Shown here: piece by piece, positions 1-64,000 of the stretch | Numbering within the stretch: position 1 is the first letter of the stretch | How the letters are laid out: every line of letters begins with the position of its first letter | From: a virus | Strand: one strand, 5' to 3' | DNA: 64,000 nucleotides | Virus record (IMG/VR): IMGVR_UViG_3300046820_002180 | Coordinates: 1-64,000 of that record | Position numbers and translations under genes: made by a program | Notes under the pieces: model-generated | What the model was told of the DNA's origin: nothing | Databases searched by the model: none | The model's input: the letters and a program-made list of their open reading frames with translations, nothing else

Positions 1-2
1 AA

Positions 3-2423
3 GTTAAAAAGAGGAACGGTGAATTAGAAGAAATGAGATATGACAAAATCACTAAACGTATTAGTGCTTTATGTCACGATTTAAATATGGAATACGTTGA
101 CCCAACATATATTACTTTAAAGGTAACTCAAGGAATTTATGACGGGATATCAACAATCGAATTGGATAAATTGGCAGCAGAAACTGCCGCACAGATGACT
201 ACAACTCACCCTGATTATGCTAAGTTAGCCGGTAGAATAGCTGTGTCTAATTTACATAAATCAACACCAAGAAAGTTTTCACAGTGTATCAAAGAGCTAC
301 ATTCTTTTATTGAACCTAAGACAGGTAAAGAGTCAACATTGATTTCTGACGATGTTCATAGTTTTGTAATGGAAAATAGAGAAGTTATTGATGGTGCGGT
401 TAATATGGATAGAGATTTGGATTTCGATTATTTCGGATTCAAAACTTTAGAACGTTCGTACTTGTTGAAAATTGGTGACAGAATTGTAGAAAGACCTCAG
501 TATATGTATATGAGGGTTGCTGTTGGTATTTGTAAAGGTGACGTACAAATGGCATTAAGAATTTATGATGACTTGTCACAACACTTCTATACTCACGCAA
601 CACCTACATTATTTAATGCGGGAACACGTAGACCACAAATGTCATCTTGTTTCTTAATTGGTAACAAAGGTGATGATATTGATGGATTGTTTGATACAAT
701 CAAAGACGTTGCAAAGATTTCTAAGTGGGCTGGTGGTATTGGATTACACGTACACGATGTTCGAGCTAAAGGTTCATATATTAAGGGAACTGGTGGAGAA
801 TCTGACGGTTTAATACCAATGATGAAAACATACAATGAAGTTGCTCGTTGGATAAATCAGGGCGGAAAACGTAAAGGTTCATTTGCTATATATTTGGAAC
901 CTTGGCATTCTGATATTTTTGATTTTATCGATTTAAGAAAGAATCACGGTAAGGAAGAAATGAGAGCTAGAGATTTATTCTTGGCTATGTGGACACCTGA
1001 TTTGTTTATGCAACGTGTTGAGAGTGATGGTGATTGGTCACTATTTTCTCCTGACGAAGCACCGGGTTTATCAGATGCGTATGATAGTCCTGAAGACAAA
1101 GCATTTACCCGTTTGTATGAACAATACGAACAAGAAGGTAAATCTCGAAAGGTTATTAAGGCGAGAAAATTAATGGACGCAATCTTAACTGCACAAATTG
1201 AAACAGGTACACCTTATATGTTATATAAGGACCCCGCAAACTATAAATCAAATCAAAAGAACTTAGGCACAATTAAGTCATCAAACTTATGTACCGAAAT
1301 ACTTGAGTACTCCTCTCCAACAGAACAAGCGGTTTGTAATTTAGCATCAATCGCATTACCTAAGTATATTATCAATGGTGAGTTTAATCACGAACTATTG
1401 TATGAATATACCTACCAAGTTGTAAAGAACTTGAATAACGTAATCGATTTAAATTTTTACCCAACCGAAGAAACAAAACGTTCAAATTTCAAACATCGTC
1501 CTGTTGGTTTGGGGGTTCAGGGATTGGCTGATGTATTTTGTCTATTAAGTATTCCTTTTGAAAGTGAGGAAGCGGATAAATTACAAACAGAAATCTTTGA
1601 AACAATTTATTTTGCAGCACTTACATCCTCAAAAGATTTATCTAAAGTGTTAGGTCCTTATGAATCTATTGTTGGTTCACCAATTGAGAAAGGTATTTTC
1701 CAATTCCAAATGTGGGACAAAACAGATAAAGATTTATCAGGTCGTTGGGATTGGAAATCACTAAGAAAAGAAGTGGTAAACTATGGTGTTAGAAACTCAT
1801 TATTAGTTGCACCGATGCCAACAGCATCCACCGCACAAATTTTGGGTAATAACGAAGCGTTTGAACCATTTACAACTAACCTTTATCTTAGAAGAACTTT
1901 GGGTGGTGAGTTTGTGGTAATCAACAAACATTTAGTTAATGACCTATTAAAAGTTGGTATGTGGAATGACACAATCAAAAACAAACTAATTTTTGAAAAT
2001 GGTTCGGTACAAAATATACCTGAAATACCTACAGAGTTAAAAGAAGTTTATAAGACAGTTTGGGAAATGTCTCAAAAGAGAATTTTACAAATGGCGGCAA
2101 ATAGGTCTATTTTCATTGACCAATCTCAGTCATTAAACTTGTTTATAGATAATGTAACCAAACCAAAATTATTGGCGGCACATATCTTTGGATGGAAATC
2201 AGGTTTAAAAACGGGTATGTACTATCTAAGAACAAGAGCGGCGGTTGACGCAATCAAAACTTTGGGTGTGGAAATGTCAGCACCACAAAAAGTGGAAACG
2301 ACATCAGCGAACACACAAAATGTTGAATTACCAACTAAGTCGATTTTGTTTGAACAAAATGAAACAGCTTTAAGTATGAAACCAACTGACTCACCATTTG
2401 AGTGTGAGGGTTGTGGTTCATAA
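3..2423 (+). CDS. nrdA: Ribonucleoside-diphosphate reductase large subunit, class I (5' partial)
   Basis: Catalytic subunit that reduces ribonucleoside diphosphates to deoxyribonucleotides for phage DNA synthesis. The reading frame is open from the window edge: codons before the ATG at 33 read VKKRNGELEE, the start of an N-terminal ATP-cone (usual pattern V-KRDG), so the ATG at 33 is internal and the true start lies upstream. Expected redox and radical-site residues are present: SSCFLIG (about residue 206 counted from position 33), NLCTE (about 420), AVCNLASIAL (about 434), and a C-terminal CEGC pair for thioredoxin/glutaredoxin re-reduction. The radical-generating small subunit (NrdB) is not in this window. 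A terminator follows. Thioredoxin and glutaredoxin genes near 51.5-52.1 kb are plausible electron donors. Family assignment is firm; only the missing 5' end is uncertain. Confidence 0.96.
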   Translation, partial: VKKRNGELEEMRYDKITKRISALCHDLNMEYVDPTYITLKVTQGIYDGISTIELDKLAAETAAQMTTTHPDYAKLAGRIAVSNLHKSTPRKFSQCIKELHSFIEPKTGKESTLISDDVHSFVMENREVIDGAVNMDRDLDFDYFGFKTLERSYLLKIGDRIVERPQYMYMRVAVGICKGDVQMALRIYDDLSQHFYTHATPTLFNAGTRRPQMSSCFLIGNKGDDIDGLFDTIKDVAKISKWAGGIGLHVHDVRAKGSYIKGTGGESDGLIPMMKTYNEVARWINQGGKRKGSFAIYLEPWHSDIFDFIDLRKNHGKEEMRARDLFLAMWTPDLFMQRVESDGDWSLFSPDEAPGLSDAYDSPEDKAFTRLYEQYEQEGKSRKVIKARKLMDAILTAQIETGTPYMLYKDPANYKSNQKNLGTIKSSNLCTEILEYSSPTEQAVCNLASIALPKYIINGEFNHELLYEYTYQVVKNLNNVIDLNFYPTEETKRSNFKHRPVGLGVQGLADVFCLLSIPFESEEADKLQTEIFETIYFAALTSSKDLSKVLGPYESIVGSPIEKGIFQFQMWDKTDKDLSGRWDWKSLRKEVVNYGVRNSLLVAPMPTASTAQILGNNEAFEPFTTNLYLRRTLGGEFVVINKHLVNDLLKVGMWNDTIKNKLIFENGSVQNIPEIPTELKEVYKTVWEMSQKRILQMAANRSIFIDQSQSLNLFIDNVTKPKLLAAHIFGWKSGLKTGMYYLRTRAAVDAIKTLGVEMSAPQKVETTSANTQNVELPTKSILFEQNETALSMKPTDSPFECEGCGS

Positions 2424-2430
2424 AGATAAT

Positions 2431-2480
2431 GGGAGGCTCCCTCAAAGTACTAATGTCGTCAAGGCGTACCTTGAGCTTCC
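2431..2480 (+). other. Predicted RNA stem in the nrdA 3' region
   Basis: Between the nrdA stop and its terminator lie about 100 nt without a convincing gene. CTCAAAGTAC (2441-2450) pairs with GTACCTTGAG (2466-2475) with one A-C mismatch. GGGAG (2431-2435) can extend the stem by pairing with CTTCC (2476-2480), leaving GCTCC bulged. A weaker GGTG/CACC pairing follows (2500-2503 with 2514-2517). It could be a structured 3' UTR or the body of a small RNA. I recognise no known RNA family. Confidence 0.3.
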
Positions 2481-2522
2481 AGGTCTCGAGAATACAGGGG
2501 GTGAATATCAAGACACCATATT

Positions 2523-2547
2523 AAACCCAACTTCGGTTGGGTTTTTT
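2523..2547 (+). terminator. Intrinsic terminator after nrdA
   Basis: Nine perfect base pairs (AAACCCAAC / GTTGGGTTT) around a UUCG tetraloop, followed by a T run. It separates the nrdA transcript from the baseplate genes. Confidence 0.9.
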
Positions 2548-2573
2548 ATTTATTCCCATTTTAGTTTAGTTTA

Positions 2574-2581
2574 TATTTATT
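2574..2581 (+). promoter_or_regulatory. TATTTATA-type element before gp25
   Basis: TATTTATT ending 3 nt before the ATG at 2585, just downstream of a terminator, so a new transcript must begin about here. It also overlaps TTATATTT. Such close spacing would give a nearly leaderless mRNA. Confidence 0.5.
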
Positions 2582-2584
2582 GAT

Positions 2585-3040
2585 ATGGCGTTAACATCAT
2601 ATGGAATTGACTATCCATTTAGAGATAGTAGATACGGAGATTACTTAAAAACTACCGAGTCTCCACAAAGAGAAGTAAGAGCTAATCTCATACACCTACT
2701 TTTAACAAGAAAGGGTACGAGATATTACTTACCTGACTTTGGGACAAGGTTATATGAATACATATTTGAACAAAATGATGTGGTAACATTCAATCATATT
2801 GAGGAGGAGATTCGTGAGGGTATAAGAAAATTTATACCAAATGTAGAAATCAAATCTTTAAACATAATGTCAGCGGAAAATGACCCTGATGAAACAAAAA
2901 CGTATACACAAGACGAAGACGAAAGATTGTTTAGGGTTTCTGATTATTCGAGTAAACCTTATACAGCTAAAGTTAAACTTGATTATACAGTAAATAACGG
3001 AGCATTTTCAGTATCAGACTTTATAATTATTAACATATAA
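2585..3040 (+). CDS. gp25: Baseplate wedge protein, T4 gp25-like
   Basis: 151 residues, close to the usual size of the gp25/GPW family. Contains the characteristic LLLTRKGTRYYLPDFG (residues 38-53), the strand-turn region conserved in T4 gp25 and phage P2 gpW-type baseplate proteins. In T4-like virions gp25 sits in the inner baseplate and starts sheath polymerisation by providing the first sheath-like handshake. The middle holds an acidic stretch (about residues 96-115) outside the core fold. One base separates it from gp6, the same order as in many T4-like and contractile-injection clusters. Family certain; lysozyme activity, sometimes quoted for gp25, is not implied. Confidence 0.93.
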   Translation: MALTSYGIDYPFRDSRYGDYLKTTESPQREVRANLIHLLLTRKGTRYYLPDFGTRLYEYIFEQNDVVTFNHIEEEIREGIRKFIPNVEIKSLNIMSAENDPDETKTYTQDEDERLFRVSDYSSKPYTAKVKLDYTVNNGAFSVSDFIIINI

Positions 3041-3041
3041 A

Positions 3042-4871
3042 ATGGCAAAAGAAATATCATACGCAACAAGAGATTTTGCAGGTTTAAGAGACGAATTAGT
3101 TTCATTAACTAAAAAGTATTATCCAGAATTAATAAGTAACTTTAACGATGCATCAATTTATTCAGTATTACTTGATTTAAATGCTGCGGTTGCTGATAAC
3201 TTACATTTCCATATAGATAGAGTTTGGCAGGAAACGATGTTGGACTTTGCACAACAAAGACAATCATTATTTCATATTGCAAAAACTTATGGTATCAGAC
3301 TACCTGGTTTAAGACCATCAGTTGCATTATGTGACTTCTCAATTAACGTTCCTGTTAGAGGTGATAAAGATGACGAAAGATATGAGGGTATTCTAAAAGC
3401 AGGGGCTCAAGTTTCAGGTGGAGGACAAATATTTGAAACTCTTGAGGATATTGATTTTTCAAATCCTTTCAATAGTAAAGGTGAACCTAATAGATTAAAG
3501 ATTCCAAATTTTGATAACAATAGTAAATTAATATCATATACAATCACCAAAAGAGAGGCGGTTGTAAATGGAACAACTAAGATTTATAGAAGAGTTATTA
3601 ACGAGGTTGACCAAAAACCATTCTTAAAACTATACCTACCTGAGAAAAACGTTTTGGGTGTTGTTAGTGTAATCCATAAATCAGGAACAAACTATGCTAG
3701 TAACCCTACATATGATGAATTCACAAACGGAAATAAATGGTATGAAGTTAAATCATTAATGGAAGATAGAGTTTTTATTGAGGACGCAACTACCATTTCA
3801 GATACAGATAATTTTAAATCCGGTGACTACCTTAGAGTTGATAATAAATTTATTACTGAGTATACACCTGAAGGTTATTTCAGTGTTACTTTCGGTTCAG
3901 GAAATGTAGACCCAATGGATAATTTGGATAACTATATGAACGGAACTATGAAAGTTAATATAGCAACTTTCCTTAATAATAACTCATTGGGTAACATACC
4001 AAGAGCAAATACCACATTATTCATCAAATATCGTATTGGTGGTGGTAAAGAATCAAATCTTGGGGTTAATGTAATAACATCAATAGATACAATTGATTTT
4101 GCATTAAATGGTCCAAATTCAACAATAAATGACCAAGTATATCAATCATTAAGAGTTACAAATATAACACCTGCAGTGGGTGGTGCTGATTCACCGACCA
4201 TAGAGGAAATTAGAAATATGGTTGCATATAACTTTGCAGCACAAAATAGAGCGGTAACATTAAATGACTATAAATCTTTAATTGAAACGATGCCATCAAC
4301 TTATGGAGCACCTGCTAAGGTTAGTGTGATGGAAGAAGACAACAAAGTGAGAATTAAATTATTATCGTACGATAGTGAAGGTAATTTAACGGATATTGTA
4401 TCTAACACACTTAAGAATAACGTATTGAACTATTTGTCTAAATTTAGAATGTTAAATGATTTCTTAGACATTATGAGTGGTGAAGTTATCGATTTAGGGT
4501 TGGAGGTTGATTTGGTTGTAAATAAAAACGAAAGTCAAAGTGACGTACTAAAAGAAACTGTTAATACTGTAACAAACTTCTTTGCTATCGACAAAAGAAA
4601 AATGGGTGACCCATTATTTGTTGGTGATTTGATGAGAGAAATAGGTAATGTAACAGGAGTTGTGAACGTTGTGGATGTTAGAGTATTCAACAAAATCGGT
4701 GGGAAATATTCATCAGCCGAAATATCTCAAGCTTACAAGGATAATATTACAAAAGAAATATTACAATTCGATTCGACCATATATATGAAATCAAATCAAA
4801 TTTGTCAAATTCGATTCCCACAAAGTGATATTAAAGTCAGAGTAAAAACTTTAACTTCGGCTACATATTAA
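3042..4871 (+). CDS. gp6: Baseplate wedge protein, T4 gp6-like (baseplate J family)
   Basis: 609 residues, near the 660 of T4 gp6. The N-terminus (ATRDFAGLRDELV, then a DASIYSVLLDLNAAVAD segment and a helical region with WQETMLDFAQQRQSLF) is typical of the gp6/gpJ-like wedge protein that forms the iris-like ring of the baseplate. The segment around residues 380-430 (GGADSPTIEEIRNMVAYNFA, then AQNRAVTLNDYKSLIETMPS) matches the conserved baseplate J core. Position directly after gp25 and before a gp7-sized gene supports the call. It starts with no recognisable Shine-Dalgarno, only an A-rich leader. Confidence 0.92.
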   Translation: MAKEISYATRDFAGLRDELVSLTKKYYPELISNFNDASIYSVLLDLNAAVADNLHFHIDRVWQETMLDFAQQRQSLFHIAKTYGIRLPGLRPSVALCDFSINVPVRGDKDDERYEGILKAGAQVSGGGQIFETLEDIDFSNPFNSKGEPNRLKIPNFDNNSKLISYTITKREAVVNGTTKIYRRVINEVDQKPFLKLYLPEKNVLGVVSVIHKSGTNYASNPTYDEFTNGNKWYEVKSLMEDRVFIEDATTISDTDNFKSGDYLRVDNKFITEYTPEGYFSVTFGSGNVDPMDNLDNYMNGTMKVNIATFLNNNSLGNIPRANTTLFIKYRIGGGKESNLGVNVITSIDTIDFALNGPNSTINDQVYQSLRVTNITPAVGGADSPTIEEIRNMVAYNFAAQNRAVTLNDYKSLIETMPSTYGAPAKVSVMEEDNKVRIKLLSYDSEGNLTDIVSNTLKNNVLNYLSKFRMLNDFLDIMSGEVIDLGLEVDLVVNKNESQSDVLKETVNTVTNFFAIDKRKMGDPLFVGDLMREIGNVTGVVNVVDVRVFNKIGGKYSSAEISQAYKDNITKEILQFDSTIYMKSNQICQIRFPQSDIKVRVKTLTSATY

Positions 4872-4880
4872 TTTGTTTTT

Positions 4881-4891
4881 TAGTTATCTTA
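4881..4891 (+). promoter_or_regulatory. Host-like -7 element TAGTTATCTTA
   Basis: Lies in the 53-nt gap between gp6 and the next baseplate gene. It resembles elements at 33.2 and 39.4 kb but has no TTTG box at the right distance. It may be a secondary start or chance. Confidence 0.25.
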
Positions 4892-4911
4892 TAAGAAAAC
4901 CATTGAGTTTC

Positions 4912-4919
4912 TATTTATT
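4912..4919 (+). promoter_or_regulatory. TATTTATA-type element before the gp7-position gene
   Basis: TATTTATT ending 5 nt before the ATG at 4925, in one of the few real gaps inside the baseplate operon. Confidence 0.5.
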
Positions 4920-4924
4920 ATAAG

Positions 4925-7900
4925 ATGATACAAAAACATAGAATTCATACCAATATTGGAGAAGACCAATACATTAAATTCGAAGTCAAACAAGATTTTG
5001 ATTTATTGGAGTTGTTGTCTTTAAAATTATCCCAAAGGGATGTGTACACATCGTTATGTGCTGACTATGGTGTTGTTTGTGGTAGACTTACCGTAAATAA
5101 TGGTTTTGGAGTACCAAACGCTCGAGTTTCAATTTTCGTACCATTAGACGATGACGATGTAAATGACCCTGTAATATCAGCGTTATACCCATATACTGAA
5201 GTTTCAGTTAAAGACGATAATCATTATCGATACAATTTATTACCGGCGAGAAGACAACATAGCGGACACGCGGCAACAGGTACATTTCCTGACCAAACAG
5301 ATATTTTAGATAGAGAAGAAGTTTTAGAGGTGTATGAAAAATATTACAAGTACACCGTAAAAACAAATAGTGCGGGTGACTTTATGATTTGGGGGGTACC
5401 ATTGGGTGAACAAATCATAGTATGTGACGTGGATTTGTCAGATATTAGTTGTTTCTCATTAAGACCTGATGATTACTTAAGAAAAGGATTCGGTTTAGAG
5501 GAATTTAAATCTGCTTATGAATTTAAGGCTAGTGTCGATATTGACTCACTTCCACAAATTAAAACATTTAGAAAAACAATTGAAGTTTATCCTTTTTGGG
5601 GTTCTGAAGATTTATGTGAAATTGGTATAACAAGAACCGATTTTGATTTATCAGACCAAGGAGTTAAAATTGAACCAAAGGCTTACCTTATTGGAGGAAC
5701 TTATACAGACGGTAGAGCGGGAGTCAAAGCAAATTGTAGTATTAAAAGAGATAGTAACAAAAAATGTGATTTAACGACAAAGGCTGGTAAAATAGAAATG
5801 ATTCGTTTTACTGCAGAATACGACTCCAACAACAGACCGATTTTAGAAGTATATGATGTAAAAGAAGACATCACGGATGACGGTTCATTTATTGTGTCGT
5901 TACCGATGAATATGGATTTTGTTTATACAAATGAATTTGGTGAGAATGAATATTCCAATGACCCAAACAAAGGTATACCAACATCAGGATGTTATCGTTT
6001 TAGATTTACAACACAACAACAAGGTACTGCTCAAATATTAGTACCTAACATTAGAGAGTACAGTACAAACATAGACAAGTCATACGCTTGGTCTAATAAT
6101 TATATCGATTACCCATCAGAAGCATTAAGTTTAATACTAAACACATCTGATGGATTTTATGTACCACAAGACTATTTTTATAGATTTACATATAATAAAG
6201 TTTTTACAGTATCATCATTTCATAATTCGTTTTTTAAAAATTCATTATCAACTCTTTCAGGTCAATTATTAGGAATAAAAGAAATTGCACCACCAAGAGA
6301 AGCCGATTGTGAATCTTCAGTTGTAACACCGCCGGTTAATTTTGGTTTTAGAAATTACACGGTTAAATTATTAATTGCAGATATATTATTATTCTTTGAA
6401 CAGTTAGCAACAGTATCTGGTTTTATTTTTAATAACACAGTAGCTAAAATTTTTCATAGATTTTCAGATGCTACGAATTTTTGGCCGATTAAGTCTGTTA
6501 GCAGGGCGTTAAGAAGATATGCTTACGGAATTCAAGATGGTGGACAAAGAGAATTGTTTTTAATTGATTATCCTTCTTGTCTTGAATGTAATAAAGATAA
6601 TGAATACGGTACTGTGGGCGGTTTAGGAAATGGAATTGATTATTGTGAGGTCGGTACTGTAACAATTCAAGGTTCATCTACGGAAACCCCAAGAACCGTA
6701 ACTGCAAGTAATTTTACTTTCTCAAATCCCGACCCTACAGGTATATGTTCAGGAGCGACAGTTCCAAGTGATTTAACAAATTTTTTAAATAATCAAACAA
6801 ATTATATTTTAACAACAAGTAGTAATGGTGTTCTTTTAACTGGTACCACCATTTTTACATCAGGAGCAACAATAACTTTTAACGATGTCTCAGGATTATT
6901 CAATGAGACGATAACATATACCGCAATAATTAGAGATAAAAATGCATCTTCGGTTGAATCAACCACAACTGACATATTAGAAGAGGGTTGTGCAATATAT
7001 GATACACCATATGATGAATCGTTAGTTCAGAAATATTATGTTGCACCAAATAGAACTGAAAAAACACCATTACAATACACTGCCGGAATGGATGTACAGG
7101 CCACCTTAATATCAGACGTTGACAGTAGTAATAAACCATTACCAACAATATATGACGGAGAAACCTATACACCAAGAACACCATCAGGTCAATCTGAATT
7201 TACTAATGGTATTTTTTATATGGTTCCCGGCACTATGACAAATCGTAGAGTGGTTAACATAATGAAAGAATATAGAAGACGTAGACGTATGTCTAAATTA
7301 TTTTGTTCGGGAGTTGTTAACTATTCATTCGTGGATAATTGGTTATCAGGTTCTTTATATTTCTTTACATTTGAAACACAAAAAAGATTTTTATTTTGGA
7401 GTAAATCTGCTTGTTGTGAACAATTAATTAAGAGAACGGTACAGACTAATTTAGAAACAAATCAAAGTGAATCACATTATTATTATAGGGCAACGCCATA
7501 TAATAACGGCACAGGTGTTTGGGGAAGAACATTTAACGGTTCGAGAAAAAGAATCAATAGACCAACAACTATTGTTGATTTAGGTCCGAGAGATGAATTC
7601 ATAAGAGAAATATGTGTAGACCCAAATCTTGACCCTAACTGCTCTGTGTCAAGAGAAATAGGACCAACTTCTTATAAAGATTTTGGTGAGATTCTTGGTA
7701 TGGCAATTAACTACAGAATGGATGTTAGTAACGCTAATTTCGACTTAAGAAATTTCTTTGATAATAATGGATTTTATAATAATGGAATTCGAAGTGCTTT
7801 CGATGGAGATTTATTACAATTAATATCAATTAATAATGAGGTGGGCATTGAACAATTTGATTTACAAAATCCAAAATATATTGGATATAGCTATCAAATA

Positions 7901-8671
7901 TTAGACCCTGAATTATATCCTGACGTTTTTAAAAGAAATGGAGTTTGGGGACCATTACCAATCACTATGGAATTTTCTGAAGATGGTGAAAGAGTAAGGG
8001 CTTGTTTAAATGAACCGACTCACATTGCAAATGATGGAGTAACACAAATACAAGGTCGATTAACTGAATCATCACAACCGGTACCATTCTTCTTATGGGA
8101 TAAAAAGGGTACAGGATTTGGTGCATATAATACTGAAACTCTTGACGACCAATCTTGGGATATTTCAAATGTTCAAGTACAACCTTTACAAGGTATGACA
8201 TATGCATATAATGTAACAGGAACCACTGATGATTCATCAGACAAATATTTGTTATTACCAATAACTTATAATTTTACAGGAACCTCAGTGTCAACACTTA
8301 ATGTTGTTGATGATGAAGGTTTTGCGTATGATGCTGTTATTTCAGGAATTACAGGAAACGAATACCATCAATACGATTCACAATATCCAGGTTATACTGT
8401 TTTACAAGTAACTTCAGGAACATTGGCGAATCCATCTTCAGGAACTTTATACACTCGTTATGGTAATGCTGGAACTTGGGATGGAATTCCTTGGACAACA
8501 TCCACAGATTTCTTCATTAGAAGAACACAAGATTATTATAGTGGAACTAAACAAATCCTGTCAACCCCATTTATGTTTCACTTTGGATTAAAACCTGGTA
8601 AAACTGGTCTCGATAAATTTATTGATAGGTTTGGACCTAAGGGTGCATTTAAATCAACAGACTTAACGTAA
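4925..8671 (+). CDS. Large baseplate wedge protein in gp7 position
   Basis: 1248 residues; T4 gp7 is about 1030 and holds the same place after gp6, so it is probably the functional gp7 equivalent, although I see no diagnostic gp7 motif. Residues about 50-75 (VCGRLTVNNGFGVPNARVS) look like the start of a carboxypeptidase-regulatory-like beta-sandwich, with a later strand pair (TVKTNSAGDFMIWGVPLGEQ, about 142-161) completing it. A Cys-rich section (about 545-580, YPSCLECNKDN) and a basic segment (EYRRRRRMSK, about 780) occur in the middle. The C-terminus is rich in Thr/Ser/Gly beta segments. The stop codon overlaps the next start (TAATG), implying coupled translation. Confidence 0.7.
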   Translation: MIQKHRIHTNIGEDQYIKFEVKQDFDLLELLSLKLSQRDVYTSLCADYGVVCGRLTVNNGFGVPNARVSIFVPLDDDDVNDPVISALYPYTEVSVKDDNHYRYNLLPARRQHSGHAATGTFPDQTDILDREEVLEVYEKYYKYTVKTNSAGDFMIWGVPLGEQIIVCDVDLSDISCFSLRPDDYLRKGFGLEEFKSAYEFKASVDIDSLPQIKTFRKTIEVYPFWGSEDLCEIGITRTDFDLSDQGVKIEPKAYLIGGTYTDGRAGVKANCSIKRDSNKKCDLTTKAGKIEMIRFTAEYDSNNRPILEVYDVKEDITDDGSFIVSLPMNMDFVYTNEFGENEYSNDPNKGIPTSGCYRFRFTTQQQGTAQILVPNIREYSTNIDKSYAWSNNYIDYPSEALSLILNTSDGFYVPQDYFYRFTYNKVFTVSSFHNSFFKNSLSTLSGQLLGIKEIAPPREADCESSVVTPPVNFGFRNYTVKLLIADILLFFEQLATVSGFIFNNTVAKIFHRFSDATNFWPIKSVSRALRRYAYGIQDGGQRELFLIDYPSCLECNKDNEYGTVGGLGNGIDYCEVGTVTIQGSSTETPRTVTASNFTFSNPDPTGICSGATVPSDLTNFLNNQTNYILTTSSNGVLLTGTTIFTSGATITFNDVSGLFNETITYTAIIRDKNASSVESTTTDILEEGCAIYDTPYDESLVQKYYVAPNRTEKTPLQYTAGMDVQATLISDVDSSNKPLPTIYDGETYTPRTPSGQSEFTNGIFYMVPGTMTNRRVVNIMKEYRRRRRMSKLFCSGVVNYSFVDNWLSGSLYFFTFETQKRFLFWSKSACCEQLIKRTVQTNLETNQSESHYYYRATPYNNGTGVWGRTFNGSRKRINRPTTIVDLGPRDEFIREICVDPNLDPNCSVSREIGPTSYKDFGEILGMAINYRMDVSNANFDLRNFFDNNGFYNNGIRSAFDGDLLQLISINNEVGIEQFDLQNPKYIGYSYQILDPELYPDVFKRNGVWGPLPITMEFSEDGERVRACLNEPTHIANDGVTQIQGRLTESSQPVPFFLWDKKGTGFGAYNTETLDDQSWDISNVQVQPLQGMTYAYNVTGTTDDSSDKYLLLPITYNFTGTSVSTLNVVDDEGFAYDAVISGITGNEYHQYDSQYPGYTVLQVTSGTLANPSSGTLYTRYGNAGTWDGIPWTTSTDFFIRRTQDYYSGTKQILSTPFMFHFGLKPGKTGLDKFIDRFGPKGAFKSTDLT

Positions 8672-10470
8672 TGGAAAAGAGAAAAATTATATTACCTGAA
8701 AAAAGGTTTCACAAAGCATCTTCAGAAGACCAAATCCTCCAAGTTAATTTTGAGGAAGGTAAGAGTTTATTAACTAATGATGATAGAGATATTATTTTAG
8801 ACATTAATGAATTATTTGGTCAAGAAAGAAATGATAGTAAAAGATACAAGTTGTATGGTAAAATAAAGATGGTGTTTAGAAATATGTACAGTGGATTGTC
8901 AAGTTATCTTCCATTGTCTGAAGAGTTAGCATTAGTTGGTGATGGTGATGACGGAGAATTTGATGGTTACTTACCATACAACGAGTTCGCGTTTTTAAGA
9001 AATGATGTGTACAGAGAAAAACCTAATGATATTGATGTTTCAGACTTAAGTACATTTACAGGAATCACCGTAACAAAAACAGGAGACATAACTCACCAAT
9101 TGATTACACCAATGAATGCTCCGTATCACAATTGGAACATTCACGTATCATATGTGTACGACCACGATGAAAACTATCCGATGAAATATACTTTATCGGG
9201 AAATACAACATTAAGTTTTGTCAGCGGTAATGGTATACCATTTAGAATTACCGATAACAACGCAAGTTATAGATTGACAAGTCCTGTTGACCACGGAATG
9301 AGTGAAGGTGAATTTATTATATTAAATGGATATCCATATTATATAAATTCAATTGGTAATGAATATTATAATTCAGAATTATATGTTTTAGATATTTTAA
9401 AATCTCAAATACCATCAGGTACTACAACATTTAATAATACATTAATTACAGGTAAAAGATGTATCGATTCCAAAAACATTTCAGGAACAACATCAACTTA
9501 CTATGTACACAAACATAAAACGGCAACTAATTCTGCGGATTACATTTTAGATAAGGCAGGATTTGAAAGTCCAATATTTGAAGACGAAAGAAAATTAGTT
9601 TTTGAAAACATATCAGGAGCTAACGATGTGTTGGTTGAAAGAAATAGAATGGAATCAGTTCTTTATGATTTTAAAGAACCATTCGTTTTAACAGGACTAA
9701 CCAACAATTTAAATTATGAACCTACAGATTTATATGTAACAATATTATTTAGAAATGGTAATGGTTATTTTGACTATCCACCAAAGGTAGGTTGGAAATT
9801 TAATTTACATAATACTTGGATTGATAATCATTTTAACGGTTCAAATAAAACTCAACCACCGTATGAGTCTGGTTTAGGATTAGGTACATCATTTACAAAA
9901 GGAGGAATTACATTCACTAGTGGAAATACAATACCTGTTGGTACAGTATTAACAGGTGCATTTATAGAGTATAATCCATCGACAATAAAGGAAAGAGTTA
10001 TTTCAGAATCAATGTATAGGTTAACAAACCCAACAAACATTTTCAATTTTAACCAATCAGTTACAGTTGAAGGGTTTTCAGGAGCAACCTCGACAAATAT
10101 GTACGGAGTATTATATCAACCACATTACCGAGTTAAAATTAGAGAACTATCTCCTTATATTGAAACATCATCAACACCCGATATTGAAAATCTACCACAA
10201 AATGCTAAATACTTCCCGTTTGAGAATGTATGGAAATGGAGAGACGTGTATGATTACGGTTATTCGGACGATTTAGGATTTGGAGTGGACTATCCGTTTC
10301 TTAATAATACACACTACGTTAGGAACGATATTAATTTCTATATGAGAAATGAAAAAAATTATCAACACAAAGCTGATGGTATTTTTGATTTTAATGCATT
10401 TATCAATAGATATAATAATAAAAATAACAGATTAGATAGAAATAATTCAAACACAAGTAAAAACTGTTAA
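8671..10470 (+). CDS. Virion structural protein of the baseplate wedge operon
   Basis: 599 residues, not recognised by motif. It has a charged N-terminus (KRKIILPEKRFHK), an acidic segment (GDGDDGEFDG, about residues 90-99), then beta-rich sequence with many SGTTT and Asn/Tyr-rich stretches and an Asn-rich end. It sits where T4 has gp8, and both its start and its stop form TAATG overlaps with the neighbours, so it is probably made in fixed ratio with them. A wedge or wedge-peripheral role is inferred only from position. Confidence 0.6.
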   Translation: MEKRKIILPEKRFHKASSEDQILQVNFEEGKSLLTNDDRDIILDINELFGQERNDSKRYKLYGKIKMVFRNMYSGLSSYLPLSEELALVGDGDDGEFDGYLPYNEFAFLRNDVYREKPNDIDVSDLSTFTGITVTKTGDITHQLITPMNAPYHNWNIHVSYVYDHDENYPMKYTLSGNTTLSFVSGNGIPFRITDNNASYRLTSPVDHGMSEGEFIILNGYPYYINSIGNEYYNSELYVLDILKSQIPSGTTTFNNTLITGKRCIDSKNISGTTSTYYVHKHKTATNSADYILDKAGFESPIFEDERKLVFENISGANDVLVERNRMESVLYDFKEPFVLTGLTNNLNYEPTDLYVTILFRNGNGYFDYPPKVGWKFNLHNTWIDNHFNGSNKTQPPYESGLGLGTSFTKGGITFTSGNTIPVGTVLTGAFIEYNPSTIKERVISESMYRLTNPTNIFNFNQSVTVEGFSGATSTNMYGVLYQPHYRVKIRELSPYIETSSTPDIENLPQNAKYFPFENVWKWRDVYDYGYSDDLGFGVDYPFLNNTHYVRNDINFYMRNEKNYQHKADGIFDFNAFINRYNNKNNRLDRNNSNTSKNC

Positions 10471-11276
10471 TGAAAGTTTTAAAAAACATTAGAGATAATA
10501 TATTTTTTAATTTAGAAACCAACTTTAAACCTGATTTAGGAAGAGAAGATGCGTTAGAACAATTTGAAAATGAAACAGTAAGGACAATCATTAATCCGGT
10601 TGATAATTACGAAACTATGAGGTTTATACATAAACCTTATTCTGGTATCACATCACATTCTACCGACACTCAATCAGACATTTGGTTTTATTTTTATTTC
10701 TATAATCAAAGTGGAACACATAGTGGTGGGTTAGACTATTCCTTAATTGGTATTGACCATAAGGAAAATGCACAACAATTAATTCACACAACTAAATCGT
10801 TTTTTAGATTGGAATTTTTTATCGTTCCTGACGGAGAAAATCCCGACAGAACAAATAGAAAATTAGTTTTTGCTAAAAATCTTTCATTACCATTAGGTGA
10901 GAAAGTTTTTTACACAGGATTCAATGATTATATAAGTGTACCAATATTCAACGGTTCAAATTATAGAAATAAAGAAAATATGTATCTGTTTTGGTTCCAA
11001 GACGACGACGCGTTCAGAGGAACTATGTTAACAGGAACAACATTTTATATGACGGCTAGATTTTTTAATGGTGAAGATGGAACAGTTTTAAACTTTTCAA
11101 ACACATCATTGGCAACTAACGCTTCAGTTTTAGAATATAGAGATTTATATTATAAGGTAACCATAGACAGGACGGATTATTCTTATCAAGTGTTTAGATA
11201 TTCAGGAACCACAGGAACCAGAATTGGTGAATCGGGAGACCCCATAAAATTTTATGAAATAGTATCTGGAGGATAA
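10470..11276 (+). CDS. Virion structural protein of the baseplate operon
   Basis: 268 residues of unknown family. Predominantly beta: repeated aromatic strands such as SDIWFYFYFYNQSG (about residues 68-81) and FFRLEFFIVPDGENPD, ending in a TGTRIGESGDPIKFYEI segment. No signal peptide, no membrane segment. Coupled by TAATG on both sides, so co-translated with the wedge proteins. It could be a small fibre-anchor or baseplate periphery protein (T4 has gp9-gp11 in this part of the operon), but similarity to those was not visible. Confidence 0.55.
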   Translation: MKVLKNIRDNIFFNLETNFKPDLGREDALEQFENETVRTIINPVDNYETMRFIHKPYSGITSHSTDTQSDIWFYFYFYNQSGTHSGGLDYSLIGIDHKENAQQLIHTTKSFFRLEFFIVPDGENPDRTNRKLVFAKNLSLPLGEKVFYTGFNDYISVPIFNGSNYRNKENMYLFWFQDDDAFRGTMLTGTTFYMTARFFNGEDGTVLNFSNTSLATNASVLEYRDLYYKVTIDRTDYSYQVFRYSGTTGTRIGESGDPIKFYEIVSGG

Positions 11277-12211
11277 TGAATAAAGTAACACATACCATAT
11301 TAAAAACCACAACAGGTCAAACTTTTAATTTACCACTATTTTTAGAACAAAGTATTAAGGATTTGGGAATTATGATTGGGTTTGATGGTAATATTGGTCA
11401 AACTCAACAGATATGTAATTTTACATATAAAGGTAATGGTAATTCAGTTACTGTTTACAATACTGTTAACACAACAAGGTACGGAGCATTAATTGACGCA
11501 ATCTTTACAGTTAAATGGGGAGACGGTGCAACAAGTACACTTACAATGCCGGTTATGAATATCGACGACGTGAGTTTACCAAGTGCTTCACACACATATT
11601 CAAGTAATGGAACATACATTATTGAAGTTACAGTAAGTTCTCCTTGGGACGTTAGAAAGGTAAAAAAGACAATAAAAATCCCCTTTGTTCAATCCTTTGG
11701 GTACCCAACTGATTTAGGGCAATTAACTTTTGACGTTCCGTATAGTGAAGGAGATACACAATCACAAACCTATCTACAAGATTATAGAACCCTAACAGGT
11801 GCCACTAATAGTACCACGGTTACCTTTTTGGGTATTGGTAAAAGTAGAATTGATGAGAAAAAATTATATGGAACAAATGCGGGTTACACAGGGGTAACAG
11901 TTACTTTAGAATATTCAGGATATACAATTGACGGGTTGGTTTATAGAGATTATGAAGATGGGTATACGCATATATCAGGAGTGACTTCAGGAACCACAGA
12001 AACATTTTTTCAAGACGAAATCTACAACGGAATGATTACAAGAAATGAACATTTTTTAGGATTTGTAGACGACCCACAAATTTTTTCAGATGTTTTTGTT
12101 GAGAGAGGACAGATGGGAGTTATGGAAAGAAACTTCAGATTGACCGAAATGGACAACACAGGAGAATTAGATGTTTATGGAAATGGATATTTTAAAGTAC
12201 GAAAACAATAA
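11276..12211 (+). CDS. Baseplate-locus protein with a PKD-like domain
   Basis: 311 residues. Residues about 70-125 form a PKD/Ig-like beta-sandwich signature: FTVKWGDGATSTLT, then SHTYSSNGTYIIEVTV (WGDG and HTY-G-Y hallmarks). PKD domains are common in surface and adhesion proteins and in phage tail proteins. The C-terminal 40 residues (ERGQMGVMERNFRLTEMD, then ELDVYGNGYFKVRKQ) look like a conserved docking end rather than an adhesin. Start overlaps the preceding stop (TAATG). A role at the baseplate periphery is inferred from position. Confidence 0.6.
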   Translation: MNKVTHTILKTTTGQTFNLPLFLEQSIKDLGIMIGFDGNIGQTQQICNFTYKGNGNSVTVYNTVNTTRYGALIDAIFTVKWGDGATSTLTMPVMNIDDVSLPSASHTYSSNGTYIIEVTVSSPWDVRKVKKTIKIPFVQSFGYPTDLGQLTFDVPYSEGDTQSQTYLQDYRTLTGATNSTTVTFLGIGKSRIDEKKLYGTNAGYTGVTVTLEYSGYTIDGLVYRDYEDGYTHISGVTSGTTETFFQDEIYNGMITRNEHFLGFVDDPQIFSDVFVERGQMGVMERNFRLTEMDNTGELDVYGNGYFKVRKQ

Positions 12212-12217
12212 AAATTA

Positions 12218-12225
12218 TATTTATA
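12218..12225 (+). promoter_or_regulatory. TATTTATA element inside the baseplate operon
   Basis: Perfect TATTTATA in the 29-nt gap, 15 nt before the ATG at 12241; also reads TTATATTTATA. Confidence 0.5.
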
Positions 12226-12240
12226 GATAAATAATAAAAG

Positions 12241-13149
12241 ATGGCAGTAGGAAGTTACGGAACTATAAGACCTGCGGATGTTTCACCGGCCGATGTTGAT
12301 ATATATTATCACTTCGTTTCGGGTAGAACCGCTAGTACAGAAGTTCAATTTGAGAAGATAGATAACTCACAAGATATATTAACACCTGTATTCCACAATG
12401 ATTCAACAGGTGGTAATTCAGGTACTGAACTATTGGGTGGTATGTATAACCTAAAACTAGAATCATCAAGATTCTCTGAGTTGGGTATATATACATTATA
12501 CTTGAGACCAAAACAAATCAGAACAGTTGTTTCTGATTGTGGTGTATTGTCATCATTACCATCGGTTAGAGGATTGATTATTGACATTTCCCAAATCGAC
12601 GCTGGCGACACTAACAAATTTACACCCCAAGGTTTAGTAGGTTACCGAGTTGAGTACTTGGATGATTCAGGTGCTAAGATTCCTAATTTTTTTAGAATTG
12701 TTACCTCATCTTTTTACTGTGAACCAGTGTTATCGAATTTAACAAATTCATCACAAAAAGCAATTAGATACAGATATTCTGATATAACAACAAACTTAAT
12801 GTTTTTGACATTAACACCAAGCTCTTCACCGTCTAGTAGACCTAATACCATACCATTTATTGGTCAACCAAATCAAAATATCATTCTAACAAATACACAT
12901 TTTAATCCTGTTATGTTAGAAGTTGAAATGGTAGAACACGATGCAACAACATTGGCACACGCACTTTACGGTAATCAAAGTAAGTCGGTTGTTGATGGAA
13001 TTTACACGATTTATGACCAAAATAATAATATCTATAAGCAGTTTAACTTATACGAAATTAAAGACGATATTAACGAGACACTATACGAAATAAGAGAGAA
13101 GAATGATAATATCGACGAAACATTAAATTTTGATGTTATAACTCAATAA
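12241..13149 (+). CDS. Virion structural protein upstream of the giant adhesin gene
   Basis: 302 residues of unknown family. The N-terminal half is beta-rich ([16 protein letters not shown], then [12 protein letters not shown]). The C-terminal 40 residues are charged and probably helical ([20 protein letters not shown], then [12 protein letters not shown]), suitable for coiled-coil assembly with a partner. The stop overlaps the start of the 2137-residue protein (TAATG), so the two are likely produced together and may form one substructure. The start is supported by an A-rich leader and a TATTTATA element. Confidence 0.55.
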
Positions 13150-16100
13150 TGGCTAAAATAACAAGAAAGGTCCCATATCAGGCGGCTAGTGGTGGTGAAA
13201 CGTTCAATGACAAGCTCATCGGTTTACAAATAACTGATGGTTCTAGTCAATTGGCCAATACCCAATTCCTTATTGATAGAGTAATTCCTGAAAAAGACAG
13301 TAAGACTTTTCACACACAACCATTTTCTGATTTCCTTACTTTAGATACATTAAAAGAAGAAACGAATTCAATTTATGATAATAACTCTACAGGTATTAAT
13401 TTACCTGATAGAAGTAAAAAAATTAAATTTCATAATTCTAAAAACGATGCGTCAAAATCTTTATTTGGTTCCTTATCAACAAGATTAAATGGTGCGGTTG
13501 GGAATATCATCGAAAGTTTTCCTGCCGCGTTATTGGTTGACGTCGACTCACCAGTTTCATCAACTAATGTTAGTGCGGTATTAACGGGTGCAACTCTCGG
13601 GTACGACCCAATTTCAAACACCACACAATTCCAATTTAAAAAATCTTTAATTTACAATCCATTTGATATTGTTATTCAAAGACCTCAAGGGGTTGAAGTT
13701 TTACAATCAACTAATTCATATAGAGATTTTTATTCATCATATACAAAATATGTGGTGGATAACCTCAGTGGTTCAACATATGAAATCGTTTCATACGAAG
13801 AACCTGATAATGATGGTTTTATTACATTAAAAGTAAAAGGATATTGTTTCGGTGGATATTCAATCTACACTGATAACTTTTTAATTAGACCAAATAATGG
13901 TGTAACTGAAGAATTCTTCAATAGTCTTGATGAATTAGAAACCGTATTATTAGATAGAGAATCAACACCCAAATATACCGCAGCATTTAGAATACCGACA
14001 GATTTATATGATGGAGCAGTCACAGAATTACAAAGTGAATTTGCAACTTGGCCATTAAGTCGAGATGGGTGGAACATACAAATAGTTGGTCTTGATTACG
14101 AATCATACGTTTCCGAATTAAGTAATATAGGTAATATTGTTGACGATTATAAATCAAACTTAATCATTAGATTTATGACGTCACCGCAACTTTATGAATT
14201 CGATACTGAAGGAAAAAAGGCGGAGGCAATCTTCCAACTTTATGGACAGAGTTTCGATAAGGTAAAGAAGTTTATTGACAATATTGCGTTTATGAGAAAT
14301 GTTAGCTATGATAAAGCTAACAACGTACCTGACGTATTGTTAAAAAATTTAGCGGAAACATTAGGTCTATCAACAGTCAATCTTTATGATGAAAAGTCAT
14401 TAGAAGAAACTCTTTATACAAGACATACTTCACAATACGAAGGACTTAATATAGGTGCTAATTTATTAGAGGGTGAGTATGAATTTTACAGAAGATTAAT
14501 TGTAAACCTTGCACAATTATATAAATCAAAAGGTACAAGATTAGCGATTGAATTCTTTTTAAAATTCATCGGTGCTCCTGAACCTATGATAAGGTTGGAT
14601 GAATACATCTATCGAGTTGATAGTTTACTACCAAAGGCCACATATGAAAATGATATTAGAGATGTAATCAATGGAGTAAAAGAATTTCAACACGTTGAGT
14701 TTGTACCATTTGCACAAACAATTGATGGTGTTGATTACAATGCATACACTTATAGATTGGTGACCACATCTGGTTCAACCGTACTATCAAGAAGTCAATA
14801 CCCTGTAACAACTGATGGATTACCGAGAGGATTGGAAAGTTCCGATGGTTCATTGTATTTTGCAATGGGTGCCGGTTGGTATAGAAAAACATTAGACCAC
14901 AGGTCTGGTGATATCTTAGACGTTGAAAATTCAGTACTTACGGGTAATACTAAAGTTCTTAAAACAAAATCAAAACCATTTACATATGGTGAAGATTATT
15001 TTAATAACTACAGAAAATTACCTGGTTTAGATTATGGTTACGATTTAAACATCGAAATTGATAATAGAAAAACTGAAGTATTAGATGACGATGGTAATTT
15101 TACATATAAATTAAACAGAAAAAATATTAATATTTTCTTAGATGGTTCAAGAGCAATCGATTATGACATCTATAGAAAAAGTAGAAACTTAACGTTGACT
15201 TTTGGTACTTTACCACCACAGGAAAGACCATCATTCGCCGAGTTTTTAAAAGAAGCGGTTAGTCAAGTAATTAGAAATTCAAGTACAATTAAGTACAAGA
15301 AAGAATACAGACTATTAAAACAAGTCTATGAATCGTATGTAAATAGCGTTTCATTTACACCGTACAATTACATTAAAATAAATGAATTTATTCAAAGAAT
15401 GAGTCCATATTGGGTTAATGTAATTGACCAATTCGTTCCTGCAACGACCCAATGGTTGGGAGGTAACTTAATAGAAAACGGAATATTCGGTAGGTCTAAA
15501 TTCCAATACAAACAACCTTGTACACCAAAAGAATTTGTTGAGGTATTATATCCTGATTTCGAAACTGTAATTGAGGAAGACTTAGAAACAATTTTAGGTG
15601 GAGGGACTACATCATATGAAAACGCATCCAATGAAGATAGTCTAAGAGGATTATTTTCATTTAGCGGTTTAACATATACAATTTATTTAAACATAAATGG
15701 TAATATCTATTCAGGAACAAGTTCAAACTTACGTTCAGAGCTTTTCTCAGGATACACACCAACGGTTAGATGTACTTCATTAACTCAAACATCTTTATCT
15801 GTTCCATTAATTTGTGATTACAAAAATTGGATTAATTTAAATTTACCATTAATTAAAAACAAATGGAAAGAAACATTAACAAATTTAGTACAAACAATTA
15901 ATAGTCAAATAACTCAAGACAACTATGGTTGTATTGATGATTATGCACCATACACGGCAAAGACACAAACAGCGAATTGTTCTCAAATTTATAAAAAGAC
16001 ACTTTCGTTAGAATATTTCTTAGATATTGATGGTGTTGAAAAGGTAAGATTTACATTAGATACTACCGATTGTAGAAACGGTGAAGATATTGATTTTTAT

Positions 16101-19100
16101 TTTGAACCGAATTATGGTTTAGATAAAGACGAATGTAATTTAAGAGTTGAATTGTCAGGACCGGCAATACCATATCAAGGAGTTACAAAAAATTGTCAAT
16201 TAGTTGAAGACGTATACATAACTGTTACAGGAGTAACAACAGGTGTTGAAAATAATGGTATTTGGGATTTAAACATATACGTTACAAGTGGAACAACTTG
16301 TAACTCGGGTGTATGTACTGATTGTGATTTTATTGAAATCAATGACCCTAAACCAATTAAGAGAGCAATATATGCTGACGATTTACAGTTAGTTACTTGT
16401 ACATATATCATCCCTAATGTTAAAGAAACAGACGTATATGATATTATTGTTTCCGACGCCGCAAACTGTGAACAAAAATTTAGAATTGAAGGATTACAAC
16501 AAAAGATAGTTAAAATTTCTGATGAAGTAAGTGGTTATACTATAAATCCAAAAGTTCAATACAAAACATCTTTCGATTATGGTATAAAGAAAGGGACCGA
16601 AATTTACAAATATATTTCAGGGTCAGTTCCAACAACTTGGCAAGGACTACAAAGTACTCTATCATCTGGTGGAGTTGTTGAGACATCAATCGAAGATATT
16701 GAAATAGGTGACACGATTTTAAGTATAAGTCAAAAAGATTGTAATTTACTTCCAACGGAAATGTTTAAGTTCGTTGAGAGTAACGGTTATCAATTTACCT
16801 TTGATTATTCATTAATAAAAGTAGTAAGAAAAGAATGTTTAAGTTCAATTAAGAAAGATGTTATTAATGGTGAGTTTGAAGTGTTACCAACAAGTAAAGT
16901 TTTGGTATACACTAACATTAATGAATACTTAGAAACTGTTCCATATCATTTTACATACAAATATCCTGAAGATTTATTTGTAAGACCTGAACAACCTGAA
17001 GTACCTTGTTGTGAATATCCTGAAGGACATTTTCAGAGTGGAGACTTTATGATAAGTCAATACGGTTTTCCTATTGAGGTAACAAGTGTTGATTTAAATT
17101 ATTGTAATAGAGGAATTTACTACACATTAGTAACATCAGGAACTTCAATCAATTCAGATACAATCTTATTTAATGGACCTTCAAGTGGTATTAATAGAAT
17201 TGTTGTGTCAACTAAAAATGATTCAGCATTCATTAGTCCATTTACAGGAAATAAATTTGAGTGTTTAGATATTGATACTCAACAATATTATTTAGGTTAT
17301 GAATGTGATAACGTACCGAGTGTTGAAAGTTTATTAAGATTAACAGGTTGTACCGATGGTAATTGTACTCAAGTACAGGCAGGACCAAATACACAAAGGT
17401 CATATATTGCTGAAGATACTACACCAACACCAACACCTAGTCCAACTCCAACTCCTACACCGACCCCTACAGGTACACCTACACCTACACCTACACCGAC
17501 ATCAACACCTACACCGACTAGTACTCCCACACCTACCGCAACAGGTACACCTACACCAACACCAACAATTACCCCAACACCTACCGCAACAGGTACACCT
17601 ACACCAACACCAACAATTACCCCAACACCTACCGCAACAGGTACACCTACACCAACACCAACAATTACCCCAACACCTACCGCAACAGGTACACCTACAC
17701 CAACACCAACAATTACCCCAACTCCTGTTTGTAACTTTAATGTGGGTGTAATTTTAGTATCGTCAACCCCAACTCCAACACCTACATCAACATCAACACC
17801 AACACCAACGCCTGTTTGTGACTTTAATGTAGGGGTTACTATTATAGCTTCAACACCGACTCCAACACCTACATCTACACCGACCCCAACTCCAACACCT
17901 GTTTGTGATTTTAACATAGGTGTTAACATTATTGCATCAACTCCAACTCCTACACCAACACCTACGAGTACTCCAACTCCTACCCCAACACCAACACCTA
18001 CACCGGTTTGTGATTTCGGTATTGGAGTGATAGTTATTGCATCTACACCAACTCCAACACCTACACCAACACCAACTAACACACCTACCAGTACTCCTAC
18101 GCCAACTCCGACACCTACACCAACTCCGGTTTGTGAATTTGGAATTGGAGTAACGATTATTGCATCTACACCAACACCAACACCCACTCCAACTAGTACA
18201 CCAACTAGTACTCCTACCAATACACCAACTGTAACTCCAACACCTACACCGGTTTGTGAATTTGGAATTGGAACAATTATTATCGCATCAACTCCAACAC
18301 CTACACCTACTAGCACACCAACACCGACAGCGACTGCTACACCAACACCAACTGCAACTGCAACTCCGACATCAACACCAACTAGTACACCAACTAGCAC
18401 ACCGACACCAACGGCAACTCCAATATGTGAATTTGGAATTGGAACAATTATTATCGCGTCAACACCGACTCCTACACCTACTAGCACACCGACTAATACA
18501 CCAACGCCAACACCTACAAGTACACCTACACCAACTGCCACAGGTACACCTACACCTACACCAACTAGTACACCAACTAGTACACCAACTAGTACACCAA
18601 CTAGTACGCCAACACCAACTGCAACTCCGGTTTGTGAATTTGGAATTGGGGTGATAGTTATTGCATCAACTCCAACACCTACACCTACAAGTACACCTAC
18701 ACCAACTGCAACTCCAACCGCAACTCCAACATCAACACCAGTACCACCTACAGAAACTCCTACACCTACACCAACAAGTACACCAACACCAACAAGTACA
18801 CCAACACCAACAGCTACAGCAACTCCAACGCCAACTGCAACTCCAATATGTGAATTTGGAATTGGTGTGGTAGTTATTGCTTCGACCCCAACACCGACCC
18901 CAACTAATACACCAACTAGCACACCGACCCCAACGCCGACTAATACACCAATACCAACTGACACTCCAACACCGACACCTACTAATACACCAATACCAAC
19001 CGACACACCAACGCCAACACCAACTAACACACCTACTAATACACCAATACCAACCGACACACCAACGCCAACACCAACTAACACACCTACGCCAACACCA

Positions 19101-19562
19101 ACTAACACACCTACCCCTACACCAACAGAGACCCCAACACCTTGTGTGGCGACTATTACTAATACAAGTAACCCAACAAGTTGTGGATTTAACGCTGACG
19201 GTTCATTAACATTAAATGGTTCAGGTGGGGTTGGTCCGTACACGTATTATTTATATGAGGACACAACATTCCCTTATGAAACATCGGGAGGTAGTGTTTA
19301 TCCTGGATTCCCTGTAACTAACCAAACAGGTGGTTACAATGTAACAGGATTAGTACCTGGTGGATATTACTTAAGAATTGTAGATGCGAACGGATGTGAA
19401 GACTTTAGTGAAGTTGTGGTATTACCATATGACGACACTACTTGTGTGACCCCACCACCAACAACATATTTCTGTAAAGAAAATGAAATGAGTCCTTGTC
19501 TTGAACAAGTAAGTCCTTGTACCGGAAGCCAAATAGTTTGTACACAATTTGAACAAGTTTAA
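13149..19562 (+). CDS. Giant baseplate/adhesin protein: tail-protein-I-like part, Pro-Thr stalk, SprB-like tip
   Basis: 2137 residues, the largest protein here. Residues about 330-490 resemble phage tail protein I (P2 gpI type), including [19 protein letters not shown] (about 456-474), a family that links baseplate to fibres. Residues about 800-1420 are beta-rich with many Cys. About 1424-1997 is almost pure Pro-Thr repeat interrupted by nine near-identical short modules of the form [VI]C-x-F-x-[IV]G-x4-[AS]S (first [13 protein letters not shown], last [13 protein letters not shown]). About 2000-2094 matches a SprB-type repeat ([19 protein letters not shown], then [20 protein letters not shown]), known from Bacteroidota surface adhesins. 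A Cys-rich tail ends the protein. It reads as a baseplate-anchored rod with an adhesive end. The intact frame across 1.7 kb of repeats argues against assembly artefact. Confidence 0.8.
17419..19142 (+). repeat. Pro-Thr coding low-complexity region with nine Cys modules
   Basis: About 1.7 kb dominated by ACA/CCN codons giving TPTPT, TSTPT, TATPT and TNTPT runs. Nine interspersed 13-residue modules each carry one Cys. Modules drift gradually along the protein (first three VC-N/D-F-N, later VCEFGIG or ICEFGIG), the pattern expected from tandem duplication followed by divergence. Codon choice for Thr and Pro varies between units, so the repeat is older at DNA level than the 48-bp block inside it. 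Confidence 0.9.
17529..17721 (+). repeat. 48-bp perfect tandem repeat, about four copies
   Basis: Units begin ACAGGTACACCTACACC at 17541, 17589, 17637 and 17685 (last copy truncated), each encoding [16 protein letters not shown] in register. Perfect identity implies recent expansion. A near-copy occurs in another gene at 25060-25113. Confidence 0.9.
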
Positions 19563-19590
19563 GCCTTTAGAATTATAATAAAAAATAAGA

Positions 19591-19598
19591 TATTTATA
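19591..19598 (+). promoter_or_regulatory. TATTTATA element before the Hint gene
   Basis: TATTTATA 21 nt before the ATG at 19620, in the 57-nt gap after the giant adhesin gene. Confidence 0.5.
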
Positions 19599-19619
19599 TA
19601 AAACAAAACAAGCGCTAAA

Positions 19620-20123
19620 ATGAAAAATAATCAAAAAGGATGTTTAATCCAAGGAACATTAATCTCAATGGCTGACGGAACTTCAAAATTAATTGAAGAA
19701 GTTGTTGTTGGTGATGAAGTTAAATCAATTAAATTAAATCAAGAAGCTGGAGTATTTGAAGAAGTTGTAGGTACTGTTGTTGAATTACAACAAGCTGAAA
19801 CTGAATTAGTATACTCAATAAACAATGGTTTAATCGTTGCATCTGAAGACCATAAACATATTGTTAGACAAAAAACACCAGAAGGTGATGCGTACACTGA
19901 AAGATGGATTGTATGTGACACTACTTTTGTTGTTGCTGATGATAAAATGATGGGTGCGGATGGTATTGAAATTGAAGTAACGGATAAAGAAGAGGTTACA
20001 GGAACTAAAACAGTTCATAACTTAGTGATAGAAAACCATAACACATTTATTGCAAATGGTGTTATAACCTATAACGAGATTTTACCTGAGGTAACGGAAG
20101 AAGAAACTCCGGCAGGAGAGTAA
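19620..20123 (+). CDS. Stand-alone Hint (hedgehog/intein-type) domain protein
   Basis: 167 residues, nearly all Hint domain. N-terminal block: C8 in GCLIQGTLISMADG, followed by IEEVVVGDEV (residues 25-34). Block B: S75-E-D-H78 in the place of the usual TxxH. C-terminal block: VHNLVIENHNTFIANGVITY ending at Asn152. The flanks are tiny: seven residues before C8 and fifteen acidic residues after Asn152. The residue after Asn152 is Glu, not Cys/Ser/Thr, and the penultimate His is Tyr151, so normal splicing is unlikely; it looks closer to bacterial intein-like (BIL) or hedgehog-style domains that cleave or transfer to a nucleophile. Thioester chemistry at C8 looks possible. It sits between the giant adhesin and Pro-Thr fibre proteins, so tail-protein processing or attachment is a reasonable inference, untested. 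Confidence 0.85.
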   Translation: MKNNQKGCLIQGTLISMADGTSKLIEEVVVGDEVKSIKLNQEAGVFEEVVGTVVELQQAETELVYSINNGLIVASEDHKHIVRQKTPEGDAYTERWIVCDTTFVVADDKMMGADGIEIEVTDKEEVTGTKTVHNLVIENHNTFIANGVITYNEILPEVTEEETPAGE

Positions 20124-20141
20124 TTTAAACAAATTTAAAAT

Positions 20142-20828
20142 ATGTTAGCAAGATTTTATTTATCAGGACCATTTTCAGCATCGACATTGTCTGATAATTT
20201 TACAATAGTGGGTAACCCTGGTAATTACATAACCACGGGTGTAACAAAGTCACAAATGCAATATCCTTCATATAAAGAGATTGTATTTCTCGATTCAGTG
20301 ACAGGAGGTACAGTTACCGCAGTTGGTGGTACTTGTAACGGAACATCAGTAAATTGGTCCGTGATTCAAGCAACCCCAACCCCAACACCAACACCAACTC
20401 CAACACAAACACAAGGAGATGGATTATGTTACAGTTATGAAGTTAGTGATACTGTAAATCAAAATAATTATGGTGTAAGATATACTGACCCTAACGTTGG
20501 TACAAGTCAAGATGTTAAATTTAATATGTTACCGGGAGATGATGGTAATAGTTTTACAACATTCAACATATGTAGTACTGTTGACCCAACATTACTTGAT
20601 TACACAGGAGGTTCTCCTACTGGTGTTGGTTCGGTACCTGGTGTGGCACGTTTTGGTGGTCTTACTCCTTGTGAATCATCTTTTGATTGTACCACACCAC
20701 CAGCAACTGAATACTGTTATGTGAACGGACAATCTGTAGTAGTGGGACCTTTCTCTACATTACAAGAATGTCAAGCAGCTGCAGGTTCTTTTGTATGTAA
20801 CCAATGTGTTGGTACTCCACAACCTTAA
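20142..20828 (+). CDS. Cys-rich modular tail protein with short Pro-Thr linker
   Basis: 228 residues. Small beta-rich N-terminal domain (LARFYLSGPFSASTLSDNFT at residues 2-21), a [14 protein letters not shown] linker (about 80-93), then a Cys-containing domain (GLCYSYEVSD onward) and a final Cys-rich knot with FSTLQECQAAAG and VCNQCVG. No signal peptide or membrane segment. It starts the group of linker-built proteins after the Hint gene and ends at a strong terminator. Probable virion surface component; family unknown. Confidence 0.6.
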   Translation: MLARFYLSGPFSASTLSDNFTIVGNPGNYITTGVTKSQMQYPSYKEIVFLDSVTGGTVTAVGGTCNGTSVNWSVIQATPTPTPTPTPTQTQGDGLCYSYEVSDTVNQNNYGVRYTDPNVGTSQDVKFNMLPGDDGNSFTTFNICSTVDPTLLDYTGGSPTGVGSVPGVARFGGLTPCESSFDCTTPPATEYCYVNGQSVVVGPFSTLQECQAAAGSFVCNQCVGTPQP

Positions 20829-20853
20829 AAGTATAATTAAAATTTATAAAATT

Positions 20854-20881
20854 AAACCCCTTTATTTTAAGGGGTTTTTTT
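20854..20881 (+). terminator. Intrinsic terminator
   Basis: AAACCCCTT / AAGGGGTTT, nine pairs, 6-nt loop, followed by a seven-base T run. It rules out the longer upstream reading of the next gene. Confidence 0.92.
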
Positions 20882-20913
20882 ATGGTTTATTTTTAATAAA
20901 AAAAAGGATATAC

Positions 20914-20921
20914 TATTTATG
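20914..20921 (+). promoter_or_regulatory. TATTTATG element before modular fibre gene
   Basis: Ends 4 nt before the ATG at 20926 and lies just after a terminator, so the transcript start must be very near the start codon. Confidence 0.55.
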
Positions 20922-20925
20922 TATT

Positions 20926-22656
20926 ATGGGATTAGTAATTAGACTGCACGACATTGTATCACCTAGTGTGAGCGGGTTTACCGTTTCATATAAAGAAGGT
21001 AGTTCACCATACCCAATGAATAGTGGGTATATCACATATGCAGATTTTCCATCAGGAACATCCACAGTTAATATTAGTGGAGTAACATTAAATTTTAATA
21101 GTAATTATTGGGTTAAAATTACCGATAAATTTACAGGTAGATATATTATTGAGAATATTGAGACGAATGACCCAATTGCTTATATGGACTGTTGTCCTCA
21201 ACCAGTTGGTTTAGGGGCAGTTTGTTATCATAGTTGTTACCCACCAACAATTAATAGTATTACTTGTGTTGGATTGGTACCACCGACAGCAACTCCGACT
21301 CCGACTCCGACTCCGACTCCGACTCCTACACCAACAGCAACTGTAATAGGACCAACCGCCACCCCAACTCCAACTCCTACAAGTACCCCCACACCAACAC
21401 CGACACCAACAGAAACAGGTGATAGTTGCTTGTGTTATTGCGTCACTTATGATGTGAATGATTTACCAAATGACTTATATGTTAGATACTCTGTTTGTGG
21501 AACTGCGAGTGTTGAAACAGAATTAATTTCTGCAATAGAAAGTATGGATAATGGTGATGGAACCACAACTGCGTGTATTTGTGTGAAACAAGGTGGGGCA
21601 TATTCAACACCGGTATGTGTACAGGGAGGTCTTGAAATACTTTGTCCTGAGGGAGTTACTTGGTCAATGGGTAGTAGTTGTACATCATCCGCCACTTGTT
21701 TTATAGTGAGTGACCCTACACCAACAGCAACCCCAACTCCAACCCCTACACCTACAGCAACCCCAACACCTTATTATTTATTATTAAGTCGTTGTGATTC
21801 TGCACCAAATACAGTAACAGGATGGACTATGAATGCGTACACACAATCACAAATAATGGTTGGCGATATATTCTATTCTGCTGGACAATATTATTATCAA
21901 GTGATTAATTATCAAACAGCACAACCAAATCCTGCAGGTATTATAGATGGTACTAAGTCAAATGATTACACATCTTGCGACCAAACACCCGGACATTATG
22001 TTGCACCAACACCTGACCCAGGACAATCAATATTAATTCATATAGGACAAACATTTAGTAACACAACCCAACCTTGTGCAATGTATGAATCTGCAATTGC
22101 AACCAATAGTGCTACGGTATACTTAAATGGACATAACATACCGGTTAATGGTGATTATGCATATAACACCGCCGCTTGTAATGTTGGTGATGAATATAGT
22201 GGTAACTCTAATTACTATGCTGCACTTGCTAATAGTACTAGATATACATTTACAATTGGAAGTGGGGGATATATTAATAACGTTACAGCTTGTGGAGCAA
22301 TACCAACAGCAACTGCGACTCCTACACCAACTCCTACCCCGACCTCTATACCATTAGTTGGATTGTTTAAGTCACAAGGATTGTTAGAATTTAATAGTCA
22401 TTGTGGTAATAACTATTTAATCAATAGTCCATTCTATGGTGAAACAACTTCAATTAATAGTTTATACGGAACATACGTATATTCAGACACAAACTACACA
22501 CCACTTGATGGTGAAAGTAAATGGTATGCGGTAGGTAGTGATGACCAAGCGAATACTTCAGATTTACCATACTACTCAGTACAAATTGCGGGTAATGGCG
22601 AAGTAACAAGTGTTCAATACATAACAAGCTGTTCTGGTGGAGGAAGTCAGGCATAA
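20926..22656 (+). CDS. Modular Cys-rich fibre protein with three Pro-Thr linkers
   Basis: 576 residues. An in-frame extension to 20791 exists but would read through the terminator, so MGLVIRLHDIV at 20926 is chosen. Order: beta-sandwich head (1-95), Cys-rich segment, PT linker (about 117-164), Cys-rich domain (CLCYCVTYDVND), PT linker (about 263-284), a domain starting YYLLLSRCDSAP, a domain around SILIHIGQTFSNTTQPC, PT linker (about 459-474), then a C-terminal domain with FNSHCGNNYL, GTYVYSD, SKWYAVG and GEVTSVQYITSC. That last domain recurs in two other fibre genes. Likely a beads-on-a-string receptor-binding or decoration protein. Confidence 0.7.
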   Translation: MGLVIRLHDIVSPSVSGFTVSYKEGSSPYPMNSGYITYADFPSGTSTVNISGVTLNFNSNYWVKITDKFTGRYIIENIETNDPIAYMDCCPQPVGLGAVCYHSCYPPTINSITCVGLVPPTATPTPTPTPTPTPTPTATVIGPTATPTPTPTSTPTPTPTPTETGDSCLCYCVTYDVNDLPNDLYVRYSVCGTASVETELISAIESMDNGDGTTTACICVKQGGAYSTPVCVQGGLEILCPEGVTWSMGSSCTSSATCFIVSDPTPTATPTPTPTPTATPTPYYLLLSRCDSAPNTVTGWTMNAYTQSQIMVGDIFYSAGQYYYQVINYQTAQPNPAGIIDGTKSNDYTSCDQTPGHYVAPTPDPGQSILIHIGQTFSNTTQPCAMYESAIATNSATVYLNGHNIPVNGDYAYNTAACNVGDEYSGNSNYYAALANSTRYTFTIGSGGYINNVTACGAIPTATATPTPTPTPTSIPLVGLFKSQGLLEFNSHCGNNYLINSPFYGETTSINSLYGTYVYSDTNYTPLDGESKWYAVGSDDQANTSDLPYYSVQIAGNGEVTSVQYITSCSGGGSQA

Positions 22657-22667
22657 TGAAATAAAAT

Positions 22668-22676
22668 TATAAATAA
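22668..22676 (+). promoter_or_regulatory. Inverted element TTATAAATA before 22680
   Basis: The intergenic gap holds TTATAAATA, the reverse complement of the TATTTATA element and identical to the T4 late -10 sequence. Whether it is active in this orientation is unknown. Confidence 0.25.
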
Positions 22677-22679
22677 AAA

Positions 22680-24113
22680 ATGGCAGTAGCAAGCATAACG
22701 GTTAATTACACGGCGAGTTGTACAGGATGTACACAAGAATATAGGTATGCCCTTAGTAGTGGTAATATCAATACCGCTACAGTTATACCATATTCAGGTT
22801 CGTCACCTATAGTCATTACAGGTTTAACGACGGGTAATTCGTATGTTTTTCAAATGAGAAATGTGTGTGAATTAATTTCAAGTGATTGGACAAGTGTACA
22901 AACCGTAACCTGTGAAGGAGTAATAACACCTACAGCCACACCTACAGCCACACCTACAGCAACTCCTACTCCTACACCAACGGCAACTGTGGCGGGACCT
23001 ACTGCAACACCAACACCTACACCTACTCCGACCGCAACTATTGCAGTACCAACCCCAACCCCAACACCGACCCCTACATTGAATATAGTTGACCCTGAAG
23101 ACCCAATAGTATATTATTACTATGCTTTAGGTAATTGTAATGATATGAGATACTCAGGTACCGAAACGACTGTTTTTGGTATTGGAGCACCATTAGTGGT
23201 TCCTGTTTGTATGACCTCTGCACAAATTACTCAATGGTATTCTACAGCTAATTTTGCACAACAATCGTTAAGTATTGATTACGACGACCCTTGTGGTTTT
23301 GGTGATAACTATTCGGGAGTTGCCATTGGTAGAAGTACCACACAATTAACAGAAGGAACAGTTTATCTTGTTGGTAACAATTGTTTATCAATTGTTGCAG
23401 TTGAAACACAATACGTTCAAAATTGGAGCGTGAATTTAGATGGAATCTCACCAATAGGTGGTGATAATCCTTGTGGAGCTTGTGACCCACCATTTACAGG
23501 ATATACACTTGCAGGATATAGTGGTGTGACTTGTGATACAGGTGAAAATATCCTTGCGGTATCAATACTTGGTAGTTTAGTGGTGGGTAATGAATATGGA
23601 ATACAATTGTATAGTGGGAATACTCCTATGGCCAATACTAGATGTATGACTATCAACGCCAATCTTGGTCCTCAACTTACTCTTACGGACCCAATAAATA
23701 ATCCATATTCAGGACATCATATCACAGATGGAGGACCATTTGTGTTAGGACAACCAATATTCCAAGGATATACCGATTGTGGAACTTGTAATGCAACACC
23801 TAAAAAATATAAAATAGATGGAGTAAGGTGTGACAACTCTCAATATAGTGTAACTGTATGGTCAAATACATTACCAACAATTGGAATTAACGATACGTTT
23901 AGAGTTAATGATTCATTCTTAAACACATTCTGTTGGAAGGTAATAGCAAAAGATAATTATAAAACAGTAGTATATGGATATCCTGAATATAGTATTTTGG
24001 ATACAGGATGTTCACCTTGTGACGGAACCCCACCAACAACACCAGCACCTACTCCAACCGATAGTGGAGGAAGTGGAGGTAGTGGAGGAAGCTCTGGAGG
24101 ATACAGCGGTTAA
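22680..24113 (+). CDS. Modular fibre protein with FN3-like head and Pro-Thr stalk
   Basis: 477 residues. Residues 1-80 look like a fibronectin type III domain (ITVNYTASCTGCTQEYRYAL, then ITGLTTGNSYVFQMRNVC). Two PT segments follow (about 81-135, with TVAGPTATPTPT and [12 protein letters not shown]). Three Cys-bearing beta domains come next (starting near YYYYALGNCND, YTLAGYSGVTCD, and KYKIDGVRCDNS), and the end is a Gly/Ser tract (GGSGGSGGSSGG). The head is clearly related to that of the gene at 24797. Likely a virion adhesin. Confidence 0.7.
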   Translation: MAVASITVNYTASCTGCTQEYRYALSSGNINTATVIPYSGSSPIVITGLTTGNSYVFQMRNVCELISSDWTSVQTVTCEGVITPTATPTATPTATPTPTPTATVAGPTATPTPTPTPTATIAVPTPTPTPTPTLNIVDPEDPIVYYYYALGNCNDMRYSGTETTVFGIGAPLVVPVCMTSAQITQWYSTANFAQQSLSIDYDDPCGFGDNYSGVAIGRSTTQLTEGTVYLVGNNCLSIVAVETQYVQNWSVNLDGISPIGGDNPCGACDPPFTGYTLAGYSGVTCDTGENILAVSILGSLVVGNEYGIQLYSGNTPMANTRCMTINANLGPQLTLTDPINNPYSGHHITDGGPFVLGQPIFQGYTDCGTCNATPKKYKIDGVRCDNSQYSVTVWSNTLPTIGINDTFRVNDSFLNTFCWKVIAKDNYKTVVYGYPEYSILDTGCSPCDGTPPTTPAPTPTDSGGSGGSGGSSGGYSG

Positions 24114-24127
24114 AAAAAATTAAATAT

Positions 24128-24772
24128 ATGGGAACATTTAATAGAGAAGCTAATTTAAACGATAGTGTTTTTTTTCAAAGAGGAGTTGTTAAAACAACAA
24201 ATCATTGGACAAGACCATCGTATCAAAAAGTCTATGATTTTTTATTTAATTTATATCTTAAATCAACAATCATTAAAGATTATGATGTTTATTTAATGGG
24301 AGGAGTTTTATTTGATTTCAATAACACTTGGGATTTAGATATGTGTCTTGTCGGAGGTAACCACACTGATGAAAAAATAGAAAAAGATTTAAATTTTATG
24401 ATGGATATGGGATTAAATCAATTTAATCTATTATTAGATGTTACTTGGTATGAACAAAGACCATCCAATTTAAGATATGACCAAATGGTTGAAAACGAGT
24501 TTAAACCGGACAATATTATTCACAAAAAAATAGGATATACCAAAAAACAAATTAATAATGAATTTGAAGAAAAAGATTTAAGAAATGACTCAAACTTTAT
24601 TTTATTGAGTGACTATTTGGTTCAAGGAAATTATGGAGTAAATGGTAGACATACCGAAAAAATGATAAATAAAGTTCAAAATAACACGAAACCGGAAACA
24701 ATAACAACATTTAGTGTTATGGATTTTTTAAAAGAAAATGAAAGTTATTTCCATTCTAACACAAATAGATAA
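24128..24772 (+). CDS. Putative nucleotidyltransferase-fold protein
   Basis: 214 residues. The segment YLMGGVLFDFNNTWDLDMCL fits the Pol-beta superfamily nucleotidyltransferase signature hG[GS]x(9-13)Dh[DE]h: G58-G59, nine residues, D69-L-D71; D104 in LLLDVTWYEQ could be the third carboxylate. No domain for a specific substrate could be named. It is oddly placed between two adhesin genes, without Pro-Thr linkers or a Cys-rich domain, so it is probably an enzyme rather than a virion part. Possible roles: nucleotidylation or sugar-nucleotide chemistry on fibres, or an unrelated cargo gene. The leader is A-rich without an SD site. Motif-level evidence only. Confidence 0.5.
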   Translation: MGTFNREANLNDSVFFQRGVVKTTNHWTRPSYQKVYDFLFNLYLKSTIIKDYDVYLMGGVLFDFNNTWDLDMCLVGGNHTDEKIEKDLNFMMDMGLNQFNLLLDVTWYEQRPSNLRYDQMVENEFKPDNIIHKKIGYTKKQINNEFEEKDLRNDSNFILLSDYLVQGNYGVNGRHTEKMINKVQNNTKPETITTFSVMDFLKENESYFHSNTNR

Positions 24773-24784
24773 AATAAAAAAACG

Positions 24785-24792
24785 TATTTATA
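24785..24792 (+). promoter_or_regulatory. TATTTATA element before 24797
   Basis: Perfect TATTTATA ending 4 nt before the ATG. Confidence 0.55.
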
Positions 24793-24796
24793 CTAA

Positions 24797-25918
24797 ATGG
24801 CACAATTAATATTAACTTGGTCACCACCGGCAGATTGTAGCGGATGTACTTACGAATATAGGTATAAGTTATCAAGCGCATCGACGTATGTGACAGGTGC
24901 AACTAGTAATACTATTGTGACTATTAATGGATTAATTGATGCACAAACATACAATTATAGTGTTAGGACTATATGTCCTGATGCTGGTGGTAATTTAAGA
25001 AGTAGATGGTTAAATAATAGTTCAGTTACTTGTAACACGAATCCACCATTACAACCCACACCTACACCAACAATTACCCCAACACCTACCGCAACGGGTA
25101 CACCTACACCAACCCCTACACCGACAGCAACGGTATCGGCACCAACCGTAACTCCGACCCCTACACCGACTCCTACTCCTACAACAACTGTTGGTTCTTG
25201 TTTAAGTGGTACATTAGAAGCTACAGGTAATTGTTCGGGTTATGAGTCGTCAACATTTACATTAGCAAGTGGATATCAAGCAACAATTACACCATCGGGA
25301 TATTTCTTTAGTGGTACAGGAACAAGATATGCATATGCTTACTTAAGAACAAACACAGGTACAAATATTCAAGAGTTTATATTAACACAAACTAACAGTA
25401 ATACTCCAACTTTTTCACCTGCAACATACACAATCACAACACCGGGAACATATCAATTATATGGTCAACAGGTCAATTGTGGTCAAAATGGTGGAACAGG
25501 TGGTTCAGGTCTTATTAAATTAACTGTTGGTAATTGTCAAGTTTTATCAACCCCAACACCGACCCCTACACCAACGTCAGCACCTTTAAATAGATTTTAT
25601 GTAGCCTCACCGGTTGCTGATATTGATACAACATATTGTGTTTCGCCTGGTTATGTATTAACAGGTGCACTATGGTCATATGCAACTACAGTAAGTGGTT
25701 TAATGAATCAACAAGTTTATATTGACCAATATGGTGATGATGTGTTCGTTGGAGTAGATGGTTATAAGTATGGAATTTCTTTAACAGCGGGAATAAATAC
25801 ATATACTGATGGAACATCTAACTATTATTTAATTCAAATCGACCAATATGGGTATGTATATAATGTACTAGCACCAAATTGTGGTACTTCTGGAGGTGGA
25901 GGTGATATACCACTATAA
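24797..25918 (+). CDS. Modular fibre protein with FN3-like head and shared tip domain
   Basis: 373 residues. FN3-like head (1-80; LILTWSPPADCSGCTYEYRY, then INGLIDAQTYNYSVRTIC) related to that of the 22680 protein. PT stalk about 87-133 contains the [16 protein letters not shown] unit of the 48-bp repeat. A Cys-bearing beta domain follows (SCLSGTLEATGNCSGYESS onward), then a second short PT linker and the C-terminal tip domain (TTYCVSPGY, QQVYIDQYGDD, IQIDQYGYVYNVLAPNC). Ends in a Gly-rich tail. The domain combination suggests exchange between fibre genes. Confidence 0.7.
   Translation: MAQLILTWSPPADCSGCTYEYRYKLSSASTYVTGATSNTIVTINGLIDAQTYNYSVRTICPDAGGNLRSRWLNNSSVTCNTNPPLQPTPTPTITPTPTATGTPTPTPTPTATVSAPTVTPTPTPTPTPTTTVGSCLSGTLEATGNCSGYESSTFTLASGYQATITPSGYFFSGTGTRYAYAYLRTNTGTNIQEFILTQTNSNTPTFSPATYTITTPGTYQLYGQQVNCGQNGGTGGSGLIKLTVGNCQVLSTPTPTPTPTSAPLNRFYVASPVADIDTTYCVSPGYVLTGALWSYATTVSGLMNQQVYIDQYGDDVFVGVDGYKYGISLTAGINTYTDGTSNYYLIQIDQYGYVYNVLAPNCGTSGGGGDIPL
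25060..25113 (+). repeat. Near-copy of the 48-bp repeat from the giant adhesin gene
   Basis: Matches the 17541-17721 unit (including CAATTACCCCAACACCTACC) with a single A-to-G change inside CAACAGG, in a different gene 7.4 kb away. Other Pro-Thr tracts nearby use different codons, so shared origin is more likely than convergence. Confidence 0.75.
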
Positions 25919-25934
25919 TAAAACATAAAAAGAA

Positions 25935-25942
25935 TATTTATA
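25935..25942 (+). promoter_or_regulatory. TATTTATA element before collar-fibre gene
   Basis: Perfect TATTTATA ending 4 nt before the ATG at 25947. Confidence 0.55.
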
Positions 25943-25946
25943 ACAT

Positions 25947-28133
25947 ATGAGTTTTTTACACGAGAATGAATCAGAACATATAGCAGCAAGAATTACCAAT
26001 GAGGGTAGACAAAAAATTGCTGAAGGTAATTTCAACATTACCTACTTCCAAGTGGGTGATTCTGAATACGACTATAATTTTGAGGAGTATGACGGTACTA
26101 CCGGTACCACAAACCCATCTCAAAAGGTATTCACACCTTTGGATAAAGATTCTATTGTAAAATATCCATATAAATTATCAGAATCTACAGTCACAGGTAC
26201 AACATTCGGTAACCCCGTTCAAGTTTCTCAAATTGAAACAATTAGAAATGAAATGGGACCTGCTGGATTTGTTTCTGCTTATTTAGAATATGATGGAATT
26301 CCTTGTACAGGGACAACAGTTGAATGTTCAAATGAAAAAATACCTGTTTCTGCATTATCAGGAACTACAACGTTATACTTAACTGGAAATACATTTTCAA
26401 ATTGTGAGTTTATTACAATAGCATTTACTGAATTAGTTGGTACTGACTTAAATTGTCCAATTATTTCTGGCACATCAACAAGTTTAATATATAGAGTAAC
26501 AAATTTTGTTTCAGGATTAACGTTTAACACATTAACATTAGATAGAGCAACTCCGAGTATGTCAAACATATGTTCGGGAGGTTCGGCGACTGTTATGTGT
26601 AATAAATGTAATCCATTTTTCCCTGGTCCATATGAAACTGATTTAACTTGTTTACCAAATACACAAAACCCTGAAGACCAACAAGACCCTTGGACATTAA
26701 ACATTGTGTGGAGTGAAAGACCTGCGGGTGTTAAAAATCAAGGAGCTGAGATACAAGAATATGTTAGTGGATACACAAGTAACGTATTTGTTTCAACCAA
26801 AGAATTTTTAGGATATGGTTCTTCATCAGGACAGACAGTTAACACAGGTACAACCATCACAAATAGTTTTGGTGATTCTGTAATTGTTTTACCTGAGGAA
26901 CAACATAGTATTGCTATTATTCATTATTCAGAACTTAATACAGAAAGAGAACCTGAAAAATTCTTTAAGTATGAAGATTATATTAGTACTAATAATAGTG
27001 TAGTAGATGCTTTATTATACGATTCAGATGATGAGCCGGTAACAGACTTAGATTATTTTGAAGTTTATATTCCATTTATTTATTATCATAGAAATACAGG
27101 GACAACAGTAGGTGCAAGATTCACAATGGACACTACAGATTATTTTGTTAACTCTACAGCTATTGATACTAAATTAAATAAATTAAAATATAGATATCTT
27201 TTAGATGAAAGAGGATATAGAGTAGGTAGAGTTTATGTAAATCATAAAGTAATTGTATTTGACGACCAAGAAATTGTTGCAGTCTTAGATTACAAATCTA
27301 ATAGAAAATACACCTTACCAATTCCAAGAGTTGCACAAGTTCCTGTTGATACTAAATGTAGCACAACAGGAAACCCGTTAGAACCTTTAATGAGTGGAAC
27401 AACAGGTCAAACTGTTTTTGTAACATATCTATTAGAATTTAGTGGGTCAACTTCATTACATTGTAATCACTATTCAAAAATTACAGGTACATCATTAAAT
27501 GCTGATATATCATTTAGATTCTCAGACAATGATTGGGTTCATATGAAATCAACCAAGTGTGGATTTAAAAATGGATTTATAGCTGACAAATTATATGCGT
27601 TAGTTCAATTGGTAGATACAGGAGACCAACCACAAACAGATTTGTGGAGAAAAATTAACATTACATCTGATATTCCGAACCATATGGCTATGAGTGGTAA
27701 CACAGGAGGATTAATTGACCCTGATAATCTTAGAGGTGCTCGTTTTGTAATAACAAACGATGATTATGATAATGTGATTAATTATGTACCATACGACATT
27801 GAAGACCATTTAGGTGAATTACCGAATCAACCGGCACCTTATGATAACGGTAGTTTTTATCAAACCACACCTCAATTTGGAGACGAACAACCATTCCCTG
27901 GTAGTATTAAATTGGTAAGAGCTTCTGACTTAACGGTTATGAGATTTTTAGTAAACCTACCAAATGGTGAATTTACCACAACACAAAATCCAAGTTATAC
28001 AACAGGTAAAACCAAACGAATAACTGAAGTCGGTTTATTCAATAGTAACAAAGAACTTTTAGTTATTGGTAAAACACCAAAACCAATTCATAGAGTGGGT
28101 ACACAAGTTTTTGCAGTAAAAATTGACCTCTAA
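25947..28133 (+). CDS. Tail-collar fibre-like structural protein
   Basis: 728 residues. The N-terminus (ARITNEGRQKIAEGNFNI, then YFQVGDSEYDYNF) resembles the phage tail-collar fibre N-terminal domain (DUF3751 type: LTNxGxxxIA...ixxGDG), which seats fibres on the baseplate. The last about 60 residues (TKRITEVGLFNSNKELLVIG) also fit that group. The middle is beta-rich with Cys pairs (VMCNKCNPFFPG). It is the last gene of the left virion block. Anchor function is inferred from family; it may instead be a baseplate protein. Confidence 0.65.
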   Translation: MSFLHENESEHIAARITNEGRQKIAEGNFNITYFQVGDSEYDYNFEEYDGTTGTTNPSQKVFTPLDKDSIVKYPYKLSESTVTGTTFGNPVQVSQIETIRNEMGPAGFVSAYLEYDGIPCTGTTVECSNEKIPVSALSGTTTLYLTGNTFSNCEFITIAFTELVGTDLNCPIISGTSTSLIYRVTNFVSGLTFNTLTLDRATPSMSNICSGGSATVMCNKCNPFFPGPYETDLTCLPNTQNPEDQQDPWTLNIVWSERPAGVKNQGAEIQEYVSGYTSNVFVSTKEFLGYGSSSGQTVNTGTTITNSFGDSVIVLPEEQHSIAIIHYSELNTEREPEKFFKYEDYISTNNSVVDALLYDSDDEPVTDLDYFEVYIPFIYYHRNTGTTVGARFTMDTTDYFVNSTAIDTKLNKLKYRYLLDERGYRVGRVYVNHKVIVFDDQEIVAVLDYKSNRKYTLPIPRVAQVPVDTKCSTTGNPLEPLMSGTTGQTVFVTYLLEFSGSTSLHCNHYSKITGTSLNADISFRFSDNDWVHMKSTKCGFKNGFIADKLYALVQLVDTGDQPQTDLWRKINITSDIPNHMAMSGNTGGLIDPDNLRGARFVITNDDYDNVINYVPYDIEDHLGELPNQPAPYDNGSFYQTTPQFGDEQPFPGSIKLVRASDLTVMRFLVNLPNGEFTTTQNPSYTTGKTKRITEVGLFNSNKELLVIGKTPKPIHRVGTQVFAVKIDL

Positions 28134-28155
28134 CCATTTACAAAACAAATAATAT

Positions 28156-28163
28156 TATTTATA
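28156..28163 (+). promoter_or_regulatory. TATTTATA element before the RuvC-like gene
   Basis: Perfect TATTTATA, 9 nt before the ATG at 28173. Confidence 0.5.
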
Positions 28164-28172
28164 TATTATTTT

Positions 28173-28784
28173 ATGGAGAACAATTTAAAAAACAAAGCGA
28201 AGATTTTGGGATTGGATATCTCAACTAAAACAATTGGTTGGGCATTATTTGATATCAATAGTTCTAAATTATTGGAACTAACACACTTTTCCCCTAAAAT
28301 TAAACCACAACCTGAAGATAAAATTGAAGAATTATTATTGAAGGCTGAAGCGTTTAAAAAACATTTATTGGAATATAAAAATATGGGAATCACTCGAGTA
28401 GTGATTGAAGAACCGTTATTACAATCAAATAACATTTATACGGTAGGAACACTATTACGTTACAATACATTAATTTTAAAGAACTGTTATGACGTATTGG
28501 GAATTGTTCCCACATTCATCTCAACATATAACGCAAGAAAATTTGCATTCCCCGATTTAGTAGGAGCAAACGACAAAGGTCGTAATGTTTTATTTGGTGG
28601 TTATCCAAAAGATATTGATAAAAAACACGTTATTTGGGAACACGTTAATAACGTATGTCCTGATGTTAAATGGTTATATGGTAAAACAGGAAGTCTTAAA
28701 AAAGAAAATTATGATATGAGTGACGCAGCAACTGCAGTCATCGGATATGTCAATATGATTAAGAGTGAAAAATCCGGCAACTAA
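28173..28784 (+). CDS. RuvC-like Holliday-junction resolvase
   Basis: 203 residues with the RNase H-fold resolvase pattern: D15 in LGLDISTKTIGWAL, E79/E80 in VVIEEPL, and D181/D184 in YDMSDAATAVIGY, giving the four carboxylates for two-metal cleavage. The role would be resolving recombination or replication junctions before packaging; T4 uses the unrelated gp49 for this. It lies between the virion block and the replication genes and carries its own TATTTATA element, suggesting late expression like packaging genes. An alternative is another RuvC-fold nuclease, but length and motif spacing fit the phage resolvases. Confidence 0.85.
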   Translation: MENNLKNKAKILGLDISTKTIGWALFDINSSKLLELTHFSPKIKPQPEDKIEELLLKAEAFKKHLLEYKNMGITRVVIEEPLLQSNNIYTVGTLLRYNTLILKNCYDVLGIVPTFISTYNARKFAFPDLVGANDKGRNVLFGGYPKDIDKKHVIWEHVNNVCPDVKWLYGKTGSLKKENYDMSDAATAVIGYVNMIKSEKSGN

Positions 28785-28812
28785 TATTTCACTTTAGAAT
28801 TTTATTATTCTA

Positions 28813-28820
28813 TATTTATT
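28813..28820 (+). promoter_or_regulatory. TATTTATA-type element before a possible small RNA
   Basis: TATTTATT in the 138-nt gap between the RuvC-like gene and the primase gene; about 50 nt downstream begins a strong terminator with no coding region between. Confidence 0.35.
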
Positions 28821-28825
28821 AATAG

Positions 28826-28862
28826 GACGGGACGTGGGTTAAAATCCACGTTTGGTTGGTGT
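28826..28862 (+). ncRNA. Possible small RNA body
   Basis: ACGTGG (28832-28837) pairs with CCACGT (28846-28851) around an 8-nt loop, followed by a G/T-rich linker and a terminator hairpin. With the upstream element this could be a transcript of about 70 nt with two hairpins. It may equally be the 3' end of the virion/RuvC transcript. No known RNA family recognised. Confidence 0.3.
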
Positions 28863-28895
28863 TCCCTCGGAGTGGTGTCCGAGGGATTTTTTTTT
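28863..28895 (+). terminator. Intrinsic terminator before the primase gene
   Basis: TCCCTCGGA / TCCGAGGGA, nine perfect pairs, 6-nt loop, then a nine-base T run. It is the strongest terminator in the window, closing the late block. Confidence 0.95.
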
Positions 28896-28909
28896 CTCCT
28901 TTTTTTTCC

Positions 28910-28917
28910 TTATATTT
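28910..28917 (+). promoter_or_regulatory. TTATATTT element before primase
   Basis: Host-like -7-type sequence immediately after a terminator, 5 nt before the ATG at 28923; no TTTG box upstream at about 19 nt. Confidence 0.3.
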
Positions 28918-28922
28918 TTCTT

Positions 28923-29864
28923 ATGGGTGTATCTAATGATGATTATGAACCAATTATCGAAATACTAGAAGATATTCTAGGTGACCATCGTATGCATAAT
29001 GACTATAAAGGTCAGATGTCATTCGATTGTCCTGTTTGTTCATATGAGTTAAAAGGTTTGGACCACGGAGATGGTAAAGGTAATTTAGAGGTTAATTATA
29101 GACACAACGTTTATAAATGTTGGGCTTGTAGTGAAGTGAACTACACTCACGGTTCATTACATAAATTAATTAAAAAATATGGAACAACCAAACATTTAAA
29201 AAGATACGAGTTATTAGTACCCGAAGAAAGTTTTGAAAACGGTAAACCAAATTTTAAAGCAGTTAAATTACCTGATGAATTTATTCCATTTTCTAAAGTT
29301 AGTGCTGGTTTAAAACTAACACACTATTACAAGACGGCACTAAACTATGTTCGTAAAAGAAATATAACCGATGATATGTTAACAAAATATAACATCGGAT
29401 TTTGTTATAAGGGTCCATATGCGAATAGAATTATAATCCCTTCATATGATGCCGAAAATAGATTAAATTATTTCATTGCAAGGTCGTATGAAGCAAAGAC
29501 TAAATTCAAATACAAAAACCCCGAAGCACAAAAAGAAATTATAATATTCAACGAATATCTAATTGATTGGTTTATGCCGATTTATATTGTTGAGGGAGCG
29601 TTCGATAGTATTTTCTTACCCAACTCAATTCCAATGTTAGGTAAAGTTATGGGAGAAAAATTATTTAGTCTGTTATATGAAAAGGCGTTAGGTGTTGTTG
29701 TAGTATTAGATGGGGATGCTTGGGAAAACTCTCAAAAGATTTATCACAAACTAAATGGCGGTAGATTGTTTGGAAAAGTATGGACAATAAAATTACCATT
29801 GGATAAGGATATTGCTGACCTTCAAGGTAAATTGGATAATTACGAAAAAATACAGTTAGATTAA
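28923..29864 (+). CDS. DNA primase, DnaG/TOPRIM type
   Basis: 313 residues from MGVSNDDYEP. A longer reading to 28872 would begin inside the terminator and is rejected. Zinc-binding N-terminal domain with C36-P-V-C39 and C66-W-A-C69. TOPRIM motifs: IYIVEGAFDS (about 220-229) with the catalytic Glu, and VVVLDGDAW (about 258) with the DxD. It makes RNA primers for lagging-strand synthesis, like T4 gp61 but with a clear CHC2-style zinc finger. No helicase is fused (T7 type), so a separate helicase is expected elsewhere in the genome. It begins the recombination/replication cluster. Confidence 0.9.
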   Translation: MGVSNDDYEPIIEILEDILGDHRMHNDYKGQMSFDCPVCSYELKGLDHGDGKGNLEVNYRHNVYKCWACSEVNYTHGSLHKLIKKYGTTKHLKRYELLVPEESFENGKPNFKAVKLPDEFIPFSKVSAGLKLTHYYKTALNYVRKRNITDDMLTKYNIGFCYKGPYANRIIIPSYDAENRLNYFIARSYEAKTKFKYKNPEAQKEIIIFNEYLIDWFMPIYIVEGAFDSIFLPNSIPMLGKVMGEKLFSLLYEKALGVVVVLDGDAWENSQKIYHKLNGGRLFGKVWTIKLPLDKDIADLQGKLDNYEKIQLD

Positions 29865-29865
29865 T

Positions 29866-30723
29866 ATGAATTTATTAGAAATCTCAAAAGAGATAAACAA
29901 TTTATTAGAAGAAAGAAGAAAAGATTTAGAACTGTCATTCATAGAAGAAGAGCACATCTACTATATGAAGGATACTAATGGTGTGTTAAGAAAAACATTC
30001 CCATCTGTATCTAAAGTTGTTAAGAAATTTCATAAGTCATTTGACGCTGAGGGGACCTCATTAAGAATGTGTAATGGGGACCCCATAGCCGCTAAAGAAT
30101 TACAAGAACAATGGAAAGCGACCGGTCTTTATGCAACAAATATGGGTAGTCGTGTTCACTTCGAATTGGAGAGTGATTTAGTTGAGAGACTTGAAAACTA
30201 CAAAGAAGTTCGTAAACCAATATTTGAATGTGACGAAGCTCAACTTACTAAGAGTGACAATATGATTGTTGCAGGTAAACAATTTCTCGACCTAATGTTA
30301 GAGAGAGGTGCAGTTCTTATCGATACTGAAATTGTTTTAGGTGATAATGAATTAGGATATACAGGACAACCTGATAAGATATGGTTAATGAGTAACAAAG
30401 AAGGTACGGACTTTGGAATTGTTGTTACCGATTGGAAAACAAACCAACCTAAGAACTTTGAAGTACAACATTACACGGGTAGAATGTACCCACCATTCCA
30501 AGAATATCACGATACCGCATTAGGTCACTATTATATTCAACTTCCACTTTATGCGAGGTTATTGATTAAGATGTTAAAAGGAACAAAGTATGAGAACATT
30601 AAATTATTGGGGTGTGTGATTGTTTTATTAAAAGAAGACGGCACATTCGTTGAATACAAAGTTCCACCACAAATTAATAACACACTCCTTCAAATGGATT
30701 TAACAAAATACACTAAAAAATGA
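29866..30723 (+). CDS. PD-(D/E)XK nuclease, RecB/Cas4-like
   Basis: 285 residues. Core motifs: ELGYTGQPDKIWL (about 162-174) and VVTDWKTNQ (about 186-194) supply the D...D-x-K triad; GHYYIQLPLYARLL (about 220-233) is the QxxxY motif of RecB-type nucleases. The 70-residue N-terminus contains a PSVSKVVKKFH element seen in phage exonucleases of this group. It lies one base after the primase gene, and its stop overlaps the gp47-like start (ATGA), so it probably works in end processing together with gp46/gp47. Confidence 0.85.
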   Translation: MNLLEISKEINNLLEERRKDLELSFIEEEHIYYMKDTNGVLRKTFPSVSKVVKKFHKSFDAEGTSLRMCNGDPIAAKELQEQWKATGLYATNMGSRVHFELESDLVERLENYKEVRKPIFECDEAQLTKSDNMIVAGKQFLDLMLERGAVLIDTEIVLGDNELGYTGQPDKIWLMSNKEGTDFGIVVTDWKTNQPKNFEVQHYTGRMYPPFQEYHDTALGHYYIQLPLYARLLIKMLKGTKYENIKLLGCVIVLLKEDGTFVEYKVPPQINNTLLQMDLTKYTKK

Positions 30724-31538
30724 TTAAGAAAATAATTCACATTGCTGACATTCATATTCGTACAATTCAATTGCACGATTTGTATAGAGAACAATTTGAA
30801 ACATTAATTGATGAGATACGAGAACATAATATCGTGTGGCATCAAGAAGGTATTCAGTATGAAGAAATTCGTATAGTTGTTGCAGGGGACATAGCGCATC
30901 AGAAAATAAATATTTCTAATGAACAGTTATTATTAACAAGTTGGTTCCTAAAAGAATTATCCAAATATGGCAAAGTTGTAATTATACCAGGTAATCACGA
31001 TTTCTTGGAAAATAATACACAACGTATGGATAGTATAACACCAGTAGTTCAGTTATTAGACGACCCAACTATTGTTTATTATAAAGATAGTGGTGTTTAT
31101 AATGATGAGAATGTTAATTGGGTCGTGTATTCATTGTATCAACATAATACAAGACCTGAATTTGAAAAAGAAGAAGGTAAATTTCACATAGGATTATTTC
31201 ACGGACCAATTCAAGGACTATCAACTGATATGGGATTTGAATTTGAAGATGCATATGACCAATTAAACTTTGTAGGATTGGATTTATTGTTATGTGGTGA
31301 CATTCATAAGAGACAAACATTCACATTACCCGAAGGTGGTAAAGCGGTTATGATTGGTAGTCTAATTCAACAAAACTTTGGTGAAACAATTAAACATCAC
31401 GGTTATGGAATTTATGATATGGGAAAGAATGAATATACATTTCACGATTTACCAACCGAACAACCATATATGCATTTTAAAATAACAGATATAAACAATA
31501 TTGAAAATGAACAAGAGGAACTTGTTAACCTTGGGTGA
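30720..31538 (+). CDS. gp47: Recombination nuclease subunit, T4 gp47/Mre11/SbcD-like
   Basis: 272 residues with the calcineurin-like phosphoesterase motifs in order: D10-I-H12, GD57 (VVAGDIAH), GNHD (91-94), GLFHGP, and GDIHKRQ. It forms a nuclease-ATPase complex with the gp46-like protein at 34518 to resect DNA ends for recombination-dependent replication. It is shorter than T4 gp47 (about 340), lacking most of the C-terminal region that binds the partner. In T4 the two genes are nearly adjacent; here about 3 kb of other genes separates them. Confidence 0.92.
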   Translation: MIKKIIHIADIHIRTIQLHDLYREQFETLIDEIREHNIVWHQEGIQYEEIRIVVAGDIAHQKINISNEQLLLTSWFLKELSKYGKVVIIPGNHDFLENNTQRMDSITPVVQLLDDPTIVYYKDSGVYNDENVNWVVYSLYQHNTRPEFEKEEGKFHIGLFHGPIQGLSTDMGFEFEDAYDQLNFVGLDLLLCGDIHKRQTFTLPEGGKAVMIGSLIQQNFGETIKHHGYGIYDMGKNEYTFHDLPTEQPYMHFKITDINNIENEQEELVNLG

Positions 31539-31959
31539 TGAGTTTCTTGAGTATTGTCGATTGAATGACATCAAAGATGTTGAGAAATTGGCAAAAGAAA
31601 CATTTCAAAGGGGTTTCACTATATTGAAGTATGGTGAGACCCCATATGGTATTAAAGGAAATGAAAAGATAGTTGAGAAAGAAGTAATTAAAGAGGTCAT
31701 CGTTGAAAAAGAAATACTCGTTGAAAAAATTGTTGAAGTTATAAAAGAAGTTCCTGTTGAAATAAAAGGAGAAACTCAAATCATAACTAAAGAAGTTATC
31801 AAAGAGGTTACTGTAACAGATAATGTTGAAATTGAAAGATTGAGAGAGGAGATTAGTAAACTAAAAGAAGAGAATAATAAAATGAACGAAGCGTTAAATA
31901 AATTTAACAAGGCAACGTTTATGAAAAATAGCGATTTGAATACACTTTATGGCGAATAA
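31507..31959 (+). CDS. Coiled-coil protein of unknown function
   Basis: 150 residues from the ATG at 31507 (a TTG two codons earlier is possible). It overlaps the end of the gp47-like gene by 32 nt and the next gene by 11 nt. The N-terminal 45 residues are probably a small helical domain (LGDEFLEYCRLNDIKDVEKL). Then comes a repeated Glu-Lys-Val pattern (EKEVIKEVIVEKEILVEKIV) and a C-terminal leucine-zipper-like coiled coil (IERLREEISKLKEENNKM). No enzyme motif. Probably an oligomeric adaptor; the overlap suggests expression with gp47. Confidence 0.6.
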   Translation: MNKRNLLTLGDEFLEYCRLNDIKDVEKLAKETFQRGFTILKYGETPYGIKGNEKIVEKEVIKEVIVEKEILVEKIVEVIKEVPVEIKGETQIITKEVIKEVTVTDNVEIERLREEISKLKEENNKMNEALNKFNKATFMKNSDLNTLYGE

Positions 31960-33190
31960 GTTTAACATTGGATTTATTGGTTTAGGTAAATTAGGTTTAC
32001 CCTGTGCATTAGCAATTGATAACAAAGGTCACCAAGTATGGGGATATGATATTGATAAAAATGTTGTTGAAATACTCGAAAAAAAGAAATTAACATACCT
32101 TGAGGAGGGTGCAGATGAATTATTAAAAACACATAACATTAACTTCGGTGGTATTAGTGAAGTCGTTAAAAATAGTGATATCATATTTGTACCAATTCAA
32201 ACCCCACACGATTATAAATTTGAAGGGTGTACAAGAATACCCGAAGAAAGAGCTGATTTTGATTACGAACCTTTAAAAAGAGGTATTGAATCACTATCAA
32301 CCGAGATACGAAAACAATCTAATGAAAAGATTGTGGTAATAATATCAACGGTTTTACCTGGTACAATCGAAAGAGAAATTTATCCAATCATTAAAGATAA
32401 TTTCAACTTTATATTATGTTATAATCCATATTTTATTGCTATGGGTACCACCATTCAAGACTTCTTAAATCCTGAATTTATTTTGTTTGGTTCTGAAGAT
32501 AAAAGAGCATCGAAATTACTTAAGAATTTTTATGAAACTATACACGATAAACCTTTTTATCAGACATCTATTAAAAATGCGGAATTAATTAAAGTTTCAT
32601 ATAATACTTTTATTGGTATGAAGATAGTCTTCACCAATACCATTATGGAAATATGTCACAAAACGGGAGCAAATGTGGATGAAGTGATGGGTGGATTGAA
32701 GTTGGCAAATAACAGATTAATTTCTACCAAATATTTAAATGGAGGAATGGGAGATGGAGGAGGATGTCACCCAAGAGACAATATTGCAATGAGTTGGTTG
32801 GCGAATAAATTAAATCTATCCCACAATTTTTTTGAAGACATTATGGAAGCAAGAGAAGAACAAACAGAATTCTTAATTGAATTATTAACACAACAACCAG
32901 GACCTTATACCATCTTGGGTAAAACATTTAAAGAAAATACGAATTTAATATTGGGTTCACCTTCGATGTTGTTAGCAAATATGTTAACAGAGCAAGGAAT
33001 TAAATTTAATCATTACGACCCATTCGTTGATGAGGTTGAACCATATTTTGAAAAGGGTACCTACATAGTTACAGTTCCACACGAACAATTCAGAACCTTT
33101 GGTTTTCCTGATGGGTCAATCGTTATTGATGTGTGGAGAGTAATGGAAATTAATAACCCTAATGTTACACACATTAAAGTAGGTAATTAA
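31949..33190 (+). CDS. UDP-glucose/GDP-mannose dehydrogenase family protein
   Basis: 413 residues. N-terminal NAD-binding Rossmann motif GFIGLGKLGLP (residues 8-18); central YNPYFIAMGTTIQDFLNPEF region; catalytic Cys in GGGCHPRDN (about residue 273); C-terminal UDP-binding domain (YDPFVDEV). All hallmarks of the NAD-dependent four-electron oxidation of a nucleotide sugar to a uronic acid are present. Such products feed capsule, LPS or glycan synthesis, so it may alter the host surface or supply phage glycosylation. It is an auxiliary metabolic gene placed within the recombination cluster. Which sugar nucleotide is used cannot be told. Confidence 0.88.
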   Translation: MANKFNIGFIGLGKLGLPCALAIDNKGHQVWGYDIDKNVVEILEKKKLTYLEEGADELLKTHNINFGGISEVVKNSDIIFVPIQTPHDYKFEGCTRIPEERADFDYEPLKRGIESLSTEIRKQSNEKIVVIISTVLPGTIEREIYPIIKDNFNFILCYNPYFIAMGTTIQDFLNPEFILFGSEDKRASKLLKNFYETIHDKPFYQTSIKNAELIKVSYNTFIGMKIVFTNTIMEICHKTGANVDEVMGGLKLANNRLISTKYLNGGMGDGGGCHPRDNIAMSWLANKLNLSHNFFEDIMEAREEQTEFLIELLTQQPGPYTILGKTFKENTNLILGSPSMLLANMLTEQGIKFNHYDPFVDEVEPYFEKGTYIVTVPHEQFRTFGFPDGSIVIDVWRVMEINNPNVTHIKVGN

Positions 33191-33191
33191 T

Positions 33192-33221
33192 TTTGATTTA
33201 TCCATTTTTTTAGTTATATTT
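33192..33221 (+). promoter_or_regulatory. Bacteroidota-type promoter before the 33242 gene
   Basis: TTTG (33192-33195), 19-nt spacer, then TATATTT (33215-33221) inside TAGTTATATTT; the start codon follows 20 nt later. Fits the TTTG / TAnnTTTG consensus of Bacteroidota housekeeping promoters except for the last base. Confidence 0.6.
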
Positions 33222-33241
33222 TTATAACAAAGAAAATCATT

Positions 33242-33553
33242 ATGGATAAACTTATTTTATGGGCTTTCGCGGCATATGGAATGACCTCAATCTTAGTTTG
33301 GGGTTCAATATTTGAATCAACAAGAGAATTCATTAAAAGAAAATCTAAATTTTTTGGAGACCTAATCAGTTGTACATTATGTACAAGCACTTGGGTAGGT
33401 TTCTTTATGTCAATTGTATTAGGTGGACTAATCGGACCTATTTTCGGAATAGATTGGTTTGTCGGGATTTTTTTTGACGGTATGTTTACCGCAGGTATTG
33501 TATGGGCAATTAACTCAATTATCGAATTCTTCGAAGAGAGTAGATTAAAGTAA
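33242..33553 (+). CDS. Small membrane protein with CxxCxxxW motif (DUF1360-like)
   Basis: 103 residues with two to three hydrophobic segments (about 4-22, 52-68, 72-92). Between the first and second lies LISCTLCTSTWVGFF: C44-x2-C47-x3-W51, resembling the DUF1360 membrane family known from phages and spore-formers. Function unknown. It has its own host-like promoter, suggesting early expression; a superinfection-exclusion or membrane-remodelling role is possible but unproven. Confidence 0.65.
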   Translation: MDKLILWAFAAYGMTSILVWGSIFESTREFIKRKSKFFGDLISCTLCTSTWVGFFMSIVLGGLIGPIFGIDWFVGIFFDGMFTAGIVWAINSIIEFFEESRLK

Positions 33554-33556
33554 TCT

Positions 33557-34516
33557 ATGAATTTAAAAAAAGTTGGTTATAGGGTTTTTGATTATTCGGT
33601 ACCCAAGGAATTATATTACTACGTAACTAAAGAATATTATTTACGAGAACCAAAACTATTTGAATCTTTAAAAATCAAAAGTGGTAACGATAAAAAGAAT
33701 GCTACCTATGTTGAAGTTATTAAAGGTGATAAAGATAGTTTCTTTGATTTAACACCAACCAGAAAAGAGGAGTGGGATAATGTTGTTGAGTACTTAAATG
33801 AAAAGTACGAATCACATATAAAACCACCGAAAGAAGATAAGGTTGGTGATGAAGACAAAAGAGTAAAGTTTTTTAAGAACTTAGAAAAAAACGCCAAATC
33901 AAATTCTATCTTAGGTAGACTCCTACATTTTAATCCAATCAATGAAGAAGGTGTTAGTGAATTAATAACTTTTGATGAGATTAAAAAACATCCTGATTTC
34001 GGTAAAACCAATAAAGACGATAGTTGTATCCCAAACAACGGTACAGGTTGGAACAGAACAGTTGAGAAGTATTTTAAATTTACATTAGTTAGAGATAAAG
34101 GGAAAACGGTAGCATTTAAATTTGATGGATATAATTTCGACTATTCACATAAAAATCGATATATTCGTAAAGATATTAGAAAGGCGTTAGAACACGGTAG
34201 ATGTTCTCATTGTGGTGTGAAGGGAAAGAAAATGGAGATAGACCACAAAAATGGTAGGTACAATGACGAGAATGTTTTGAGTTCTGACACACAAAACCTA
34301 TCCGACTTTCAACCATTATGTGGTAATTGTAATAAATTAAAAAGAAGTGCTTGTAAAAAGTGCAAAGAGACAGGACTTAGGTATGATGCACAATTCTTAG
34401 GTTATCCGTTCTCACAATTGGAAGGTGACGCAGTTTATAACGATGAGTTAGGTTGTTCAGGATGTTACCTTTTTGATTGTATGGTTTGGAAATTCAATTG
34501 TGTAAAAAATAATTAA
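33557..34516 (+). CDS. HNH nuclease with Cys clusters
   Basis: 319 residues. The N-terminal 200 residues have no recognised domain. The C-terminal third has HNH/zinc features: GRCSHCG, then MEIDHKNGRYND, NLSDFQPLCGNCNKLK and CKKCKETG, finally CSGC. Two or more Cys pairs around the DH-N core suggest a zinc-stabilised beta-beta-alpha-metal nuclease. The long N-terminal part and the following RYDAQFLGYPF segment are more like HNH restriction-type enzymes than like short homing nucleases. It starts 3 nt after the membrane gene and ends 1 nt before gp46, so it is fully integrated in the operon. Target unknown. Confidence 0.7.
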   Translation: MNLKKVGYRVFDYSVPKELYYYVTKEYYLREPKLFESLKIKSGNDKKNATYVEVIKGDKDSFFDLTPTRKEEWDNVVEYLNEKYESHIKPPKEDKVGDEDKRVKFFKNLEKNAKSNSILGRLLHFNPINEEGVSELITFDEIKKHPDFGKTNKDDSCIPNNGTGWNRTVEKYFKFTLVRDKGKTVAFKFDGYNFDYSHKNRYIRKDIRKALEHGRCSHCGVKGKKMEIDHKNGRYNDENVLSSDTQNLSDFQPLCGNCNKLKRSACKKCKETGLRYDAQFLGYPFSQLEGDAVYNDELGCSGCYLFDCMVWKFNCVKNN

Positions 34517-34517
34517 T

Positions 34518-36854
34518 ATGGCAAATCCGTTTATTAAAGTAGAGTGGGAAGACACACCAGAAAATCTTACCCAAGAAAGAATCAAGAGAGTTAAAAGTTA
34601 TTTCGAAAAGAAATACAACTCCACTAATGTTAAGATTGTAACAAAGATTGTTTCGAACGTTCTCCATACACAATTGAGGACACTCGAAGCAACAGATAGT
34701 ATTTTGGACCATCAATATCAAAAGAATATTGTTAAAGAGTTCGTTACTGAGAATGACCTTAACGTTAAGTGGGATTTACTTAATAGGTTAGATGATAAGG
34801 TAAATGCTGAAGTAGATAAGTCAAATCAAAACAAAGTACGTTATAATAAGTGGTTCATTAAAAAAGTAGAGTTCTCTAACTTTTTATCTTTTGGTGAAGA
34901 TAATGTAATTGAATTCGATAACTTAGATGGAATCACAGTAATCGAATCAACACCGAGAAACTTTGGAGGTAAATCTACGGCAACTGTCGATTTATTAATG
35001 TTCTTATTTTTTAACACAACAACTAAGACTAAAACTAATATTGAAGTATTCAATAAATTTAGTGACAAGGACGAAGTAAAAGTAAAAGGTTATGTAACTA
35101 TCGATGGTGAAAATTATATAATTTCAAGAAGTGTAACAAGAAAGAAAACTAAAGCGGGTGAGTACACAGTTAAGAGTGATTTGGAATTCTTTAAAGTAAG
35201 TGAAGATGGAACGGTATCGAATTTAGCTGGTGAACAAAGAAGAGAAACAGAAACATTTATATCCTCGGCAATTGGAAGTCAGGAAGATTTCCTATCAACA
35301 ATATTAACGACAGGATATAACTTAGAAGAATTAATCGAATCTAAACCAACTGCTAGAGGTCAAATCCTTACAAAGTTTTTAGGGTTGGAGAGTTTAAAAC
35401 AGAAAGAAGATATCTGTAAAGAAATGTACAGTGATTGGTCTAAGAAATTAGTATCAAACACATACAACGTAAAAGATTTGGAAGATACGAATGTTACATT
35501 ACAGGAAAGTATTTCTAATTCAGAGAATGAAATTGTAAGGTTAACAACTTTTTTAGAGGAAACAGAAAAGTCACTGAAAAAATTAGAAGAGAAACGTGAC
35601 GAAAAATTAAGTTCTAAGAATAACGACGTTGACCAAGAACTAATAAGAACGAATCCTACTTTACTAAGAGGTGAAATCGACGCATTAGTTCTTAAAAGAA
35701 ATCAAAGTCAATCAGGTGCCGATGGTGTAGACGTAAAAGAACCGTCAACATATTATCACGAAGACCAACATAAGGAACTTAAGAGTGAAATGTCCAAACT
35801 TCAAGGAGTTGAATTTGCTCTCAAGTATGAGAAATCAGAAAAAGAAAAGTTAATTAAACAATTAACTGAAGGAACCATTTGTCCAACCTGTAAAAGAGCA
35901 TTGGATGAAGTTGACCATACTGACGAGATTGAAGAAATTAAAAAACAAATTGAACAAATTGATAAAGACCTCGAAACCAATCAAACTGAGTTTACAACAC
36001 TGAAAGAACAATCAGATGGTTTAGAATCTCTTAAAAATGAATTTGACAATTACGAAAGAAATAAACTTCGTAAAGCGAGATTTGAATTGGAAGTTGAACA
36101 AAGACAACTTGAAATTGATTCAAAACAAGCGAAGTTGAATAACTACGATAACAACAAAAAGAAGTTAGACGAGAATCAAAGAATTGATATTGAGGTTACA
36201 GGATTAAGAACTAAAATTGAAACAGCAAATGCAGACATTAGAGTTACCAATCAATCAATTGAAAGACATAATGGAAACATCACATTATCTACCGAGAAGA
36301 TTGGGGTTAACAACGAACTAATCAAAAAGATTAAAAGTGAAGAGGAATTAATCTATGTGTTTAAAACTTACTTAACTATATTTGGTAAGAACGGAATTTC
36401 AAAAGTGATTATTAAAAATATGATTCCATTATTGAATCAAGAACTTTATAGATTACTATCTGATAGTTGTTACTTCACTTTAGAATTAAACATCAATGAT
36501 AAGAATGAATTGGAGTTCTTAATGATTGATAATGAAACAAGAGTGGTTAAACCATTATCAAGTGGTTCAGGATATGAAAGAACAATATCGTCTTTGGCCA
36601 TTAGAAGTGTATTGACCAAAATATCATCATTACCTAAACCTAATATTGTAGTAATGGACGAGGTGTTTGGTAAGATAGCGGATGACAACCTCGAGATGGT
36701 AGGGGAATTCTTCAAGAAAATCAAAAATTATTTTGAACATATATTAGTTATTTCTCATAACCCACTGATAAGGAACTGGTCTGACAATATCATTATGGTT
36801 AAAAAAGATGACAATATATCCTCTGTTGAATTTATCACCACTAAAATTTCTTAA
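34518..36854 (+). CDS. gp46: Recombination ATPase subunit, T4 gp46/Rad50/SbcC-like
   Basis: 778 residues. ABC-type ATPase split by a long coiled coil: P-loop region TPRNFGGKST (about residues 147-156), coiled-coil arms, zinc hook CPTC (about 455-458), signature LSSGSGYERTISSLAIRS, and Walker B IVVMDEVFG. It pairs with the gp47-like nuclease. Two oddities: an N-terminal extension of about 110 residues before the usual first strand (KKVEFSNFLSFGEDNVIEFD), and a P-loop where Pro replaces the first canonical Gly. The extension has a helical, charged composition and could be a fused regulator. Confidence 0.92.
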   Translation: MANPFIKVEWEDTPENLTQERIKRVKSYFEKKYNSTNVKIVTKIVSNVLHTQLRTLEATDSILDHQYQKNIVKEFVTENDLNVKWDLLNRLDDKVNAEVDKSNQNKVRYNKWFIKKVEFSNFLSFGEDNVIEFDNLDGITVIESTPRNFGGKSTATVDLLMFLFFNTTTKTKTNIEVFNKFSDKDEVKVKGYVTIDGENYIISRSVTRKKTKAGEYTVKSDLEFFKVSEDGTVSNLAGEQRRETETFISSAIGSQEDFLSTILTTGYNLEELIESKPTARGQILTKFLGLESLKQKEDICKEMYSDWSKKLVSNTYNVKDLEDTNVTLQESISNSENEIVRLTTFLEETEKSLKKLEEKRDEKLSSKNNDVDQELIRTNPTLLRGEIDALVLKRNQSQSGADGVDVKEPSTYYHEDQHKELKSEMSKLQGVEFALKYEKSEKEKLIKQLTEGTICPTCKRALDEVDHTDEIEEIKKQIEQIDKDLETNQTEFTTLKEQSDGLESLKNEFDNYERNKLRKARFELEVEQRQLEIDSKQAKLNNYDNNKKKLDENQRIDIEVTGLRTKIETANADIRVTNQSIERHNGNITLSTEKIGVNNELIKKIKSEEELIYVFKTYLTIFGKNGISKVIIKNMIPLLNQELYRLLSDSCYFTLELNINDKNELEFLMIDNETRVVKPLSSGSGYERTISSLAIRSVLTKISSLPKPNIVVMDEVFGKIADDNLEMVGEFFKKIKNYFEHILVISHNPLIRNWSDNIIMVKKDDNISSVEFITTKIS

Positions 36855-36892
36855 TTTCGTTTAAATTTCTTAATTTTATAAAAAAACTTATT

Positions 36893-37570
36893 ATGACTCC
36901 GAAGGAATACAACAGCTTTGGTCTATACGCAAAAGACCGTGGGATTAGCTCACTAACATTACACAATTTCAATAAAGGAATTGAAAACAGTTTAACTCCT
37001 TATATTTTGGAGGAGAGACAAATGAACGTAACCGCTATGGATGTGTTCTCTCGTTTAATGATGGAACGTATCATTTGGGTAGCTGGAGAGGTAAATGACC
37101 ATATGTCAACCGTTGTACAAGCTCAATTAATGTTCTTGGACAGTATCGACCACAATGACATCACAATGCACATTGACAGTCCTGGTGGGTCTGTAAAGTC
37201 AGGTTTATCAATGGTAAACGTTATGGATTATATTAAGTCAGATATTAGAACTATTTGTACGGGTATGGCTGCGTCTATGGGTTCAGTTCTATTAGGTGCT
37301 GGTACTAAAGGTAAACGTAGTTCATTGGAAGATTCTGAGATTATGTTACACCAATCATCAGGAGGTGCTGTTGGGAACATCCAAGACGCTGAAATCACTA
37401 TGGTTTGGTGGAAAAGAAAAAATGATAGATTATTTGAACTCTTGGGTCAATATTGTGGTAAAACCACAGAACAGGTTAAAACCGATGCCACAAGGGATTT
37501 ATGGTTATCGGCTCAAGAAGCACTAGATTACGGACTAATCGATGAGGTAGTCAAAAAGAAACAAAAGTAA
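36893..37570 (+). CDS. clpP: ClpP-like serine protease
   Basis: 225 residues, close to bacterial ClpP with a slightly longer N-terminus. The catalytic triad is intact: S128 in GMAASMGS, H153 in IMLHQSSGG, D202 in TRDLWLSAQEALDYGLID. HIDSPGGSV (93-101) is the conserved strand that holds the substrate. ClpP forms a 14-subunit barrel fed by a Clp ATPase; no ClpX/A is seen here, so it may use host unfoldases, replace host ClpP, or act as a prohead-type protease. It follows gp46 after a 38-nt gap and ends at a terminator. Confidence 0.92.
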   Translation: MTPKEYNSFGLYAKDRGISSLTLHNFNKGIENSLTPYILEERQMNVTAMDVFSRLMMERIIWVAGEVNDHMSTVVQAQLMFLDSIDHNDITMHIDSPGGSVKSGLSMVNVMDYIKSDIRTICTGMAASMGSVLLGAGTKGKRSSLEDSEIMLHQSSGGAVGNIQDAEITMVWWKRKNDRLFELLGQYCGKTTEQVKTDATRDLWLSAQEALDYGLIDEVVKKKQK

Positions 37571-37575
37571 TGTAA

Positions 37576-37600
37576 AAGGGGACTAATAGTCCCCTTCTTC
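37576..37600 (+). terminator. Hairpin terminator after clpP
   Basis: AAGGGGACT / AGTCCCCTT around AAT, followed by a weak CTTC tract instead of a full T run; strong stem, moderate terminator. Confidence 0.75.
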
Positions 37601-37601
37601 A

Positions 37602-37609
37602 TATTTATA
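37602..37609 (+). promoter_or_regulatory. TATTTATA element before the envelope-protein cluster
   Basis: Perfect TATTTATA directly after the clpP terminator, 13 nt before the ATG at 37623. Confidence 0.55.
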
Positions 37610-37622
37610 GTAAAAGAATAAT

Positions 37623-37967
37623 ATGAAGATTAATAAGACCGACATTCTATTGATTTTAATCGTAATTCTGGCGGGTTATAGTATCTTTCAAATGAAAGGG
37701 ATTAAAACTGACGTTGCAGGGTATAACGCTAAAATCGATTCAATCCAAAATGAGATTGATTCCGTTCAGTTAGAAAATGTAAAAATATCTGAACAAATTG
37801 TTACCATCGATAAGGAAATCGACGTGGTTGACAAGAACATAAACAATGTTACAAAAAACATAACAATCATTAAAAAACAAACCGATGAAAAAATTGATTC
37901 TGTTAACAATTATAACTTTAGTGACCTTGAAAAGTTTTTCACAGACCGTTACAAAGACAAATATTGA
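37623..37967 (+). CDS. Membrane-anchored coiled-coil protein (spanin-like candidate)
   Basis: 114 residues: N-terminal membrane segment (TDILLILIVILAGYSIFQM, residues 6-24) and a long heptad-bearing region (IDSIQNEIDSVQLENVKI and so on) to the end. This is the build of an inner-membrane spanin (Rz type) or a phage periplasmic coiled-coil protein. Its last 83 nt overlap the next gene in another frame, as Rz/Rz1 pairs often do. No lysis enzyme is adjacent, so the role is inference. Confidence 0.55.
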   Translation: MKINKTDILLILIVILAGYSIFQMKGIKTDVAGYNAKIDSIQNEIDSVQLENVKISEQIVTIDKEIDVVDKNINNVTKNITIIKKQTDEKIDSVNNYNFSDLEKFFTDRYKDKY

Positions 37968-38301
37968 TACTTTGGTACCTTTAAAAGTACCCGTGGCTAA
38001 ACTTGTAATTAAAGACCTAATCAAAGGTGACGGTGCTGCTATTGAAATAAACGAACTCAACAAGGTTATCGGACTTAAAGATGAACAAATCAATTTGTTT
38101 AAACAAAAAGATACTCTTAAAGACCAAAAGATTTCTAATCTTGAATTAATAATAACCAAAAAAGACCAACAATTCGATTTGGAACGTGCGAAATCTGAAA
38201 GTCTATTAAAAGAACTTAAAGGTCAAAGAAGAAAGACATTTCTTTTTAAAGTCGGTTCATTTGTTGGTGTAATAGCAACATCGATGCTTTTATTAAAGTA
38301 A
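37885..38301 (+). CDS. Exported coiled-coil protein with C-terminal membrane segment
   Basis: 138 residues. It starts with a signal peptide (MKKLILLTIITLVTLKSFSQ, likely cleaved after SFSQ, a pattern typical of flavobacteria), has a coiled-coil middle (LKDEQINLFKQKDTLKDQK) and a C-terminal hydrophobic stretch (VGSFVGVIATSMLLL). It begins inside the preceding gene and its stop is one base before the next start. Likely acts in the periplasm, possibly as partner of the 37623 protein. Confidence 0.6.
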   Translation: MKKLILLTIITLVTLKSFSQTVTKTNIDTLVPLKVPVAKLVIKDLIKGDGAAIEINELNKVIGLKDEQINLFKQKDTLKDQKISNLELIITKKDQQFDLERAKSESLLKELKGQRRKTFLFKVGSFVGVIATSMLLLK

Positions 38302-38302
38302 A

Positions 38303-38944
38303 ATGAAGAAACATCTTAACGCCAAGAATTTTATAATTGTTATTCTAATAATTTTATTATTCTTGGCATTTTTTAATCCCGGCGGACATCTACCCAACAG
38401 AACAGTTTTAAAATTAGACTCAATACCCTATGCGGTTTCTGATACAGTTACCATTGATAGTTTAGTTGAAGTTGAGGTAGAGATAGAAGTTCCTGTTGAG
38501 ATTGAAGTCGAGAAAAGAATTGAAGTACCTGTTTTAACACCGGTAGACACAAATGAAATATTGAAAGTATATTTTGCAAAAATAGAACACAAAGAAGTTT
38601 TAACATTACCAAATAACGTAGGTACAGTAACCATAACCGATACCATCTCAAAAAATAGTATTGTAAACCGAAAATTCATTAGTGATATAAAGCAAATGAT
38701 TGTTAAGGATACCATTTATACTAAGGAACCTAAGAAAGGTCAAATGTTTTTTGGATTTAATGGTGGTTTAAATAAGAGTAATGTGGTATCACACATTGGG
38801 ACAGGGTTAATGTACAAAACAAAAGAAGATAAGATATTCCACGTTGGGTTAGGAGTTGCTAATCGACTTTTAGATGGTACAAGTGGTCAATTCACACCTT
38901 ACGTAGACGGTGGAGTTTATTGGAAAATTAAATTAAAAAAGTAA
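38303..38944 (+). CDS. Membrane-anchored protein with beta-rich C-terminal part
   Basis: 213 residues. Membrane segment at about 10-26 (FIIVILIILLFLAFFNP), then a Val/Glu alternating strand (VEVEVEIEVPVEIEVEKRIE), then a Gly-rich beta region (MFFGFNGGLNKSNVVSH, GLGVANRLLDGTSG, YVDGGVYWKIKL) like an outer-membrane beta-hairpin set. The build could bridge the two membranes like a unimolecular spanin, but no lipobox is seen. Third member of a three-gene envelope set. Confidence 0.5.
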   Translation: MKKHLNAKNFIIVILIILLFLAFFNPGGHLPNRTVLKLDSIPYAVSDTVTIDSLVEVEVEIEVPVEIEVEKRIEVPVLTPVDTNEILKVYFAKIEHKEVLTLPNNVGTVTITDTISKNSIVNRKFISDIKQMIVKDTIYTKEPKKGQMFFGFNGGLNKSNVVSHIGTGLMYKTKEDKIFHVGLGVANRLLDGTSGQFTPYVDGGVYWKIKLKK

Positions 38945-38962
38945 AACTTTTATTTGTTTATA

Positions 38963-39418
38963 ATGAATACCTATATTTTATTTGTATATGGTAATTTTGA
39001 GGACCGCGAAGATATTGAGTTCTTCTGTTCCGACGTATTCCCAAGTGAATCAATCCTTTCAGTAAAATATATTATAGAAAATAATCAAAATATTATTATT
39101 ATTTTTGATTCATATAAAGAAAAATTAGAATTAGCTAAAGAATTATATTCCTTTTTAACTCCAGAATTTGTTAAGTTTTATTTTCTTTTTGAGAGAGAAA
39201 AATTGGTAACTGCACACATACCTGAGAGTATGAAGGATTTTATCTTTAAACCCGTGGAAAACGAGGAAATTAACATTATGAAGGTGGATTTCTATAGACC
39301 CAAAAAAGACGAAACCCCCTCCTTTACATTAGACGATATATTGGACAAAATTGAAAAAATGGGTGTATCCTCATTAACACCCGAGGAAAAAAACTTTCTA
39401 GATAATTTTGAAAATTAA
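38963..39418 (+). CDS. Unknown protein with Bacteroidota-type C-terminal motif
   Basis: 151 residues from ATG 38963 (an in-frame TTG at 38954 is less likely). The main part is alpha/beta without a known motif (YILFVYGNFEDREDIEFFCS). The final segment, LDDILDKIEKMGVSSLTPEE then KNFLDNF, resembles the short C-terminal helix pair attached to Bacteroidota rhomboid-like and other proteins (DUF6576 type). It supports a Bacteroidota host or origin. Function unknown. Confidence 0.5.
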   Translation: MNTYILFVYGNFEDREDIEFFCSDVFPSESILSVKYIIENNQNIIIIFDSYKEKLELAKELYSFLTPEFVKFYFLFEREKLVTAHIPESMKDFIFKPVENEEINIMKVDFYRPKKDETPSFTLDDILDKIEKMGVSSLTPEEKNFLDNFEN

Positions 39419-39436
39419 AATATTTTAGTTATCTTT
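39407..39436 (+). promoter_or_regulatory. Bacteroidota-type promoter before the sigma gene
   Basis: TTTG (39407-39410), 19-nt spacer, TATCTTT (39430-39436) within TTTTAGTTATCTTT; start codon 21 nt further. Same geometry as the promoter at 33192. Host polymerase could thus make the phage sigma factor early. Confidence 0.6.
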
Positions 39437-39457
39437 AGAGTATCTAAACTTACTCTA

Positions 39458-40267
39458 ATGGCCAAAAAACACATCATCATTAACACCGAGGAAATCCAAC
39501 AGTATCTTAAAGATTTAAAAAAGATACCAGTAATTACACACCAAAGACAAGACGAAATTTTTGAACAACTAATAAAGAAAGAACTTCCCAAAGAAGAACT
39601 TGAGGCTATGAAAGAAGAGTTAGTTGTTGGTAATTTACGATTCGTCGTTTCAGTTTCTAAATCGTATCAAAATCAAGGATTAGATTTATTAGACATTATT
39701 TCTGAAGGAAATATTGGACTATTGAAAGCAATTGAAAGATTTGACCCCACATCAGGAGTTAAGTTTATTTCGTATGCCGTATGGTGGGTAAAACAATCCA
39801 TTATGGCGTCCTTAAATGAGAATGCAAGAACTATTAGAATTCCTTCTAACCTTGTTCAGGAAGCACAAAAAGCTAAGAAAGAATATAATGACGAAGAAAG
39901 TTATTATATCAAATATACAGATGAACCAACAAGTAGTAGTCTACCATATTGTGTTGGGTTATATGACGAAATTAATGATGAGGGTGACCAATTAATTGAT
40001 GTAATTAAAAATCCGAATCAAGATAACCCCGAAGACATTCTTAACACTAAAGAAGAAATTAGAAAAAGGGTTGAAAGAGTATTGAGTGTTTTAGATGATA
40101 GAGAGAAAGTAATTATTGAAAAATATTTTGGTTTAAACGGTATTGAATCCAATTTAGAAGACCTTGGAGAAGAGTTTAATTGTACTAAAGAAAGAATTAG
40201 ACAACTTAAAGACAAGGCCATAAAGAAACTCAGAAACGAGAGTTATTCGTTAATAAACTATTTATAA
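39458..40267 (+). CDS. RNA polymerase sigma-70 family factor
   Basis: 269 residues. Region 1.2-like start (EEIQQYLKDLKKIPVITHQR), region 2 at about 52-127 (NLRFVVSVSKSYQNQGLDLL; SYAVWWVKQSIMASLNENAR), and region 4 helix-turn-helix at about 229-258 (LEDLGEEFNCTKERIRQLKD). The wording of region 2 is very close to Bacteroidota primary sigma factors, unlike the divergent T4 gp55. It probably redirects host polymerase; the TATTTATA elements in this window are the obvious candidate targets (inference). Region 2.4 and 3.0 differ from the host type (TIRIPSNLVQEAQK), consistent with a changed -10 preference. Confidence 0.92.
   Translation: MAKKHIIINTEEIQQYLKDLKKIPVITHQRQDEIFEQLIKKELPKEELEAMKEELVVGNLRFVVSVSKSYQNQGLDLLDIISEGNIGLLKAIERFDPTSGVKFISYAVWWVKQSIMASLNENARTIRIPSNLVQEAQKAKKEYNDEESYYIKYTDEPTSSSLPYCVGLYDEINDEGDQLIDVIKNPNQDNPEDILNTKEEIRKRVERVLSVLDDREKVIIEKYFGLNGIESNLEDLGEEFNCTKERIRQLKDKAIKKLRNESYSLINYL
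40259..40266 (+). promoter_or_regulatory. TATTTATA element at the end of the sigma gene
   Basis: Perfect TATTTATA formed by the last codons of the sigma gene, 11 nt before the ATG at 40278. Confidence 0.4.
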
Positions 40268-40277
40268 ATTATAAAAA

Positions 40278-40559
40278 ATGAAAAAGTTCGTAGAAAATAA
40301 TTTCACTGTTATTGTGTTAGTAATTGCATTATTGACATTTTTTAAAGGTTGTAGTGATAGTCGTGAATTGTCAAAAACAAGAAAAGACATCCAATCAATT
40401 AAAGATTCGACATACACAAAACAGGAATTGAATGTAGAATTAAAAATTATGGGTTTAGAGGCTGAAAAGAGAATGATTCAAGCCACAGATAGAAAAATGT
40501 TAGATGTACAAAGACAAACTCAAATTGAGGAAGAAATAAAAAAACTTAGACAACGATAA
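40278..40559 (+). CDS. Small membrane-anchored coiled-coil protein
   Basis: 93 residues: hydrophobic segment 8-22 (NFTVIVLVIALLTFF) followed by KGCSDS, where the Cys resembles a lipobox Cys but with Lys at -2, so lipidation is doubtful. The rest is charged and helical (IEEEIKKLRQR at the end). Another periplasm-facing candidate next to the larger membrane protein; stop and next start are adjacent. Confidence 0.5.
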   Translation: MKKFVENNFTVIVLVIALLTFFKGCSDSRELSKTRKDIQSIKDSTYTKQELNVELKIMGLEAEKRMIQATDRKMLDVQRQTQIEEEIKKLRQR

Positions 40560-41984
40560 ATGAAACATTGGATTAATAAAAATTATAAGACATTAATTAT
40601 TACTGCGTTTTTAATACCAATTATTACCGTGGCGATTGTTTCAATCTCCCACGTAACTAAATGGTACGGAATTTCAAATCCGGTAACTTGGTCGGTTTAC
40701 TTATCAATTGGTATTGAAATTGCTGCATTATCAGCATTAGCTGCTATTTCGGCTAATATGGGAAAGAAGGTTTATTTTCCTTTCTTAATCGTTACCATAA
40801 TCCAATTTATCGGTAACATATTTTTTGCATACTCATACATCGACATCAACAGTCAACCATTTAAAGATTGGGTTGGTTTAGTTTCACCACTTGTGGAATT
40901 TATGGGAGTAGAACCAACTGATTTTGTTGGACACAAAAGATTTTTAGCATTTTTTGCTGGTGGTATGTTACCAATCATATCTTTATCATTCTTACATATG
41001 TTGGTTAAATTCACCGAAGAAGATAGACTTAAAGAAGTTAAAGAAGATGTTAAAGATACCATCGACCCAAGTGAAATTGCAAGAGTACATTTATCAGATG
41101 CAGATTTAAAAATTTTGGAGGAGGCGTTATTAAAACCACAAGAACCAAATGAAAAATTAAAAGAAGCCGCTAAAAGATATAGTGAAAAAGTTAGAGAAAA
41201 CCACACACACATCCAAGATTTCGATGTTGAGGTCAAAGTTGAAAATCCGTCAATATTTCCTAAAGAGGTTGAATATGATGAGGAATATACTCGTCCCGTT
41301 TACACTAATGAATTTAAAGAACAACAAAAGGATATTTTGGAGGAAATGATGAAGAATGACCAAGAGTTAGGTTTATATGATGAACCATTCGATAACCCAA
41401 TGATTAAAGAACCTGTTGTTAGTGATGATTTTACAATTGGACCTGACGGGGCATTTGAAATGACTGAAGAATTACCTGATGATAATATTTCAGATTGGGA
41501 TGTGACCCTAATGGACGGATTGGAAGACGAAGAAATTTTCCAAGAAGAACCAACAGAAGAAGATATTCAGGAAAATTTTTCCACTATAACCCCTGAAACG
41601 GAGAATATTTTCCAACAAGATGAATATATTCCATCATTATCTGATGAAGAAATTATGGAAATGAATCAAAATGAGTACGAGAGACTTTTAGATAGTGATG
41701 AGTTTTTAACAGACGCAATAAATGAGTTCAATCAACAATCAATTGAAGATGAGGTTGAGGAATCATTTGACATTTCGGTAAATGTGGTAAGTGATGAACC
41801 TGTTTATCAATCTGATAATAAAGAAATTGACGACATAAATAAGATAATGGAAGACGCAATGTCTTTAATTAATGTCCCTCCTTTAATTGAAGAGGTACAA
41901 GTTTCCAACGATTGGATTGAACCAACTCCCGAAATCCCTTCTCAAGATGAAGAGGAGTTAAAAAAAAAAGTTCAGGAGAGTTAG
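40560..41984 (+). CDS. Four-helix membrane protein with long acidic tail (probable -1 frameshift extends it to 42226)
   Basis: 474 residues in the zero frame. Four hydrophobic segments (about 10-30, 44-64, 72-92, 128-150) and then about 320 acidic residues rich in Glu/Asp with little predicted fold. The zero frame stops at 41982-41984, just after a run of ten A's. In the -1 frame the sequence stays open for 85 more codons with the same acidic style, so the full product may be 555 residues. Function unknown; a holin is unlikely given the tail. It may be a membrane scaffold. Confidence 0.6.
   Translation: MKHWINKNYKTLIITAFLIPIITVAIVSISHVTKWYGISNPVTWSVYLSIGIEIAALSALAAISANMGKKVYFPFLIVTIIQFIGNIFFAYSYIDINSQPFKDWVGLVSPLVEFMGVEPTDFVGHKRFLAFFAGGMLPIISLSFLHMLVKFTEEDRLKEVKEDVKDTIDPSEIARVHLSDADLKILEEALLKPQEPNEKLKEAAKRYSEKVRENHTHIQDFDVEVKVENPSIFPKEVEYDEEYTRPVYTNEFKEQQKDILEEMMKNDQELGLYDEPFDNPMIKEPVVSDDFTIGPDGAFEMTEELPDDNISDWDVTLMDGLEDEEIFQEEPTEEDIQENFSTITPETENIFQQDEYIPSLSDEEIMEMNQNEYERLLDSDEFLTDAINEFNQQSIEDEVEESFDISVNVVSDEPVYQSDNKEIDDINKIMEDAMSLINVPPLIEEVQVSNDWIEPTPEIPSQDEEELKKKVQES
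41960..41970 (+). other. Slippery A10 tract, candidate -1 frameshift site
   Basis: Ten A's then G. In the zero frame (TTA AAA AAA AAA GTT) the heptamer A AAA AAA fits the X XXY YYZ rule for -1 ribosomal slippage; polymerase slippage on the A run is also possible. A sequencing error in the homopolymer would give the same appearance. Confidence 0.55.
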
Positions 41985-42226
41985 AAGAAGAGTCGGAAAC
42001 CACATTTTTATCGACACCATCCCCTACGACCTCGGAGGAATTTGATGAACTCTATTTAGAGTCGGATGAGACCAACCCTCTCCAAATAATATATGATTTA
42101 GATAACGATAGAGTAATTGTCCCAACATCAGACGATGATTCAATTATTGAAGAACAGACCCTAAATCCTGCTAGAAAAACATTCAGAAGAAATGTCGGAA
42201 ATTCAAGACGTAGAAATTCTCGATAA
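41970..42226 (+). other. ATG-less -1 frame extension of the 40560 gene
   Basis: 85 codons in the -1 frame from the A10 tract to TAA 42224-42226, with no ATG before the amidase-like gene. It begins SSGELEEESETTFLSTPSP and ends with a basic tail (ARKTFRRNVGNSRRRNSR). The first half is acidic like the upstream tail. This fills the otherwise empty 41985-42191 gap. It overlaps the next gene by 35 nt. Confidence 0.55.
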
Positions 42227-42809
42227 GAGTAAGTTAAACATTGTAAGAAAACGTAGTAAAAAAACACAAATTCTATTATACGACACCAAAAGAAGAGTGG
42301 ACAATTTCATTTTGAAATTAAAACACAGGAAAAATGGTAAGTATGAAGACATCCCACACTTCATTATAACCAAAATGGGGGTAGTTTATCAGTTGTTTGA
42401 TACAAAGTATAGCTCAAACACTTTTAACGACTCTAACGTCGATAAGAAACAGATTAAGATAGCAATGGAGAATCTCGGATGGTTGAACAAAAACACCATC
42501 ACGGGATTTCTTAATAATTGGATTGGTGACCCATACAGAACCGACCCTCATATAAGAAATTGGAGAAACCATTATTTTTGGGATAAGTACACCGAAGAAC
42601 AAAAATCGGCACTTGTTAACCTATGTTCAGTACTATGTGACGAACATAACATCCCCTACCATACCGTACCATCGCAGGGTTATATCGAAAACTTAACAAA
42701 ATTCAAAGGAATTGTATGTAAATCCAACTTTCTGAATATTTATACAGATATAAACCCATCATTCGATTTTAGAATATTTTATAGCGATGCAAAAGAAACC
42801 AACAAATAG
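42192..42809 (+). CDS. Amidase_2/PGRP-like protein, possibly inactive
   Basis: 205 residues. The order of elements resembles N-acetylmuramoyl-L-alanine amidases: PHFIITKMGVVYQLFD (the usual hF-x-I-x-x-x-G-x-I-y-q strand pair), an NLGWL strand, KYTEEQKSALVNLCSVLCDE helix, and YTDINPSFDFRIF (usual K-x-D-P-G-P-x-F-x-W end). The first zinc His expected in the strand before the first helix appears as Tyr (ILLYDTKR), and the second His region reads GIVCKSNF. So the zinc site looks degenerate or rearranged. It could be a cell-wall-binding virion protein or an amidase with altered ligands. Confidence 0.45.
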   Translation: MSEIQDVEILDKSKLNIVRKRSKKTQILLYDTKRRVDNFILKLKHRKNGKYEDIPHFIITKMGVVYQLFDTKYSSNTFNDSNVDKKQIKIAMENLGWLNKNTITGFLNNWIGDPYRTDPHIRNWRNHYFWDKYTEEQKSALVNLCSVLCDEHNIPYHTVPSQGYIENLTKFKGIVCKSNFLNIYTDINPSFDFRIFYSDAKETNK

Positions 42810-43326
42810 TTACGATGAGATAAAAGGTATGTTGAATACTATGAGAAAATTCAACAACCCAACCTCAAATAGAAACCTTAGAGAACAAGCCGAATTAGGT
42901 ACTAACCCTACCCCAACCAATCCGCAACCACAACAAGGTGGGGGTGATGAGAAGAAGGACTTCACAATTGTGAATGGTGTCGAAGTACGTTTCAATTCTA
43001 CCGATACCCAAGATTTACAAATGAAAGATGATGAGAAGACCAAAGTTTCTGCTCTTATCGATGCGTTTCGTAATGAGGTTTCAGAAATTGCTGAACTTGG
43101 TCAAATGATGGTTTATCCTGATAGTGTAAAATTAGAAGGTGTTATTGGTAATTTCAATATAAATTTCACATTGTCAGCCGGTGACGATAATGGTGTATAC
43201 GTTTCAAATGCTTCATTATTGAAGTTAAGTGATGAGGTTATGGAGATTTTAAATAAACTCAAGAGGTTTGAAATGAAATTCACCGATGAAATGAATAACT
43301 TAATTTTAACAAGAAGACAAAACTAA
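42787..43326 (+). CDS. Unknown protein, helical ends with Pro/Gln linker
   Basis: 179 residues, starting 23 nt inside the preceding gene. An N-terminal basic helix (SYDEIKGMLNTMRKFN) is followed by a disordered TNPTPTNPQPQQGGGDEKK linker (about 39-57) and a C-terminal alpha/beta domain (KTKVSALIDAFRNEVSEIAE, then MEILNKLKRFEMKFTDEMN). No known family. It starts a run of four genes ending at 46185 that may make one complex. Confidence 0.5.
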   Translation: MQKKPTNSYDEIKGMLNTMRKFNNPTSNRNLREQAELGTNPTPTNPQPQQGGGDEKKDFTIVNGVEVRFNSTDTQDLQMKDDEKTKVSALIDAFRNEVSEIAELGQMMVYPDSVKLEGVIGNFNINFTLSAGDDNGVYVSNASLLKLSDEVMEILNKLKRFEMKFTDEMNNLILTRRQN

Positions 43327-43327
43327 T

Positions 43328-43567
43328 ATGCCACTTACAGCAGCAGACAAGGCCGAAGTAGAAAGAATTGCGAGAAAAGAGATGAAAGACTTTCTTGATA
43401 CGACTCAGGCTCACAATATAGTTATCAAAGTCATCCAAAAAGAATTGGGTACCAAAAAAATTGACGATAAAATCGTCGACCTATCAACTAAGGTTGTGGT
43501 TGAATTATTCAAGACTCTATGGCAAAGAAAGTCTTTTTGGGAATCATCATTAAAAAATGTTAGATAA
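43328..43567 (+). CDS. Small helical protein of unknown function
   Basis: 79 residues, predicted all-helical with charged N-terminus (ADKAEVERIARKEMKDFL) and an aromatic end (VVELFKTLWQRKSFWESSLK). One base after the preceding stop and overlapping the next gene by 11 nt, so part of the same operon. Confidence 0.5.
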   Translation: MPLTAADKAEVERIARKEMKDFLDTTQAHNIVIKVIQKELGTKKIDDKIVDLSTKVVVELFKTLWQRKSFWESSLKNVR

Positions 43568-44627
43568 ATTAAAATATAGAAAACCCAACTTCAACCGAGA
43601 ATGGTTAGAAGCTAACAGATATCCGGAATTTCAAGATATTGGGAAATCAGGATGGTTAGAACTTGCACCAAATGGAAGTGTTGTAAGATATTCAAACATT
43701 AAGGATGTTCTAGGGAATGTTAATTTAGATTTTGATTCATTAGAAAAAGATAAAAAACAGAGATTTATTGAGGATTATAAAACAGGTGTAATTGAAGTAC
43801 CTATTGCCGTTAAATTTAATGATTTTGAATATGATTTATTGGGTGGTAACACCAGATTAGCGGGATTAATTAGAATAGGTCACGACCCTAAGATTTGGGT
43901 AGTCCAAGCACCCGGTTGGGATTATAATGATACGGAAGAGTTAAGTGAAGATTTGAGAAGATGGTTTAAAGAGAAATGGGTAGATGTTAGTAAAAAGGTA
44001 GACGGTAAACACCCACCTTGTGGTAGAAAAGATGCTGACGGTAAATCATATCCAAAATGTAGACCATCGAAAAAGGTTTCTAAAGACACCCCTAAAGTTG
44101 CGTCTTCATATGATAAAGATGAAAAGAAAGCAATGACCCAACAAAAAAGAAGAGCTGAGAAAGAAGAACCTAAAGTTGGAAAGGGTAACAAACCTACAAT
44201 GACTCACTTTGATGAAATGACGGGAGCAGCATCAGCAGGAGCATTTTCAGCACCAATGTCTTTTACTAAAAAAGACGTTCAAGAAGCTATGGACGCAGGT
44301 ATCTCAGCAGCGGCGGCTTTCGATGTACCATTGTTTGGTGCAACAACCAAAGGTGGTAGAAAGGACCCACTTAAGATTGATGGCCCTGAAAGTATTGGTA
44401 AGAGTAGAGCGGTTAAGGATAAATCATTCCCGAAGTTCGGAGGACCTGGTGGAATTTTTATAAAAATTAAGGATAAGTGTAAAAAGTTTCCATATTGTAA
44501 TCAAGGAGACATAAATGCAATTGAAATACTGAGAGAAACTATAGAAGATACCGCAAAAAAACACGGATTACCTATCGGTGAGGTTGAAAAAATTGTATTA
44601 AAAGGAATTAAAGATATATTTATTTAG
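43557..44627 (+). CDS. Multi-motif protein with ParB-like segment and Cys-Lys motifs
   Basis: 356 residues. Residues 80-108 (EVPIAVKFNDFEYDLLGGNT, then RLAGLIRIG) match a ParB/sulfiredoxin-like nucleotide-binding loop (GNTRL). Residues 131-180 (LRRWFKEKWVDVSKK, HPPCGRKDADGKSYPKCRPS, KKVSKDTPK) form a Lys-rich paired-Cys motif that recurs in many large-phage proteins (DUF5872-like, from memory). A further CKKFPYCNQGD motif near the C-terminus ends in a helical domain. It looks like several small nucleic-acid- or protein-binding elements in series. Enzyme activity cannot be claimed. Confidence 0.6.
   Translation: MLDKLKYRKPNFNREWLEANRYPEFQDIGKSGWLELAPNGSVVRYSNIKDVLGNVNLDFDSLEKDKKQRFIEDYKTGVIEVPIAVKFNDFEYDLLGGNTRLAGLIRIGHDPKIWVVQAPGWDYNDTEELSEDLRRWFKEKWVDVSKKVDGKHPPCGRKDADGKSYPKCRPSKKVSKDTPKVASSYDKDEKKAMTQQKRRAEKEEPKVGKGNKPTMTHFDEMTGAASAGAFSAPMSFTKKDVQEAMDAGISAAAAFDVPLFGATTKGGRKDPLKIDGPESIGKSRAVKDKSFPKFGGPGGIFIKIKDKCKKFPYCNQGDINAIEILRETIEDTAKKHGLPIGEVEKIVLKGIKDIFI
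44617..44624 (+). promoter_or_regulatory. TATTTATA-type element at the end of the 43557 gene
   Basis: TATTTATT inside the last codons of the preceding gene, ending 4 nt before the ATG at 44629. The same spacing occurs before several fibre genes. Confidence 0.45.
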
Positions 44628-44628
44628 T

Positions 44629-46185
44629 ATGAAAACAACAGAAATTAGAAATATCATTGATGAGGTTTTAAACGAAGAAGTTAAAAACGCCATCACAAAC
44701 GAAGGAGGAACAACTAAAAGAGTAAAATACCACGTTACTTGTGAAGGTGAACCATTAGCAACATTCGATACCCTCGATGAAGCTAAGGACTATTGTGAAA
44801 AGAATAAAGATGGTGAGCTAAAAGGTAAAAAGAAATTACTTATTGATAAAAAAACTTACGGGTCATATCAAGAGATGATAGACCATCTTGATGAAATTGC
44901 ACAATCATTAGAAGAAAAAGAAAGTTCTGAAGAATCTCTTGATGAAGAAATTGCAATTGAAGAGGATTGTTGGGATGGATATAAACAAGTTGGTGGTAAA
45001 ATGAAGAACGGTAAAATGGTTCCTAATTGTGTTCCGACTAATGAGGCAAGTAGTCCTGCACAACAGGCGGCAATTGCTATTAATATGAAAGAGAAAGGAA
45101 TTGAACCTAAGAACGAATCCACAGAAGAAATAAATGAAGGTGAAAACCAACCAACAAACCCATCATTATGGTCAAGAGCAAAATCTTTAGCCAAATCAAA
45201 ATTTGATGTGTATCCAAGTGCTTACGCTAACGGATGGGCTGCTAAATGGTATAAATCAAAAGGCGGAGGATGGAAGAAGAAAAAGAAAACCAAGAACGAA
45301 TCTACAGAATTAAAAGAAACAGAAAATATGGAAAATCAACAACCAATGGAAGGTAATGGATACATCAAAGCAATGTTAGATGCAAAAGAAAAGGGAGAAG
45401 ACACATTTGATTTTGATGGAGAAACTCACGACGTTAAAGAAGTGTATAGTCAATTAGAGGAAGAAGAAGGTATGTGTGAAGGAAGTGGATGTTCGGGCGA
45501 AATAAATGAAGGTTCAGAAATATGTGAACAATGTGGAAATACATTAATGGAAGATGGTAGTTGTAATGAATGTTCAAAGCAAATGAATGAATCAAAAAAG
45601 AAAAAAGTAAGATTAACTGAAAAAGAATTAACCGACTTAATTGGTAAATTAGTTTTAGAATCAATACCAGGTTTAGAAGCGTTGAAAAAGTCACACGGAC
45701 AAGCATCGGGACAAGATTTAAAAGATAGCACAAAAAAGATTGCCGATTATTTAAAGTTTTCAGGTAACACAAATCCTGAATTCCCTAATCAAATGGGTGT
45801 TGAAGAAGATAAAGAAGCGTACAGAAACACTAGTGATGAAGAAGAATTTGTTGACACTTACAGAGGTAAGGGTTTACAAGATTTAGATTACGATAACAAA
45901 CCTTCTAAAGAGTTTATCGATAGATTGAGAATGGCGTTGGAAGGTGATTCTAAAATGGGTAATGGTCAAAAAGACACAGCAAACACCACACCAAGTAAAG
46001 TTGGTGAGAAAATTTTTAAATCAATAGATAAAGAAAAGAAAACAAGAAAGGCAGAACCTATGTATAAAAAGGACCCTGCACCGACTACTGAAGTAAACGA
46101 ATCTAAAAAAATGTCAAAAAGTTTAGTATCTGAAGAAATTCAGAGAATGAAAAATATGACAAACTACAATAAGAAAACTCAGTAA
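44629..46185 (+). CDS. Acidic multi-motif protein with zinc-ribbon-like Cys cluster
   Basis: 518 residues. An alpha/beta N-terminus, a CWDGYKQVGGKMKNGKMVPN segment then C (about 118-139), a KFDVYPSAYANGWAAKWYKS motif (about 188-207) familiar from large-phage proteins, and a zinc-ribbon-like cluster CSGEIN...CEQCGN...CNEC (about 285-322). Long acidic stretches link them. The end (LVSEEIQRMKNMTNYNKKTQ) is a helical tail of the sort seen on several T4-like phage structural or scaffold proteins. It may be a scaffold or internal virion protein; function unproven. Confidence 0.55.
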   Translation: MKTTEIRNIIDEVLNEEVKNAITNEGGTTKRVKYHVTCEGEPLATFDTLDEAKDYCEKNKDGELKGKKKLLIDKKTYGSYQEMIDHLDEIAQSLEEKESSEESLDEEIAIEEDCWDGYKQVGGKMKNGKMVPNCVPTNEASSPAQQAAIAINMKEKGIEPKNESTEEINEGENQPTNPSLWSRAKSLAKSKFDVYPSAYANGWAAKWYKSKGGGWKKKKKTKNESTELKETENMENQQPMEGNGYIKAMLDAKEKGEDTFDFDGETHDVKEVYSQLEEEEGMCEGSGCSGEINEGSEICEQCGNTLMEDGSCNECSKQMNESKKKKVRLTEKELTDLIGKLVLESIPGLEALKKSHGQASGQDLKDSTKKIADYLKFSGNTNPEFPNQMGVEEDKEAYRNTSDEEEFVDTYRGKGLQDLDYDNKPSKEFIDRLRMALEGDSKMGNGQKDTANTTPSKVGEKIFKSIDKEKKTRKAEPMYKKDPAPTTEVNESKKMSKSLVSEEIQRMKNMTNYNKKTQ

Positions 46186-46206
46186 TTTACTTTTTTTTCT
46201 ATTCTT

Positions 46207-46214
46207 TTATCTTT
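46207..46214 (+). promoter_or_regulatory. TTATCTTT element before 46236
   Basis: Host-like -7 sequence 21 nt before the start codon, the same distance as for the sigma gene, but without a TTTG box. Confidence 0.35.
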
Positions 46215-46235
46215 ATATTTTAATGTAGTAAAGAT

Positions 46236-46691
46236 ATGGAGAATACAGAAGGGTATATTGAGTTTGTCACATCTGAAAGTAACAAGAATCAATTAGATAT
46301 TTGGTATAAAGCTTATAATATAACTCTGGAAAAAACAGAGTTATATTATGATTTTTTAATATCGTTATTAGATATAATTGAAGAAACTTATTTGGGTAAT
46401 GATGTCTTATTATCACAACAAGACATACAGAATCACTTCACTTGGTGTTTCGATAAACTCATAACAAATTTCCAAAAAGAAAATATTATTTTTAAAGAAA
46501 GAGGTCCTCACTATGAATACCTATGGTTATTCTTTTATGAGGCGTTCTATATCACTGATTCTGAAGGTGGTATAATAAGAATACGTGAATACTTTTATAA
46601 GTTATTCAATTTTAACTACAGAAAAACAAGGTCGGAATTAGATATGTTGACCGAGTTTTATAAAATGTTAGACCAAAACTTGAAAAAGTGA
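46236..46691 (+). CDS. Unknown protein, mostly helical
   Basis: 151 residues with aromatic-rich helices (NHFTWCFDKLITNFQKENII; YLWLFFYEAFYITDSEGG). No membrane segment long enough for certainty, no known motif. It has its own host-like -7 element and stands alone between larger genes, so early expression is likely. Confidence 0.5.
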   Translation: MENTEGYIEFVTSESNKNQLDIWYKAYNITLEKTELYYDFLISLLDIIEETYLGNDVLLSQQDIQNHFTWCFDKLITNFQKENIIFKERGPHYEYLWLFFYEAFYITDSEGGIIRIREYFYKLFNFNYRKTRSELDMLTEFYKMLDQNLKK

Positions 46692-46731
46692 ATTTTTTCC
46701 TCTATATTAGTATTAAAAACCGAATAATAAT

Positions 46732-46920
46732 ATGGAGACTTTAAAAAAAATCAAAGACTTGGTTGAAAAAATGTCTGTTGATACCCAAAAAGTTTACGAA
46801 AAGGGTAATCGAAGTGCGTCTATTCGAGCAAGGAAATATGCACAAGAAATCAAACAATTGATTGGTGTGTATAGAAGAGAAGTTTTAGAAGAAATTAAAA
46901 AGTATGATGATAAAAATTGA
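46732..46920 (+). CDS. Histone H1-like protein, Hc1 family (Bacteroidota type)
   Basis: 62 residues. The pattern LKKIKDLVEKMSVDTQKVYE, then KGNRSASIRARKYAQEIKQL and RREVLEEIKK, matches the short Hc1-type protein widespread in Bacteroidota (typical form: LKELIASLEADAEKFYDKGN). It lacks the Lys/Pro/Ala tail of chlamydial Hc1. In bacteria this protein is thought to bind and condense DNA; a phage copy might compact phage DNA or alter the host nucleoid. It overlaps the next gene by 17 nt. Confidence 0.8.
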   Translation: METLKKIKDLVEKMSVDTQKVYEKGNRSASIRARKYAQEIKQLIGVYRREVLEEIKKYDDKN

Positions 46921-47095
46921 GTTATTTCTCCTCGTGTTAAGTTTGGTGTTCACTTTAAAATTTGTGTTTGAGTTTATCTTAACACTTAAAGAGGATGACC
47001 CTGAACCGATGAACATTTCTAAAACAAATCAAGTGTTTTTATATTTTGCTGTGTCATATATACTAACATCGATAATAAACATTTTCATAAATTAA
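46904..47095 (+). CDS. Small membrane protein
   Basis: 63 residues with two hydrophobic segments (about 5-28 and 43-62) around a short acidic loop (EDDPEPMNIS). Start at ATG 46904 or 46907. Co-translated with the Hc1-like gene. Function unknown. Confidence 0.55.
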   Translation: MMIKIELFLLVLSLVFTLKFVFEFILTLKEDDPEPMNISKTNQVFLYFAVSYILTSIINIFIN

Positions 47096-47101
47096 AATTT
47101 A

Positions 47102-47557
47102 GTGTACGAAAATATAAAAGGATTAAGACCGTATTTCTTTTCACTACGTGAAATTGATAATAACGTTAGTTTAGATATTAAATTTCCACTAAGTTGGAAG
47201 TATGAACAAATTATATCACAATATAAGTTGGTAAAGGCAAAGGTACAAGATAAAAATGATAAGTTTCATTTGGTATCTTTGATTTCCACAGCAACGCAAG
47301 AAGGGTATGATGTGGTTTTTGCTTGCGCAAATGAGGTTGTTGTAATTAACAAAGAGGAAGAGGAAAAACAAAGACTATTCCATTCAAAAGTAAAAGAACT
47401 ACAGGCGTTATTCCAAAATCAATCATTAGATAAATTAAAAGAAATAAGCTTTATTGATACTTATGGACAAGAAGATTCAACAGGGATTAGAGTGGTTGGA
47501 GAAAGAGCAGACGAAGGACTTGAAGGAGATACAGGAGCACAAGAAGAAGATGATTAA
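47102..47557 (+). CDS. Unknown protein with acidic C-terminus, GTG start
   Basis: 151 residues if started at GTG 47102, six bases after the previous stop; no ATG is available near. N-terminal alpha/beta part (LRPYFFSLREIDNNVSLDIK), then a helical acidic tail (EEEEKQRLFHSKVKELQALF; end EGDTGAQEEDD). No recognised family. Confidence 0.5.
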   Translation: MYENIKGLRPYFFSLREIDNNVSLDIKFPLSWKYEQIISQYKLVKAKVQDKNDKFHLVSLISTATQEGYDVVFACANEVVVINKEEEEKQRLFHSKVKELQALFQNQSLDKLKEISFIDTYGQEDSTGIRVVGERADEGLEGDTGAQEEDD

Positions 47558-47666
47558 GGAAATAACATCTTTCGATAAGTCCAAAATGTTCGAACCGAAA
47601 CCAAAAAATAAAACATCGTTCTTTAAAAAAATACTAACGGTATTAGGTTATGGAAAAAAAAGGTAA
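47550..47666 (+). CDS. Very small basic protein
   Basis: 38 residues (MIKEITSFDKSKMFEPKPK, then NKTSFFKKILTVLGYGKKR) from ATG 47550, overlapping the preceding stop by 8 nt and the next start by 17 nt. A longer reading from ATG 47463 (67 residues, MDKKIQQGLEWLEKE) is open but would overlap the previous gene by 95 nt. The C-terminal half could be an amphipathic membrane-binding helix. Confidence 0.4.
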   Translation: MIKEITSFDKSKMFEPKPKNKTSFFKKILTVLGYGKKR

Positions 47667-47883
47667 TTTTTTTAATCAAATTGCGATAATATCAGACTTA
47701 TTAGAAAAAATAAATTTAGAATCGGAATCAAGAACAGTAATCTTTGAATTAAAAGAAGATGAGTTCAATAGAATATTTAACTTAAACGTAGAGAAAACAA
47801 AACAAAAAATTAGTCCTGTCACTAATAAATTCTCAATTAAAATCGGTGATGTAGATGTTGTGTTTAGTAAGAGTAATGTCTAA
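47650..47883 (+). CDS. Small unknown protein
   Basis: 77 residues, alpha/beta (FFNQIAIISDLLEKINLESE; FSIKIGDVDVVFSKSNV). No motif recognised. Its end overlaps, tail to tail, the minus-strand gene by 20 nt, so the two transcripts converge without a visible terminator. Confidence 0.5.
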   Translation: MEKKGNFFNQIAIISDLLEKINLESESRTVIFELKEDEFNRIFNLNVEKTKQKISPVTNKFSIKIGDVDVVFSKSNV

Positions 47884-48502
47884 ACAGCTCGGTTCTTTTA
47901 TAACCTTTAGCCACTAACAAATCATATAACATCCTTCTTTGGTGTGTTGTAACGTCCTTAACGAAAATAAAATTATTTTTCTTTCTTTTCAACAAATCTT
48001 CACGAATAATATTAAATAAACGAATCGAATCGTCTATATTTTTATTCCCAAACATTCTCACATCATTATCAACCTGAACAAATATTTTATTATTCAGTGT
48101 GAATACCTGTGCAACGTCAGTTACTTTTAAAACGTACTCAATCATCTCGTGATAACGAATTCTTTTTTTGTTGTCAAAGTCGTATATCAACTCCTCAATC
48201 CAATATGGGATTATCTCTTTAACTCTCTCTTTGTCGTTACTTAAAATAACTTCCTCGTTTCTACCTAATTCATCTTTAACATAGGTCTTTGTTGACCATC
48301 TAGTCTTAGGATAAATTAACGCCAATTCATATTTGGTATTGGTTCTTTTTTTCCCCGAGTTGGTCTTTATGTACGGTGGTTTTTTCTGAGTTTTTAACTC
48401 CTGCCAAATTTCGGTGATTGTACTTCTCTTTGCAGATTTGTGTATTAGTTTTTTTCTCTTTCTATTACAAAAAAGTACTATGAAGTATTTGTAATTAATC
48501 AT
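47864..48502 (-). CDS. Unknown basic protein, minus strand
   Basis: 212 residues, Lys/Arg-rich, alpha/beta (KKPPYIKTNSGKKRTNTKYE, then LALIYPKTRWSTKTYVKDE; QRRMLYDLLVAKGYKRTELF). No catalytic motif recognised; the basic N-terminal part might bind nucleic acid. Together with a 50-residue membrane protein upstream it forms the only minus-strand operon. Start ATG (48502-48500) overlaps the preceding stop as ATGA. Confidence 0.65.
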   Translation of the reverse strand: MINYKYFIVLFCNRKRKKLIHKSAKRSTITEIWQELKTQKKPPYIKTNSGKKRTNTKYELALIYPKTRWSTKTYVKDELGRNEEVILSNDKERVKEIIPYWIEELIYDFDNKKRIRYHEMIEYVLKVTDVAQVFTLNNKIFVQVDNDVRMFGNKNIDDSIRLFNIIREDLLKRKKNNFIFVKDVTTHQRRMLYDLLVAKGYKRTELFRHYSY

Positions 48503-48651
48503 AACAAGAATCTGATTAAGGACACCAACCCATAAATAGCAAGACCTCCTACTATGATTAAACCAATAAAAACCGTCTTAGCGATTTTATCAGTTTCATC
48601 ATAATACTTTTTATCCTCCTCACGTATTTTTTTACATTCTGAACAAGCCAT
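48499..48651 (-). CDS. Small membrane protein with N-terminal CxxC, minus strand
   Basis: 50 residues: MACSECKKIREEDKKYY, then DETDKIAK, a membrane segment TVFIGLIIVGGLAIYGLVSL and a short IRFLL tail. The C3-x2-C6 pair ahead of a charged helix and one membrane span is notable. ATGA overlap with the downstream 212-residue gene and a good A/T-rich leader support it as real. It explains the 48503-48651 gap. Promoter for the pair would read leftwards from 48652-48741, where TTATATTTTAAT precedes the ATG. Confidence 0.7.
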   Translation of the reverse strand: MACSECKKIREEDKKYYDETDKIAKTVFIGLIIVGGLAIYGLVSLIRFLL

Positions 48652-48713
48652 ATTAAAATATAACTATTTCCAAGATAAAAATCAAACCCATTTCTTTTTC
48701 TCATTTTTTTTAT

Positions 48714-48721
48714 TTATATTT
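48714..48721 (+). promoter_or_regulatory. TTATATTT element (overlapping TATTTATA) before dam
   Basis: TTATATTT 20 nt before the ATG at 48742; overlapping TATTTATA at 48711-48718. The gap is also the divergent promoter region for the minus-strand pair. Confidence 0.4.
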
Positions 48722-48741
48722 TTTTTATAACCTAAATTTTT

Positions 48742-49578
48742 ATGATATCGTATATTGGAGGAAAAGCAAGAATTGGTAAGTGGATAAAGGAATACATCCC
48801 AAAGGACATTGAAACCTATGTAGAGGGGTTTTCAGGTATGTTTTGGGTGTTTTTTAATATGGACTTAAAAGAGTACCCTAACCTTAAGACTGTCGTTTAT
48901 AATGACTATAACAGGTTAAATTATAACTTGATGAAATGGGCCAAGAACTACGATGTTCTATGGAATGCGTTGTCACAATACCCTTGTCAACAATTAGGTG
49001 TTGTTGATACTCCTGTTGAATATGGACAAATGTTTGCTCAATATCAACAAGAGATATTCGATGAGAACTTATTCATCACAGATGAGAATAGTTTGGAGAT
49101 TGCGTGTAAGTACGTTTATGTATTGGGACAAGTATTCTCAGGCTCAAAACCTGAAACCGCGTCTTATATGGATTACAAAGGAAAATATCGTTGTAAGGTA
49201 TTAGTCTTTATGGATAAGTTAAAGAATCCAAAATATAGAGAACATTTCGATAAAATTACTTTTGTTGAGAATACCGATTTCCAACAAGTAGTCGAAAAAT
49301 ACGACTCACCAACAACATATTTCTATATGGACCCACCATATTGGAAAACTGAAAATTACTATTCAAATCACGATTTCGATGTGAATGACCATTTGAGATT
49401 AGCAGATTGTATTAAAGGTATACAAGGTAAATTTAGTCTATCATATTACGATTTTCCGCAATTATCAGAGTGGTTCCCAAAAGAAGATTATCGTTGGGAA
49501 CAGAAAGATTTCAGTAAAGCGGCGTCCACCAAGAAAGAAAAGAACGTGGGAACTGAACTCCTAATAATGAACTATTAG
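48742..49578 (+). CDS. dam: DNA adenine-N6 methyltransferase, Dam family
   Basis: 278 residues. SYIGGKARIGKWI at the N-terminus (usual Y-x-GGK), SAM-binding YVEGFSGMFWVF (26-37, F-x-G-x-G-like), and catalytic MDPPYW (about 196-201). Target-recognition region lies between. It methylates adenine, probably to shield phage DNA or mark packaging; the site (GATC in T4 Dam) cannot be read from sequence. No matching restriction gene is adjacent, although the HNH gene at 33557 is a distant candidate. Followed by NusG. Confidence 0.9.
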   Translation: MISYIGGKARIGKWIKEYIPKDIETYVEGFSGMFWVFFNMDLKEYPNLKTVVYNDYNRLNYNLMKWAKNYDVLWNALSQYPCQQLGVVDTPVEYGQMFAQYQQEIFDENLFITDENSLEIACKYVYVLGQVFSGSKPETASYMDYKGKYRCKVLVFMDKLKNPKYREHFDKITFVENTDFQQVVEKYDSPTTYFYMDPPYWKTENYYSNHDFDVNDHLRLADCIKGIQGKFSLSYYDFPQLSEWFPKEDYRWEQKDFSKAASTKKEKNVGTELLIMNY

Positions 49579-49582
49579 TTCA

Positions 49583-49590
49583 TATTTATA
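49583..49590 (+). promoter_or_regulatory. TATTTATA element before nusG
   Basis: Perfect TATTTATA, 14 nt before the ATG at 49605. Confidence 0.5.
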
Positions 49591-49604
49591 AAAATAATTT
49601 AATT

Positions 49605-50129
49605 ATGAGTACAAGTTGGTATGTGGTAAAAGTTTTACCGGGTAAGGAAAGACAATTAACCGAACAATATAATAAGGAAATTTCTTTGGGTAGTATTAAA
49701 AACATCCTTAGATTTGTGTGTCCTCTTGAGAAAAACTTAGTTGTTGTAAAAAACAAAAAAGTAATTAGAGAAAAAGTTCTTTACAGTGGATATCTTTATT
49801 TCGAAACCAAACAAAAATTGAATGATGATGACCTTAAAGTGATTGCTCATCAACAATCAATTATGGGAATACTTGGGGATAAAACACCTATACTTTTAAG
49901 AGAAAGTGATGTTGCAAGAATTTTAAAAGATGAAGTTCTTGATGAACATATACAATCTAAAAAAATTACATTAAACAGCGGCGACATTGTTTCAATATCT
50001 GACGGTGCATTTAATGGATTTAATGGTGTGATATCATCAGTTAAAGGAGACAAAGTGGATGTTGAGGTTAAGATATTTGGTAGAGGAACGATTGTTACCG
50101 TTGGTATTGAGCACGTAGAAAAAGTATAA
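49605..50129 (+). CDS. nusG: NusG-like transcription elongation factor
   Basis: 174 residues, the normal NusG length. N-terminal NGN domain (TSWYVVKVLPGKERQLTEQY, with KVLYSGYLYFE) and C-terminal KOW domain (NSGDIVSISDGAFNGFNGVI, then VDVEVKIFGRGTIVTVG). NusG binds the RNA polymerase clamp, promotes processivity and links to Rho or the ribosome. A phage paralogue could favour antitermination on phage genes. Its own element and close proximity to the AAA+ gene suggest a control block. Stop overlaps the next start (TAATG). Confidence 0.92.
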   Translation: MSTSWYVVKVLPGKERQLTEQYNKEISLGSIKNILRFVCPLEKNLVVVKNKKVIREKVLYSGYLYFETKQKLNDDDLKVIAHQQSIMGILGDKTPILLRESDVARILKDEVLDEHIQSKKITLNSGDIVSISDGAFNGFNGVISSVKGDKVDVEVKIFGRGTIVTVGIEHVEKV

Positions 50130-50410
50130 TGAATTATAAACCTGAAGTTTTAATTTATTTAAATCAAATCAAATCCTTTTTATCAAAAAATGAAGAGGCT
50201 CGTTCTTATTTTATGTCAAGTGTAAACCCTGACATTTTTTATGATGAGCTGTGTAAAATATCCGAAAAAAATTTCGATTCCCTCGGTGAACCAAACTTAA
50301 CACAAGAACAGTTTGAGGAATTGAAAAAAAATATTATCACCAAACAAACAGAAAGAAAAGTACTCAACCCAATTGTATCTACAAAATTCGGTACTTACTC
50401 TTTGAATTAA
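50129..50410 (+). CDS. Small helical protein coupled to nusG
   Basis: 93 residues, mainly helical (EVLIYLNQIKSFLSKNEEAR; LTQEQFEELKKNIITKQTER). No recognised family. The one-base overlap with nusG implies co-translation, so a role as NusG partner is possible but not shown. Confidence 0.5.
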   Translation: MNYKPEVLIYLNQIKSFLSKNEEARSYFMSSVNPDIFYDELCKISEKNFDSLGEPNLTQEQFEELKKNIITKQTERKVLNPIVSTKFGTYSLN

Positions 50411-50433
50411 CTTTTCTATTAAACAATTTTTAA

Positions 50434-50441
50434 TTATCTTT
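50434..50441 (+). promoter_or_regulatory. TTATCTTT element before the AAA+ gene
   Basis: TTATCTTT only 5 nt before the ATG at 50447, in a 36-nt gap. Confidence 0.3.
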
Positions 50442-50446
50442 CTATT

Positions 50447-51517
50447 ATGAAAAGAATCCTACCTTCAGAACTGAAGTTATATGACTCAGTATATTCGAAC
50501 GACTTCCCCGATAGTCAATACTTCATTGTGTTGTTTGGTGATATGCCGTCGAAGTATAGTAATAGAACATATTACGACCCTAAAGTTCTTGAATATTTTA
50601 AACGAGAAGGTTATTTGGTAACTCATAAGATTGAGAATACAAAAAAGAACTATGATATTGCGATTGAGAGTCTATTAATCCATAATGAAAAACAAATTAT
50701 GGTTCGAGCTGACCTTTCAACCGAGAAAAAAACTGAAATCATAACTCTTGATATTCTTTACAACTTAAAGAATGGTGAAATAAATGCTCAAATTGATTTT
50801 GATGAAATAAATAAATTCGTCAAAGAAAAGAAGAGAGCAAACATTCAATTAGTTAAAAGTGAAATGGGTCACTTGGATACTGAAGAATATGATTTACCGG
50901 TTCCTGATATGGATTTAGAATTAAATTACGGTTCTGAATTTAAAAAGATTCACGATATCATTATTAAAAGACTAAATAAAACTAACGATAAGGGAATTAT
51001 TTTATTACACGGAGACCCTGGTACAGGTAAGACCTCCTACTTAAAATATTTGACCAAATACGTTCAAGACAAAGATATTTTATTCATCCCACCATCAATG
51101 GCTGAGATGTTATCTGAACCATCGATTATACCATTCTTGATGGAAAAGAAAAATAGTATTTTAATTATTGAAGATGCTGAACGTGTTATATCAGATAGAG
51201 AAGGTAATGGTTCACCTGCAGGTGTGTCAAATATTTTAAACCTAACTGATGGTATATTAGGTGATTGTTTAAATATACAAGTAATTGCCACCTTCAATAT
51301 GAAAAGAGAAAGAATCGACCAAGCGTTACTTCGAAAAGGTAGATTAATCGCCGAACATAAGTTTGAAAAACTACCATTGGACGAAACAAATAAATTGTTA
51401 GACCATTTAGGTAAAAATCATAAATCAAATGAACCAATGAGTTTGGCTGATATATATAATGTAGACTCCGATGAAGTCAGAATAACAAAAGAAAAAAAAT
51501 CAATAGGATTCCAATGA
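50447..51517 (+). CDS. AAA+ ATPase
   Basis: 356 residues. N-terminal about 165 residues unknown. AAA core: Walker A GDPGTGKTS (about 189-197), Walker B ILIIEDAER (about 238-246), sensor-1 VIATFN (about 279-284), and arginine-finger region LLRKGRL. The shape (single AAA module with unusual N-domain) resembles phage AAA proteins of the BCS1/FtsH-like branch, but substrate is unknown. It could serve as a remodelling ATPase for transcription or replication complexes. The gene end overlaps thioredoxin by 4 nt (ATGA). Confidence 0.88.
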   Translation: MKRILPSELKLYDSVYSNDFPDSQYFIVLFGDMPSKYSNRTYYDPKVLEYFKREGYLVTHKIENTKKNYDIAIESLLIHNEKQIMVRADLSTEKKTEIITLDILYNLKNGEINAQIDFDEINKFVKEKKRANIQLVKSEMGHLDTEEYDLPVPDMDLELNYGSEFKKIHDIIIKRLNKTNDKGIILLHGDPGTGKTSYLKYLTKYVQDKDILFIPPSMAEMLSEPSIIPFLMEKKNSILIIEDAERVISDREGNGSPAGVSNILNLTDGILGDCLNIQVIATFNMKRERIDQALLRKGRLIAEHKFEKLPLDETNKLLDHLGKNHKSNEPMSLADIYNVDSDEVRITKEKKSIGFQ

Positions 51518-51828
51518 GACAATTAACAACAGAACAATTAACAGAAAAATTAAATAATAATGAGAAAGTATTGGTAGACTTTTTTGCCACTTGGTGTGGA
51601 CCTTGTAAGGCTTTAGTACCAACTTTAGAATCAATTCAAAACAATTACGAGGGAGTTGAATTTGTAAAGTTAGATGTTGACCAAAATACGGACTTAGCAA
51701 TGCAGATGGGAGTTAGAAGTGTTCCTACGGTTATTTTATTTGAGGGTAAGAAAGAGGTATTCAGAGCAACAGGAGCAAACACTAAAAATTTCTATGATAA
51801 AGTGATAACTGAATCATTTAATTTGTAG
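51514..51828 (+). CDS. trxA: Thioredoxin
   Basis: 104 residues, standard length. Active site W27-C-G-P-C31-K in FFATWCGPCKALVPTLE and cis-Pro71 in SVPTVILF. It reduces protein disulfides with host thioredoxin reductase; in this phage the clear client is the ribonucleotide reductase. It lies in an operon with glutaredoxin (1-nt gap). Confidence 0.95.
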   Translation: MRQLTTEQLTEKLNNNEKVLVDFFATWCGPCKALVPTLESIQNNYEGVEFVKLDVDQNTDLAMQMGVRSVPTVILFEGKKEVFRATGANTKNFYDKVITESFNL

Positions 51829-51829
51829 T

Positions 51830-52102
51830 ATGAGTAACACAATTATTATTTTTACTTTAAAAACTTGTGGACATTGTGCTAGTTTAAAAGAAAAATTAAC
51901 AGAATTATCAATTCCGTATGAAGAATTGGAAATAAATCAGAATCGACCTATATGGGACCAAGTAGTTAGTCAAACAGGTCATAATTTATTACCTACGATA
52001 TTCATAAAGAAGGAAAACGATGACACAGGACCTATTTTTATACCCGGCCGTGACTTCCAAAATCACGATGAAGCGGTTGAAATAATCAAAAATTACGTTT
52101 AA
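51830..52102 (+). CDS. grx: Glutaredoxin
   Basis: 90 residues. Active site C13-G-H-C16 (LKTCGHCASLK; CPYC is more usual), and LLPTIFIKK with the cis-Pro. It reduces disulfides using glutathione or another low-molecular thiol; many Bacteroidota lack glutathione, so reduction via thioredoxin reductase, as for NrdH, may apply. Probable second donor for ribonucleotide reductase. Ends at a terminator. Confidence 0.9.
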   Translation: MSNTIIIFTLKTCGHCASLKEKLTELSIPYEELEINQNRPIWDQVVSQTGHNLLPTIFIKKENDDTGPIFIPGRDFQNHDEAVEIIKNYV

Positions 52103-52105
52103 AAT

Positions 52106-52134
52106 AAAAAGGGATTAAAAAAATCCCTTTTTTT
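52106..52134 (+). terminator. Intrinsic terminator after glutaredoxin
   Basis: AAAAAGGGATT / AATCCCTTTTT, eleven pairs, 5-nt A loop, and a T run. Separates the control/redox block from the fibre locus. Confidence 0.93.
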
Positions 52135-52157
52135 ATGCTGACATCTGAAATAAAAAG

Positions 52158-52165
52158 TATTTATG
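52158..52165 (+). promoter_or_regulatory. TATTTATG element before first right-hand fibre gene
   Basis: GTATTTATG 19 nt before the ATG at 52185, just after a terminator. Confidence 0.55.
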
Positions 52166-52184
52166 TAAAAGACTTTACATTTCA

Positions 52185-52955
52185 ATGGCGTTACAACGGA
52201 TTAATTGGTTACAAATTGACACAGAGTACGTTCCTTCAGGTTCTGAAGTGAACTTAGGTGCCGTCTCAGGTTCTCTAAATTCAATTTATGCCGACCATAT
52301 ATACATTTCTGGACAATTATTATCAAATAGTGATGAGTTAAATTATTGGTCAGCGTCGATTAAAGAAGCAATTGAGACCACAGGTTCAAATCTAACCGTA
52401 AAGGGTAATTTAATTGTTAAAGGTACAACAACAGCAGTAGAATCGAATGTTGTTACTATTGGTGACAATATTGTTGAATTAAACGGAACTGCAGCGGCGT
52501 TTGGTGGTTTATTAGTTAAAGACCCTACAGCTCCAAATACTATTTCAGGTTCATTACTTTGGGACACACTCAATGATAAGTGGATTGGAGGTCCTTTAGG
52601 TGACGAGGAAGGGTTTATACAAGACACACAATTCACAAATTTTTCTAGTTCAGTTGCAATAGCAATCGAGGAGAGTGGTATATGGAGACCAACAGGTTCA
52701 TATTATGCAACAACAAACGATTTACAGGTTACAGGTTCTATGAGAATTAAGGGTGATTTATTAGTCGAAGGTAAAACAACATTAGTTCAAAAATTGGACC
52801 CAAATGTCGAGTCACTTGTGGTTTCTGGTGCTATGAACGTTGTTCAAAATCAAATAAATGCACAGGTTATCGCTGCATCTCTTAAAATAAAAGGATTGGG
52901 TGAAATGGCGGACGTAAGCAAATTTGCTGTTATTGACTGTGGTGGATTTTTCTAA
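52185..52955 (+). CDS. Fibre-family structural protein, short
   Basis: 256 residues. Contains a module shared by the fibre genes here: VVTIGDNIVELNGTAAAFGG then a SGSLLWDTLNDKWIGG strand (about residues 90-137). Beta-helix-like strands such as LTVKGNLIVKGTTT and MRIKGDLLVEGKTTL flank it. Likely a fibre shaft or fibre-to-baseplate connector. It ends with a compact helix/strand tail (NAQVIAASLKIKGLGEMADV). Confidence 0.7.
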   Translation: MALQRINWLQIDTEYVPSGSEVNLGAVSGSLNSIYADHIYISGQLLSNSDELNYWSASIKEAIETTGSNLTVKGNLIVKGTTTAVESNVVTIGDNIVELNGTAAAFGGLLVKDPTAPNTISGSLLWDTLNDKWIGGPLGDEEGFIQDTQFTNFSSSVAIAIEESGIWRPTGSYYATTNDLQVTGSMRIKGDLLVEGKTTLVQKLDPNVESLVVSGAMNVVQNQINAQVIAASLKIKGLGEMADVSKFAVIDCGGFF

Positions 52956-52967
52956 TTAAAAATAAAG

Positions 52968-52975
52968 TATTTATA
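52968..52975 (+). promoter_or_regulatory. TATTTATA element before 52997
   Basis: GTATTTATA 21 nt before the ATG. Confidence 0.55.
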
Positions 52976-52996
52976 TAAAAGAATTAAAATTACAAT

Positions 52997-54985
52997 ATGG
53001 CACAAATTATTAAACACAGAAGAGGTGGTATCGGGACACTAAAAGATGTAACCGCTAGAGTCGGTGAATTAGTGATGACCACAGGTTCGATTAGCGACCT
53101 AAACGGACCGATGGTATTCATTGGTGAAACTGAAGGTGTTGCAGGAGCTTATAGACCCGTATCTAAGATATTCCAAGGTTCTGTTGCTCCAACAATATCA
53201 GTTGGTTCTTACGGCTCGGTAATCGATGGTACACCGTTCTACGCTTCAGGTAATAAATCTCTTTACGTTTTAAGTAAAGATGGTAATAATAGACTTGATT
53301 TAACAGGTAATATTGAAGGAAACACAATCAGTGGATTAACCATTAACAGATTAAATGGTAATTTAGGACTTAATGGTGACCTTTCAATTACAGGTAACAC
53401 AAGTCAAACAGGTTCTATTGATTTAACAGGAAATGTAACTTTAGGTGGAAACATATTCATTGGTAATCAAACAAGTGATTTGGTTGTCTTCCAAGGTGAA
53501 GTTAGTTCATCAATTTTACCTGAAGTTAATAATGCATTTGATATAGGTTCGGGAGCACAATCTTGGAGAAATTTATATGTTTCAGGAACTGCGAATGTTG
53601 GTATATTAAACGCGGGAACAATTAGTTTGAGTGGTATCACAGTATTTGAAGATTTAGTAGTTCAAGGAGACACTTATTTAGGTAATGGTGCTGGTGATGA
53701 AGTTTTTATCACAGGTAACACATATATAGGTAACTTAACACAAAATAGAGTTACAGTTGCAGGTGCTAACGGATTATTAACAGATTATAGTGGATTAACA
53801 TTTGACTCACAAAGATTAAAAGTTGGTGCGGGTAATTTCGAAGTTGGCATCGATGGAGGTACTAGAACTTCAGGTTCACTACAAGTTGGTGCGGGTAATT
53901 TCGAAGTTACTGGTAATAATGGAAATGTTAGAGCTTCGGGTTCCTTAACAGTTAAAGGTGGTGGAAATATTAACGGTAACACATATATAGGTGGAGACAC
54001 TAAGGTTACAGGTTCATTAGAAACCGTGGGAGGAGTTAGTTTTTATAATACACTTGACGTAACTGGTTCTACAAGATTCCGCTCAACAATTGATGTTGAC
54101 TCAACTGCAACAGTTTCATCTTCAATAGTTGAAGATTTGAATCAAAATAGAATTGTCTTTGTTGCTCCAGGCGGTAGATTGACTGATGATATTAATTTCC
54201 AATATAATGGTTCAGAATTAAAAATTGGACAAGGTGCATTTGAAGTTGATGATAATGATGGAGACATTAGAGCGTCGGGTTCACTCTTAGTTCAAGGTTC
54301 TACAACTATTAACGATAAATTAGACGTTACAGGTGATTTAACAATCACAGGAAATACAAGTTTATTATCTAACCTTTATGTATCAGGAACGTTAGAAGTT
54401 CTTGGTTCATTAACTCAAGTTAATATTCAATCAACAACAGTAAACATTGATGATAATATTATCAGATTAAATGCTTATTCACCATTTGAAAGATATGCAG
54501 GTTTCGAAGTTATGGATTCTGGTTCTGCAGGTGTGTCAGCATCTATGGTATGGGATTCATTAAATGATTATTGGATGTTTGTTTCGGCAAGTGGACAATC
54601 AAGTAAATTTGTAGGAACAACACCTGGAACATACGGTTCTGAAGTTAGTTTAACTACAAACACAATACCAAAAGCGACAGGGTTAAATAACATTGGGAAT
54701 AGTTTATTAACTGATAACGGTACAACTTTATCATATAACACAAATAAATTCCAAGTTACAGCATCGAATGGTAATACCACAATTGCGGGTAATGTAACAT
54801 TATCTTTCTCAGGTGGTACAGATAACGGAACTAAAACATCTGCGGTAGTTTTTAAAAATAACTCAAATGTTTTAGGTTATGTTTCAACAACAGAATCAAC
54901 TGATGTTCTTGATGGTATATTAGGTTATAAAAATTCTGATGGTACATTGAAATTCTCTACTGTCATCGATGGTGGGGTATATTAA
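52997..54985 (+). CDS. Tail fibre protein
   Basis: 662 residues. The N-terminus (MAQIIKHRRGGIGTLKD, then GELVMTTG) is the typical baseplate-attachment start of phage fibres (HRRG...GEL). Long repeated short strands with ITGN and SGS turns (LSITGNTSQTGSIDLTGNVT) form a fibrous shaft. The shared fibre module is near residues 485-530 (TVNIDDNIIRLNAYSPFERY and SASMVWDSLNDYWMFVSASG). The end (TLKFSTVIDGGVY) is short. A terminator follows. Family sure, receptor unknown. Confidence 0.82.
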   Translation: MAQIIKHRRGGIGTLKDVTARVGELVMTTGSISDLNGPMVFIGETEGVAGAYRPVSKIFQGSVAPTISVGSYGSVIDGTPFYASGNKSLYVLSKDGNNRLDLTGNIEGNTISGLTINRLNGNLGLNGDLSITGNTSQTGSIDLTGNVTLGGNIFIGNQTSDLVVFQGEVSSSILPEVNNAFDIGSGAQSWRNLYVSGTANVGILNAGTISLSGITVFEDLVVQGDTYLGNGAGDEVFITGNTYIGNLTQNRVTVAGANGLLTDYSGLTFDSQRLKVGAGNFEVGIDGGTRTSGSLQVGAGNFEVTGNNGNVRASGSLTVKGGGNINGNTYIGGDTKVTGSLETVGGVSFYNTLDVTGSTRFRSTIDVDSTATVSSSIVEDLNQNRIVFVAPGGRLTDDINFQYNGSELKIGQGAFEVDDNDGDIRASGSLLVQGSTTINDKLDVTGDLTITGNTSLLSNLYVSGTLEVLGSLTQVNIQSTTVNIDDNIIRLNAYSPFERYAGFEVMDSGSAGVSASMVWDSLNDYWMFVSASGQSSKFVGTTPGTYGSEVSLTTNTIPKATGLNNIGNSLLTDNGTTLSYNTNKFQVTASNGNTTIAGNVTLSFSGGTDNGTKTSAVVFKNNSNVLGYVSTTESTDVLDGILGYKNSDGTLKFSTVIDGGVY

Positions 54986-55004
54986 ACAAATTGAACATAA
55001 TATT

Positions 55005-55033
55005 AAAGGGAACTCACAAGGTTCCCTTTTTTT
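55005..55033 (+). terminator. Intrinsic terminator between fibre genes
   Basis: AAAGGGAAC / GTTCCCTTT, nine pairs, 7-nt loop, T run. Confidence 0.92.
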
Positions 55034-55036
55034 ATG

Positions 55037-55044
55037 TATTTATA
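55037..55044 (+). promoter_or_regulatory. TATTTATA element before 55048
   Basis: GTATTTATA ending 3 nt before the ATG and only 3 nt after a terminator's T run; leaves almost no room for a leader. Confidence 0.6.
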
Positions 55045-55047
55045 GAT

Positions 55048-55170
55048 ATGGCGATAACAATGACCGAAGGATTTATTTTAACAATAACAGAAGTTAACGG
55101 ATTATTATTAACCGAAGATAATGTTATTATAATAAGTCAAGATGATGAACAATTACAACCTAACGAATAA
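55048..55170 (+). CDS. 40-residue protein coupled to a fibre gene
   Basis: MAITMTEGFILTITEVNGLL, then LTEDNVIIISQDDEQLQPNE. Beta-hairpin-like with an acidic end. Stop overlaps the next fibre gene's start (TAATG), and a TATTTATA element sits directly ahead, so it looks real. It could be a small fibre chaperone, a connector, or just a leader peptide. Confidence 0.6.
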   Translation: MAITMTEGFILTITEVNGLLLTEDNVIIISQDDEQLQPNE

Positions 55171-56270
55171 TGGGAAATAGAAAAATAGACCAATTACCAC
55201 AATTTAGTGGAGACACCAGTGGTGTTCACATTGTGATTAATAACCCAAGTAACACAACAACACATACAGTAACAAAAGAAATTTTACTTGATGGTAATAA
55301 TACATTTCACGGTAACCAAGTGATTAGTGGTTCTTTAGAAATTACGGGAACAACCACATTGGGTGGAAATATTGTTCCAAAAACAGCAAGAGGAGCAACA
55401 TTGGGAACTTTATCAAATCCATTTGCGGATATATATGTTTCATCAGGTTCTATTAATATTGCGGGTGTTCCGGGGCAACCAAATACAACATTATCAAACG
55501 TAAGTGGAAACATCTTAATATCTGCGGGTGGTATGCAATTGGTTGGTTCAGGTGCGTTCAATGCGGCAACAGGTTCATTCCAATTTATTTCAGGTAGTAT
55601 GGAACAGATTGGTAATTACACACAAACGGGTAATTACGTAATGAATGGTAATAAAACTATTACAGGTTCGTTAAAAATCACAGGTAGTGGATTTATTAAT
55701 TCACACAGAATATTAACAGATTTAGATAGTGGCTCATTTAATGTAACAATTAGTGGAAATACAAATGATAATGTATTAACCGCAACTGGCCAGGCTAATA
55801 CACTACAAGGAGAATCAAATTTAAAATTTGATGGTACAAACTTAAATTTAACGGGTTCTGCAATTGTTAATGGTAATGTAAATGTAACAGGTTCAGCAAT
55901 TGTCAATGGTAATGTAATTGTTACGGGTTCTCTTATTATGGACAGTACCTTACAAACAAACATTTCACACACGGTGACAAACCCTTCAAACTATGTGTTA
56001 CATCAATTTTTAACATCATCATATCACGGAGCAACATATGCATTTTCAGCACACAATGATAGTACGGGTAAAGTGACGGTTTATAGTAATTACATAGTTG
56101 CTCAGGGAGCAAATTCAATCAATTCAAATATTGGAGGTGATTCAAAAGTTACTTCGGGTGGTGGTGCACCAAATCCGGCATTTGCTGTGGGTTTTAGTGG
56201 GAGTTATGCACAATTTAAAGTGACAGACACTGGAACGTTTACATATAGAGGAATAGTTCAACTATATTAA
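55170..56270 (+). CDS. Tail fibre protein
   Basis: 366 residues. Starts MGNRKIDQLPQFSGDTSG, then shaft strands (NNTFHGNQVISGSLEITGTT; KFDGTNLNLTGSAIVNGNVN, VTGSAIVNGNVIVTGS), with a head of about 110 residues at the C-terminus (SYHGATYAFSAHNDSTGKV; SGGGAPNPAFAVGFSGSYAQ). It lacks the DNII/LWD module of the neighbouring fibres. Possibly a short fibre tip or a homotrimer partner. Confidence 0.72.
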   Translation: MGNRKIDQLPQFSGDTSGVHIVINNPSNTTTHTVTKEILLDGNNTFHGNQVISGSLEITGTTTLGGNIVPKTARGATLGTLSNPFADIYVSSGSINIAGVPGQPNTTLSNVSGNILISAGGMQLVGSGAFNAATGSFQFISGSMEQIGNYTQTGNYVMNGNKTITGSLKITGSGFINSHRILTDLDSGSFNVTISGNTNDNVLTATGQANTLQGESNLKFDGTNLNLTGSAIVNGNVNVTGSAIVNGNVIVTGSLIMDSTLQTNISHTVTNPSNYVLHQFLTSSYHGATYAFSAHNDSTGKVTVYSNYIVAQGANSINSNIGGDSKVTSGGGAPNPAFAVGFSGSYAQFKVTDTGTFTYRGIVQLY

Positions 56271-56309
56271 ATTTATTTCTTTTTCGTTTATTTAATCTTA
56301 ATTTTTATG

Positions 56310-56317
56310 TATTTATA
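56310..56317 (+). promoter_or_regulatory. TATTTATA element with long leader
   Basis: GTATTTATA 65 nt before the ATG at 56383, by far the longest leader among these elements. Confidence 0.55.
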
Positions 56318-56320
56318 AGA

Positions 56321-56370
56321 AGACCTACATAGGTCTAATTAACCGTGGTATATACCACAAAACATAGGAG
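56321..56370 (+). promoter_or_regulatory. Structured 5' leader with a rare Shine-Dalgarno-like site
   Basis: Two hairpins: AGACCT/AGGTCT with loop ACAT (56321-56336), and GTGGT/ACCAC with loop ATAT (56345-56358). Then AGGAG (56366-56370) 12 nt before the ATG. SD-like sites are nearly absent elsewhere in the window, so this leader may confer stability or control to the largest complete fibre mRNA. Confidence 0.45.
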
Positions 56371-56382
56371 AGAACCATATAT

Positions 56383-59300
56383 ATGGCACAAATAGTAAAA
56401 CTGCGTAGGAGTAGTGTATCCGGTCAAAAACCCACTAACTCAAATTTACAATTAGGTGAATTAGCATTAAACACTACCGATGGTAAGGTTTATATGGCAG
56501 TTTCAGGTTCTCTCGGACCATCAGTTGAGGAATTAATATCAACAAACACGGTTAATACAGGTTCAATACATCTTGTTGGTAATGTAACAGCATCACATTT
56601 TTCAGGTTCATTTATTGGTGATGGTACAAATCTATATAACATACCTGCAAGTGGTGTTACGGGATTAAATTTAACAAGAATTGCTGACGGTAATGCGACC
56701 GCATCGATATCAAATTCCCAAGGTTTAAAAATTAACACAAATACCGAAATCACGGGTTCGTTAATTGTGTCTTCAGGTTCTGCGGTGTTTGATGCCTCTT
56801 TACAATTAACAGAAAATAGTTCATTAATATTAAACAGTGGTAGTAATCTCTATGTTTATGACGGTGGTATTATTAGTGGAACATTTAAAGGTAATGGTGC
56901 ATTATTAACTGACTTACCTTACGCGACTACCGGGTCAAATCAATTTAATGGTAACCAAACAATCACAGGTTCCCTTACCATCACTCAAAATTTAAGAGTA
57001 TTAGGGTCATCTTCAATTGTTTATTCAACTGCATCACAATTAATTGTTGAAGATAACATTATCGTAGTGAATGCTTCATATCCTGCTGCAAGATTTTCAG
57101 GTTTGGAGGTACACGATTCGGGTTCAAATGGAAACATTACCGCTTCGTTTTTATGGGACGGATTACATAATAGATGGATTTATCAAAATAGTTCGGAAGC
57201 CCATTATGGTGGTGCGATGTTTATTGCGGGACCAAGAAATACAGGTTCATTAGGTGATGAACAAACATTAACAAGTGGTAGAATACCAAAATCAATTGGT
57301 GGTGACCACATAGGTGATTCATTAATATCTGAAACAGGCACAACAATTACAATTGCTGGTAATTTAATTGTAAATTCACTAACTGGTTCGATTAATTATA
57401 ATAACCTAACAAATGTACCAACATTGGTATCAGGTTCACCACAAATTGAAATCACGGGAACAACAGGATATTCAGATTATAGTTCAAGTATATCAACATC
57501 AATAGGTTCTTTAAGTTCATCAATTGCAACAACAACAAACGATTTAGATGGTAGATTAGATTCAATAGAATTAACGACGGGTTCGTTAAATACTTACACT
57601 AGTTCTAACACCACTAATATCAATGCGATTCATACCGCAACGAGTAGTTTAAATTCATTTACCACATCATATAGTACGGGTTCATTTACAGGTTCATTTA
57701 TTGGTAATGGTATTGGTTTATATAATATTCCTGCGACAGGTGTTACAGGATTACAATTAGATAAAATTGTTAGTGGTAATGCAAGTGCTTCCATTAATAA
57801 TAATGGTTTTTATGTTAATAGAGATGTTTATGTTGATGGTACAATTACAGCAAAAGAAATTCATACAGATTATGTAACATCTTCAGTTTTATTCCAAAGT
57901 GGTAGTACTAAATTTGGTAACACAAGTGACGACACACATCAATTTACAGGTTCAGTATATATTACAGGCTCTATTGTTTCTAGTGATACACCATTAGTGT
58001 CAGGCTCATCACAAATAGACATCACCAACACCACAGGATACTCAACATTTAGTAGTTCGATAAAAAATAGTATTGATGATGTAACAGGCTCAATTGCTAA
58101 TTTATCTTCCTCAGTAAAGGTTAGAATAGATGATGTTACGGGTTCTATCACAGCATTATCATCTTCAGTAAAAGTTAGAATTGATGATGTGACCGGTTCA
58201 ATTACCGCATTGTCTTCGTCTGTGAAGGTTAGAATTGATGATGTTACAGGTTCTATAACAGCATTATCTTCCTCAGTAAAGGTTAGAATAGATGATGTCA
58301 CTGGTTCTATAACAACATTATCTTCCTCAGTAAAAAATAGTCTAGATACTGTAACAGGTTCTATCACAGTATTATCTTCCTCAGTAAAAAATAGTATAGA
58401 TACTGTAACAGGTTCTATCACTAGTTTATCATCATCTGTTAAGAATAGTTTTGATACCATCACAGGGTCAATTACAAGTCTATCTTCATCAGTAAAAGTT
58501 AGAATAGATAGTTTAACAGGTTCGATTGATTCATTAAATACATTTAGCTCAAGTGTTGTATTAACATCACAAACATCTTCAATGTCGGTATTAAGTGCGT
58601 CATATGCTGTAACCGCAGCATTTGCATTAAATGCGGGTGGAGGTGGTGGTCAAGGTACCACATATGTTCATACACAATCATCCGCTTCAACAACTTGGAC
58701 AGTAACACACAATTTAGGTGAGAGATATCCTGCAATTGTTGTATTCGACTCATCAGGTAATGTAATTATACCAACAAACATATCAGCACAATCAACAAGT
58801 ACATTAGTTGTAACATTCTCATCTGCACAAACAGGTAAAGTTAGTGCAACTGTTGGTGGTGGACTACCACACATTAGTGCAAGTTATGAAGGAAGAGTTT
58901 TAGCGGTTTATAATGATGAACCAATATGGAAAGCAGGTATTATTTCAGGTTCACAACAACTTGGTAATTTAGGTTTTGCAACCACAGGTTCAAATACATT
59001 TTACGGTAACCAAACCATAAGTGGAACAACAACTATTAACATTGCAACATTAGGTTCAAAATGTGTGACAATATCAAGTAACACTGCAATATTTGATTTA
59101 GGCGACTTTGACGGTGCCAATTTTGATTATGTGGTTAAAAACGGCTCAAATATGAGAGCGGGTATGATAATGTCAGCTTGGGACGGTTCAAACTCGGTTT
59201 ATAATGAAACCTCAACAATGGATATGGGTTCAACAACGGGAGTTACTTTTACAGTTTCAGGATTAGGTGTGTTAAATGTTAATATCTCTTCAGGAACTTG

Positions 59301-59610
59301 GGCGGTGGAAGTTTTATATAGAGCACTTGGTTGTTCAACAATTAACCCACCATCATCCTCATCATCAACGAATTATCTAATCAGTACAGGGTTTACGGCA
59401 CCTGATTATTGTAATGGTTTATTTGGTACCGACCAAACAGTTTATGGTGATGATTCGGCTTGGACATCCGTTACAAGATTCTATACCAATAGTGGAATGA
59501 CGACACCATTTAATGGTGGAAGTTTATGGTACGGAGACTCAACGGCGTACTTTGGAACCACACTACAAATTGATAGTGATGGATATGTAATTGATAGTTA
59601 TGCTTGTTAA
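56383..59610 (+). CDS. Long tail fibre protein with coiled-coil repeats and tip domain
   Basis: 1075 residues. N-terminal attachment start MAQIVKLRRSSVSGQKPTN, GELALNTTDGKVYMA. The shared fibre module is at about 220-280 (LIVEDNIIVVNASYPAARFS; GNITASFLWDGLHNRWIYQN). Nine 18-residue heptad-like repeats (SSSVKVRIDDVTGSITAL) at about 557-718 form a trimeric coiled-coil shaft. Then a Gly-rich turn (NAGGGGGQGTT), a beta domain, and a C-terminal tip domain (APDYCNGLFG; SLWYGDSTAY; TLQIDSDGYVIDSYAC) also found in two left-hand fibre genes. Probably the main receptor-binding long fibre or one part of it. Confidence 0.83.
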   Translation: MAQIVKLRRSSVSGQKPTNSNLQLGELALNTTDGKVYMAVSGSLGPSVEELISTNTVNTGSIHLVGNVTASHFSGSFIGDGTNLYNIPASGVTGLNLTRIADGNATASISNSQGLKINTNTEITGSLIVSSGSAVFDASLQLTENSSLILNSGSNLYVYDGGIISGTFKGNGALLTDLPYATTGSNQFNGNQTITGSLTITQNLRVLGSSSIVYSTASQLIVEDNIIVVNASYPAARFSGLEVHDSGSNGNITASFLWDGLHNRWIYQNSSEAHYGGAMFIAGPRNTGSLGDEQTLTSGRIPKSIGGDHIGDSLISETGTTITIAGNLIVNSLTGSINYNNLTNVPTLVSGSPQIEITGTTGYSDYSSSISTSIGSLSSSIATTTNDLDGRLDSIELTTGSLNTYTSSNTTNINAIHTATSSLNSFTTSYSTGSFTGSFIGNGIGLYNIPATGVTGLQLDKIVSGNASASINNNGFYVNRDVYVDGTITAKEIHTDYVTSSVLFQSGSTKFGNTSDDTHQFTGSVYITGSIVSSDTPLVSGSSQIDITNTTGYSTFSSSIKNSIDDVTGSIANLSSSVKVRIDDVTGSITALSSSVKVRIDDVTGSITALSSSVKVRIDDVTGSITALSSSVKVRIDDVTGSITTLSSSVKNSLDTVTGSITVLSSSVKNSIDTVTGSITSLSSSVKNSFDTITGSITSLSSSVKVRIDSLTGSIDSLNTFSSSVVLTSQTSSMSVLSASYAVTAAFALNAGGGGGQGTTYVHTQSSASTTWTVTHNLGERYPAIVVFDSSGNVIIPTNISAQSTSTLVVTFSSAQTGKVSATVGGGLPHISASYEGRVLAVYNDEPIWKAGIISGSQQLGNLGFATTGSNTFYGNQTISGTTTINIATLGSKCVTISSNTAIFDLGDFDGANFDYVVKNGSNMRAGMIMSAWDGSNSVYNETSTMDMGSTTGVTFTVSGLGVLNVNISSGTWAVEVLYRALGCSTINPPSSSSSTNYLISTGFTAPDYCNGLFGTDQTVYGDDSAWTSVTRFYTNSGMTTPFNGGSLWYGDSTAYFGTTLQIDSDGYVIDSYAC
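58051..58536 (+). repeat. Nine tandem 54-bp repeats (coiled-coil shaft)
   Basis: Each unit codes SSSVK[VN][RS]xDxxTGSIxxL. Units 2-4 are the most alike at protein level, with silent changes, so duplication is not very recent. Copy number probably sets shaft length. Confidence 0.88.
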
Positions 59611-59630
59611 AATATAATCACAATTTATAG

Positions 59631-59638
59631 TATTTATT
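59631..59638 (+). promoter_or_regulatory. TATTTATA-type element before the last fibre gene
   Basis: GTATTTATT 35 nt before the ATG at 59674, in the 63-nt gap. Confidence 0.5.
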
Positions 59639-59673
59639 AGTAACACATTAGTGGACAGTGAAACTAATAAATT

Positions 59674-62600
59674 ATGGCAAACGAATTTAAAATCAAGAAT
59701 GGTCTTGTCGTGTCAGGCTCAGCCGACTTTGAACAAGACCTAACCGTCCGAGGGAGACTTACCGCAGATGAATTACACATATCAATTGTTAGTTCTTCAG
59801 TCCTTTTCGAGTCAGGTTCTACCCAATTTGGTAACTCAATAACAGATACCCACAAAGTTACGGGTTCGTTATCTATAACAGGTTCGATGAGCCTGAACGG
59901 TCAACCTATCGGTACGGGTAAGTTGGATGAAACAACTTTCCAATTGTATACTGCTAGTATCGACCCAAGAATCGCTAATTTGGAGACAAGTACGGGTAGT
60001 ATTAATGGTTTCACGTCAAGTACTAATTTAAGATTAACATCGTTAGAAACTTCCACAGGAAGTATCAATACATATACAGCATCCAATACCACAAATATTG
60101 ATGCAATTCACACATCCACATCAAGTTTAAACACATTCACATCAAGTGCTAATGGACGTTTAAATTCAATAGAAGGTGTAACAGGTTCCATATCTTCTTT
60201 GAACACTTACACAGGTTCAAACAACACAATTATCGGAACTTTACAAACTTCGACAGGTAGTTTAAATACATTTACTTCAAGTGCTGCCGGTAGATTAAAT
60301 TCTATTGAAACATCGACTGGTAGTTTGAATTCATATACTGCATCTAATACTACCAATATCAACGCAATTCATACCTCAACTTCAAGTTTGAATACGTTTA
60401 CTTCAAGTGCAAATGGTAGACTAAGTTCCATCGAAACATCGACTGGTAGTTTAAATTTATATACAAGTTCTAATACTACGAATATAAATGCAATTCACAC
60501 AGCAACAAGTTCGTTAAATTCGTACACAAGTAGTAACACGACTGCGGTAAATGCGTTGAATACCTCAACCGCGAGTTTGAATTCTTATACGAGTAGTAAC
60601 AACACAGTAATTAATGCATTAAATTCGTATACAAGTAGTAACACGACAAACATAAGTGCTATTCATACTGCAACAAGTTCGTTAAATTCGTACACAAGTA
60701 GTAACACGACTGCGGTAAATGCGTTGAATACCTCAACAGCAAGTTTAAATTCATATACAAGTTCTAATACTACGAATATAAATGCTATTCATACCACAAC
60801 AGGTAGTTTAAATTCATATACAAGTTCTAATACTACGAATATAAATGCTATTCATACTGCAACAGGTAGTTTAAATGCATTCACTTCAAGTGCATCTGGT
60901 AGGTTAACATCATTAGAATCTGCTAGTTCGAGTATTAGAACAGATTTTAATAGTTTTACAAGTTCTAACAATACTGTTGAGTCTACACAAAACAGTAGGT
61001 TAACTTCATTAGAAACAACTACAGGTAGTTTGAATTCATATACATCATCTAATACCACAAATATTAATGCAATTCATACTGCTACTGGTAGTTTAAATTC
61101 CTATACGTCTAGTAATAATACTAGATTGGGTATTATTGAAACTGCGACATCAAGTTTAAATTCTTATACGTCTAGTAATAATACCAAATTAGGTATTATA
61201 GAAACTGCAACAAGTAGTTTGAATAGCTTTACATCTTCTATTAATACAACAATTAAGAATAGATTAAACACCGAAGGTGTTGTTTCAGGGTCAGTACAGG
61301 TTACATTATCTAGTACGACTGGTTATAGTACTTTTAGTTCATCATTAGCAACCACAGACTTAGGTCAAGACAATAGATTAACATCTTTAGAAGGTAAAAC
61401 AGGTAGTTATGCAACAACAGGAAGTAATGTCTTCCAAGGTAGTCAAATAATAACAGGTTCATTATTTATTTCACAGGATTTAATAGTTGCCGGTTCATCA
61501 TCTATTCAACACATTAGTTCATCAGTAGTAAACATCGCCGATAATATTATCACAGTTAACGCACAAAACCCAAGTATTAGATTTGGTGGTCTTGCAGTAA
61601 TTGATAGTGGTTCATCACCACAAATATCGGGGTCTATATTATTTGACTCGGTAAATGACCAATGGATATTTGTTCACCAAAATCAAACAACGGTTACATC
61701 GTCAATATTGTTGATGGGACCTCAAACTTTTAATAACTTAGGTAACGAGACGTCCCCAACAAATAACAGATTACTTAAGTCTGTTAATGCGGAACATTTA
61801 GGTGATAGTAACATTAGTGACACAGGAACGAAAGTAAGTGTTAATTCAAATACCGAAATTACAGGTTCATTAATTGTTGCGGGTGGAAATAAAATAACAG
61901 TAAACGCAACAGGTGGAGATGAAGGAGGTGAAATTTTATTAGGTAAAGCGGTAACCAACACAACACTTTCAGGTGAAGGTGTCACAATTGATGTTTGGCA
62001 AAATAGACTAAGAATTTTCGAACAAGGAGGAAATGCAAGAGGTGCGTATCTCGATATATCAACATTAGCAAATGGTGTTGGAACTAATTTATTGGGTACC
62101 GTAGCAACAGCATCATATGTTGAGTTTTCTAATGTTGCAAATAAACCTTCATTAGTTTCAGGTTCATCACAAATATCATTCAATGGTATAACAGATAAAC
62201 CAACATTAGTTTCAGGTTCTGCACAAATTTCATTTAATAGTATAACAGATAAACCAACATTAGTTTCAGGTTCGTCACAAATTACTTTCTTAAGTATTAG
62301 TAGTATACCCGCAGGACTTGTTTCAGGTTCTTCACAAGTATTAAATGGAAGTGGAGTATGGTCAGGTTCCGCACAATTACCTGCAGGAACAGTGTCAGGT
62401 TCTTCACAAGTATTAAATGGAAGTGGTGTTTGGAGTGGTAGTGCACAATTACCATCAGGTGTTGTATCGGGCTCAAGTCAAATTACATATTCATCTATTA
62501 GTAGTATTCCCGCGGGTATCGTGTCAGGTTCCGCACAAGTAATATCACTTTTACCTTCAGGTACTGTTTCGGGTAGTTCTCAAGTACTTGCAGGAACAAC

Positions 62601-64000
62601 AATACACTCAGGTGCATTCTTCAATGGTATAAGTGTTGTTTCAGGTTCCGCACAGATTTCATTCAATGGTATAACGGATAAACCGGCATTAGTGTCTGGT
62701 TCATCTCAAATCACATTTGGTAGCATTACTGGTGTTCCTTCAGGTTTAGTATCTGGCTCTTCACAAATCACTTTCTTAAGTATTAGTAGTATACCGAGTG
62801 GTTTAGTATCAGGTTCGTCACAAGTTGCATTTAGTTCATTGAGTGGACTTCCTTCAGGTATTGTATCGGGTTCATCACAAATATCTTTCGGTAGTATTAG
62901 TGGAGTACCTTCAGGATTAGTATCGGGCTCCTCTCAAATAACATATGGTTCGTTAAGTGGAATTCCGTCAGGTATTGTTTCTGGTTCATCACAAATATCA
63001 TTTGGTTCAATATCAGGAATTCCTTCAGGTTTAGTATCTGGTTCATCTCAAATTACATTTAGTGGAATATCATCAAAACCTACTACAATTAGTGGTTATG
63101 GTATAACAGATGCTATCACAACAGGTAATATTGGTTCACAAACGGTGGCATCTGCCGGCAACTCAACAACGGTTGGAGGTTTAACACCTATTCAGTTCTT
63201 TAATAATATGGGTGATAATCACTCAACAAGAACTAGTTTTGATGCGTCAACACCATCATATGGTTTTGGATTTAGATTTGTACAAGGAAATACAAATGGA
63301 CCTGCAACAGGAGGTGGAGGTCAGTTTTATTCTTGGTATATTGGTCTTGGTAATGATTATCCGGCTACCGGTGGTGGTTCATATGGTATGCAAGTTGCAA
63401 TTCCTAGAACGGCAACGACTCCATATATGAGTATAAGATATAATGAAAATAATAGCTTAGGCTCTTGGTTAAAAATTGCGGCAGGATATGCGGATACCGC
63501 TGGTAGTGCCACCACTGCAGGTTCATTAAGTAGTATGAACATATCTCAGTTCACAAATAACACTGGTTATATAACAGGTATATCTTTTGCAAACGTTTCA
63601 TCGAAACCAACAACAATATCGGGATATGGAATCACGGATGCTATTACAACTGGTAATATTGGTTCACAATCTGTATCGTACGCAACAACAGCAGGTTCAT
63701 TAACATCAATGAATATATCTCAATTCACTAATAACAGTGGATATATAACAGGTATAGCATTCTCAAGCGTTTCATCAAAACCAACAACACTTAGTGGATA
63801 CGGAATTACCGATTCATTATATCAAGATAGAGCAACAGTTGATGTTAACGCATTTAACACCACAGGATTATATAGAGGTTCAACATCAGGTTGGTCTAAT
63901 AGACCAACAGTTGTTCACAACGGTGGTGCATTATTACAAATAGACACCCATCCAGGAAACTATCACTCACAATTATTTTTTGATACGGGTGGTAACAGAT
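59674..64000 (+). CDS. Very long tail fibre protein (3' partial)
   Basis: Open from ATG 59674 to the window end: at least 1442 residues. N-terminus MANEFKIKNGLVVSGSADFE. About residues 90-530 consist of repeats such as TGSLNSYTSSNTTNINAIHT, a coiled-coil shaft. The shared fibre module follows (VVNIADNIITVNAQNPSIRF; SGSILFDSVNDQWIFVHQNQ). Then about 20 short repeats of the form LVSGSSQITF-x-SIS-x-IPSG (about 820-1130). Near the end come duplicated GYGITDAITTGNIGSQ segments and NTTGLYRGSTSGWSNRP, typical of fibre ends close to the receptor-binding head. The head itself lies beyond the window. Confidence 0.85.
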   Translation, partial: MANEFKIKNGLVVSGSADFEQDLTVRGRLTADELHISIVSSSVLFESGSTQFGNSITDTHKVTGSLSITGSMSLNGQPIGTGKLDETTFQLYTASIDPRIANLETSTGSINGFTSSTNLRLTSLETSTGSINTYTASNTTNIDAIHTSTSSLNTFTSSANGRLNSIEGVTGSISSLNTYTGSNNTIIGTLQTSTGSLNTFTSSAAGRLNSIETSTGSLNSYTASNTTNINAIHTSTSSLNTFTSSANGRLSSIETSTGSLNLYTSSNTTNINAIHTATSSLNSYTSSNTTAVNALNTSTASLNSYTSSNNTVINALNSYTSSNTTNISAIHTATSSLNSYTSSNTTAVNALNTSTASLNSYTSSNTTNINAIHTTTGSLNSYTSSNTTNINAIHTATGSLNAFTSSASGRLTSLESASSSIRTDFNSFTSSNNTVESTQNSRLTSLETTTGSLNSYTSSNTTNINAIHTATGSLNSYTSSNNTRLGIIETATSSLNSYTSSNNTKLGIIETATSSLNSFTSSINTTIKNRLNTEGVVSGSVQVTLSSTTGYSTFSSSLATTDLGQDNRLTSLEGKTGSYATTGSNVFQGSQIITGSLFISQDLIVAGSSSIQHISSSVVNIADNIITVNAQNPSIRFGGLAVIDSGSSPQISGSILFDSVNDQWIFVHQNQTTVTSSILLMGPQTFNNLGNETSPTNNRLLKSVNAEHLGDSNISDTGTKVSVNSNTEITGSLIVAGGNKITVNATGGDEGGEILLGKAVTNTTLSGEGVTIDVWQNRLRIFEQGGNARGAYLDISTLANGVGTNLLGTVATASYVEFSNVANKPSLVSGSSQISFNGITDKPTLVSGSAQISFNSITDKPTLVSGSSQITFLSISSIPAGLVSGSSQVLNGSGVWSGSAQLPAGTVSGSSQVLNGSGVWSGSAQLPSGVVSGSSQITYSSISSIPAGIVSGSAQVISLLPSGTVSGSSQVLAGTTIHSGAFFNGISVVSGSAQISFNGITDKPALVSGSSQITFGSITGVPSGLVSGSSQITFLSISSIPSGLVSGSSQVAFSSLSGLPSGIVSGSSQISFGSISGVPSGLVSGSSQITYGSLSGIPSGIVSGSSQISFGSISGIPSGLVSGSSQITFSGISSKPTTISGYGITDAITTGNIGSQTVASAGNSTTVGGLTPIQFFNNMGDNHSTRTSFDASTPSYGFGFRFVQGNTNGPATGGGGQFYSWYIGLGNDYPATGGGSYGMQVAIPRTATTPYMSIRYNENNSLGSWLKIAAGYADTAGSATTAGSLSSMNISQFTNNTGYITGISFANVSSKPTTISGYGITDAITTGNIGSQSVSYATTAGSLTSMNISQFTNNSGYITGIAFSSVSSKPTTLSGYGITDSLYQDRATVDVNAFNTTGLYRGSTSGWSNRPTVVHNGGALLQIDTHPGNYHSQLFFDTGGNR
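59940..61260 (+). repeat. Degenerate coiled-coil repeats in the last fibre gene
   Basis: Repeated TGSLN-[ST]-[YF]T[AS]SN-TTNINAIHT units, some nearly identical at DNA level (for example around 60481-60560 and 60640-60720), showing recent local duplication. Confidence 0.85.
62140..63060 (+). repeat. SGSSQ tandem repeats in the last fibre gene
   Basis: About twenty units containing [LVI]VSGSSQ[IV] separated by short variable strands (SISSIPSG, GVWSGSAQLPAG, GITDKPALVSG). Spacing is irregular (16-24 residues), typical of beta-structured fibre shafts. Confidence 0.85.

Follow-up and report, generated by a model that had tools for sequence, protein, structure and literature searches.

A predicted late promoter box with a probable leaderless subset in T4-like phages of Bacteroidota

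The motif TATTTAT(W), which recurs upstream of genes in an uncultivated phage genome, very probably acts as a late promoter box of the -10 type, lacking a -35 element, in a large clade of T4-like myoviruses that infect Bacteroidota (probability about 0.85 for this explanation as a whole, clade and host included). The late promoter reading is strongly supported by the sense placement of the box, its conservation, its spacing, the terminators that precede it and the separation of early from late genes. A phage late sigma factor, most likely a gp55-like protein whose gene accompanies the head module, would bring the host RNA polymerase to the box, and transcription would start approximately 5-6 nt downstream of it. 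Where the ATG lies 4-6 nt past the box, the mRNA would begin at the AUG and be leaderless; the other boxes would give a short AT-rich leader. Early genes would be transcribed from the host promoter (TTG-N19-TAnnTTTG). The first-pass annotation, which had proposed a possible leaderless late promoter, read the element mostly correctly: comparison of related sequences predicts that TATTTAT is a lineage-specific class of late promoter, composed of a -10 box only and with a large leaderless subset. A search of papers outside subscription found no description of a TATTTAT promoter.

The window, that is, the whole stretch of DNA that was analysed, comprises positions 1-64,000 of virus record IMGVR_UViG_3300046820_002180 (159,820 bp in full; G000), and was compared with nine related records including that of the cultured Flavobacterium phage immuto (NC_055915.1). 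It encodes gp25-like and gp6-like baseplate wedge proteins, and the closest named phage is immuto, with 29% identity in gp6. None of the terminase, portal, capsid and head protease genes present in its relative G001 was found in the 159,820-bp record, which is therefore incomplete; contigs related to it reach 310 kb. The phage family is abundant as well as uncultivated and T4-like: in a scan of IMG/VR with gp6 at least 600 stretches matched, and 80 loci from these were retained. Host-type promoters (TTG-N18-22-TAnnTTTG) occur 40 times in the sense and 11 times in the antisense direction in the related genomes, against 2-6 for permuted versions, and this sense enrichment supports a Bacteroidota host. 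The box provides a testable late promoter for uncultivated T4-like phages and for immuto, and accounts for the split of these phage genomes into early and late blocks.

Placement, strand and conservation of the box

All 18 TATTTAT sites in the first-pass annotation were found on the plus strand where it had placed them (Table 1), and the seven short gaps that it gave (before 2585, 4925, 20926, 24797, 25947, 44629 and 55048) are exact, with 3-5 nt between the end of the 8-mer and the ATG. The list was incomplete, since the boxes at 48711 and 42737 also precede genes. Most sites lie directly before start codons as claimed, but the one at 28813 precedes a structured RNA. The description of the downstream genes as mostly virion genes holds in part; a NusG, a DNA methyltransferase and a RuvC-like resolvase are also among them. 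The observation that several boxes directly follow a terminator was borne out at four sites.

Table 1. Predicted late boxes and associated features in the window
Feature	Coordinates	Strand	Context
Late box TATTTATT	2574..2581	+	3 nt (8-mer) before gp25-like baseplate gene 2585, after terminator 2523-2544
Late box TATTTATT	4912..4919	+	Before large gene 4925
Late box	12218..12225	+	Before 12241; leadered, 16 nt
Late box	19591..19598	+	Before 19620; leadered, 22 nt
Late box	20914..20921	+	Before true start 20926, after terminator 20854-20877
Late box	24785..24792	+	Before 24797; leaderless class
Late box	25935..25942	+	Before 25947; leaderless class
Late box	28156..28163	+	Before RuvC-like gene 28173
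Late box	28813..28820	+	Before structured noncoding RNA; no start codon
Predicted small structured RNA with own terminator	28825..28895	+	Behind 28813 box; covariation
Late box	37602..37609	+	Before 37623, after terminator 37576-37596
Sigma70-type sigma factor, regions 2 and 4	39458..40267	+	TTG-N19-TATCTTTA promoter; no late box
Late box	40259..40266	+	Overlaps end of sigma gene; before 40278
Possible late box, weak	42737..42744	+	Inside 42192-42809, 43 nt before 42787
Late box	44617..44624	+	At end of 43557-44627, before 44629; leaderless class
Late box, absent from earlier list	48711..48718	+	Before DNA methyltransferase gene 48742
Late box	49583..49590	+	Before NusG-like gene 49605
NusG-like antiterminator	49605..50129	+	Late-box gene
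Late box	52158..52165	+	Before 52185
Late box	52968..52975	+	Before 52997
Late box	55037..55044	+	Before small gene 55048, after terminator 55005-55029
Late box	56310..56317	+	66 nt before 56383
Late box	59631..59638	+	36 nt before 59674

The abundance of the motif is uninformative because its raw count in the window sits at the shuffle mean (32 occurrences of TATTTATD in 64 kb against 36.4), and this is the one point in favor of a chance pattern in AT-rich gaps. Placement, strand and conservation contradict that explanation. The first-pass annotation had proposed a count in gaps on both strands, and the excess over shuffled sequence is indeed present: when the gaps of the whole record are read in the orientation of the gene that follows, TATTTAT occurs 22 times, compared with a mean of 5.2 (sd 2.25, maximum 13) in 500 dinucleotide shuffles, and six times in the antisense direction. 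Seven genes of the record have a box 4-6 nt before the ATG where 0.44 are expected. Sense gaps of relatives are similarly enriched (57 observed versus 8.0 shuffled in G001, 49 versus 10.4 in G002 and 35 versus 4.9 in immuto, which has 13 antisense sites). Across nine records, 228 TATTTAT sites lie within 25 nt of an ATG, while each of the 20 alternative orderings of these letters has 25-124; the motif also ranks first of these 21 heptamers in the gaps of G000 itself. Shuffles, permuted heptamers and conservation together rule out chance, the probability of which is negligible.

Among the matches listed, 73 of 74 loci have the box before gene 4925, which follows gp6, as do 23 of the 24 divergent representatives, and the box stays in place while its flanks drift in sequence and length. 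The box before gp25 is found in nearly all listed loci with a clear gp25 start and is always a few nucleotides from the ATG. Boxes in immuto precede the genes for terminase, portal, tail sheath, tail tube and tape measure, mostly at 17-26 nt from the ATG; in G001 the distance from the box to the start of the terminase and portal genes is 4 nt. No box was evident in the 50-kb stretches examined of Microcystis phage Mel-JY01 and LR756508, which are related more distantly, and the element is thus regarded as lineage specific. A logo of 219 pooled sites contains only TATTTATW, with no -35 or other shared upstream element (upstream positions carry at most 0.12 bits, except for the base adjoining the box). 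The gap at 4875-4911 has an element of its own, a T-run followed by TTAT and AGAAAA, which lies 15-40 nt upstream of the 4925 box and is kept in most relatives; other late boxes do not have it in common.

A predicted structured RNA and the alternatives to a late promoter

Five nucleotides past the 28813 box begins a 71-nt sequence that contains two hairpins and a T-run. Relatives carry it at the equivalent place, with the RuvC-like gene on one side and the primase gene on the other, and a TATTTAT or TATTTAA box usually precedes it. Of its 21 predicted pairs, 13 show compensatory changes in 14 sequences. A search of the window against Rfam gave no match. The sequence is predicted to be a small structured RNA that would be driven by the 28813 box. 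Its conserved parts are the GACGG start, the GTTGG linker and the TGGTGT loop. More distant relatives (L209, L211, L214-L217, L227 and L231) carry a different hairpin terminator before the primase gene that often retains the TTGGTGT or TGGTGT loop, suggesting that the loop upstream of primase is conserved for a function.

A box with no start codon that precedes a covarying RNA cannot be explained by a role in translation, and this weighs against the idea that TATTTAT is a translation-initiation or mRNA-stability element. That idea draws on the closeness of the box to many start codons and on the fact that Bacteroidota are without Shine-Dalgarno signals (PMC7366714). However, the distance from box to ATG ranges from 4 to more than 40 nt in two classes, which upholds the argument of the first-pass annotation that such distances do not fit a translation signal, and the box often lies right behind a terminator. 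A translational or stability element is therefore considered very unlikely. Recognition of the box by the host sigma A or by an alternative host sigma factor is somewhat less remote but still improbable. TATTTAT has TA and a T in common with the TAnnTTTG consensus (PMC9723704), but when tested against the sigma A promoter of Bacteroidota it has neither TAnnTTTG nor the TTG at -33. Promoters of the host type (TTG-N19-TAnnTTTG) form a set of their own, an early block apart from TATTTAT in the same genomes: in G002 nearly all of them lie within 149-185 kb, and nearly all TATTTAT sites lie outside that block. Additionally, the motifs of Flavobacterium sigma factors that are quoted in the available part of PMC9723704 do not include TATTTAT. 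Three host-type early promoters lie outside the window in G000 (at 134942, 137373 and 146906); two of these are 4 nt from an ATG, measured from the end of TAnnTTTG, and would be leaderless too.

Candidate readers of the box

Two phage sigma factors are candidates for reading the late promoter. The protein encoded at 39458 is a complete sigma70-type factor with an intact region 4. It is kept at 68-99% in G001-G005 and G007, all of which bear boxes, and could read the late promoter with the host core polymerase. However, no match to Sigma70_r2 or phrog_351 was found in immuto, which has boxes all the same, and an intact region 4 is at odds with a box that has no -35 partner. The 39458 factor is therefore disfavored as the sole reader, and its reading of the late promoter is unlikely. 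Its gene has a host-type promoter-like sequence upstream at 39419-39457 (the corresponding sequence in G001 is TACCTTTA), which suggests that the factor is expressed before the late genes. The first-pass annotation had suggested this sigma factor and NusG as dedicated machinery of the box, and neither is favored as its reader: a gp55-like sigma factor tracks the box better than the former, and NusG looks like a client, since a late box precedes its own gene in G000, G001, G002 and G004.

The gp55-like protein is a second sigma factor of 232 amino acids that occurs in G001, G003, G006 and immuto and is absent from the incomplete record G000; it is encoded by immuto and by those relatives that carry the head module. 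Its match to phrog_234 (late sigma transcription factor) has an E value of 2e-4, and a genome search of G001, G003 and G006 gave values of approximately 1e-5. When its profile was searched against the PDB, T4 gp55 was the best match, although the similarity is weak (E=3.8e-4). A structural model of the protein resembles sigma factors (TM of 0.66-0.68 of the target for region 2), and its top Foldseek matches are sigma factors, but with E values above 0.01. Nearly all of 37 IMG/VR relatives with at least 45% identity lie near TATTTAT boxes. Because it occurs with the box in immuto, matches phrog_234 and gp55, and has relatives near boxes, the gp55-like protein is most likely the better candidate reader, and it is inferred that this phage also carries the gene. 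The finding points to a gp55-type sigma factor beyond the classical T4 group that has a different box. The C-terminal part of the protein was considered as a sigma region 4, for which the PDB profile search gave no support. Immuto gp118 (NC_055915.1, 78174-78872), annotated as hypothetical, is a relative of this putative late sigma factor.

Predicted leaderless late mRNAs and known promoter systems

The distances from box to ATG at 258 pooled sites are bimodal. There are 31 sites at 4 nt, 30 at 5, 20 at 6, seven at 7, three at 8 and none at 9, followed by a second broad group at 10-24 nt; the 4-6 nt class thus holds 81 of the 258 sites, while two sites lie at 0 nt, one at 2 nt and none at 1 or 3 nt. 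A spacing of 3-7 nt is found for 90 of 236 boxes in the clade (approximately 38%) and for 4 of 34 in immuto. The start codons of 85 close sites (4-6 nt) are almost strictly AUG (82 ATG, two TTG and one GTG). At leadered sites, nucleotides 5-6 after the box are A in 70-72% of cases against a background of 51%. The Flavobacterium TAnnTTTG element spans -12 to -5 (PMC9723704), and TATTTATW set at the same positions puts +1 on the A of an ATG at distance 5. In T4 the late box, 8 nt long, lies approximately one turn upstream of the start, with its first base at -13 and no -35 element (PMC2988020), and this geometry requires a distance of 6 for a start at the AUG. Late mRNAs from boxes 4-6 nt before an ATG thus probably start at the AUG, as judged from spacing. 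The claim that the mRNA begins at or next to the ATG is supported for this class only; the remaining boxes would leave leaders of approximately 5-20 nt or more.

The leaderless share of mRNAs in F. psychrophilum is given as 5.5% (PMC9723704), and approximately 3.7% of 5' UTRs in B. thetaiotaomicron are shorter than 10 nt (PMC7366714). The phages may impose, through a diverged gp55-type sigma factor whose box places the start site at the AUG, a phage-wide switch in which early mRNAs, mostly leadered and made with host sigma A, give way to late mRNAs of which more than a third are leaderless, a proposal given slightly better than even odds. If true, the switch would take place in a host phylum that is without Shine-Dalgarno signals and in which approximately 5% of mRNAs are leaderless. 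It would offer a natural system in which to study how Bacteroidota translate leaderless messages; initiation without Shine-Dalgarno signals is still poorly understood in this phylum.

The nearest parallel is the T4 late promoter (TATAAATA, read by gp55 with gp33 and gp45). Both have a single 8-bp AT box that precedes the start by approximately 10 nt and is followed by AT-rich sequence, both lack a -35 element and serve late virion genes, and a gp55-like sigma factor is present in the relatives and in immuto. However, the letters of the box here are the reverse complement (TATTTATA) of the T4 box, and more than a third of the boxes are 3-7 nt from an ATG. By analogy, the promoter class would function in the manner of T4 late promoters; it is not assigned to the T4 system, because the letters differ and a gp45-type sliding clamp coactivator was not found with PF02916 or PF09116, two Pfam models that distant homologues could escape. 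The first-pass annotation was right about the reverse complement as letters, but the element is directional (22 sense and 6 antisense) and is thus not a T4 box read backwards. In the sense orientation TATAAATA is not enriched in G000 or immuto; in G000, 6 of 100 TATAAAT sites are near starts compared with 24 of 58 TATTTAT sites, in immuto the corresponding figures are 12 of 95 and 33 of 99, and a backwards T4 box was rejected.

Other systems share fewer features. As described in the available text of PMC8948821, the middle and late promoters of phiEco32 (tAATGTAtA) also consist of a single element, with a start 6-8 bp downstream, read by a phage sigma factor (gp36) with the host polymerase, but their sequence is different, the phage type is unrelated and the promoters are not reported there to be leaderless. 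The sigma A promoter of Bacteroidota (TAnnTTTG with TTG at -33) has TA in the corresponding position and serves the early genes of these phages, whereas TATTTATW has neither the TTTG half nor the -33 element and marks another set of genes. The late promoters of phiKZ (TATG) and AR9 are likewise short, phage specific and late, but are read by phage multisubunit polymerases. The AR9 paper (PMC5312081) notes that transcripts of phages often lack leaders, but the leaders of AR9 itself are 26-491 nt long.

A separate observation concerns the genes on either side of the 44617 box. The products of 43557 and 44629 (43557-46185) share segments that are rearranged among the relatives G007, G001 and G006, which suggests recombination between their repeated domains.

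Follow-up and report, generated by a model that had tools for sequence, protein, structure and literature searches.

In Hint domains, the cysteine at position 1 (Cys1) and the block-B histidine together allow a thioester to form at the preceding residue, and the terminal asparagine can cyclize, usually aided by a penultimate histidine (PMC4031507, PMC7664689, PMC5874633). When there is no nucleophile at the +1 position, mostly cleavage is expected, with some ligation to free amines, or else transfer to another nucleophile (PMC4031507, PMC7664689, PMC5874633). Type A BIL domains are defined by a C-terminal His-Asn (PMC4031507). The BIL2 domain of Tetrahymena has been reported to form an isopeptide bond by which a ubiquitin-like domain is conjugated to lysines (PMC8616854). 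In the literature that we searched on stand-alone Hint domains, tail-fiber Hint domains, and intein-like virion proteins, we found only phage inteins of terminase, nicotinamide phosphoribosyltransferase, and helicase, together with reviews of BIL domains. The literature searched held no account of a role for Hint or BIL domains in phage tail-fiber-like proteins.

We analyzed a stretch of 64,000 nucleotides (the window) taken from a virus record of 159,820 bases. The ORF at 19620-20123 encodes a complete Hint domain (Table 1). A preliminary description of this DNA had counted seven residues before Cys8 and 15 after Asn152, with Glu at the +1 position and Tyr at the penultimate position, and had noted that Cys8, an SxxH motif (S75-x-x-H78), and Asn152 are present; all of this can be read directly from the ORF translation. 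The chain runs from a heptapeptide through C8, S75-E-D-H78, and Y151-N152 to a tail that begins with E153, so that the +1 and penultimate positions are Glu153 and Tyr151. In an alignment of 34 Hint sequences, C8, G12, T13, A18, D19, G20, and H78 are invariant and N152 is nearly so; the window protein deviates from this alignment at T75, which is Ser, and at the penultimate His, which is Tyr. A penultimate Tyr is rare, not unique: the terminase inteins of L007-L009, in which a terminase domain was found, end YN-C. In L007 (3981-5057), L008, and L009, the terminase ORF begins inside the intein, and the N-terminal intein half was not seen in the two ORFs immediately upstream; this is possibly a natural split intein. 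A hit in L004 from a scan for the YN-E pattern was rejected as a chance match. Searches with P0001 and PF13403 found no second Hint elsewhere in the 159,820-base record, and close homologs of the window Hint were not found in the bacterial genomes searched.

Table 1. Coordinates of the Hint gene, its parts, and adjoining features in the window
Feature	Position	Strand	Comparison
Free-standing Hint (BIL-like) protein, 167 aa	19620..20123	+	Same place in L001, L002
N-terminal flank MKNNQKG, 7 residues ahead of Cys8	19620..19640	+	2 of 7 residues differ in L001
Cys8, Hint position-1 nucleophile; opens block A CLxxGTxxxMADG	19641..19643	+	Invariant in 34 Hint sequences
Block B, S75-E-D-H78	19842..19853	+	Nearly all relatives TxxH; H78 invariant, T75 replaced by Ser here
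Block G, Tyr151-Asn152	20070..20075	+	HN in relatives
C-terminal flank EILPEVTEEETPAGE, 15 residues	20076..20120	+	Versus L001: 0 nonsynonymous, 4 synonymous changes
Preceding 2137-aa tail protein with long Thr-Pro repeat	13149..19562	+	
Next gene, 228 aa: small N-terminal domain, Thr-Pro repeat, variable Cys-rich C-terminus	20142..20828	+	
AGATATTTATATAA, late-promoter-like motif preceding the Hint gene	19588..19601	+	

The fold and the motifs of blocks A, B, F, and G place the window protein in the Hint superfamily, an assignment that stands well clear of chance. When the PDB was searched with phmmer, BIL2 (6tmm, 6y75) matched residues 3-151 with an E value of 1.4e-6, and tblastn matched Vibrio phage genes, mostly annotated as DNA helicase, over 89% of the length (E 5e-5). 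AlphaFold2 supplied with the 34-sequence Hint alignment yielded a model with a mean pLDDT of 86.5 and a pTM of 0.79, with low-confidence stretches at residues 1-4 and 157-164. This model was used instead of one built from three sequences, which had a pLDDT of 49.8. Foldseek with the predicted model returned BIL2 first (E 8e-11) and a Clostridium thermocellum BIL domain second (E 8.6e-9), followed by inteins and hedgehog. Pfam Hint models matched the window protein only at scores under their curated cut-offs. The polymorphic-toxin model PT-HINT (PF07591) gave no match in the window protein, which does not show the combination of model match and toxin partner that marks that group.

The window protein is not a normal intein, as had been proposed, since it has no +1 nucleophile and its relatives lie in non-conserved tail-fiber proteins. 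Homology to class 1 inteins (the Vibrio phage helicase Hints) is detectable across the entire domain. Unlike these inteins, which carry Cys, Ser, or Thr at +1 and lie between two exteins of a conserved host protein, the window protein has Glu153 in three of three members, and its flanks of 7 and 15 residues leave nothing to be rejoined. Because the +1 nucleophile and the penultimate His are absent, classical splicing by this protein is impossible. The suggestion that it is BIL-like is supported: among solved structures, BIL domains come nearest in both sequence and fold. The strict definition of type A does not apply. Like type A BIL domains (e.g., C. thermocellum 2lwy), the window Hint combines Cys1 and a terminal Asn without an obligatory +1 nucleophile, and its surroundings are variable and non-conserved. 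Type A BIL domains, however, end in His-Asn and sit between flanking domains of variable proteins, whereas the window protein ends in Tyr151-Asn152 and is free-standing in a variable neighborhood, with no flanking protein. BIL2, from the BUBL1 locus of Tetrahymena thermophila, is likewise a Cys1-type Hint with a terminal Asn; ubiquitin-like domains flank it, and its penultimate residue is His (the aligned end reads ...NGVLAH), whereas the window protein is nearly devoid of flanks and ends in YN-E. Phage tail-fiber Hints (L184, L238, L247, L261, L181, and BN7874_132 and BN7874_136 of phage NCTB) also have a short tail and lie in tail-fiber clusters, and those included in our tree share a clade with the window Hint. 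These fused Hints have an N-terminal part of 60 to more than 1000 residues, Gly- or Pro-rich linkers, and an HN end, whereas the window protein has none of these and no fiber-like N-terminal fusion partner. It fits best as a free-standing variant within the phage tail-fiber Hint group.

The preliminary description had also placed the gene inside the tail locus, next to Cys-bearing Pro-Thr proteins, and both points are borne out. A baseplate wedge protein is encoded upstream at 3042-4871 (PHROG 219, E 1e-19), and the Hint-bearing relatives are parts of fiber-like proteins. Downstream of the baseplate wedge gene follow, in order, large proteins, the 2137-aa protein, the Hint ORF, four Cys-containing Thr-Pro-repeat proteins, and a 728-aa protein (25947). 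No match to the tail proteins encoded on either side was found in the named phages searched. Fusion of the Hint to the 2137-aa gene by readthrough or frameshifting was ruled out by two in-frame stops in the window and by the differing frames in L001. With at most one mismatch, AGATATTTATATAA is found directly 5' of the 20142-family gene in L074, L083-L087, L099, L105, and others, but in the window and two close relatives it precedes the Hint gene instead. This placement makes the Hint gene the first cistron ahead of the 20142-family gene in the window clade.

Several further features of the tail genes were observed. By eye, an AT-rich, TATTTAT-like motif lies shortly 5' of many tail-gene starts (2585, 4925, 20926, 24797, 25947, 28173) and is possibly the late promoter of the window phage. 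Between the window (20142-22656) and L010/L026, whose Hint is 99% identical, the Thr-Pro-repeat proteins share N-terminal domains and have unrelated C-terminal parts. The breaks between shared and unrelated parts fall near the Thr-Pro repeats, and C-terminal modules turn up in more than one gene; the repeats resemble joints at which adhesin-like modules are exchanged. The 2137-aa protein itself contains a conserved Hint-like region at 16578-17183 (residues ~1144-1345), with Gly at the Cys1 position (YGxxxGT ... GDxLLS ... GDFLINQxGFPIEV ... IxFNG) and a nearly invariant terminal Asn-Gly. This region matches the C-terminal half of the Hint profile (hhalign probability 84%, E 7e-6) and occurs in many related phages.

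A scan with the downstream 728-aa protein returned 80 related loci, and 50 virus records were then searched for the Hint. Strong full-length matches in these records were confined to the window's two close relatives and L074. In L074, the Hint lies within a 311-aa homolog of the window gene at 20142, between two Cys-rich repeats; L105 has the same two repeats joined by SGGGSGR and represents the Hint-less, empty allele of this arrangement. In a wider scan of viral contigs, the nearest Hints were located at the C-terminus of fiber-like proteins, with short tails: L238 ends ...THNPAEKLPGFES, the collagen-like L247 ends ...THNRKLSQFE, and L184 ends ...THNKKPIQ. The related Hints form the C-terminus or an inner segment of collagen-like, Pro-rich, or PASTA fiber-like proteins, and members of the tail-fiber Hint clade end in HN followed by a non-nucleophilic residue, often with only a short tail beyond it. 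Across environmental phages, Hint/BIL domains at the ends of or within tail-fiber-like proteins proved to be common. In L261/L265, a Thr/Ser-Pro-repeat tail protein leads through a poly-Gly stretch into the Hint, after which 11 residues follow; the N-terminal part of these proteins may be related to the 2137-aa protein of the window, judging from a weak profile match (hhalign probability 60%, E 9e-5).

In our tree, the window clade groups with L247, L074, L184/L244/L257, and L238/L242/L243 with a support of 0.96. The larger clade has a support of 0.88; the window clade sits on a long branch, and the inner nodes are low (0.49-0.68). The free-standing Hint may have arisen by fission or by insertion of a ready-made Hint cistron. 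On this long branch, the catalytic residues C8, H78, and N152 are retained at ~30% identity to the nearest fused relatives.

We then compared the window protein with free-standing Hints elsewhere. Among 70 complete Hint ORFs retrieved by the block-A pattern, none is as small as the window protein; the shortest have 228 and 234 aa, with 69-74 residues ahead of Cys1. BFVD contains other viral models of this fold, of 128-172 aa. Phage NCTB (L315, LT598654, 96419-103678) has three Hint-bearing genes in one tail-fiber locus, one of them Hint-only. This gene, BN7874_135 (153 aa, annotated "intein domain protein"), adjoins the two fused Hint genes; where the literature searched names NCTB, it speaks only of inteins in terminase or of inteins as selfish elements. 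BN7874_135 resembles the window protein in being a Hint-only protein of ~150 aa whose gene is flanked by tail-fiber genes. It keeps HN and lacks both Cys1 and the block-B His, whereas in the window protein Cys1, His, and Asn are all present and the penultimate residue is Tyr. Given what BN7874_135 lacks, such ORFs can persist without N-side chemistry. In a separate family of ~500-aa ORFs (L109, L110, L111, L112), a Hint-like C-terminal domain lacks Cys1, keeps the block-A MADG, and ends in EHN followed by Cys-rich tails; the N-terminal part of this family may be ATP-grasp-like, and L109 gave no Pfam match.

The window Hint could likewise be catalytically idle, a structural or chaperone-like tail protein in which the fold has been reused for binding. 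The NCTB Hint and the conserved, Cys1-less Hint-like region of the 2137-aa protein, which has Gly at the Cys1 position and aligns with the C-terminal half of the domain, make this a strong rival, and it agrees with the loss of the penultimate His and the conservation of the tail in the window protein. However, C8, H78, and N152 have all been retained despite divergence to ~30% identity, and we regard idleness as a serious but somewhat unlikely explanation.

The close relatives allowed us to examine selection on the gene. It occupies the same place in two further contigs, L001 (87% identical) and L002 (99%). The preliminary description had called for a check of C8 and N152 in close relatives, and both contigs keep C8, H78, Y151, N152, E153, and the entire 15-residue tail; the loss of C8 that it had named as a refutation is thus not seen. 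The Hint gene has a dN/dS of ~0.21, and its frame is open in each of the two relatives; for neighboring conserved tail genes the ratio is 0.04-0.07. The Hint gene is under purifying selection that is weaker than on these neighbors and far from neutral. Since the free-standing form is represented by only two effective lineages (~87% and ~99% identity), constraint on the catalytic residues is statistically inseparable from constraint on the fold. Compared with L001, the C-terminal 41 residues, a segment made up of blocks F and G plus the 15-residue tail, differ by 7 synonymous changes and 0 nonsynonymous ones, and the remainder by 18 and 21, respectively (Fisher p 0.011, with the cut at residue 127 picked post hoc after the data had been seen). 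The absence of nonsynonymous change in this segment makes it unlikely that the tail is waste. The N-terminal flank, with two of its seven residues changed in L001, is less constrained than the C-terminal end.

These data bear on whether the gene is a functionless, decaying remnant of a mobile Hint insertion. Its sporadic presence (two close relatives and L074 in 50 records), the empty allele in L105, and the lost penultimate His all fit decay, but the dN/dS of 0.21 with a frame open in both relatives, the unchanged last 41 residues, and the conserved promoter-like motif of its own render it very improbable. The conserved tail together with the catalytic residues could instead indicate an active, autocleaving BIL that cuts at Gly7-Cys8 and/or Asn152-Glu153 and whose functional product is the released short peptide; cleavage at either end has been reported for BIL domains (PMC4031507, PMC5874633). 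However, such a peptide has no known role, the penultimate position is Tyr, and the tails of the fused relatives are unlike that of the window protein, so we consider this improbable.

We favor a different reading, to which we give about an even chance of being correct: the window protein is a BIL-type tail-fiber Hint that is now, or has always been, a separate late gene and that acts as a small tail component with the 20142 product. In the fused relatives, the Hint would serve as a single-turnover autoprocessing domain that forms a thioester at the residue preceding Cys1, after which it cleaves the fiber part or passes it to a nucleophile. The window protein would have lost this payload and could at most process itself. 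With C8, S75, and H78 kept, N-terminal thioester chemistry is possible, judging from sequence. The likeliest chemistry left would be an N-to-S acyl shift at Gly7-Cys8, by which only the heptapeptide would be lost or transferred, and self-processing appears more plausible there than at Asn152-Glu153. Cleavage at the C-terminal end probably proceeds slowly or not at all, given the Tyr in place of the penultimate His and a tail whose conservation looks like that of a retained segment. The mature protein would then associate with the phage tail as a small component and act by way of its folded domain and acidic C-terminal tail. Retention and conservation of this C-terminal tail point to a small role, in structure or docking, alongside the product of the neighboring 20142 gene; this gene, whose product is the presumptive partner, is tied to the Hint in two different arrangements. 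We infer both this assembly role and this partner from gene order alone.

The preliminary description had raised the idea of covalent fiber attachment, in which the protein would be a trans-acting acyl-transfer element that joins tail proteins. In favor of this idea, BIL2, which heads both the sequence and the fold matches, is reported to attach a ubiquitin-like domain to lysines (PMC8616854). Known Hint reactions, however, target the protein's own flanks, the N-terminal flank here has only seven residues, and no stand-alone trans-acting Hint was found in the literature searched; we consider such an element highly unlikely. An N-terminal part of seven residues also leaves no fiber for the Hint to attach in cis. 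That an activated Gly7-Cys8 junction or the Cys would covalently link the Hint or its heptapeptide to a Thr-Pro-repeat fiber protein during tail assembly is, in our estimation, a very long shot.

The window protein, with its near-intact catalytic residues, and the Hint-containing and Hint-less alleles of its neighbor gene together form a small, expressible test case for the question of whether Hint domains process or crosslink phage fibers or are plain structural modules. If the protein did act in trans, it would represent a Hint-based protein ligation device that is separate from its substrate.
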